A model generated the notes under the pieces. The model was not told the DNA's origin, made no database searches, and worked only from the letters and a program-made list of their open reading frames with translations. 26,358 nt of DNA, taken from positions 1 to 26,358 of IMG/VR virus record IMGVR_UViG_3300044608_001572. One strand, given 5' to 3'. A program made the translations under genes and the position numbers. The first letter of the stretch is position 1, and each line of letters opens with the position of its first letter. The stretch comes from a virus. Shown here piece by piece: positions 1-26,358 of this stretch.

Positions 1-463
1 TGTACATAGCTATCTGTTGTTTGGTGTCTGCTATCCACTGGTCACGATCTATGCCGTAAAATTTACAAGGTTTTTCATCCGGAGCAGCAATCATTATGCT
101 GCGGCCCTGGCGACGCCATGGTGCAAATTTTTTGTAAGAGAAATAAGTATGCCAACGATGTTCGGATCTTGCAATCAAGTCATGATGTTGTAGATTGTTT
201 TTGACTATTCTATGCCATAGCTTCCAACCATGAGGGTTGTGAGCTGTGATTTCGTTGCCAAAATATCCTGTGTCAACATAATAGAACGTTCTTCCGTCGT
301 TCCAACAACGTTGCATGATCTTGTGCTTGAGTATGCCACGCAACACTATGGGTTCTAAACTGTCTTCATAGACAAAATCCTGTGTGGCAGTGGGCTTGCG
401 GCCCATGCTGGCTGCTAGTGTGTTGATATAAGTGTCCTGACCATCTTTGCTGAGAAATATCAT
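1..463 (-). CDS. Conserved phage protein of unknown function, C-terminus cut by window edge
   Basis: An open frame starts with ATG at 463-461 and runs off the left edge, giving about 154 visible residues. The start overlaps the stop of the glycosyltransferase gene by 4 nt (ATGA), so the two are probably translationally coupled. Visible motifs are FYYVDTGYFGN (about 60-70), HRIVKNNLQHHD (about 84-95) and IMIAAPDEKPCKFYGID (about 124-140). From memory this motif set recurs in a protein family of environmental T4-like phages that sits beside glycosyltransferases and nucleotidyltransferases. I know no assigned function. A role in surface-glycan synthesis is inferred only from its neighbours. The protein is incomplete, so no fold call is offered. 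Confidence 0.8.
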   Translation of the reverse strand, partial: MIFLSKDGQDTYINTLAASMGRKPTATQDFVYEDSLEPIVLRGILKHKIMQRCWNDGRTFYYVDTGYFGNEITAHNPHGWKLWHRIVKNNLQHHDLIARSEHRWHTYFSYKKFAPWRRQGRSIMIAAPDEKPCKFYGIDRDQWIADTKQQIAMY

Positions 464-1143
464 TTCATGTGCTGTTGACAATATTCGGTATAGATGCGCT
501 CTCTATGCCATTCTTCCGATTGTGGTGTGTCGGCGAACTCGTGAAAACACGGTGTACCCAGTGTATAGTGCAGCAGTTTTGCATCTGGATTGGCTCCGTA
601 TTCATCTGGTAACCAATTCCATTCTGGCGCTAGCTCACCAATGCGATCATCTTCCAGCCATGAGAATCTATGCAGGAAACTGCCTGTGGATCGTTGTACA
701 AATTCTGGAGTGAGTTTGCGATTGGGATAGGTGCTGCAATTCCAAAGTATCACACTGCTCCAGTTCTTTCTTGGATAATCTTCGTTCACACTGCCAAGGT
801 ATTTTTCTCGGCGTTTGGTTTTATAGTCGTGTTTGACCACCATGACATCCTTGCTCATGCTCTGCATATCCCAAAGCTCGGCTATGTCACCACGCACAAT
901 CATGTCACCATCAATAAAAATTGCCCAACCTTGCCAGCCCATGAGATAGGGCACCAAGAATCTTGTGTAGATAAAATGATTGCTGCCGTCTGTGTGCGTT
1001 TCTGTGTAGTCTCGAAACAGGTTCAATGCTACAGGAACAATGGCCACAGGAACGGAACTGTTGCGTATGATACTGTTGACGCAGGTATGATACGCAATGG
1101 CTTCTCTTGGGTCATAGCCTACAAATATTGGAATTGGTTTCAT
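460..1143 (-). CDS. GT8-like (GT-A fold) glycosyltransferase
   Basis: This 227-residue protein begins FVGYDPRE, typical of the nucleotide-sugar-binding first strand of GT8-like enzymes. It carries a DxD-type metal site in IFIDGDMIVRGD (Asp78 and Asp80). Further family features are KNWSSVILWN (about 126-135) and an LHYTLGTP segment near 191-198, corresponding to the C-terminal His region that contacts the diphosphate. It should transfer a sugar from a nucleotide-sugar donor in the cytoplasm; donor and acceptor cannot be told. It overlaps the upstream methyltransferase by 4 nt and the downstream unknown gene by 4 nt, so all three are likely one translational unit. Seen: motifs and overlaps. Known: GT8 chemistry. 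Inferred: glycan assembly with the nearby nucleotidyltransferase-cupin protein. Confidence 0.82.
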   Translation of the reverse strand: MKPIPIFVGYDPREAIAYHTCVNSIIRNSSVPVAIVPVALNLFRDYTETHTDGSNHFIYTRFLVPYLMGWQGWAIFIDGDMIVRGDIAELWDMQSMSKDVMVVKHDYKTKRREKYLGSVNEDYPRKNWSSVILWNCSTYPNRKLTPEFVQRSTGSFLHRFSWLEDDRIGELAPEWNWLPDEYGANPDAKLLHYTLGTPCFHEFADTPQSEEWHRERIYTEYCQQHMK

Positions 1144-1571
1144 TTTTTACAAACTGATAATATGTATCTGCCGTGTCGATGATGTTTAACACTGCTGTAG
1201 AACTTATGCAACAGTGTGTCAATGGATGACTCAGTGTATGCTCGACGCCATTCCTTTTTGATCTTGACTGGCAAAGTCAAGATCACACAATTGTCAGCAG
1301 CCCGAACCGCATTGTCCAAGGCCTGATCAGGATTTTCTAAATACTCCAACACTCCTAATACAAGAGCAAGATCAAATTTTTGTTGAAAATCCAGTGGCGT
1401 AGAAATGTCAGCTATAATGTCTGCTGAATACACAATATCAACACCAAGATATTGTGACGGACGGACGTGCTCAAGCACTTCACAGTTACCGCATCCAAAA
1501 TCAATTATGCTTATATTGTCAGGAATATAAGTTTTAACAAAACTCCAACGATCACTCCAGGGATTGGCCAT
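1140..1571 (-). CDS. Class I SAM-dependent methyltransferase (small)
   Basis: This 143-residue protein has a clear SAM-binding motif I, IIDFGCGNCEVLE (about 22-34), an acidic end of strand 2 (LGVDI, 42-46) and a motif IV/post-I region FDLALVLGVLEYLENP. It resembles the MetW/Methyltransf_11 type, and at 143 residues it is close to a minimal Rossmann core with no substrate-recognition domain. The ATG at 1571-1569 lies 6 nt after the stop of the nucleotidyltransferase-cupin gene, and its own stop overlaps the GT8 start by 4 nt. Its substrate is unknown; a sugar or glycan intermediate is plausible from context. No DNA-methylase motif such as DPPY or NPPY is visible. Confidence 0.8.
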   Translation of the reverse strand: MANPWSDRWSFVKTYIPDNISIIDFGCGNCEVLEHVRPSQYLGVDIVYSADIIADISTPLDFQQKFDLALVLGVLEYLENPDQALDNAVRAADNCVILTLPVKIKKEWRRAYTESSIDTLLHKFYSSVKHHRHGRYILSVCKK

Positions 1572-1577
1572 AATGGG

Positions 1578-2333
1578 TCATCGGCGTTCTATGTCATTTT
1601 CTATACAGTTGTCACCAAACTGTATTTCAATCAGTTTCAATGGCTGATTAGTTTCGTTGCACAGTTGATGCCATTCATTGCGATTGATCCAGCAGTGCTG
1701 ATGCACCACAAGTTTGCATTTGGGCTCTATGTCAGTGGCACGATTGAGGGTGTACACCGTGGCTTCGCCTTCGGCCACGAACCAAAACTCTGCTCGCTGA
1801 TCATGACGTTGCATGCTGAGATGTTGTCCCGGCTCCACTGTGAGTTCTTTGAGTTTGGTTTCTGAACCAACTTCATGTAACACTCTATAATAGCCCCAGG
1901 TGCGATCAGTGCGCGGACTCTTCCAGTCCTGAAGAATCCAACTGCTACTGTTGGCTTTGTCTTCTCCGCCTACTCCAAACACAAACTCCACATCATCAAA
2001 TACCATTTCAGGAATATTGTTGGCAGTTCTATCGCCGCCGTTGGCAAACACAATCTGATAGGCTGGATATCTTTCACGCACACGTTGGATGGCAGCCTTG
2101 GAGCTGCCATCACTGTCGTCAAAATCTATCACCCAGTCTACACCTTGCATGGCTGACAGCACTGCACCGCGTTCAGACCAGGGCATGAAAGGACGACCTT
2201 TTTTGCGTGTCAACCAATCATCACTGTTGAGCCCAACTACCAGAATATCACCTAGAGCGCGAGCAGCCTGTAGGTATCGCACATGGCCAGAATGAATGGG
2301 GTCAAATCCCCCGGTAACAATCACTATTTTCAT
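1578..2333 (-). CDS. Nucleotidyltransferase-cupin fusion (HldE/RfaE-type cytidylyltransferase plus ManC-type cupin)
   Basis: Residues 1-135 form a cytidylyltransferase-like domain with GGFDPIHSGH (HxGH at 14-17) followed by RYLQAARALGDILVVGLNSD, close in pattern to the adenylyltransferase half of HldE/RfaE. The usual ISST signature is replaced by NSSSW (about 128-132). Residues 146-251 form a cupin resembling the C-terminal domain of type II phosphomannose isomerase/ManC: WGYYRVLHEV, KELTVEPGQHLSMQRHDQRAEFW (metal ligands probably His177 and Glu182) and an EIQFGDNCIENDI end. The fusion suggests activation plus isomerisation or epimerisation of a sugar phosphate. The ATG at 2333 is preceded by a late-promoter-like box and is one of few starts here not overlapped by an upstream gene. 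I recall the same fusion in other marine phages, so it is probably not a recent local join. Confidence 0.85.
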   Translation of the reverse strand: MKIVIVTGGFDPIHSGHVRYLQAARALGDILVVGLNSDDWLTRKKGRPFMPWSERGAVLSAMQGVDWVIDFDDSDGSSKAAIQRVRERYPAYQIVFANGGDRTANNIPEMVFDDVEFVFGVGGEDKANSSSWILQDWKSPRTDRTWGYYRVLHEVGSETKLKELTVEPGQHLSMQRHDQRAEFWFVAEGEATVYTLNRATDIEPKCKLVVHQHCWINRNEWHQLCNETNQPLKLIEIQFGDNCIENDIERR

Positions 2334-2338
2334 GTTGA

Positions 2339-2346
2339 TATTTATA
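2339..2346 (-). promoter_or_regulatory. T4 late promoter-like TATAAATA box before the nucleotidyltransferase-cupin gene
   Basis: On the minus strand this reads TATAAATA, an exact match to the T4 late promoter core recognised by gp55. Only 5 nt separate it from the ATG at 2333, so a start about 6 nt downstream would give an almost leaderless message. It sits in a 29-nt non-coding gap, and no Shine-Dalgarno sequence is seen. Confidence 0.55.
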
Positions 2347-2362
2347 GACGTATATTTCTACG

Positions 2363-2902
2363 CTAAAAACATTTTTTTAGCATATCATAATTTTTGTCTG
2401 GGCTCACAAACCATACATTGTCTGGCCCAACTTCAAAATTAGGAAAACGTTCGGACACTGCTTGATGAACTGCAGGAAAGTTGATATCGTGTCCTATGAA
2501 CCATCCTGATGATTTGAGCTTGGGATTCCAAGCATCTATATCGCGAACTACAGATTTATAACTGTGTCCAGCATCAATAAAATAAAAATCAAGACTGTGA
2601 TCAGGAACATTGCATGACACAATCCAACTTGTGCCTGGCAAAACTTTCAATCGTTCGCCGTAACGGTTTGCAACTGCGCTGTTGTAAAATTGTGAAATGT
2701 CTTTGTCGGCTGCCCACATTGTGAGAGCAGGATTTTGATCCAGCAGATAAAAACTGGTTCTGCCTGTGCGCACACCTATCTCTGCTCCCTGTGTCCAGCC
2801 AAAATGTTTGACCAAATCATTGATAAACATTTCTCTGCGATTGTGACCACCAACACTGTTGTATGTTTTAGGCACATACAATAATTGTTTGCCTGGCTTC
2901 AT
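2363..2902 (-). CDS. Class I SAM methyltransferase (Methyltransf_24-like)
   Basis: I place the start at the ATG at 2902-2900, which overlaps the uvsY stop (ATGA). This gives 179 residues and avoids a long N-terminal extension lying inside uvsY. The SAM-binding glycine loop is GAEIGVRTGRTS (39-50). FYFIDAGHSYKSVVRDIDAW (106-125), followed by SGWFIGHDI, is typical of the Methyltransf_24 family. In that family the D-x-GHSY stretch holds catalytic or metal-contacting residues, and sugar O-methyltransferases and related enzymes are common members. The substrate here is unknown. Context with a nucleotidyltransferase-cupin protein and a GT8 enzyme suggests a glycan or nucleotide sugar. Alternatives are small-molecule O-methylation. 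Confidence 0.8.
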   Translation of the reverse strand: MKPGKQLLYVPKTYNSVGGHNRREMFINDLVKHFGWTQGAEIGVRTGRTSFYLLDQNPALTMWAADKDISQFYNSAVANRYGERLKVLPGTSWIVSCNVPDHSLDFYFIDAGHSYKSVVRDIDAWNPKLKSSGWFIGHDINFPAVHQAVSERFPNFEVGPDNVWFVSPDKNYDMLKKCF

Positions 2903-3351
2903 AGTGTGACGTCTTCCATGCCGGCTGTGCGCAGTCTCACAATGTGACCCATTTGCCACTGTTTGCTGTCAAGACCTTTCAACACGCCTAACCATTTGTT
3001 GCGAATCAGTGCAACTTCGTTGATAATGGTTTCCATGTCAATGACTTCGTCCTCGCCATCCACATACTTTTCAGCATCTCGAGCGCTGAGAGCTCGAGCA
3101 TAGGCTTCAAGATATTTTTGAAAGTGAGTACGGCGAATCTTGCGCAGTCTGATGTTGAGGTATTCAAGCACTGCTTCAATTTCCTGCAGTTGATTGAATC
3201 TCTGTTCGGTGATGCCTGGCAGCTCTTTGATACGATGTTCCAGAACGCCGGAGATCTTGCAGTCGCGTTTGGCCTCCTGTAATTCACGCTCATAGTGAGC
3301 GATGAAATCAGGAATATATGATAAATCTTGAACTATTCGGCTATACCACAT
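2899..3351 (-). CDS. uvsY: UvsY-like recombination mediator
   Basis: This 150-residue, highly charged helical protein matches my recollection of UvsY from marine T4-like phages, notably the stretch KYVDGEDEVIDM (95-106) and the C-terminal LRTAGMEDVTL. T4 UvsY is 137 residues. It binds gp32-coated single-stranded DNA and loads UvsX, promoting recombination-dependent replication and repair. The assignment is supported by uvsX and gp32 in the same window. The ATG at 3351 overlaps the stop of the upstream radical SAM gene by 11 nt, so uvsY translation is probably coupled to that gene. Similarity to T4 UvsY itself is weak by eye; the call rests mainly on the marine-phage motif pattern and context. 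Confidence 0.8.
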   Translation of the reverse strand: MWYSRIVQDLSYIPDFIAHYERELQEAKRDCKISGVLEHRIKELPGITEQRFNQLQEIEAVLEYLNIRLRKIRRTHFQKYLEAYARALSARDAEKYVDGEDEVIDMETIINEVALIRNKWLGVLKGLDSKQWQMGHIVRLRTAGMEDVTL

Positions 3352-4540
3352 GGTCCAGCCATTTTACAAAACTTTCAGGGAATATGTCAAGTCTCAACTG
3401 TCTTCTACGAGCAAACTCCTTGACGTAGTTTTGACAATTTTGCTTTTGGACTGGAGTGGGTTCGATCATGATAGATTGTAGAATTAAGTTTTTTGCCTCA
3501 GGCGGTAATTGATCCACTGAGTCCAAAATGATCTGCTTGCTTTGATCATCCATGACATGCAGCGCCAAATAGTCAGGGTCTGTACAGGACGAAAAAGCCG
3601 CAGGCACCATGCCAGCCCAGTCAATGAATTTTTTCAAACCAAAAACTGTGACATTGCTGAGTACACTGTTGAAACTGAAGCTGATACGGCGTTGCTCTAT
3701 GGCCTCGATGTTTTGTTCAAAACGTTTCCAAGAGTTGCCTGCGCGATTGAACTCATATAAGTTGTCGCAGTTTTCGGCACTGACCACTAGACTGACGTTG
3801 GGATACATTGACACTGTGTCAAGATCGCGCTGCAACCGCTTGTTGTCAACTCCAAGGCCTGTCCACACAGTGACAGGAATGGCAAAAGGCATTTGAGCCA
3901 AAAGATCCGCAAGATCGTTGTACAAAAATGGTTCTCCGCCTGATATCATGATACCACACAGTTTGCCACTGTGTACCAAAGTGCCAATTTCTTTTATCAA
4001 CAAGCGACGATTGGCAGTGTCAAGATCGCGTTGGCTAACATGCAGTCGCACACGATCGCGATCATTCAGAATCAGTCTATCATCACGACCTTGCACAGTG
4101 TCATAGTCACCGTGTTGTTGTACTTCTCTAATCCAGGCTGTGCTATAGTGTTTGCAACAGTAACTACAGGTCATGTTGCAGTCTTTGCCCACCATGATGT
4201 TGAGAATCTCAGGATCACTGTGTAGCTCAGTGTGTGTTACTTTATCACTGTTCATGGTCAGTCGACGACTGGCCACGCCCTGTGATTCTGGTATCCAACA
4301 TGTTCCGTTACAACTGGCCACTTGCAGTCCATTGAGCATGGCTGCTCGTTCAGCCAACAATTCAGGTGTGTTAAAAAGTTTTCCTGAATTGCTGCGTAAC
4401 CAATCAAAGTTCACACGCTGTGGAGCAGCTGAACAGCAACTCTGCAGTTGACTTTTGTCAAGATCTACACTGAGCCACCAAAATTTTTGACTGCAATAGA
4501 ATTTTGGGTCTACGTCACTCGTCCCAATCGGGTTCGTCAT
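3341..4540 (-). CDS. Radical SAM enzyme, long divergent form
   Basis: From the ATG at 4540 the protein has 399 residues; a TTG 30 nt upstream is less likely. The 4Fe-4S/SAM motif is CNMTCSYCCKHY, with Cys121, Cys125 and Cys128 in CxxxCxxC spacing and an additional adjacent Cys129. The SAM-binding GGEPF follows at 201-205. An N-terminal cysteine set (Cys16, Cys35, Cys36, Cys77, Cys81) could hold an auxiliary cluster, as in N-terminal twitch radical SAM proteins. It differs from the other three by a long insertion between the CxxxCxxC motif and GGEP (about 75 residues) and by its FYCSQKFWWLSVDLD start, which I recall as a distinct environmental-phage subfamily. It overlaps the small acidic gene by 26 nt and uvsY by 11 nt. 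The substrate is unknown. Confidence 0.85.
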   Translation of the reverse strand: MTNPIGTSDVDPKFYCSQKFWWLSVDLDKSQLQSCCSAAPQRVNFDWLRSNSGKLFNTPELLAERAAMLNGLQVASCNGTCWIPESQGVASRRLTMNSDKVTHTELHSDPEILNIMVGKDCNMTCSYCCKHYSTAWIREVQQHGDYDTVQGRDDRLILNDRDRVRLHVSQRDLDTANRRLLIKEIGTLVHSGKLCGIMISGGEPFLYNDLADLLAQMPFAIPVTVWTGLGVDNKRLQRDLDTVSMYPNVSLVVSAENCDNLYEFNRAGNSWKRFEQNIEAIEQRRISFSFNSVLSNVTVFGLKKFIDWAGMVPAAFSSCTDPDYLALHVMDDQSKQIILDSVDQLPPEAKNLILQSIMIEPTPVQKQNCQNYVKEFARRRQLRLDIFPESFVKWLDHVV

Positions 4541-4751
4541 CGTATTCTTCTTCGTCTTCCTGTTGATCAAGATACGCAGCTAAAGCTCGTTTGATGTCAG
4601 CATCGCCTTTGAAAGCGTCACGAATGTCATCTGGGTCACAGTCATTGTCAATCATGGTGCTGACCACTATTTCTGCTGCTTCGGACCGATCCACTGCTGG
4701 AATTAAGTGTTTTAGTTCATCCCAAAGATCTGTTACCAAAACGTCAATCAT
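4515..4751 (-). CDS. Small acidic conserved phage protein
   Basis: This 78-residue protein has a predicted helical N-terminal part (VTDLWDELKHLIPAVDRSEA) and a strongly acidic C-terminal tail (EDEEEYDDEPDWDE). It starts at an ATG that shares one nucleotide with the uvsX stop (TAATG), so it is coupled to uvsX. I recall a similar short protein with DPDD and an acidic tail near uvsX in environmental T4-like phages, without an assigned function. An acidic tail next to UvsX could mean a recombination accessory or a DNA mimic. It could also be a substrate of the radical SAM enzyme whose gene overlaps it, but it lacks a recognisable leader/core layout. Its function is unknown. Confidence 0.75.
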   Translation of the reverse strand: MIDVLVTDLWDELKHLIPAVDRSEAAEIVVSTMIDNDCDPDDIRDAFKGDADIKRALAAYLDQQEDEEEYDDEPDWDE

Positions 4752-5806
4752 TACGCCTCCTCTGTGTCTGGTGTTACTGTGTGGTCTTTGATGTTGGCAA
4801 AGTCTGCCATTAATTTATCAAGGCAACCGTCTTCGTTGCTTTCCCAGGCCTTGCGGAACTGTTTGATAACTTCGCCATCTGTGGTAGTAAATGCCAGACG
4901 ATTACCATCTTTCTTGAGCAGGCCTTTTTTCTCAGCCAAGTCAACAAGGCCACTGTAGGGATTCATGCCTGTTTCATAGGGAATCTTGACCTGCACACCT
5001 TCAAAGGGCTTGGCATAACGAGTTTTCATGACCTTGCAGGCACTACGAATACCCATGACATCTGAAATCTTGTTGCCATCTTCGTCCTCTTTGAGCTTGA
5101 GTTTCTTCATGGCCACCACAATAGAGCTGGCATAGATAAAACCTTGGCCGCCTGAGATCTTGTCATCAGGATCAAACATGTCTTGACTTGCGTAAGTGTG
5201 ATTGGTACACACCAGGCCCACATTGTAGCTACCAAACATGTTGACACAGTTACGAACCAGAGCTGTCAGGGCTTTGGGTTTGCGACCTAGATCGCCTTTG
5301 AGATCACCCGAGTCAAACTGATTGATGTCTGTGGGTGTCAGCAGCATGCCCAGGCTGTCAATCACAAACAGAACCTTGGGGCGTTCGCCGTCGGGCAAGG
5401 CCTTGTATTCTGCCATGAATGTGCTGATGGTTTTGGCCACATCGTCAATCATGGCCATGCTGAGTTTGAGCAGTTTGCTTTCGTCTGTGCTTACGCCTAG
5501 TGCATGCAACCAGGCTTCATCAAGTGCGTTTTCACTGTCAACCAAAACCACATAGATTCCTTGCTCTTGTGCATTCTTGATGATATTGCCGCTGCAGATA
5601 TAGCTCTTGCCTGCACCTGATTCTCCAGCAAACACTGTGACTTTGCCCAGGGGTACTCCGCGGTTGAAGTCTCCGGAAATTAGATAGTTCAGTGCATAGT
5701 TGCCGGTAGAGATCCAGTCAGTGGGATCGTTAAAGCCAATTGATAGTCCATCAATGCTTTTGGTAATTTCTTTTCTAAATTTGCTTACGTCAAAGGGTTT
5801 AGCCAT
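4751..5806 (-). CDS. uvsX: UvsX-type RecA-like recombinase
   Basis: I choose the ATG at 5806 (351 residues) over a TTG at 5821. GAGG lies about 9 nt before the ATG. Walker A is GESGAGKS (61-68) and Walker B lies in VLFVIDSLGML (145-155). The N-terminal FRKEITKSIDGLSIGF and the motif ISGGQGFIYASSIVVAM, which aligns with the DNA-binding loop 2 region, fit T4 UvsX rather than bacterial RecA. T4 UvsX is 391 residues. The enzyme forms filaments on single-stranded DNA and drives strand exchange with UvsY and gp32, supporting recombination-dependent replication. The start overlaps the SGNH hydrolase stop by 8 nt, which is an unusual neighbour for a recombinase. Confidence 0.95.
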   Translation of the reverse strand: MAKPFDVSKFRKEITKSIDGLSIGFNDPTDWISTGNYALNYLISGDFNRGVPLGKVTVFAGESGAGKSYICSGNIIKNAQEQGIYVVLVDSENALDEAWLHALGVSTDESKLLKLSMAMIDDVAKTISTFMAEYKALPDGERPKVLFVIDSLGMLLTPTDINQFDSGDLKGDLGRKPKALTALVRNCVNMFGSYNVGLVCTNHTYASQDMFDPDDKISGGQGFIYASSIVVAMKKLKLKEDEDGNKISDVMGIRSACKVMKTRYAKPFEGVQVKIPYETGMNPYSGLVDLAEKKGLLKKDGNRLAFTTTDGEVIKQFRKAWESNEDGCLDKLMADFANIKDHTVTPDTEEA

Positions 5807-6725
5807 GTTTGTCTGCCTCAATAAAATTTAAAATACGTTCAAAATAAATTTGATGCTGCCTGGGTCCTGGGTGTGTTCCATCTTGTGCATAATCAACAAA
5901 ACCTGCAGTTGAATTTTTTATCTCATCAACCAAGTCTATAAATCTTGGATACTGTTTCAGCAGTGCCGACATCCAGTTTATGTCCAATAGGTTCACTAGA
6001 TAAAGTGTGACACCCAGTTTGTTGCAGAAGTTAATTACCTGCTGTACACTACGCAGGCAAAATAAGGTCTGTGTTTCGCTTTCAAAGTAGTCAATGTTCC
6101 AATACCTACGATCGCGATCCAGTCCAGTATAGGTGTTGACAGTTTCACACTGCATTTGCCAGTCTTGAGCATAGTCGACTCTACCAACATTGGTAAGTCC
6201 CCAGATCACAATATCGCCGGGCCGCAGATCTGCGGTCATGATTTGATCCGCACTCCACCAAACACTGGTGCCACCGCGAGCAAGATTGATCGACGACATG
6301 TCCAGAGCCAGTGCCAACCGGTTGCGCCATTTCTCATGGAGTTCAACATCCAGAGCTTCGGTCATGCTACATCCTGCTGTCCACAACACCGGTGAATCAA
6401 CATGCCGCACAGATTCACACTCAAGAGCAGGGCACTGCCAGTCCACTGCAACGCCGCGACGACTCAGTGCATTGAACAGTCGGCCATAGGCAGCAAAGTT
6501 ATCGTTATTGTGTTTGTCAAAGTCAAAGTTGACCAATTGCACATCACGTGCTGCCTGCACTGCTGATTCAATGTTGTTGTAGCCAAGGTCCTCCACTGTG
6601 GTTTTGAAATTCAACACAGTGCTGGACGCTAGCATGGCCGCAAGATTTCCTGCTGACAACCATTGAGCATCATTATCATGCCAGGCATGATATTGGTGAC
6701 TGATGTATAGAGTGTCAATGGCCAT
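5799..6725 (-). CDS. SGNH/GDSL hydrolase-like protein
   Basis: From the ATG at 6725 the protein has 308 residues; a longer frame to 6803 lies inside the upstream radical SAM gene and is rejected. The C-terminal two thirds carry SGNH blocks: the nucleophile Ser120 in AGCSMTEA, glycine block II in NLARGGTS (about 147-154), Asn179 in WGLTNVGR and the catalytic Asp282/His285 in DGTHPG. Residues 1-105 lack recognisable motifs. SGNH enzymes hydrolyse or transfer esters, often O-acetyl groups on glycans, so this may trim or add acyl groups in the pathway encoded around it. It overlaps the radical SAM gene by 11 nt and uvsX by 8 nt. No signal peptide is seen, so it acts in the cytoplasm or in the virion. 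Confidence 0.78.
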   Translation of the reverse strand: MAIDTLYISHQYHAWHDNDAQWLSAGNLAAMLASSTVLNFKTTVEDLGYNNIESAVQAARDVQLVNFDFDKHNNDNFAAYGRLFNALSRRGVAVDWQCPALECESVRHVDSPVLWTAGCSMTEALDVELHEKWRNRLALALDMSSINLARGGTSVWWSADQIMTADLRPGDIVIWGLTNVGRVDYAQDWQMQCETVNTYTGLDRDRRYWNIDYFESETQTLFCLRSVQQVINFCNKLGVTLYLVNLLDINWMSALLKQYPRFIDLVDEIKNSTAGFVDYAQDGTHPGPRQHQIYFERILNFIEADKHG

Positions 6726-7848
6726 ACAACACCGGAAACACTGCCTGGCTGTTGCATCCACGACGTTGATCCAAGATGGCCAACTGTTTAAGACTGTGTG
6801 CAAAATTTTTGGTCACTGGAGTTTGCAGATATCTCAAAAGATTTTGGTAACTGTTTTCCAACAAGAAACCTGGATTGTCCTCAATGCGTCGCTGTAATTC
6901 TTTCACAACAGATTCTAACACACTGTCAGGCAAATGTCTAATGTTTAGATGATCTGGCTCCAATAATGCACCAATCACAAATGCATTGGCATGAAAGCCT
7001 TGGCAACGTAACCAATCAACACAGTCAAATATTGACAGTGGGTTCAGTAAAAAATGCAGCATGTTGAAAGTGATGCGGTGTTCCAGTTGTTGAATGTGTT
7101 TGAGATTGGTAACAAAATCATTCCAACTTCCTCCCCAACGAATGTATTCAAACTCATCGTTCATGGATTCTACACTGATGGTCCAATGTACATTTTTGAA
7201 TTCGCACACTCGTTCAAACACTTGGGTATCCACCCGACTGAGATTGGTATTGATTCTTATGTTGACATCCGGATTCACTGCTGCCAACAGTTCTAAGTTT
7301 TCCTTCATCAACAGTGGTTCACCGCCGGCCAAATAAACATGCTTGAGATTTTTGGCCTGATCCAAGATCCACTGTTTGAAATTTTGTTGTTGTTGATCAC
7401 TGGGGCGGGTTGGCCAAATATCCAGTTCACTGGCCCAGCGACTGCTGTATTCTGGACTGCAATACACGCAGGCAAAATTGCATAGATTGCTCCAGCGTAT
7501 GTCAACAGTGTGTAGTTGATGTTGACCGGGTGTGTACAATTTGGGATTGACCTGTTTTAGTTCGCGAATATAAAAAACTCTGTCGCTAATTATGTTGAAC
7601 CCGCGAGCATCAGCTTCAAGGTCTTTACAGGGTTGACAACTTGATACGGCTTGACCATTTACAATTTTGTTCTGACGGTCAAGATTTTCACCTGTGGTCA
7701 ACAACTGCTCAATGTCATGATTGGCAATGTTGCCCACAGGTTCACTGCTGCGTATGCAGTTTTTGACAGTGCCGTCATGATTGTACATCACACCAGCCCA
7801 AGGCATGGGGCAGAAGTGTGGATTGGTCAACATGTCCTTAGGTGTCAT
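6715..7848 (-). CDS. Radical SAM enzyme with N-terminal twitch-type cysteines
   Basis: From the ATG at 7848 the protein has 377 residues. Upstream TTG 7860 and downstream ATG 7833 are alternatives, and the start is not certain. The radical SAM motif is CNFACVYC (Cys123, Cys127, Cys130), with the SAM-binding GGEPL at 175-179. An N-terminal cluster FCPMPW...NC...SCQPCKD (Cys13, Cys31, Cys71, Cys74) matches the N-terminal twitch layout and probably binds an auxiliary Fe-S cluster. Such auxiliary domains are common in peptide- or sugar-modifying radical SAM enzymes. It overlaps the SDR gene by 11 nt and the SGNH hydrolase gene by 11 nt. It is similar in layout to the 380-residue protein at 16784-17926, including a Trp-Ala pair after CxxxCxxC (SSRWAS versus SSKWAS), so these are probably paralogues. 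Confidence 0.87.
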   Translation of the reverse strand: MTPKDMLTNPHFCPMPWAGVMYNHDGTVKNCIRSSEPVGNIANHDIEQLLTTGENLDRQNKIVNGQAVSSCQPCKDLEADARGFNIISDRVFYIRELKQVNPKLYTPGQHQLHTVDIRWSNLCNFACVYCSPEYSSRWASELDIWPTRPSDQQQQNFKQWILDQAKNLKHVYLAGGEPLLMKENLELLAAVNPDVNIRINTNLSRVDTQVFERVCEFKNVHWTISVESMNDEFEYIRWGGSWNDFVTNLKHIQQLEHRITFNMLHFLLNPLSIFDCVDWLRCQGFHANAFVIGALLEPDHLNIRHLPDSVLESVVKELQRRIEDNPGFLLENSYQNLLRYLQTPVTKNFAHSLKQLAILDQRRGCNSQAVFPVLYGH

Positions 7849-8383
7849 AACTAGGTCCAAGGCTTATGTCATACACCTGCAGCGAAGGATCAGTGTCGTA
7901 CAAAATGGCCATCAAGGTACGTGTCCACAATTCAAGATCAGCCGAGGGTGGCACTGTTTTTTCCGGAGTGGTTGCAATATCTCCTGGACGCACTAGGTAG
8001 ATTTTCAATGTGGGATCAATCAGTCTCAACTGCCGCACAGACTCTTCCAGGGCAACTTTCTGTACTCGATACTGAGCCATGTCATACCCAGGCATCACGC
8101 TCACTGGATCCTGTGCCATCATGGTAGATATTACCACGATAGATTTGCCAGTGTTTTGCCAACGTTGTGCCACATTCCAAAGCAGTTGTGTCTGGGCGAA
8201 TCCGCTTTGAGCATTGTTCACAAACACATCACAGTCGGCCACGGCATTGGTAATTTTTTCTGTGAGATGGATATTTTGGCCAGTTCTGCGACTCAGCCCC
8301 ATGACCTCGTGACCGCGCTGTTGATATTCGCGAGCCAAGGCTTGGCCTATGCCATTGGTGTGTCCGGTTATGGCAATCTTCAT
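7838..8383 (-). CDS. Short-chain dehydrogenase/reductase (short form)
   Basis: This 181-residue Rossmann protein has the SDR cofactor motif TGHTNGIG (6-13), NNA (56-58) in place of NNAG, a catalytic Ser86 in ISTMM and the YxxxK pair Tyr105/Lys109 in QYRVQK. It is therefore probably a functional NAD(P)H-dependent oxidoreductase, although at 181 residues it is shorter than the usual 230-250. An Arg pair after SR (SRRTG) would favour NADP(H). Its start overlaps the oxygenase stop (ATGA), and its stop lies within the start of the radical SAM gene. A sugar or hydroxyl/keto intermediate is the likely substrate class, but this is inferred from neighbours only. Confidence 0.83.
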   Translation of the reverse strand: MKIAITGHTNGIGQALAREYQQRGHEVMGLSRRTGQNIHLTEKITNAVADCDVFVNNAQSGFAQTQLLWNVAQRWQNTGKSIVVISTMMAQDPVSVMPGYDMAQYRVQKVALEESVRQLRLIDPTLKIYLVRPGDIATTPEKTVPPSADLELWTRTLMAILYDTDPSLQVYDISLGPSYDT

Positions 8384-8940
8384 TGCAGCAACTCCACGGG
8401 CTCACGGAAAAAAGTAAAGCTGGCCACAATTCTGGGCACACCCACAGGATCAACCATCTCCACACTATGAGCACGGCCACTGTTGAACACTATGGGCCAA
8501 GGCATGTCTAAAAGTTCGTCGCACAAAGTGATTTGATCTTGCGGTATGCCTGAAAGATCATGTACCAAATTACCAAACTGATTGGTGTGTTGTGGGCATT
8601 CTTGCAGCACACGAGGTTCAATGTGATACCAACGATTGGCCCAACCCACTGTGTTTAGCACAGGAAAATTGATTTTGGCCACCACCGGTGCTTCGTCAAT
8701 GTGCAAGGGCAGCTGATCATTGTTTCTGATCACAGTGATCGCACTGTGCCTTGGCATCAGGCTCAGGCTCTTGAACCACAAACCCAATGCAGGCACATGT
8801 TGCAACAGTGATCTTGTATCTACAAAATTCCAACCAAGATCACCCGTGGTCAACACCGTGGTTTGATTCATCACAAAATCCAAAATACCTTGTGATATTT
8901 CTGTTTGTTGATCACAGTGCAGTCTAGCAAAAGATTTCAC
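8380..8940 (-). CDS. Fe(II)/2-oxoglutarate oxygenase-like protein
   Basis: The best start is GTG at 8940, because AAGGA lies 8-9 nt upstream; the longer TTG-initiated frame to 8961 has no such support. The 186-residue protein contains LPLHIDEAP (His80, Asp82), then SGRAHSVEM (His158) and PRIVASF (Arg170). This spacing fits the HxD...H iron ligands and the 2-oxoglutarate-binding Arg of cupin-fold oxygenases such as the aspartyl/asparaginyl hydroxylase type. I recall related short proteins in environmental T4-like phages. It would hydroxylate or oxidise an unknown substrate in the cytoplasm. It overlaps the radical SAM gene by 17 nt and the SDR gene by 4 nt. Confidence 0.65.
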   Translation of the reverse strand: MKSFARLHCDQQTEISQGILDFVMNQTTVLTTGDLGWNFVDTRSLLQHVPALGLWFKSLSLMPRHSAITVIRNNDQLPLHIDEAPVVAKINFPVLNTVGWANRWYHIEPRVLQECPQHTNQFGNLVHDLSGIPQDQITLCDELLDMPWPIVFNSGRAHSVEMVDPVGVPRIVASFTFFREPVELLQ

Positions 8941-9913
8941 TATAATAGTCCTTGTGGTCAATGTTTCTCAGTTGATCTTGCTGTTGCAAAAATCTGTCAA
9001 GTTCTTGAGAGTTATCTCTGTCCACCGCAATCAGTGGCAACAGTGCCTTGCTTTGGCTGTGTGACAGACTCTGTTTGGCAGCCAAAGTAAATCTATTGCG
9101 GTAACGCACACTCAACACATCCGGTGTGTGCAGTAAAGCATAGCTGTGATTGCCTTGTACATGTTCCATGTATTCAAAAATTCTGTCCATGTCCATGACA
9201 TTGAGCGCATTTACCGTGGTCCAATGATTTAGCTTGATTCCGGGCATGGATCGATACACTGATAGATTCTGTTCAAAACGTGTCCAGGCTATGGGCCAAC
9301 GCACGTAGTCATGCACACGACCAATACCATCAAAACTCACTGTGACTGTTACATCCACACCACTGGCAGCTATTGATTCTAGTTCGTTGATGATCAAACC
9401 ACAATTGGTATTGACTCTCACGCTGGTCACACTGGGTGGCAAATTTTGCAACAGTCTGCGATAGTTTGGACTTGCACTGGGTTCGCCGCCGTTGATATCA
9501 AGATGAACGATTCTATTCAAAGGCAATTGCCAAAATTTATTGCTATTGTCAATCATGACAAAATTTTTGCCGTGCAGGCTACCAATTTTGGTACTGAGTT
9601 CTTGACTGCAGAACTGACATGCACTGTTGCAAACATTGTCTAGCACACCACCAACCACAAGATAATCTGGTTGGGTCTGTTGTTGATGAAAACGTATGGC
9701 ATGCACACGAATGCTGTCATTGCCCAGGCTTTCTGTTTCCCTACAGCGTTGACATTCTTCGGGCCACAACTTTTGTTTGATGTTGTACAACCATTCACTG
9801 TTGGACATTTCTGTGAGACTGTCAAACTCCGGAGCGCCCACCATGTGGCCGCAGCGGCTCACAGTGCCGTTGGGATTGAATCTCACAAAGTGATCAAGTC
9901 TTGGGCACCACAT
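8924..9913 (-). CDS. Radical SAM enzyme, shorter form with N-terminal cysteines
   Basis: From the ATG at 9913 (second codon of a TTG-initiated frame) the protein has 329 residues. It starts within two residues of its first cysteine: MWCPRLDHFVRFNPNGTVSRCG. Four N-terminal cysteines (3, 21, 54, 57) form a twitch-like set. The radical SAM motif is CNSACQFC (Cys95, Cys99, Cys102) and the SAM site is NGGEPSASPN (GGEP at 142-145), which departs from the GGEPLL of its paralogues. The ASPN insertion and shorter C-terminal region suggest a different substrate. It overlaps the sulfotransferase-like gene by 20 nt and the oxygenase gene by 17 nt, placing three modifying enzymes in one coupled unit. Confidence 0.86.
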   Translation of the reverse strand: MWCPRLDHFVRFNPNGTVSRCGHMVGAPEFDSLTEMSNSEWLYNIKQKLWPEECQRCRETESLGNDSIRVHAIRFHQQQTQPDYLVVGGVLDNVCNSACQFCSQELSTKIGSLHGKNFVMIDNSNKFWQLPLNRIVHLDINGGEPSASPNYRRLLQNLPPSVTSVRVNTNCGLIINELESIAASGVDVTVTVSFDGIGRVHDYVRWPIAWTRFEQNLSVYRSMPGIKLNHWTTVNALNVMDMDRIFEYMEHVQGNHSYALLHTPDVLSVRYRNRFTLAAKQSLSHSQSKALLPLIAVDRDNSQELDRFLQQQDQLRNIDHKDYYSEIFC

Positions 9914-10562
9914 CAACGAGATTTATCAATTGTTTACTGCGTTCAAACACCAGATGATATAGTTCTGAGTGGTTGTGTACTTTTTCTATCAGCTGTCCAA
10001 AAGTCATGCACTGATTGACATGATCAAACACTATTTGATCCAGGAACATATAGAGTTCAAGGCGCTGCCAATCAAAATCTTGAATACGATTGGCCAGCCA
10101 GGCTGTGATAGGTTGTACTCCAGCATCACTGTTGAGATCAGTCAACTCACTGATCTTGTGCATGGGCTCAAACTGCAACAGTTGATTGCTGCCACCAAAG
10201 CTGGCAAGATTCATCAACCAAAAAAATTGTGGAGCATAGTGTCTGTTGAGAAACAGATAGTTGTCTACAAAATAAAGAATGGTATTGACATCTAGATCAG
10301 GATCCTTGCTCAACAGATGTTGTATGTAGGTGTTGACACCACTGTAAAATCTTTCGCGTGGGTCTCTCACAAACACCGTGATGGGCGCGGCAATGTTGGC
10401 TATGTCGTGATTGGTCACAGTGTTCCAACCACGGTCGGGCATGGTTTCATACAGGCTGCTGCGTCCACATTTGAATATGGGGTACACATAGCTCGAACCA
10501 GGTTCAATCTCAATCACCTCACAGTGATTGGGAAAAATAGTTTTGGTTATTTCATCAAGCAT
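9894..10562 (-). CDS. Sulfotransferase-like protein (PAPS-dependent)
   Basis: This 222-residue protein has the two PAPS-binding signatures of the sulfotransferase superfamily. A P-loop-like 5' phosphosulfate site lies in YPIFKCGRSSL (27-37, with Lys31, Gly33 and Ser35/36). A 3' phosphate-binding segment lies in VFVRDPRERFYSGVN (63-77). FVRDP with a following Arg and Ser is characteristic of Sulfotransfer_2-type and carbohydrate sulfotransferases. It would move sulfate from host PAPS to a hydroxyl on a sugar or other acceptor. No signal peptide or membrane anchor is seen, unlike Golgi enzymes. Its start overlaps the glycosyltransferase-like gene by 8 nt, and its 3' end overlaps a radical SAM gene by 20 nt. 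Confidence 0.75.
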   Translation of the reverse strand: MLDEITKTIFPNHCEVIEIEPGSSYVYPIFKCGRSSLYETMPDRGWNTVTNHDIANIAAPITVFVRDPRERFYSGVNTYIQHLLSKDPDLDVNTILYFVDNYLFLNRHYAPQFFWLMNLASFGGSNQLLQFEPMHKISELTDLNSDAGVQPITAWLANRIQDFDWQRLELYMFLDQIVFDHVNQCMTFGQLIEKVHNHSELYHLVFERSKQLINLVDVVPKT

Positions 10563-11589
10563 GTATTTCTAATTGTCTAAGCCAGTCACGGCTGAAATAC
10601 CAGTCATAGTTGTGTTCTATGGTTTCCTGCTCTAGAAGATACAGATCATGCCATTCGTGTGGTTTCATTTTACTGAAACCCGACACCATTGACAGCAATT
10701 TTACCAACCTTTTCACTGGATGTGGTTCAAGATCAAAACTATAGTCAAAAATCTTTCTAAACAATTTGAATCCCCACACTGACTCTAGATGATGATGAAA
10801 TTGCCAGGCACCATATGATGCCCACAGTGACTTGCAAACAATGGGATACATGGTTTTTTCTGTCACCACGGGATGATAGCTCAAGGTGTCAATTTCAGCC
10901 ACCAACTGTAAAAAAGCCTTGTTGATACGCAGTGCTGCTGATTTGATCAAGGCACAGTGGTCACTGGGATCATGATATTGATCACTATAGATAGTTTGAT
11001 AAAACTGCTCGGCCGCCGCATCATCGTCAGTCATGATAAATTTTCGCAATATTCGATCATGCTCAGGCAAATCTTGCGTGAGTCGCATGATGTTGCCATC
11101 TAGACCTTGCGCGGTATATCTAAAATTCTTGGTACTTGTGGCAGGATCAAACCAGCCCCATTTCCACATGGCTGCGGTGAGAAACTGTCGACTTTCCCGA
11201 TTACCGCCCACCAGTGTCATTGCAAAAGTTTCCCATGATTTGTCAGTGGGCACATCGTGTGCATCCAAGAGGTTTTCATTGAACTTCATGGCACGTTCCG
11301 GACTGACCAAGTCTACTCTAAAATCAATGTTGGGATAGCGTTGACGCACAGTGTCATTGAACACATAGTAACTGTACAGTGTCAGGGGTCTGCCCAAATC
11401 CTGTAGTTGTTGTATGTATTCATTGCCACCGTTGATGTCAATGAAGCCTATGGAATCACTGTGATAAACAGTGTTGACATCATCAGGCACCTCAAGTGGA
11501 TCCCATTCAAGATCACGCACTTGTTCTTTGCCAGCGTTGATAGCATGTTGACTCCAACTGGGAGGTTTGGTGTAAATCGCCTTGCTCAT
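10555..11589 (-). CDS. Glycosyltransferase-like protein of environmental phages (TEKT motif)
   Basis: The start is placed at the ATG at 11589 (344 residues). An in-frame ATG at 11610 falls inside the hairpin that ends the gp32 message, so it is unlikely. The C-terminal third carries VVTEKTMYPIVCKSLWASYGAWQF (241-264) followed by GFKLFRKIFDYSFD (272-285). This matches a family I recall from marine phages with a TEKT...P...G...L...GF.TF...D.SYD pattern and a GT10-like (fucosyltransferase-type) C-terminal half. In GT10 the Glu/Lys residues bind the nucleotide sugar. No Shine-Dalgarno sequence is seen. It heads the overlapping cassette that continues into the sulfotransferase-like gene, so it probably provides or extends the glycan acceptor. 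The exact sugar is unknown. Confidence 0.62.
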   Translation of the reverse strand: MSKAIYTKPPSWSQHAINAGKEQVRDLEWDPLEVPDDVNTVYHSDSIGFIDINGGNEYIQQLQDLGRPLTLYSYYVFNDTVRQRYPNIDFRVDLVSPERAMKFNENLLDAHDVPTDKSWETFAMTLVGGNRESRQFLTAAMWKWGWFDPATSTKNFRYTAQGLDGNIMRLTQDLPEHDRILRKFIMTDDDAAAEQFYQTIYSDQYHDPSDHCALIKSAALRINKAFLQLVAEIDTLSYHPVVTEKTMYPIVCKSLWASYGAWQFHHHLESVWGFKLFRKIFDYSFDLEPHPVKRLVKLLSMVSGFSKMKPHEWHDLYLLEQETIEHNYDWYFSRDWLRQLEIHA

Positions 11590-11597
11590 AAAATGAC

Positions 11598-11625
11598 ACA
11601 GGCGAGACATTGCTGCCTCGCCTGT
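11598..11625 (-). terminator. Rho-independent terminator behind gp32
   Basis: On the minus strand ACAGGCGAG is followed by a 10-nt loop and a perfect complement CTCGCCTGT, then GTCATTTTAT. The 9-bp GC-rich stem begins 7 nt after the gp32 stop. The T-run is short (four in a row), so termination may be partial, which would let some transcription into the enzyme cassette. Confidence 0.7.
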
Positions 11626-11632
11626 TAGTGAT

Positions 11633-12640
11633 TTACTGCTTTTGTTGTCTAGCGCGGATCATGGCCAGGATGTCTTCGGCCTTTTGAGTTCCAGCTGGTT
11701 TGGCCACTGGTGCCGAAGCCACTGCAGGCTCGTCTTCGTCCTCGGCCACAGGTGCCGGTGCTGGCTTGGCTGCCGGAGTCACCACCTTGAGTGCAGGTGC
11801 TGGAGTGTCCTCATCAACTTCGGCTGCGGTGTTTGCAGCAGTGCCGGCCGGTGCTTGCACCCCCGCAGGACGGAAGTATTGACCCCAACGCTCTACATCA
11901 TAGGGCTGACCGTCAACGCTGGCTTCGAACATTTCTTTGATAACACGCAGCTCTACGTCTGTGGGCTTCTTGGGCAGGAATGTGCTCAAGTCATAGAGGC
12001 CATGTGCTTCAATTGCTTCAAGTTCTTCGGTCTGCAAGCCAGACTCTTTGCGAGCCCATTTGCTGGTGTTGTAGTCAGCATAGCCGCCTTTGGAGGTCTT
12101 GGCAATGCGGAAATCCAGACCACGCTGCATGTCAGTTGGCAGTTCTTCCAGTTCAGGATCCATCAAGGCCGACTTGATGATGGTAAACAGTTGCGGTCCA
12201 ATAATGAACTTGCGAATAGGATTGTCCGGAGTCTTGTCATCGGCAATGGGATTTTCGCGCACAAAGCCTTGAAAGATATAGCTGCGTTTCTTCCAATACT
12301 TGCGACCCATTTCTTCTAGGCTCTTGTCTTTGAACCAAGTACGCACTTCTGCCAAGATAGGGCAAGCTTCGTTCCACATTTCCATGCAGGGCACTTGCAC
12401 CATGACTTGTTTGGATTCCATTTCGCCCTTGACACCATTGAAGGGCAAGCGAATCATTGCTCGCTCAACCCAGAAAAAAGTGTTTTTGCTGTTGCCATCG
12501 GGCAGGAACCTGATCAAGGCGCTTTGGCCTTCTTCCATGTTCCAGTGTGGGTAAATTGATTTGTCTCCGCCTTGGGAGTTGTTTGAACCTTTGCTTTCTG
12601 CTGCCTGTAGTCTTGCTCGAATTTCTGCTAAAGATGCCAT
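11633..12640 (-). CDS. gp32: Single-stranded DNA-binding protein gp32
   Basis: This 335-residue protein has the T4 gp32 organisation: an N-terminal basic segment (SLAEIRARLQAAESKG), an OB-fold core with IRFLPDGN, FFWVERAMIRLPF and KYWKKRSYIFQGFV, and a long Ala/Pro/Glu/Asp-rich C-terminal tail. The tail ends in a helix, EDILAMIRARQQKQ. It coats single-stranded DNA and recruits replication and recombination partners through the acidic tail. T4 gp32 binds zinc with His64, Cys77, Cys87 and Cys90. Here only Cys85 and Cys93 are evident in the matching region, so zinc binding may be altered or lost. The ATG at 12640 has a strong AAGGAG 8 nt upstream, a rarity in this window, consistent with high expression. 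It has its own promoter and terminator. Confidence 0.95.
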   Translation of the reverse strand: MASLAEIRARLQAAESKGSNNSQGGDKSIYPHWNMEEGQSALIRFLPDGNSKNTFFWVERAMIRLPFNGVKGEMESKQVMVQVPCMEMWNEACPILAEVRTWFKDKSLEEMGRKYWKKRSYIFQGFVRENPIADDKTPDNPIRKFIIGPQLFTIIKSALMDPELEELPTDMQRGLDFRIAKTSKGGYADYNTSKWARKESGLQTEELEAIEAHGLYDLSTFLPKKPTDVELRVIKEMFEASVDGQPYDVERWGQYFRPAGVQAPAGTAANTAAEVDEDTPAPALKVVTPAAKPAPAPVAEDEDEPAVASAPVAKPAGTQKAEDILAMIRARQQKQ

Positions 12641-12648
12641 AGTAGTTT

Positions 12649-12704
12649 CTCCTTAAAGTTGCCTATGTTGTGTTGCCTATCTAAAAATTAGATCAAAGTT
12701 GCCT
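12649..12704 (-). promoter_or_regulatory. gp32 mRNA leader with Shine-Dalgarno and three AGGCAAC repeats
   Basis: The leader holds AAGGAG (12649-12654) and three copies of AGGCAAC at 12658-12664, 12672-12678 and 12698-12704. The first and last continue as AGGCAACTTT. A 6-bp hairpin with arms ATCTAA/TTAGAT lies at 12679-12693 between repeats. T4 gp32 represses its own translation by binding an unstructured leader next to a pseudoknot. These repeats, ending right at the ribosome site, are candidates for a similar operator, though no pseudoknot was proven. Confidence 0.45.
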
Positions 12705-12715
12705 GTGAAACAAAG

Positions 12716-12747
12716 TGCAGACACGTATGTAGTATACGTGTTCTGCA
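12716..12747. repeat. Inverted repeat over the gp32 promoter -10 region
   Basis: Arms TGCAG-ACACGTAT (12716-12728) and ATACGTGT-T-CTGCA (12734-12747) pair over 13 positions with one bulged T, around a 5-nt loop. The dyad covers the -10 hexamer of the gp32 promoter. It could be an operator for a repressor, or a transcript hairpin ending the upstream gene (followed by CTTTGTTTC on the minus strand). Confidence 0.75.
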
Positions 12748-12759
12748 AAGTTGTGTCAA
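12731..12759 (-). promoter_or_regulatory. Sigma-70-like promoter for gp32
   Basis: On the minus strand TTGACA (12754-12759) and TATACT (12731-12736) are separated by exactly 17 nt. The first is a perfect -35 and the second differs from TATAAT by one base. The promoter begins just after the stop of the upstream 810-residue gene and would give a leader of roughly 85 nt before the gp32 ATG. It is the clearest host-type promoter in the window and fits early or middle expression of gp32. Confidence 0.8.
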
Positions 12760-12761
12760 TG

Positions 12762-15194
12762 TTATTTAGTGCGATTGGGGAAAGCCAGTGATTTTATTCT
12801 TGCCAAAGGATCGCTAGACTCGTAATAGCTGCCAGTAATGGCTGCGTTGTAGTTCATGGGATCGTCATCCTCTTCCACAAAACTGTTGAGATTGTCACCT
12901 TCAGGTAAATCATCAATTTGTTGGTTAATCTTATTCATCATTTCTTGACGATTACCTATTTTTTGCATCAAAGACTCATACTCATCAATTGATGGAGCAA
13001 ATGATTTCAATTTCTCATTGCTGGTACTGGGAGGCTCAGGACTGGTTGCTGTTGTTGGTGTTGATGAGCGTGTTGCTGCTGTGTTGGGGACAGCAGGAGC
13101 AAATGATTTCAGTTTCTCAATGCTGGCACTGGGAGCCTCAGGACTGGTTGCTGTTGGTGCTGGTGCCATTGAGTCTGATGCAGGCGTAGATGTTGACGTT
13201 GGTGTTGAGGTTGTTGTTGAAGAAACCGGTGCCTGTCTTGCAGCAATCTTGTCAAGGGTATCACCTGCCTGCACAGTGTAACTGCCGGCGCCGCCAGGCA
13301 ACGTAAGAGTTTGACCGACTTTGATTTTGTTAACGTCAGCCACGCCAGACAGTTTGGCAATTTCTTGAGCGCCAGCGGTGCCTTTGTAGGTTGAAGGTGT
13401 TTTGGGAGCGGCTGGTGTTTTATTAGGTGCTGCTGCTGGTGTTTTGTCTGCCGCTGCTGGTGTTTTGTCTGCTGCTGGTGCTGCTGTTGGTTCTTTGTCG
13501 GCCGCTGGTGCTTTGTTGGTTGCTGGTGTTGCGTTTCCACCACCAGACAAACTAGATACCATGGCAAGTGGTACCCCTGCGCCAATCACCAATCCGCCAG
13601 CTCCTGATGCTATGTTGGATAGTTTTCCTGGTGCTCCAGGTCCTGGAGGACGCGAACCAGCAGTCATTGATTGCGGGGCGGCCAAGGCTGGCGGCTGAAC
13701 CTGAACGGCCTTACCCATGAATTTTTCAGGCTGACGTAGAATAGTCCCGCGACCGGTGCCGCCTAGACCTATGTCAATATTCATTGGCGATCCTCCGCGA
13801 CCACCTAGTCCAAATGTGCCGCCGCCACCACCGCCTGAGCCGCCGCCAAAACCTCCGCTGGCGCCGCCTTCCCAAGGCACAAGATTTTGTTTGCCAAATT
13901 CCATGCTTTTGTTTTCTGAAACCCCATCACGTTCGGTATTGCTTTGGACCTGATCTGGTGTTTGATCAACATTGAGACTCACGCCCAACTGTTGCAGTCG
14001 GGCCTGTACTTCGGTGTCGTCCCAGCAGTTGGCATTGGGATCTTCTTTGGCCAGTTCTTGTAAACGGTCAAACAATCGATCATCACCTATGATATCATCC
14101 AACTGTTCAGTGGCATTCATGGCTCCGGCGCCGACCATGAGTGGTTCGCTCATGAGTTGCTGTAACTTTTCCCACTTCTCAGGAGTGTCTGGCAAGGCCC
14201 AGGTTCCTTCTACCAAGCGATTGGCCCAGCTTTCAAAAATTTCTGCTTCTTTCATGGTGTTTTGCCTCAAACGTGCTAAGAGAGGCAAAGCAGCCTCTAT
14301 TCTGTAATCAAGTGTCTGTTCAATAAACATGGTCTTGATTGAGTCAACCAGTTCCTCCTGCAGAGTGATTTCGGCAGGATGCCATGTTTCAAAATAATTC
14401 TTGTACCCGGACGCGGTGCCCAATCTCCGCATTGATTCTCTAAGTTCATTGTAGTAGTGATGTGCTGTGTCAACCAATTCTGCTGTTACGCCTTCCAACA
14501 CATGTCTGGCACTGGCGCGATTGAATCTTGACAACACAGCTATTTCATTGACCATTTCTGTTATGTGGCTGCCACGTATGTCGTATGGCTTGCCGCCTTG
14601 ACGAACATGCTCTAACATTGCCTTGGCGCCTGCAAGGTTTTTGTACTGCAATTTGTAACGCTCGCCTTCACTGGTTTCAATGAAAATGCTTTCAATGTAA
14701 CGATGTCTAGCATCATTTTCGCCCAAGAGCTTGGCATGATTTATGACCAAACGTGCTTCAGTGGCCTGTCCCATGTAACTGGTACGACGATTGCCGTAAT
14801 AGCCCTCAAACAGTCCTTCCTTGATTGCGGCCATGCCACGCATGGTGTGCTTGAGCTTGCTGATATTGGTGGGGGTCCAGTCCCAGCGATTGCGCTTGGC
14901 AAACTCTCCCAACTGAACGAGAAAATCAAAAAACTCCTGCTTGTCTTCGGGATCGTCAATACCGCGTCCAAGGTTATCGCCAAAAAATCCTTGGACAGTC
15001 CGTTGTTTTTTCTCGTCGTTGAGTATCAGCACCATGCGACCATAGTTGTTGCCACTGCTGGCCACATAATCAAAGCTGAAAACTTTGGCATTTTCTGCGT
15101 CGCTGTCCATGCCCTGAGCATCTTTTATTTCAATGTCAAAGTCACGAGTGGTCAGCAGATCTGCCAACTTGGTGGATATATTTTGTTGTGCCAT
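12762..15194 (-). CDS. Large conserved phage protein with Gly-rich linker, low-complexity repeats and LysM-like pieces
   Basis: The start is the ATG at 15194 (MAQQN, 810 residues), 10 nt after the gp17 stop; an upstream ATG at 15239 lies inside gp17. Residues 1-400 are a folded, charged region (FFGDNLGRGIDDPEDKQEFFDFL, DARHRYIESIFIETSEGERYKL, PYDIRGSHI) that I recall as a conserved unknown of environmental T4-like phages. Then come a Gly-rich linker (442-468), a hydrophobic stretch (525-548, possibly membrane-active) and Ala/Pro/Lys repeats (557-600). The next parts are LysM-like fragments: AQEIAKLSGVADVNKIKVGQTLTLPGG (609-635) and SYTVQAGDTLDKIA (638-651). A Thr/Ser/Pro tail carries a duplicated EKLKSFAP. 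LysM domains bind peptidoglycan-type glycans, so a virion or cell-wall role is plausible, but the gene's function is unproven. Confidence 0.85.
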   Translation of the reverse strand: MAQQNISTKLADLLTTRDFDIEIKDAQGMDSDAENAKVFSFDYVASSGNNYGRMVLILNDEKKQRTVQGFFGDNLGRGIDDPEDKQEFFDFLVQLGEFAKRNRWDWTPTNISKLKHTMRGMAAIKEGLFEGYYGNRRTSYMGQATEARLVINHAKLLGENDARHRYIESIFIETSEGERYKLQYKNLAGAKAMLEHVRQGGKPYDIRGSHITEMVNEIAVLSRFNRASARHVLEGVTAELVDTAHHYYNELRESMRRLGTASGYKNYFETWHPAEITLQEELVDSIKTMFIEQTLDYRIEAALPLLARLRQNTMKEAEIFESWANRLVEGTWALPDTPEKWEKLQQLMSEPLMVGAGAMNATEQLDDIIGDDRLFDRLQELAKEDPNANCWDDTEVQARLQQLGVSLNVDQTPDQVQSNTERDGVSENKSMEFGKQNLVPWEGGASGGFGGGSGGGGGGTFGLGGRGGSPMNIDIGLGGTGRGTILRQPEKFMGKAVQVQPPALAAPQSMTAGSRPPGPGAPGKLSNIASGAGGLVIGAGVPLAMVSSLSGGGNATPATNKAPAADKEPTAAPAADKTPAAADKTPAAAPNKTPAAPKTPSTYKGTAGAQEIAKLSGVADVNKIKVGQTLTLPGGAGSYTVQAGDTLDKIAARQAPVSSTTTSTPTSTSTPASDSMAPAPTATSPEAPSASIEKLKSFAPAVPNTAATRSSTPTTATSPEPPSTSNEKLKSFAPSIDEYESLMQKIGNRQEMMNKINQQIDDLPEGDNLNSFVEEDDDPMNYNAAITGSYYESSDPLARIKSLAFPNRTK
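12763..12770 (-). promoter_or_regulatory. Late promoter-like ACTAAATA box upstream of gp32
   Basis: The minus strand reads ACTAAATA, overlapping the TAA stop of the 810-residue gene and lying 3 nt upstream of the -35 hexamer of the gp32 promoter. It shares the TAAATA core with boxes before five other starts. It could give late expression of gp32 in tandem with the sigma-70-type promoter, but the match includes a stop codon and may be chance. Confidence 0.3.
12994..13156. repeat. Imperfect direct repeat (two about 61-nt copies)
   Basis: Copies at about 12994-13054 and 13096-13156 begin GGAGCAAATGATTTCA and end GGACTGGTTGCTGTTG. They are offset by 102 nt (34 codons), so the frame is kept. They encode two ATSPE-PS-S-EKLKSFAP units near the C-terminus of the LysM-like protein. 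This is an in-frame tandem duplication with drift. Confidence 0.85.
13395..13526. repeat. Low-complexity K(T/E)PAA repeat region
   Basis: This stretch encodes residues 557-600 of the LysM-like protein, with repeated AADKTPAA, PNKTPAA and PKTP units. At DNA level it is a series of GCTGGTGTTTTGTCTG-type units on the plus strand. Such Ala/Pro/Lys spacers are common extended linkers and expand or contract by slippage. Confidence 0.8.
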
Positions 15195-15201
15195 GATTCT
15201 A

Positions 15202-15209
15202 TATTTAGC
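15202..15209 (-). promoter_or_regulatory. Late promoter-like GCTAAATA box before the LysM-like gene
   Basis: The minus strand reads GCTAAATA, overlapping the gp17 TAA stop and ending 7 nt before the ATG at 15194. It matches six of the eight T4 late core bases (TATAAATA). No Shine-Dalgarno sequence lies between it and the start. Confidence 0.4.
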
Positions 15210-16782
15210 GCATGATACTGATAAACGGCATGGGTTCAATCACGTTGTCACTGTGATCTTTGAGGTGAGCGTCAAGATCACTGTGATAGGTTTGCAGCAG
15301 CATCAGCATGCGCACTGCCAACAGCGAAGACATCACAAGATCGTCTGTTTCCCCGGGCTTGGCTGCGTAGCTGGTACCCGAAGCCACAAAGGTTTTGAGT
15401 TCACTCACCAGGGGACGACTAAACAATTTCATGCGCCCGCTTTCTACCAAGATTTTGAACTTGTTGCAGGCAGTAAGCTTGGCCTTGTGAGTGGTGTTGA
15501 AACCTTTGCGGAATCTACGTCCGCTGCTGCCAACCACACTGTTGTCGCTGAGAAAGTAACCAGGAATGTTTTCTTCCCCATATTCTGCAATGCTCAAAAG
15601 AGCAGCTTCGCCTATGGTGTTGTTCTCCACGCTGTAATAGACATTTTTAGAATCTTTTATCACAGCATGTATTTCTTTAACAATGTCCGCCAAGATACGT
15701 ATCTGGCTGGGTATGTCAGTGCGATTGTGGCGCCATTCTGCCACTTGTTCTGTGGTGCCTGCTTCAAACACCTGTATACCAGCAGGATCACCTCCGGTGC
15801 CTAGACTGGGATCAAGTGCCACAACATATATGGCGTTTGGCTTGATTTCTCGGTACCAACGAACTTGACCAGTTTTACGCACAGGCTCTGTGCCTTCGAG
15901 ATCCATGAGCTTGATGGGTGAGATGAGAGTTTCATCGTTGATAACAAACTCGCAGTCCATTTCTCTGCGGAAACGTTCATCGCCCAGTTGCTGCCGTTGC
16001 TGTTCGCCCCAGCTGTCGTCGCGCTCAGGATGTTCGCGCCAGTAACTGCGAAACGCCTTGAAACCATTGATGCCAAGCTCGGTTTGATTGCCGTGTTCGT
16101 CCTCGCACTTGTTGGCGCCCTTCCACAAAAAAGCAAATTGATCTTCGTCAGAGTTGGGAGTAGAGGTTATGATTGCCTTACCACCTGTGGCCAAGGTAGG
16201 CGAAATAGAAGTCCAGAATTCTTTGGCTATGGTAGGTCGCACAAACGCAAATTCGTCAGCGTACAGCAGCGAGATACTCATGCCTCGTCCCGTGGTTTCT
16301 GTTGTGGTCTGACTCACAATACGACTACCATTGTCAAACTCCAGGCTGCCTTTGTTGTAACTGGTGCTGCCTGCTCTGATGTGATTGGGACACAGTTCAT
16401 AAGCATAGCGAATACGTTGCATGATTTCCTGTGCGCCAGTATATTTGTGTGCTGCAATTAAAATTGTTGAATCAGGCACAAACATTGCGTACCACAAGAG
16501 ATATCCCGCAGCCGAAGTTGACTTGCCTGTCTGTCGCGGCATCAACGATATTGAAAATCTGTAGTTGTGATAGGTCTTGATCAGTCTGTGCTGATACTCA
16601 AAGGGATGATACAGCATCTTGCCGCGTGTGGGGTGCTGTATGTAGAAAAAGTTGTCTAGGAAGTAGATAGGACCGTCCACAGGATCTGCACAGCGGCTGA
16701 ATTCTTCTATTTGTTGTTCTGTGTAGACTTCAAAGCGATGTGGCGCTTTGACCAACACAGTTTCCATGAGATTGGGTTTCAT
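15205..16782 (-). CDS. gp17: Terminase large subunit gp17 (packaging ATPase and nuclease)
   Basis: This 525-residue protein has the two terminase domains. The ATPase domain shows Walker A PRQTGKST (82-89), Walker B LLYADEF (172-178, catalytic Glu177) and the coupling motif TSTPN (206-210). The RNase H-fold nuclease domain shows ALDPSLGTGGDPAG (Asp324), SVENN (Glu385) and GETDDLV (Asp480/481), giving the acidic triad for cutting concatemers. It pumps DNA into the prohead through the portal. T4 gp17 is 610 residues, so this version is shorter at both ends. The ATG follows the radical SAM stop by a single nucleotide. Unlike T4, where genes 16 and 17 are adjacent, here gp16 lies about 7 kb upstream. 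Confidence 0.96.
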   Translation of the reverse strand: MKPNLMETVLVKAPHRFEVYTEQQIEEFSRCADPVDGPIYFLDNFFYIQHPTRGKMLYHPFEYQHRLIKTYHNYRFSISLMPRQTGKSTSAAGYLLWYAMFVPDSTILIAAHKYTGAQEIMQRIRYAYELCPNHIRAGSTSYNKGSLEFDNGSRIVSQTTTETTGRGMSISLLYADEFAFVRPTIAKEFWTSISPTLATGGKAIITSTPNSDEDQFAFLWKGANKCEDEHGNQTELGINGFKAFRSYWREHPERDDSWGEQQRQQLGDERFRREMDCEFVINDETLISPIKLMDLEGTEPVRKTGQVRWYREIKPNAIYVVALDPSLGTGGDPAGIQVFEAGTTEQVAEWRHNRTDIPSQIRILADIVKEIHAVIKDSKNVYYSVENNTIGEAALLSIAEYGEENIPGYFLSDNSVVGSSGRRFRKGFNTTHKAKLTACNKFKILVESGRMKLFSRPLVSELKTFVASGTSYAAKPGETDDLVMSSLLAVRMLMLLQTYHSDLDAHLKDHSDNVIEPMPFISIMR

Positions 16783-16783
16783 T

Positions 16784-17926
16784 TTATTGCACCAAAAAAT
16801 CTAGTTCTGGCCATAGGGTTTTGAATTGGCCAGCTGTGTCAGGATGATACAATTCTTCTGTGATTCGTATATGATCACGAAACGCCTTGGTAATTTTGGT
16901 CACAGGTGCAGAAATTTCAGCATACTGCTTGATTGCGGCGGTGAAAAACTGTTGTTCTTCCGGCGAAGCAAGCCCAGAATCAAGAAACCGTTGAGACTCT
17001 TGCCGGGCCAATTCAGCCACTCTTGAATCGTGTTGGAACGGATCAAGATATTCAGGTTGAAACAAATTTTGCCACTTACATGTGAGTTGGTTGTCAGCTA
17101 GGTACTGTCTAAATTCACACACTCTTGTGGCATTGTACAAATTGTAAACAGCATGCACACCGCCCCAGTGGCCTTGTGATCGCATCAGATGTTTGACTAA
17201 ATCGAGATTTTTTTGCATTAAGTTCCAGTCGGATCCATGTCTAACATACTCCAGTCTTTGGTCTATGTTGTCAAAGCTTATACTCCAGCCCACTCGGTTT
17301 CGTTTGGATAATTTTTCAACTATGCGATTGCGTTCAAAATCAACATTGAGATTAGTGATCAAGGTAATGATCACCGACTCAGGCACCACATCCAACAATC
17401 TTTCATTTTCAGGCAACAGCAGAGGTTCTCCCCCCACCAGAGCCACTTCGTGAATGTGTTGGCCATGTTTGGCAATGAAATCACACACACTGTCAAAATA
17501 GGGTCTAGTACCACTGCGGAATGGGATGTGTTTGATTGAAGCCCACTTGCTACTGCAGGCTTCGCCGCAGTAGTTGCAACTGAGATTGCAAGTGGTGTTC
17601 CATCTCACATCCACGATCACCGGATAGTGATACAGTTCACCTGCTGTGCTGTAATCAAAATCAGGATTAACGGCATTGTGCCATTGACGTTCACCGTCTG
17701 CCCCAAAACGTTCTGCTTTAACACAGTTTGTGCAATAACTGTGTGCTTGACCTTGTGATATGCTGCGGCGAATTTCACGCATGACTTCGCCATTGAGGAT
17801 TTCTTCAATAGTGCTGTTGTTGAGATTGCCCAGCATGTTGGGATTACCAGCACAACAGGTTTTTACGTCACCGCGAGGATTGATATGTAGACCGCGCCAG
17901 GGCGCTGCACAAAAGAATTTGGACAT
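16784..17926 (-). CDS. Radical SAM enzyme with N-terminal twitch-type cysteines
   Basis: This 380-residue protein begins FFCAAPWRGLHINPRGDVKTCCAG. N-terminal cysteines 6, 24, 25, 65 and 68 (SYCTNCVKAE) form the auxiliary-cluster layout of N-terminal twitch radical SAM proteins. The radical SAM motif is CNLSCNYC (Cys113, Cys117, Cys120), and the SAM site is GGEPLLLP (165-172). It lies directly before gp17 with one nucleotide between the stop and the gp17 start, so it is co-expressed with packaging genes and physically apart from the other three radical SAM genes. Its start codon is buried in an inverted repeat with a TAAATA box in the loop. The substrate is unknown; candidates are a peptide or a sugar. 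Confidence 0.87.
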   Translation of the reverse strand: MSKFFCAAPWRGLHINPRGDVKTCCAGNPNMLGNLNNSTIEEILNGEVMREIRRSISQGQAHSYCTNCVKAERFGADGERQWHNAVNPDFDYSTAGELYHYPVIVDVRWNTTCNLSCNYCGEACSSKWASIKHIPFRSGTRPYFDSVCDFIAKHGQHIHEVALVGGEPLLLPENERLLDVVPESVIITLITNLNVDFERNRIVEKLSKRNRVGWSISFDNIDQRLEYVRHGSDWNLMQKNLDLVKHLMRSQGHWGGVHAVYNLYNATRVCEFRQYLADNQLTCKWQNLFQPEYLDPFQHDSRVAELARQESQRFLDSGLASPEEQQFFTAAIKQYAEISAPVTKITKAFRDHIRITEELYHPDTAGQFKTLWPELDFLVQ

Positions 17927-17944
17927 GTAGTTATTTACATGTCC
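17921..17944. repeat. Inverted repeat enclosing a radical SAM start codon
   Basis: Perfect 8-nt arms GGACATGT (17921-17928) and ACATGTCC (17937-17944) flank an 8-nt loop. On the minus strand the downstream arm contains the ATG of the radical SAM gene (17924-17926), so a transcript that started upstream would fold the start into a stem. On the plus strand the dyad is followed by GTTTTT, so it could alternatively stop antisense transcription. Confidence 0.75.
17932..17939 (-). promoter_or_regulatory. Late promoter-like TGTAAATA box before a radical SAM gene
   Basis: The minus strand reads TGTAAATA, 5 nt before the ATG at 17926 and largely within the loop of the inverted repeat at this start. 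It shares the TAAATA core of the T4 late promoter. A message starting about 6 nt downstream would lack the upstream arm and so escape the start-codon hairpin. Confidence 0.4.
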
Positions 17945-17960
17945 GTTTTTAGGGTGTTAG

Positions 17961-18395
17961 TTAATTGCACCAGCTCTGTTTGGCTTCGCCGTAGTATTCT
18001 CTGGCAAATCCATTGGCAATCAACATAGAGCGTAGGCTTTGCCCATCCAAGATCATGTCACCCAACACACGACCACCAAACTTATCCCAACCGTAAAGTA
18101 CAACTTGGCGCTTGAGTGATTTAGCTACCGCATTTTTTGTAAAGGCAGTGGCAGCTTCGCCTCGCTGTGCTTCACTGGGGCACTGTGCTCTGTGACCTTT
18201 TTCTGGCGTATCAACACCAAATACTCTAACAGCCAACTCTGGCTTGAGTGGTGCTGGTAAGAATGGTGCTGAAATAACCACAGTATCGCCGTCGTTGACT
18301 CGCACGATCTGTGCGTCATATGTAACACCCTGTGGTGTTTTTTGTGCTAGTGCTAGTGCTGGAACTAACAACAGAGTGAGTAGTAGTTTTTTCAT
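17961..18395 (-). CDS. Exported staphylococcal nuclease-like (SNase) endonuclease
   Basis: This 144-residue protein begins with a Sec signal peptide (MKK then a hydrophobic core, with an Ala-Leu-Ala site and likely cleavage after Ala17). The mature part is an SNase domain: VNDGDTVV (Asp35, Asp37, Thr38), RVFGVDTPEKG (Arg57, Asp62, Glu65) and WDKFGGRVLGDM (Arg109). These correspond to the Ca2+-binding and catalytic Arg35/Glu43/Arg87 set of micrococcal nuclease. Cys72 and Cys143 could form a disulfide after export. It would cleave DNA or RNA in the periplasm, or act outside after lysis. The gene sits among virion genes behind the fibre-like protein, with a late-type box 5 nt before the ATG. Whether it helps nucleotide scavenging, blocks competing DNA or enters the virion is not determinable. 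Confidence 0.88.
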   Translation of the reverse strand: MKKLLLTLLLVPALALAQKTPQGVTYDAQIVRVNDGDTVVISAPFLPAPLKPELAVRVFGVDTPEKGHRAQCPSEAQRGEAATAFTKNAVAKSLKRQVVLYGWDKFGGRVLGDMILDGQSLRSMLIANGFAREYYGEAKQSWCN

Positions 18396-18400
18396 TTTTG

Positions 18401-18408
18401 TATTTAGG
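18401..18408 (-). promoter_or_regulatory. Late promoter-like CCTAAATA box before the SNase gene
   Basis: The minus strand reads CCTAAATA, overlapping the TAA stop of the fibre-like gene and ending 5 nt before the ATG at 18395. The intervening bases are CAAAA, so there is no Shine-Dalgarno site. It shares the TAAATA core with T4 late promoters. Confidence 0.42.
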
Positions 18409-19012
18409 CTATCTGATATGTGCCAGAGATGTCAAAGTGTGCTCCGGATTGCCAGGCACCGGTAGCGGGAGTGTTGAATTTCCAGACCAGGTCTGTGGTG
18501 CTGCCAGAATAATACAGTTTCATCACTGTGGTGCTGTCTGCGACATCCGTGATGCCGGCGATGTGATACAGGGCCGGGGAACCTGCGCCTGCTGTTTGAT
18601 GCAAAGTGCCGCCAGCCAGTCTGAATGTGTTTGCGGCTGGTGCGGGCAAGGTGATCTGATAACCAGTGCTGCCAAAGTTGGTGACTCCTGTGAAATCAAA
18701 ATACACATGTATGAACATCAAGGGACCCATACGCACATAAGATGCTGTGGCTGTGCCGCCGGCAAATGTGCCGGATCCATCAGTGAACTGGGGATTGAAT
18801 ACTGTGCTGCTGGTAACGCCAGATCCGTATGCTACCAAATTCAAGTTGCCGTTGGTGTTGCCTACATAAAGATTTTGCGTGAGTTGGTCTACCACAAGTT
18901 CGCTGGGTCGAGCTACGCCGTTGTATTCGCCAACAGTTTCTTGTGCGTTGTCTTTCATCACGGCACGACTGATGCCTGTTATGTTGTCGTATGGTGGTGG
19001 CGGGTTTGCCAT
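18404..19012 (-). CDS. Fibre- or decoration-like virion protein
   Basis: This 202-residue protein starts PPPPYDNITGISRAVMKDNAQET, followed by ARPSELVVDQLTQNLYVGNTNGNL (35-58). That is a common N-terminal repeat type in phage fibres and stalks, in which a G/S-E-L-V-V strand is followed by YVGN. A Gly/Thr/Ser-rich linker (62-88) leads to a beta-rich C-terminal domain starting YVRMGPLMFIHVYFDFTGVTNFG (92-114). I recall similar C-terminal domains in environmental phage proteins thought to sit on capsids or tails. Its composition lacks cysteine and fits an exposed beta-structured trimer. The start shares one nucleotide with the upstream stop (TAATG). A host-binding role is inferred, not shown. Confidence 0.68.
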   Translation of the reverse strand: MANPPPPYDNITGISRAVMKDNAQETVGEYNGVARPSELVVDQLTQNLYVGNTNGNLNLVAYGSGVTSSTVFNPQFTDGSGTFAGGTATASYVRMGPLMFIHVYFDFTGVTNFGSTGYQITLPAPAANTFRLAGGTLHQTAGAGSPALYHIAGITDVADSTTVMKLYYSGSTTDLVWKFNTPATGAWQSGAHFDISGTYQIA

Positions 19013-19398
19013 TATCTTGGGTATCCTTGAAAGGGTCTGATCGGACTTTGAGTTGTCACAAAGTCAGGTTCTGCACTGTCAGGGGTGCTGACCAACTTTT
19101 TCCCGCCCTGGGTATCAGTCATAGACAGTGCTGTATCAATCACATCCTCAATGCCAGAATTCATGCCTGATATCACGGCATACTTGCCAAATGCAGCTTC
19201 AGCTGACCATTCTGGCATGAATGGATTCACATCATCTTTACGATAATCGCTGCGAGCACGAGCAATGGCAACTCCTGTGCGATAGGTACGATAAGGATCA
19301 CTGGAACTAACACCGGGCAACGAATATGTATATCGCATGGGCTCAGCAGTTTCGGCTGGTAGCTCACGCTGTTCTTTGATGAACTCTCGGGCTCGCAT
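19012..19398 (-). CDS. Probable virion protein with short targeting-like N-terminus (MRAREFIKE)
   Basis: This 128-residue protein begins MRAREFIKE and ends SPIRPFQGYPR. Central motifs are TYRTGVAIARARSD, VNPFMPEWSAEAAFGKYAVI and GGKKLVSTPDSAEPDFV, which I recall as conserved in environmental T4-like phages without a function. It overlaps the upstream gene by TGATG and the downstream fibre-like gene by TAATG. The N-terminus and the SPI(R/K)PF-GY ending are shared with the neighbouring 121-residue protein, so the two are probably diverged paralogues or use the same docking signals. The basic-aromatic N-terminus followed by Ile-Lys-Glu could be a target of the prohead protease, by analogy with T4 internal proteins. 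Confidence 0.78.
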   Translation of the reverse strand: MRAREFIKEQRELPAETAEPMRYTYSLPGVSSSDPYRTYRTGVAIARARSDYRKDDVNPFMPEWSAEAAFGKYAVISGMNSGIEDVIDTALSMTDTQGGKKLVSTPDSAEPDFVTTQSPIRPFQGYPR

Positions 19399-19763
19399 CA
19401 GTAGCCCCCAAACGGTTTGATAGGGCTATCAACGTGTGTGGATTTGACTTCTTCTGACTCTAGGTCGCCATTGTTCAAGTCTGTGTACACTGCTCCTGCT
19501 GCTCGGAAAGCCTGTTTGAGCATGTCTTGTTCAATTTCTGTGTATGGATAAGCGCCTCGTCGTTTGCCTATCCAGGATTTGGCATCCATGTCAATTTCGC
19601 TGCCATCACCGTTGGCCATGGCCACAGCCATCATCACACGATTCAGTGTGTAATCACTATTGGTTTGTTCTCCGTCGCTGAACAAAACTAGACCTTTGGT
19701 GGCTGACTGCCTACGATGTCCAATTTTGCCATCACGTTCAAAAACAAATTCTTTGGCTCTCAT
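19398..19763 (-). CDS. Probable virion protein with short targeting-like N-terminus (MRAKEFVFE)
   Basis: This 121-residue protein begins MRAKEFVFERDGKI and ends SPIKPFGGY. Conserved-looking stretches are NSDYTLNRVMMAVAMANGDG, DAKSWIGKRRGAYPYTEIEQDMLKQAFRAAG and YTDLNNGDLESEE. I recall close relatives in environmental T4-like phages annotated only as hypothetical. The start follows the upstream stop by 9 nt and its stop overlaps the next gene (TGATG). A DNA- or core-associated head role is inferred from the targeting-like N-terminus, the basic patch GKRRG and the location in a block of head genes. Confidence 0.78.
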   Translation of the reverse strand: MRAKEFVFERDGKIGHRRQSATKGLVLFSDGEQTNSDYTLNRVMMAVAMANGDGSEIDMDAKSWIGKRRGAYPYTEIEQDMLKQAFRAAGAVYTDLNNGDLESEEVKSTHVDSPIKPFGGY

Positions 19764-19772
19764 GTCAATGCA

Positions 19773-20108
19773 TCAAAAACTACCAGTGCCGCGTGATCCT
19801 GCCTGTGCCGAACTAGCTGTGCCTAGTTCCTGCGCAGTGAAATTGGCACCCGCAATGGTTAGCTTGTTGCCTACACCAACATAGATATCTTGACGTGAGT
19901 TGGCTGGTACACTCACTGCATTGCTGTAGATGTTGCCTGCGGAAAAACTGCTTTCAGCGTTGGCAACCACTCCATTGCCAGGTTGAACATAGGTCAACTG
20001 CACTGCTTCTACTTGAAAAGTCACAGCAGTGTTGCCAGTAGAAATTCTTGCTTTGTCAGTGTACCAGGCTTGATCAGAAACACTGGTGTAAACATTTGCT
20101 TGTGCCAT
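19773..20108 (-). CDS. Small beta-rich virion-type protein of unknown function
   Basis: This 111-residue protein alternates hydrophobic and polar residues (VTFQVEAVQLTYV, DIYVGVGNKLTIAG), as expected of a beta-sandwich, and ends in a Gly/Ser/Ala-rich tail. It has no cysteines. I recognise no motif. It starts at an ATG that shares one nucleotide with the stop of the 56-residue gene and lies in the head/virion block, so a capsid decoration or fibre-attachment role is possible but unsupported. Confidence 0.7.
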   Translation of the reverse strand: MAQANVYTSVSDQAWYTDKARISTGNTAVTFQVEAVQLTYVQPGNGVVANAESSFSAGNIYSNAVSVPANSRQDIYVGVGNKLTIAGANFTAQELGTASSAQAGSRGTGSF

Positions 20109-20278
20109 TAGTTGTTTTCCTTGTTAGGCTGAGGTGGCACGTAAGGCTGATACAGATTGCGTGTCTGATCCAGTACTCCAGGGATATCTACCGGAGTCTG
20201 TTTCACTGTGGCTGGTGCCGGACTGTGCGGATTTTGCTGCACAGGAAAATCTTGATTGTTGTAGGGTCGGTATACCAT
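20108..20278 (-). CDS. Small Pro/Gln/Asn-rich protein, 56 residues
   Basis: This short gene fills the gap between two virion-type genes. It starts with ATG at 20278, has AAGGAG 7-8 nt upstream and ends at a TAA that overlaps the next ATG (TAATG). The product begins MVYRPYNNQDFPVQQNP and contains VDIPGVLDQTRNLYQPYVPP. It is proline- and glutamine-rich with no cysteine, and is probably disordered. Good ribosome site, tight packing and stop-start overlap support a real gene. No family is recognised; a small virion or linker protein is the simplest guess. Confidence 0.72.
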   Translation of the reverse strand: MVYRPYNNQDFPVQQNPHSPAPATVKQTPVDIPGVLDQTRNLYQPYVPPQPNKENN

Positions 20279-20288
20279 GATATTCTCC

Positions 20289-20972
20289 TTACCAGGCGCG
20301 GCAACTCCAGTACCGTGCTTTCCAGCGCGGTCCAGGATTGTCGCAGTTGTGTCGAGCTCTAAAACTTTTGCGTCGTGCAGGGTTGCTTTTTTTGATTTTC
20401 ATGGTCTTGTCACCAAAATTGACTTTGACCACGTTGCCCTTGGGACCGCGCACATATACCTTGGATTTCTTTACATCACCTGCCATGGGCTTGCCCAAGG
20501 AAACTTCGCGTCCTTGATACTTGGCTTCGTTGCTTTGAGTGCTTTTCCAATCATCAAAGCTGGTGCCAGGCGGTACTTTGAGAAATTTTTTATCTAGTGA
20601 AAACTTGTCAAGATCCGACATTGAACCACGAGAAATAGGAGTGCCTGCATGTCCTTGCTGTGCTCTAAGTCTGCCTTGTTCCAAATCTTGTGTGGTTGCT
20701 GTGGCTGGTTTGACTCCGGCCTGGATATCGTCAAGATCAGCAAATGCAGCCTGCGCTCGCTGACTCAGCGTTGATTGCTCCAACAAACCGTAGCCCTCAA
20801 GCACAGACATGGTTTTGTCATCAGCATGCAATACGATACCATCTTCGGTTTCTTCTAACACGTATGTTTCCAGCAAGAATTCTTCGCGGATGTTGATTGC
20901 AAAATCATCACCCGCTACTGGATTGTAGAAACTGTGTTCGCTTTCAGCTAGATATTCTTGGAACGATTTCAT
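20289..20972 (-). CDS. Probable internal head protein with T4-like capsid-targeting N-terminus
   Basis: This 227-residue protein begins MKSFQEYLAE, nearly identical in layout to the capsid-targeting sequence MKTYQEFIAE of T4 internal proteins. That sequence sends proteins into the prohead core and is removed after Glu by protease gp21. The LAE ending fits the (L/I)-A-E cleavage rule. The middle is low-complexity. The C-terminal 57 residues (VYVRGPKGNVVKVNFGD, RRKSFRARHNCDNPGP, ARYWSCRAW) form a basic domain that I recall as widespread in environmental T4-like phages. Its Cys/His pairs might bind metal, and its charge suits DNA contact. It follows the 797-residue gene by 7 nt and precedes the 56-residue gene. 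Confidence 0.82.
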   Translation of the reverse strand: MKSFQEYLAESEHSFYNPVAGDDFAINIREEFLLETYVLEETEDGIVLHADDKTMSVLEGYGLLEQSTLSQRAQAAFADLDDIQAGVKPATATTQDLEQGRLRAQQGHAGTPISRGSMSDLDKFSLDKKFLKVPPGTSFDDWKSTQSNEAKYQGREVSLGKPMAGDVKKSKVYVRGPKGNVVKVNFGDKTMKIKKSNPARRKSFRARHNCDNPGPRWKARYWSCRAW

Positions 20973-20979
20973 ATCAGTC

Positions 20980-23373
20980 TCATTTATATTGCCACAAACG
21001 TTTCATTTCAGCCAAACTTTCACTGAATTCATCTCGTAGAGCGTCATCGTTGTAGACACCATAGCCATCAGTCTTTGATTCATCATTGAAACGCCAGACC
21101 ATGACATTCTCACCGTCTATATAGCCACGCACTTCCATGCCATCATCGCTTTCAACTTCGTTGTCAAAGTGATCTGCTTCAAACTGACCAAAGAAATCAT
21201 CGCTGCTGGGATAGAATTCTCCATCGTCGGCTTGCAGATCTTCCTTGACAGATTGCTTGGCATCATGTGCTGCCTGCTTCATGGGCTCGGTCTTGTTGCC
21301 ATCATTGTCAAGATCAATATAGTCAGGCTTGGCTGCTTCTTTGGTAATCGCAGATTGATCGTCCTTGCCAAATCCAATAGTCACGTTACGTGGTCCACCA
21401 ACACGATCGTCTGGAGAATGAATTGGCAAAGGAAGTTTGGATTGATCCGGTGCTTCAGGTTTTTTGGGTGGAGGGAAAGTTGCGCTCACTCTACCTGTTG
21501 CAGGATCCTTTTTGATGTCAGGACCGGTTGAGTCCATTTCTCCTTCCATGGCAGGTTTTGTGGGATTCTTAATAAAATCTTTCAAGCCCTGCATCACACT
21601 CTTGTTGGTATTGTTAGTAGGATTGAGCTTTTCTTGTGGGCTCAGTGCGTCCTGTCCAATAGGGTAAGGGTTTGCAGTTTCCTTGATACCAGCACTGGCA
21701 CGCATGCGACGCAGTTCGTCCTCGTCTGCACTGTGTACTGCTGTGACAGGCACTGTGGTTTGACCATCGCCGGCCACATCAGTCTTGGGCTTGTTGAGAC
21801 CGCCTGAATACTGTAGAGCATCCATGCTGGTTTCTGTGTTGGTGGGCCAGTCTGGCTTGTTTTCGTCTACCATTTCTGAGTTACCGCAACCACACGGACT
21901 TGATCCGCAACCGCAGCCAGAATCTTGACCGCCTACGCCGGCCATTTTTAACAGTGCTGCTAATTTCATGGCATCTTCGTCAGTGGCTGTCACAGTTAGA
22001 CTGCGTCCAGGACCACCGTTGCTGTCACTGTTCATGTTCATGCTGAGGTTCATGCTCTCAGCAATCATGGTCTCTAGCTGACGATTCCAGTTGTCATAGA
22101 TACCTTTGCCAAATTGGAATCCACCCTTGCCGGCTTTGCCGCTGGTGGGAGCTGTGGCCACACTACCTGCTGTGGTAGTTTCTTCCACTTCTTCTTTCTT
22201 TTTGCCTTTCTTTTCAGGCAGACCTTTGTGCTTGGTCTTGGCAAAATCTTCAACGTCGCCTTTCTTCATGGTCTTTGCTACTTTTTTCAACTCTTTGCTT
22301 GCGCCAGGAATCTTTTCGCCTTTTTGCATGGCATGTGCCATGCCCATGAAACGTTGTTGTCGTCTGCTCAGCGACTTTTCATCAAGCTTTTCCATGTCGT
22401 CACTGTCATGACGCTCTTGATCCATGTAGTCGTTGCTGGTATTGATGAACTCTAGAGCCTTGGTAATCTTGCTCTGTACCCACTCTGGCAGATCTTGATC
22501 ATCGTCAAGGATGCTGGACAGTTCCTGCGCTGCCTTGGTCAAGGTGTGCAGTTGGTCCTTGGCCATGTCGCCTTCTTGATCGTATTCGCCTTGATCCATG
22601 ACATCATCAGCACCTTCATTCTTGGGTTTTTTGTACACATCAACCGGACCATGCTTGCTACCTTTCTTGGGCAAATGCACTTCATCTGGTGGCGAAGGCA
22701 ATTGGTCACCTTCGTCCATCTTGTGCTTGATGCTTTTGCCTTTGAATGACTTGGGAGGCTTGCCCACACCCATGGCCTTTGCCAAGGGATCATCATCATA
22801 CTTTTTCACAGCACCGGTTTCGTCACTGCCTTTCTTGGGGCGGCCTCGACCGCGCTTGGCTTCAGGCTGCTTGGCTGATTTTTCATCACCTTCTTCGTCG
22901 GTGTCAAACTTGCGACCATAACCGCCTGCACCGGCTTTGTGAACAACACCGCGTGCGGTTTTTTCTACAGCTTCGTTTTTGGATTTGCCTGGATGCTTTT
23001 TGCCACCCATTTCGTCCTTGCCAAGGCGACCAGCAATCACATCACCTCTTGTGATTTTGTCGTAGGGTTTGGCATTGTTGGCCAGATTGCCATCATTGCC
23101 TTCTTCGCTCAATGCGCCTCTGATGTCACCTTTGGCCAATTTCTTTAGTGGACCGCCAATGTCTTTGGCAATCTTTTGACCAACAGTCTTTGGTTCAGCA
23201 CGACGTGTTGACAAGTTCTTTTCGGCTTGATCAGCACGTTGTTGTATGCCCATTGAGCGAACCTTTGCATCCATTTCTAATTCTTGCGGATGTGGTTTTC
23301 TGTCTTCGTTGAGCTGCTGTGGATTATCAGAAATTGCAGCTAGTTTTTTGTTGAGATCGTAAAAAAATGACAT
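20980..23373 (-). CDS. Large disordered virion-type protein with AT-hook, DUF3008-like segment and Cys-Gly cluster
   Basis: This 797-residue protein is rich in Lys, Asp, Glu, Gly and Pro and probably largely unfolded. It starts MSFFYDLNKKLAAI, a start I recall in environmental T4-like phages. Visible pieces include an AT-hook-like KRGRGRPKK (173-181) and an EWVQSKITKALEFI helix (297-310). A DUF3008-like region, RRQQRFMGMAHAMQKGE...DFAKTKHKGLPEKK, spans about 337-389. A Cys-Gly cluster, CGCGSSPCGCG, lies at 487-497, and a calcium-loop-like DLDNDGNKTE at about 687-696. The start has an AGAGGA ribosome site inside the end of the preceding gene. The AT-hook and basic content suggest DNA contact inside the capsid, but a core-scaffold role is an alternative. 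Its function is unproven. Confidence 0.82.
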   Translation of the reverse strand: MSFFYDLNKKLAAISDNPQQLNEDRKPHPQELEMDAKVRSMGIQQRADQAEKNLSTRRAEPKTVGQKIAKDIGGPLKKLAKGDIRGALSEEGNDGNLANNAKPYDKITRGDVIAGRLGKDEMGGKKHPGKSKNEAVEKTARGVVHKAGAGGYGRKFDTDEEGDEKSAKQPEAKRGRGRPKKGSDETGAVKKYDDDPLAKAMGVGKPPKSFKGKSIKHKMDEGDQLPSPPDEVHLPKKGSKHGPVDVYKKPKNEGADDVMDQGEYDQEGDMAKDQLHTLTKAAQELSSILDDDQDLPEWVQSKITKALEFINTSNDYMDQERHDSDDMEKLDEKSLSRRQQRFMGMAHAMQKGEKIPGASKELKKVAKTMKKGDVEDFAKTKHKGLPEKKGKKKEEVEETTTAGSVATAPTSGKAGKGGFQFGKGIYDNWNRQLETMIAESMNLSMNMNSDSNGGPGRSLTVTATDEDAMKLAALLKMAGVGGQDSGCGCGSSPCGCGNSEMVDENKPDWPTNTETSMDALQYSGGLNKPKTDVAGDGQTTVPVTAVHSADEDELRRMRASAGIKETANPYPIGQDALSPQEKLNPTNNTNKSVMQGLKDFIKNPTKPAMEGEMDSTGPDIKKDPATGRVSATFPPPKKPEAPDQSKLPLPIHSPDDRVGGPRNVTIGFGKDDQSAITKEAAKPDYIDLDNDGNKTEPMKQAAHDAKQSVKEDLQADDGEFYPSSDDFFGQFEADHFDNEVESDDGMEVRGYIDGENVMVWRFNDESKTDGYGVYNDDALRDEFSESLAEMKRLWQYK

Positions 23374-23374
23374 G

Positions 23375-23983
23375 TTATCCTCTTGGGTTAGCGCCAGTGG
23401 CAGGCTTGGGTGGTCGTTTGATTGTGGTCATGGGACTCTTGGTACCCAGTGGCAAATCATTTGTGGTCTTGGCTGGCGGTGTCTTTCCACCTGCCACAGT
23501 GAAGTCACTGCGATAGGCATTTTTCAACACAGCATGGTCATAGGGTCCGGTTGCATAATCTTTCTTGAGTGCTCGCTGTTCGCTGTCTGGGGCAGGATAT
23601 TCTGTATCCTTCAAGAGATCTTTGTTTTCATCGTCAATCTTGTCTGACTCGTCGCGCAGACTATCTTCGTAACCAACAGTGTTCATCACGATGCGATTGG
23701 GATCAAAGCCCATGATCTGAGCAATCTGTTTGATCTGGGGTTCAATGGCAGGATATCTAAACTCCACATCAACGATGCTCATGCTTTCGTTGGGGAAAGC
23801 TGGAAAGTCTGGATTGACTTTTCGCACTGGTGTGGTCTTGGCATCTGACATTTTGATCACGTCAAACTGCGCCAACTTTTCTTTTAGTTCACGTACAAAT
23901 CCAGCAGGTACATCACCTACCATTTTGATACGATAACTGTAAGTACGTTCAGATTCAGCAAGGTATTTGGCAAATGTTTTCAT
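23375..23983 (-). CDS. Probable internal head protein with T4-like capsid-targeting N-terminus
   Basis: This 202-residue protein begins MKTFAKYLAE, matching the T4 capsid-targeting decapeptide MKTYQEFIAE at M-K-T-aromatic and at the hydrophobic-A-E ending. The remaining part has a compact N-terminal domain (RTYSYRIKMVGDVPAGFVRELKEKLAQFDVIKM, 13-45, with an amphipathic pattern), then SIVDVEFRYPAIEPQIKQIAQIMGF, and a Pro/Lys-rich C-terminal tail. T4 IPI-IPIII and Alt use such signals for packaging into the head, and some are injected with DNA. The start has AGGA 7 nt upstream and a late-type AATAAATA box 17 nt upstream. Its stop lies 1 nt before the next start. The function after cleavage is unknown. 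Confidence 0.82.
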   Translation of the reverse strand: MKTFAKYLAESERTYSYRIKMVGDVPAGFVRELKEKLAQFDVIKMSDAKTTPVRKVNPDFPAFPNESMSIVDVEFRYPAIEPQIKQIAQIMGFDPNRIVMNTVGYEDSLRDESDKIDDENKDLLKDTEYPAPDSEQRALKKDYATGPYDHAVLKNAYRSDFTVAGGKTPPAKTTNDLPLGTKSPMTTIKRPPKPATGANPRG

Positions 23984-24000
23984 ATCAGTGTCCTATTCCT

Positions 24001-24008
24001 TATTTATT
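24001..24008 (-). promoter_or_regulatory. Late promoter-like AATAAATA box before an internal head protein gene
   Basis: The minus strand reads AATAAATA, overlapping the gp16 TAA stop. It differs from the T4 core TATAAATA at one position. Here 17 nt separate it from the ATG, and an AGGA ribosome site lies between, so this is the most conventional of the late-type boxes in the window. Confidence 0.5.
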
Positions 24009-24504
24009 CTTTTTCAGCTTTTTGATCTTTACGGCCCAGGATTCGCTCCAAGAGATCGTTGCGGCTCAACACCACGCCGTTGCCTTGCTGTACAGGCGAT
24101 ACTGCGCCAGCGTCGCCGCGAGCGGCCTGTTGATCCAAACGCATTTTCTTCAACTGGAGATCAATCATCTTGAGTTTTTTGTCTAGCTTGGCTGTCTTGG
24201 CTGTGATGGCATGCCCCAGCATGTTGCTGGCCACACCAAATATCTCGCTGGCAAACCTTGAATCCACCTGCATGCCCAGATCCATGAGATCTTTGTAGCT
24301 GGCTTCAGCCATGATGGCCAAATTATCCATTTCTTGATCTGTGGCCTCTAGCCCGCGCACGCCAGGCAGCGCAGCATCAATCTTGTCAATGGTGGCATCA
24401 ATTTCCTTCAGAGTCACACGGTTTTCTGCCAAGTCGGGTATGGCAGCATCAATTTCTTCAGGGCTGGGAGGTAAGTCAAACAACTGTTCAAGTTTACGGG
24501 TCAT
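24004..24504 (-). CDS. gp16: Terminase small subunit gp16-like
   Basis: This 166-residue protein is close to the 164 residues of T4 gp16. It has an N-terminal acidic helical region (EEIDAAIPDLAENRVTLKEIDATIDKIDAAL), a central coiled-coil-rich stretch (LAIMAEASYKDLMDLGMQVDSRFASEIF, then KTAKLDKKLKMIDLQLKKMRLDQQ at about 104-127) and a short basic C-terminal tail. The SRFASEIFGVASNMLGHAITAK pattern matches the S-P-R-x-x-E-V helix of gp16 homologues. Small terminase recognises DNA and stimulates gp17 packaging as a ring oligomer. The assignment also rests on the neighbour gp4 and on gp17 in the same window. A late-type box abuts its start (4 nt). Confidence 0.72.
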   Translation of the reverse strand: MTRKLEQLFDLPPSPEEIDAAIPDLAENRVTLKEIDATIDKIDAALPGVRGLEATDQEMDNLAIMAEASYKDLMDLGMQVDSRFASEIFGVASNMLGHAITAKTAKLDKKLKMIDLQLKKMRLDQQAARGDAGAVSPVQQGNGVVLSRNDLLERILGRKDQKAEKE

Positions 24505-24508
24505 GCCG

Positions 24509-24516
24509 TATTTAGC
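24509..24516 (-). promoter_or_regulatory. Late promoter-like GCTAAATA box before gp16
   Basis: The minus strand reads GCTAAATA within the 14-nt gap between gp4 and gp16, ending only 4 nt before the ATG at 24504. The linking bases CGGC give no ribosome site. It shares the TAAATA core of T4 late promoters. Confidence 0.42.
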
Positions 24517-24518
24517 GG

Positions 24519-24950
24519 CTATTTGCGCCCGTTTCTAAACATGTCGTCTTCGGTGATGACTCTAAAATGTAGGCCTTGACTGCGGCACCACTTGGTAGCA
24601 GCGTCCCATTTGGCATAGTTCACGGCCACTGCGGCACGATCACGCACACTCTGTTTGCTTTCAATCACACTTTGTTTTTTGGGTTTGATTTCTATCACTT
24701 CGGCTCGCACAGTGTTGTCTTTGTTGCGATACATGATGAGAAAGTCAGGCACGTAGATGGTCTGTTTGCCAGTGAGTGGATTGCGATAGGGAATGTGTAT
24801 GCTCTCGCTGGCCCACTGCAACACATGGTCATTGAGATCGCAAAATCTCATGAAGCTGAATTCCCAGCCCGAACGGTAACGTGGAGTGTTCTTACCTACG
24901 TATTTGTTGGGGTTGACAATTTGATAGCTGCCCTGTGCCCACTTGCTCAT
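24519..24950 (-). CDS. gp4: Head completion nuclease gp4-like
   Basis: This 143-residue protein matches T4 gp4 (150 residues) in length and motif order: PNKYVGK, YRSGWEFSFMRFCD (Glu30), LQWASESIHIPY (Glu49), PLTGKQTIYVPDFLI (Asp69) and EVIEIKPK (Glu87, Lys89). The Asp and Glu-x-Lys pair form a PD-(D/E)xK nuclease site. T4 gp4 works with gp2 and gp50 to finish filled heads so tails can attach, and may trim DNA ends. Its start overlaps the upstream stop (ATGA). It stands before gp16 here, which groups head-finishing and packaging functions. Confidence 0.87.
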   Translation of the reverse strand: MSKWAQGSYQIVNPNKYVGKNTPRYRSGWEFSFMRFCDLNDHVLQWASESIHIPYRNPLTGKQTIYVPDFLIMYRNKDNTVRAEVIEIKPKKQSVIESKQSVRDRAAVAVNYAKWDAATKWCRSQGLHFRVITEDDMFRNGRK

Positions 24951-25309
24951 TGCAGTACCAATTGCTGTGCGTAGAAGTTAGGCTGCACTGCAACTTGTAC
25001 GCCCAACAAGGTGGCACGATTTCTGATGAGATTGAGATAGTACGCTAGGTTAGCAGTGAGATTAATGCCAGTGCCGTTGTTTTCAAACTCTTGCAGCAAC
25101 ACCAAGGGTGCAATGCGAGTGTCCTTGGCCACCTGAAACAGACTCACTGTGAAATTGCCGGCAGTGATGTCATTGTCAATCTGGCTTCTAAAATAACTGT
25201 ATACTAGATCATATTCATTGGCTGGAATTGACAGTTCGTTACGATAGAACGTGTCAAACACTCTCACGGTTTGATCAATGTTGCGGTTGATTTCGTTGAT
25301 ACTTGCCAT
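24947..25309 (-). CDS. Small conserved structural-type phage protein
   Basis: This 120-residue protein contains NELSIPANEYDLVYSYFRSQIDND (24-47), then NFTVSLFQVAKDT (52-64) and LLQEFENNGTGINLTANLAYYLNLIRNRATLLGV (71-104). I recall the same pattern (IPAN-YD-V-YF, NFT-LF, AYYLN) in small proteins of environmental T4-like phages located between tail/baseplate genes and gp4. No function is assigned. It is 5 nt downstream of the tail-tube-like gene and overlaps gp4, so it probably belongs to the virion assembly unit. Confidence 0.8.
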   Translation of the reverse strand: MASINEINRNIDQTVRVFDTFYRNELSIPANEYDLVYSYFRSQIDNDITAGNFTVSLFQVAKDTRIAPLVLLQEFENNGTGINLTANLAYYLNLIRNRATLLGVQVAVQPNFYAQQLVLQ

Positions 25310-25314
25310 GTCTA

Positions 25315-26358
25315 TCAGTTGGTTGGCGGATTGGTGGCTGTGGGGAATACCCGACCACCGTTGTTTCTAATGCCTTGCGACACTGCTTGTGTGCCCAAGC
25401 CCAAACTTTCACTGGTAGCAATGCTGGCCAAATCAGCACCTTTGAAAGTGTTGTAAGTGGTGCCGGCCTTGAGCGCAGCACCAATCAAGCCAGCCGGACC
25501 ACCCTGCTGTAGATCTTCCAAGATACCGCCACCAGCATCCAACAAACCGCCTTGACCAAAAACGTTGCGTTGTGCGCCTGGTGTGGCCAATGGACTCAGT
25601 GTGGTGTCGTAGTGCGCGGGATCTGCGAAACCCTGTACATTGATACTGGGACGACTGGTGCCCACTACTGTGTTGTAGTATTTCACTGTCTCATAGGCAA
25701 TGGTCATGGTGTTTTGCATGGTACCACTGCTTTCGTAATAATTGTATGTGTCATGCCCAAATCGTGTGATTATGGGATTTATCAAGATATATGTGGCTGC
25801 TTTTTTTTGATCCAACCCATAAATTCTTATGTCTTTGAAAAACGGAGGTTTGCCTGATCCGCCTGGAGTCTGGCCATCGTTGAACGCTTCGCCAATGAAA
25901 CCCCAATCATAGTTGGTCTGTGTGTGGTCGTATAGATTGCGCGGCCAATTGCCTGACCCTCTTACCTGCACCTGATTGTTGCCTGGACTGCCGTTTATAG
26001 CCGGAGCGTTGGTATAGGGCTGCGTTGCGTCTTTGTAGTAGTATGAGTAATAATTGTACCACAGCAATCTACTGTTGTCGCCAGCGTCGTCGTGAAAAGT
26101 TATGGATATTGGTTCGTATTGAATCTGTGTCTGCACCAGTCTTTTGCGGTTGTACTGATTCAGTGTTTCGTGTTTGATATTGTACTGAGGCAGTGTGATT
26201 GATTTGACAATATAACTTAGATTGTAAATGTCACGTGTGGCAAATATACTGTTGAGTGCAGGAATTTCTGTGTTGATGGTAAAACTCACATGATACAAAA
26301 ATTTGTATCTGGGCTTTAATTCAAATCCGTTGGTGGTAAAGGTCTTACTTGCGTGAGT
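25315..26358 (-). CDS. Tail-tube/baseplate-like protein (gp19/gp54 type), 5' end beyond window
   Basis: The frame stays open to the right edge, so the start is missing; at least 347 residues are visible. A TTG near 26298 only looks like a start, because coding-like sequence (GFELKPRYKFLYHVSFTIN) continues upstream. The KPRYKFLYHVSF segment, then VKSITLPQYNIKHETLNQYNRKRLVQT with YEPISITFHDD, and later INPIITRFGHDTYNYYESS with MTIAYETVKY, fits the strand pattern of T4-type tail-tube folds (gp19, gp54, gp48). The C-terminal region is Gly/Ala-rich, similar to gp54. It would form or initiate the tail tube on the baseplate. The choice between gp19-, gp54- and related proteins cannot be settled here. 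Confidence 0.6.
   Translation of the reverse strand, partial: THASKTFTTNGFELKPRYKFLYHVSFTINTEIPALNSIFATRDIYNLSYIVKSITLPQYNIKHETLNQYNRKRLVQTQIQYEPISITFHDDAGDNSRLLWYNYYSYYYKDATQPYTNAPAINGSPGNNQVQVRGSGNWPRNLYDHTQTNYDWGFIGEAFNDGQTPGGSGKPPFFKDIRIYGLDQKKAATYILINPIITRFGHDTYNYYESSGTMQNTMTIAYETVKYYNTVVGTSRPSINVQGFADPAHYDTTLSPLATPGAQRNVFGQGGLLDAGGGILEDLQQGGPAGLIGAALKAGTTYNTFKGADLASIATSESLGLGTQAVSQGIRNNGGRVFPTATNPPTN

Follow-up and report, generated by a model that had tools for sequence, protein, structure and literature searches.

The window, a stretch of 26,358 nucleotides that makes up positions 1 to 26,358 of the IMG/VR virus record IMGVR_UViG_3300044608_001572, carries four radical SAM genes (A to D), all of them on the minus strand and set among core phage genes (Table 1). 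Each contains the CxxxCxxC, GGEP and separate N-terminal cysteine motifs for which it was first singled out, and the finer signatures also hold: WAS and GGEPLL in B and D, GGEPSASPN in C, and a long insertion ahead of GGEPF in A. The assignment to the superfamily rests on CxxxCxxC and GGE motifs in all four and on a TIM-barrel-type fold in the model of gene B. The naming of the genes as N-terminal twitch enzymes is borne out by profile search: the NCBIfam model NF033640 (N_Twi_rSAM; curated whole-protein cut-off of 170 bits) matches all four over most of its length, with B (244.8 bits) and D (202.9 bits) above the cut-off, whereas A (147.7 bits) and C (131 bits) miss it and are relatives, not members. 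Pfam Radical_SAM likewise matches all four, B and D above cut-off; Pfam SPASM matches the N-terminus of D above cut-off (residues 6-68, 46 bits) and weakly those of B (17.7 bits) and C (13.9 bits), with no match listed for A.

Table 1. Features of the window, from high to low coordinates.
Feature	Position	Strand	Basis and remarks
Radical SAM gene D, N-terminal twitch	16784-17926	-	380 aa; NF033640 203 bits; 1 nt upstream of terL
Terminase large subunit (terL), backbone	15205-16782	-	PHROG terminase, E 2.7e-114
Virion structural protein, backbone	12762-15239	-	PHROG_13484; position shared with RaK2-like phages
gp32 ssDNA-binding protein, left border of module site	11633-12640	-	PHROG_1192, E 7e-65
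hypG, conserved gene	10555-11610	-	No Pfam/PHROG match
Sulfotransferase-like gene, obligate partner of C	9894-10562	-	Conserved motifs, fold matches
Radical SAM gene C, N-terminal twitch	8924-9913	-	329 aa; NF033640 131 bits
Putative Fe(II)/2-oxoglutarate (2OG) oxygenase, AspH-like, optional module member	8380-8961	-	Conserved residues
Short-chain dehydrogenase/reductase (SDR), obligate partner of B	7838-8383	-	Pfam, YxxxK
Radical SAM gene B, N-terminal twitch	6715-7848	-	377 aa; NF033640 245 bits; AF2 pLDDT 95.2
hypE, conserved gene	5799-6773	-	GCSMT and DGTHPGPRQH motifs
UvsX recombinase, backbone	4751-5806	-	PHROG_97, E 5e-68
Small acidic protein	4515-4751	-	Present with or without following radical SAM gene
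Radical SAM gene A, N-terminal twitch	3341-4540	-	399 aa; NF033640 148 bits
UvsY recombination mediator, backbone	2899-3351	-	PHROG_231, E 5.5e-15
Glycan-type genes after uvsY	460-2333	-	Pfam
GT8	460-1143	-	Pfam
Methyltransferase	1140-1571	-	Pfam
Cytidylyltransferase fused to cupin	1578-2333	-	Pfam

In an alignment of 93 phage relatives, the three cysteines of CxxxCxxC and four more at the N-terminus never vary, a pattern that exceeds chance; the gene C group has exactly seven conserved cysteines and the gene A group five at the N-terminus. Each enzyme is predicted to hold a radical-SAM [4Fe-4S] site and one auxiliary Fe-S site. The order of the domains, an N-terminal twitch cysteine set followed by the radical SAM barrel, is that of the NF033640 family, for which we found no known reaction. 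Solved SPASM/twitch enzymes (anSME, SuiB, CteB, BlsE, MoaA) give the best fold matches and similarly combine a radical SAM barrel with an auxiliary Fe-S domain, but the classical enzymes carry that domain at the C-terminus whereas A to D carry it at the N-terminus. Structure prediction, carried out for gene B, did not refute the proposed N-terminal cluster: the model was confident (pLDDT 95), and the N-terminal cysteines are invariant. This fold matches the peptide maturases SuiB, anSME and CteB and also the sugar and nucleoside enzymes BlsE and DesII, with tied Z values, so that it cannot pick a substrate class. AprD4, a radical SAM diol dehydratase, is a weak fold match. It works with an SDR, AprD3, much as gene B is paired with its SDR; the likeness shown is in this pairing, not in sequence or substrate.

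The original prediction saw B and D as close paralogues, which they are not (33% identity over 255 aa), and suggested the expansion of one family, which the phylogeny supports. In a FastTree tree with SH-like supports, each of the four falls in its own ortholog group, nested within a mostly phage radiation of the NF033640 family; B and D form sister groups, and all five phage groups have diverged from the cellular members. Both the relatedness of the genes and their common context in other contigs are strong, the opposite of unrelated genes without shared surroundings. Among cultured phages, tblastn recovered gene B relatives only in Vibrio phages (KVP40-like and related, 21-24% identity) and no relatives of A, C, D, the SDR, the sulfotransferase-like or the 2OG-like gene, and a scan of prokaryote genomes with gene B orthologs yielded seven loci, all at 24-29% identity. 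Apparent stops within some gene C matches reflect read-through beyond the gene end, as seen in the one case checked, rather than broken frames.

The genomes that host these genes form a T4-superfamily clade with kinship to the RaK2-like jumbo phages. Both the backbone order terL-structural-gp32-uvsX-uvsY and UvsX itself, which among cultured phages is closest to that of RaK2-like jumbo phages (about 66% identical), fit this assignment. The RaK2-like Vibrio phage 2.275.O and Pectobacterium phage CBB share the backbone, but the corresponding sites are empty, without radical SAM or module genes. Every successive junction from hypG to uvsY overlaps by 1-59 nt and only 22 nt separate gp32 from hypG, which supports co-transcription from gp32/hypG to uvsY. 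That the radical SAM genes are stitched into core genes by overlaps is accordingly true of A, B and C, but not of D, which abuts the terminase gene across a 1-nt gap.

Between gp32 and uvsX, genes C and B belong to a set of co-directional, overlapping genes in the order sulfotransferase-like / C / [2OG-oxygenase-like] / SDR / B. Among 93 distinct contigs retrieved by searching with either gene A or uvsX, the sulfotransferase-like gene and C occur together in 25, are both missing from 68 and never occur singly, and the SDR and B occur together in 23, are both missing from 70 and never occur singly (raw counts, uncorrected for relatedness); SDR and B were never seen without the sulfotransferase-like gene and C in this set. 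With the sulfotransferase-like gene as query, gene C was present in 36 of 36 contigs spanning gp32 to uvsX. Genes C and B thus form one all-or-none module with the sulfotransferase-like gene and the SDR. Neither an APS kinase tracks with the module, nor does an A-type Fe-S carrier mark the load of radical SAM genes, since it is present in a 152-kb contig without any N-twitch match.

The module partners are identified with differing firmness. The SDR passes the Pfam cut-offs for adh_short_C2 and adh_short (28.4 bits against 26.6 for the latter), and its YxxxK is invariant in 24 orthologs. The sulfotransferase-like, AspH-like, hypE and hypG proteins receive no name from Pfam, NCBIfam or PHROG, Pfam being silent even for diverged orthologs. 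In 21 orthologs of the first, K31/S35/S36 and R66xP..R71..S74-G75 are conserved, corresponding to the 5'-PSB K..SS loop and the 3'-PB R...S motif; PAPS sulfotransferases make up almost the whole list of the 50 best structural matches to its model, headed by heparan sulfate 3-O-sulfotransferases, at weak scores (best Z 5.3). The putative 2OG oxygenase conserves H87xD89, H165 and R177 (an HxD...H triad plus Arg) in 10 orthologs. Of the conserved neighbours, hypG appears glycosyltransferase-like when inspected by eye, and 11 contigs that lack the module have it in the gp32-uvsX interval; hypE, which adjoins gene B in some contigs, has motifs weakly suggestive of an SGNH hydrolase, and one ortholog matches Pfam ALGX (E 0.16).

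Genes A and D stand apart. Gene A lies between uvsX and uvsY, as do all those placed among its at least 115 relatives, and it varies independently of the module, being present in 5 of 10 contigs with the module and 15 of 41 without (Fisher p 0.49). Gene D lies beside terL, where its orthologs are also found in other contigs; it was present in 2 of 2 contigs with the module and 0 of 12 without, the 14 scorable contigs being too small a sample for a judgement. The proposal of several chemistries acting on one product is therefore supported for B and C only, through their all-or-none co-occurrence. Further radical SAM genes lie between other core genes, for example a gp47/gp46-like pair (L297, L298), and in all three long contigs with the module a carbamoyltransferase gene sits beside a further radical SAM array.

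Our leading, still tentative explanation is that these are four diverged N-terminal-twitch enzymes, of which C and B act in a phage tailoring module for a carbohydrate-like or small molecule. The module could form a short tailoring pathway that is expressed while the DNA replicates. In it, C and B would generate 5'-deoxyadenosyl radicals that abstract hydrogen atoms from a single substrate, either carbohydrate-like or a small molecule; electrons would pass through the four-Cys auxiliary cluster, in keeping with a two-electron oxidation, after which the SDR would reduce the substrate and the sulfotransferase-like enzyme would sulfate it. Its likeliest use would be the decoration of a surface glycan, of the phage or the host. 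We lean towards carbohydrate because of the heparan sulfate 3-O-sulfotransferase matches, the downstream GT8 and cytidylyltransferase-cupin genes and the carbamoyltransferase in long contigs. Against this, 24 of 38 contigs have a cytidylyltransferase and/or GT8 gene close to uvsY whether or not radical SAM genes are there, and the presence of these genes shows no significant tie to the module (p 0.27).

Modification of peptides or of DNA bases explains the data less well. In the former case, A to D would be SPASM/twitch RiPP or protein maturases that crosslink or oxidise a phage structural or host protein, with the 2OG oxygenase hydroxylating that protein too. Peptide maturases (SuiB, anSME, CteB, SkfB) are indeed numerous among the leading PDB matches of gene B and the gene D N-terminal domain exceeds the Pfam SPASM cut-off, but the module genes overlap and leave no room for a dedicated precursor, and to our knowledge a sulfotransferase-like and SDR set is unusual among RiPPs, which we count against this unlikely reading. 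The small gene at 4515-4751 was rejected as a precursor since 38 of 62 uvsX-retrieved contigs have it on its own in the uvsX-uvsY interval, where no radical SAM gene accompanies it. Slightly less probable still is that the four are separate, unrelated pieces of cargo, lodged where the spaces separating core genes tolerate insertion, and that no pathway joins them. The independence of gene A and the radical SAM genes between other core genes speak for it; however, C and B are locked in fixed order to the sulfotransferase-like gene and the SDR, so that this account fits A and perhaps D, not B and C.

We consider it improbable that the enzymes, made alongside gp32, UvsX and UvsY, synthesise an altered base or a nucleotide for incorporation into the DNA of the phage. 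Their location within the replication/recombination block would suit such a role, as would the carbamoyltransferase gene of the same long genomes; as a lead only, a carbamoyltransferase is reported to be associated with modified cytosine in phage DNA from the environment (PMC8670742). Yet the carbamoyltransferase lies outside the module, no thymidylate-synthase-like hydroxymethylase (PF00303) was found in eight long contigs, one of 340 kb, and all four genes score at most about 31 bits against NCBIfam cut-offs of 260 and 300 for QueE (7-carboxy-7-deazaguanine synthase), which rejects membership in that family. Viperin-like enzymes making modified nucleotides, with a nucleotide-analogue or immune function, are very improbable: the radical SAM core gives weak matches to the PADLOC pVip models and to NCBIfam viperin, and the fold matches of gene B include viperin structures, but the scores (22-38 bits) fall far below the NF038283 curated cut-off of 180 and those for NF033640 are several-fold higher.

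Multiple radical SAM genes in T4-like phages are already known. Twelve were described in one such phage, TARA_ERS488813_N000010, and linked to Fe-S metabolism; the part of that account considered here reports multiple copies, as in our window, and does not describe a sulfotransferase-radical SAM-SDR-radical SAM module (PMC5332604). In pelagimyophages, marine T4-like phages, radical SAM cassettes are units of gain and loss within the host recognition cluster (PMC7029224), whereas here the genes lie between gp32, uvsX and uvsY. The new part is the conserved module, of which we found no report in titles and abstracts on sulfotransferase or uvsX with radical SAM phages. A more ambitious reading, which we regard as possible and hold with less confidence than the tailoring module itself, is that a clade of large T4-superfamily phages encodes a multi-step radical pathway whose product, a new glycan or small molecule, is made while the DNA replicates. 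The pathway would comprise a sulfotransferase, two radical SAM enzymes, an SDR and, optionally, a 2OG oxygenase, to which the largest genomes would add more radical SAM arrays and a carbamoyltransferase. Earlier phages with many radical SAM genes offered no testable unit; the fixed sulfotransferase-like/C/SDR/B set supplies one, providing a minimal set for co-expression, phages that can be compared as matched carriers and non-carriers, and cultured relatives whose corresponding site is empty. Should a real product be made, a lytic phage would be using oxygen-sensitive radical chemistry as an encoded pathway, and the module would offer a first way into the chemistry that the N-terminal-twitch family performs.

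Between gp32 and uvsX, relatives of the window carry a block made of a sulfotransferase-like gene (sulfo), radical SAM (rSAM) gene C, an optional AspH-like gene, a short-chain dehydrogenase/reductase gene (SDR) and rSAM gene B, in an order broken only by two contigs in which AspH comes before C. Co-occurrence was scored in 93 distinct contigs spanning gp32 to uvsX, which were not chosen for the module because they were retrieved by gene A or uvsX queries. Sulfo and C were both present in 25/93 and both absent from 68/93, SDR and B both present in 23/93 and both absent from 70/93, neither pair was ever split, and SDR and B were invariably accompanied by sulfo and C. Because contig relatedness is uncorrected, the Fisher test gives values (3e-23 for the sulfo-C pair) that exaggerate this evidence. 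Among sulfo-retrieved contigs spanning the site, C was present in 36/36 and SDR and B in 32/36, the other four carrying sulfo and C alone; one locus retrieved by another query (L008) has a diverged C-like gene with SDR and B, sulfo not being detected. B and C are thus linked through the module. Our literature search found no description of a sulfo-C-SDR-B module; it did find radical SAM cassettes in pelagimyophages (PMC7029224) and 12 radical SAM genes in a single T4-like genome (Nishimura et al., 2017; PMC5332604).

Positions of the rSAM genes and module genes in the window
Feature	Position	Strand	Type
rSAM gene A	3341-4540	-	ORF
rSAM gene B	6715-7848	-	ORF
rSAM gene C	8924-9913	-	ORF
rSAM gene D	16784-17926	-	ORF
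sulfo	9894-10562		module member
AspH-like	8380-8961		optional module member
SDR	7838-8383		module member

The window, a 26,358-base IMG/VR fragment taken whole, has its backbone genes (tail tube, gp4-like head closure, terminase (terL), virion protein, gp32, uvsX and uvsY) on the minus strand, and all four rSAM ORFs lie where they were predicted. The nearest cultured relatives of its UvsX are RaK2-like jumbo phages. Vibrio phage 2.275.O and Pectobacterium phage CBB share the terL-structural-gp32-uvsX-uvsY order with the window but, unlike it, have these genes contiguous, with no rSAM, module or other gene between them. A strong promoter-like site (11/12) lies upstream of gp32 (12759-12731), and directly past gp32 a terminator-like hairpin of 12 pairs (11598-11625), overlapping the start of hypG, could reduce read-through into the module. 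Elsewhere, at 1578-2333, one gene joins a cytidylyltransferase to a cupin of the mannose-6-phosphate-isomerase type, and GT8 and methyltransferase genes adjoin it.

The other two rSAM genes occupy separate sites. In the uvsX-uvsY interval, a small gene (4515-4751) stands alone in 38/62 uvsX-retrieved contigs, and 23 of the remainder have A or A2, a second gene often adjoining A. A or A2 was present in 5/10 contigs with the module versus 15/41 without (p 0.49); A is independent of the module. D lay beside terL in 2/2 contigs with the module and 0/12 without, only 14 contigs being scorable. The original prediction that four genes might act on one product is therefore supported for the linked pair B and C only: A varies independently, D was scorable in few contigs, and the data do not establish a single pathway for all four.

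Assignment to the N-terminal-twitch family is borne out. All four proteins match NF033640 (twitch domain-containing radical SAM protein; curated cut-off 170 bits) over most of the model, at 148 (A), 245 (B), 131 (C) and 203 bits (D), so that under the curated rule B and D are members and A and C below-cut-off relatives. Aligning 93 phage sequences that represent five ortholog groups shows no variation in the four N-terminal cysteines, the three of CxxxCxxC, or GGE; conserved cysteines number exactly seven in B, C and A2, with additional ones in A (36 and 319) and D (25 and 148). Pfam SPASM matches the N-terminal part of D above cut-off (46 bits) and B and C weakly, and a profile search gave no match in A. 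For B, the AF2 model has high confidence (pLDDT 95.2), and its best solved-structure matches are radical SAM enzymes, many bearing auxiliary domains. In a midpoint-rooted FastTree phylogeny (86 sequences, local supports), A, B, C and D each form a clean group (1.0), and A2 groups at 0.97 with phage array copies nested inside; B pairs with D (0.97) and A with A2 (0.98), and a clade at 0.98 unites the five groups, 12 phage-array copies and one long-branched cellular sequence. B and D had been taken for close paralogues, which they are not, given only 33% identity over 255 aa.

The SDR exceeds Pfam cut-offs and its YxxxK is invariant. Sulfo conserves K..SS and R.P..R..SG; the ranked fold matches of its moderate model (pLDDT 81) are nearly all PAPS sulfotransferases, heparan sulfate 3-O-sulfotransferases first (Z about 5), which is suggestive, though no proof, of a PAPS sulfotransferase-like protein. 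The AspH-like protein is a putative oxygenase, its conserved H87xD89, H165 and R177 fitting the usual Fe(II)/2OG pattern. Two further conserved genes, hypE (between uvsX and B) and hypG (between gp32 and sulfo), were assigned no family by Pfam, NCBIfam or PHROG. Going beyond the family, invariant cysteines, module and sites, which are shown, we propose that C and B would generate 5'-deoxyadenosyl radicals. The predicted auxiliary cluster would act like those of anSME and BtrN in relaying an electron, if it is fully Cys-ligated, which seven conserved cysteines would allow. SDR and sulfo would complete the product. An rSAM enzyme partnered by an SDR resembles AprD4/AprD3. A carbohydrate-like substrate is favoured, from the modelled sulfo fold and nearby GT8 and cytidylyltransferase genes, although the two latter genes occur commonly here whether or not the module is present.

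The family also extends to larger genomes. With partial matches included among the weakest, NF033640 matches number 13 (340-kb contig), 14 (183 kb), 15 (145 kb), 8 (182 kb) and 0 (152 kb); among eight contigs checked, sulfo is present only in the three with 13-15, which in addition carry rSAM genes in a tandem array with a carbamoyltransferase and other genes on its flanks. Arrays L294, L295 and L296 (in G036, G037 and G040) consist of several tandem N-twitch rSAM genes beside a carbamoyltransferase, with glycosyltransferase-like, GDSL-like and amidinotransferase-like genes, by motif, in the flanks. A gene for an A-type Fe-S carrier lies near an N-twitch rSAM gene in two genomes (G005:6696-6992, about 200 bp away; G036:23708-24004, 1.3 kb). 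The gp47/gp46-like recombination nuclease region is a further core-gene site used by the family, an A2-type gene lying between the pair in one contig (L298:4460-8535) and rSAM-family genes flanking it in another (L297:4145-8570). In a contig assigned to the MAG 'Gammaproteobacteria bacterium MED685' (L129:2995-11506), about seven consecutive rSAM genes, most N-twitch, precede an SDR-like ORF and a PNP_UDP_1 gene of the MTA/SAH nucleosidase type; this 1.2-Mb genome has 21 NF033640 matches. Two Bdellovibrionia MAGs, G033 (L132) and G034 (L133), have 37 and 22, some of them fragments or weak, and the NF033640 family is expanded also in relatives of predatory bacteria.
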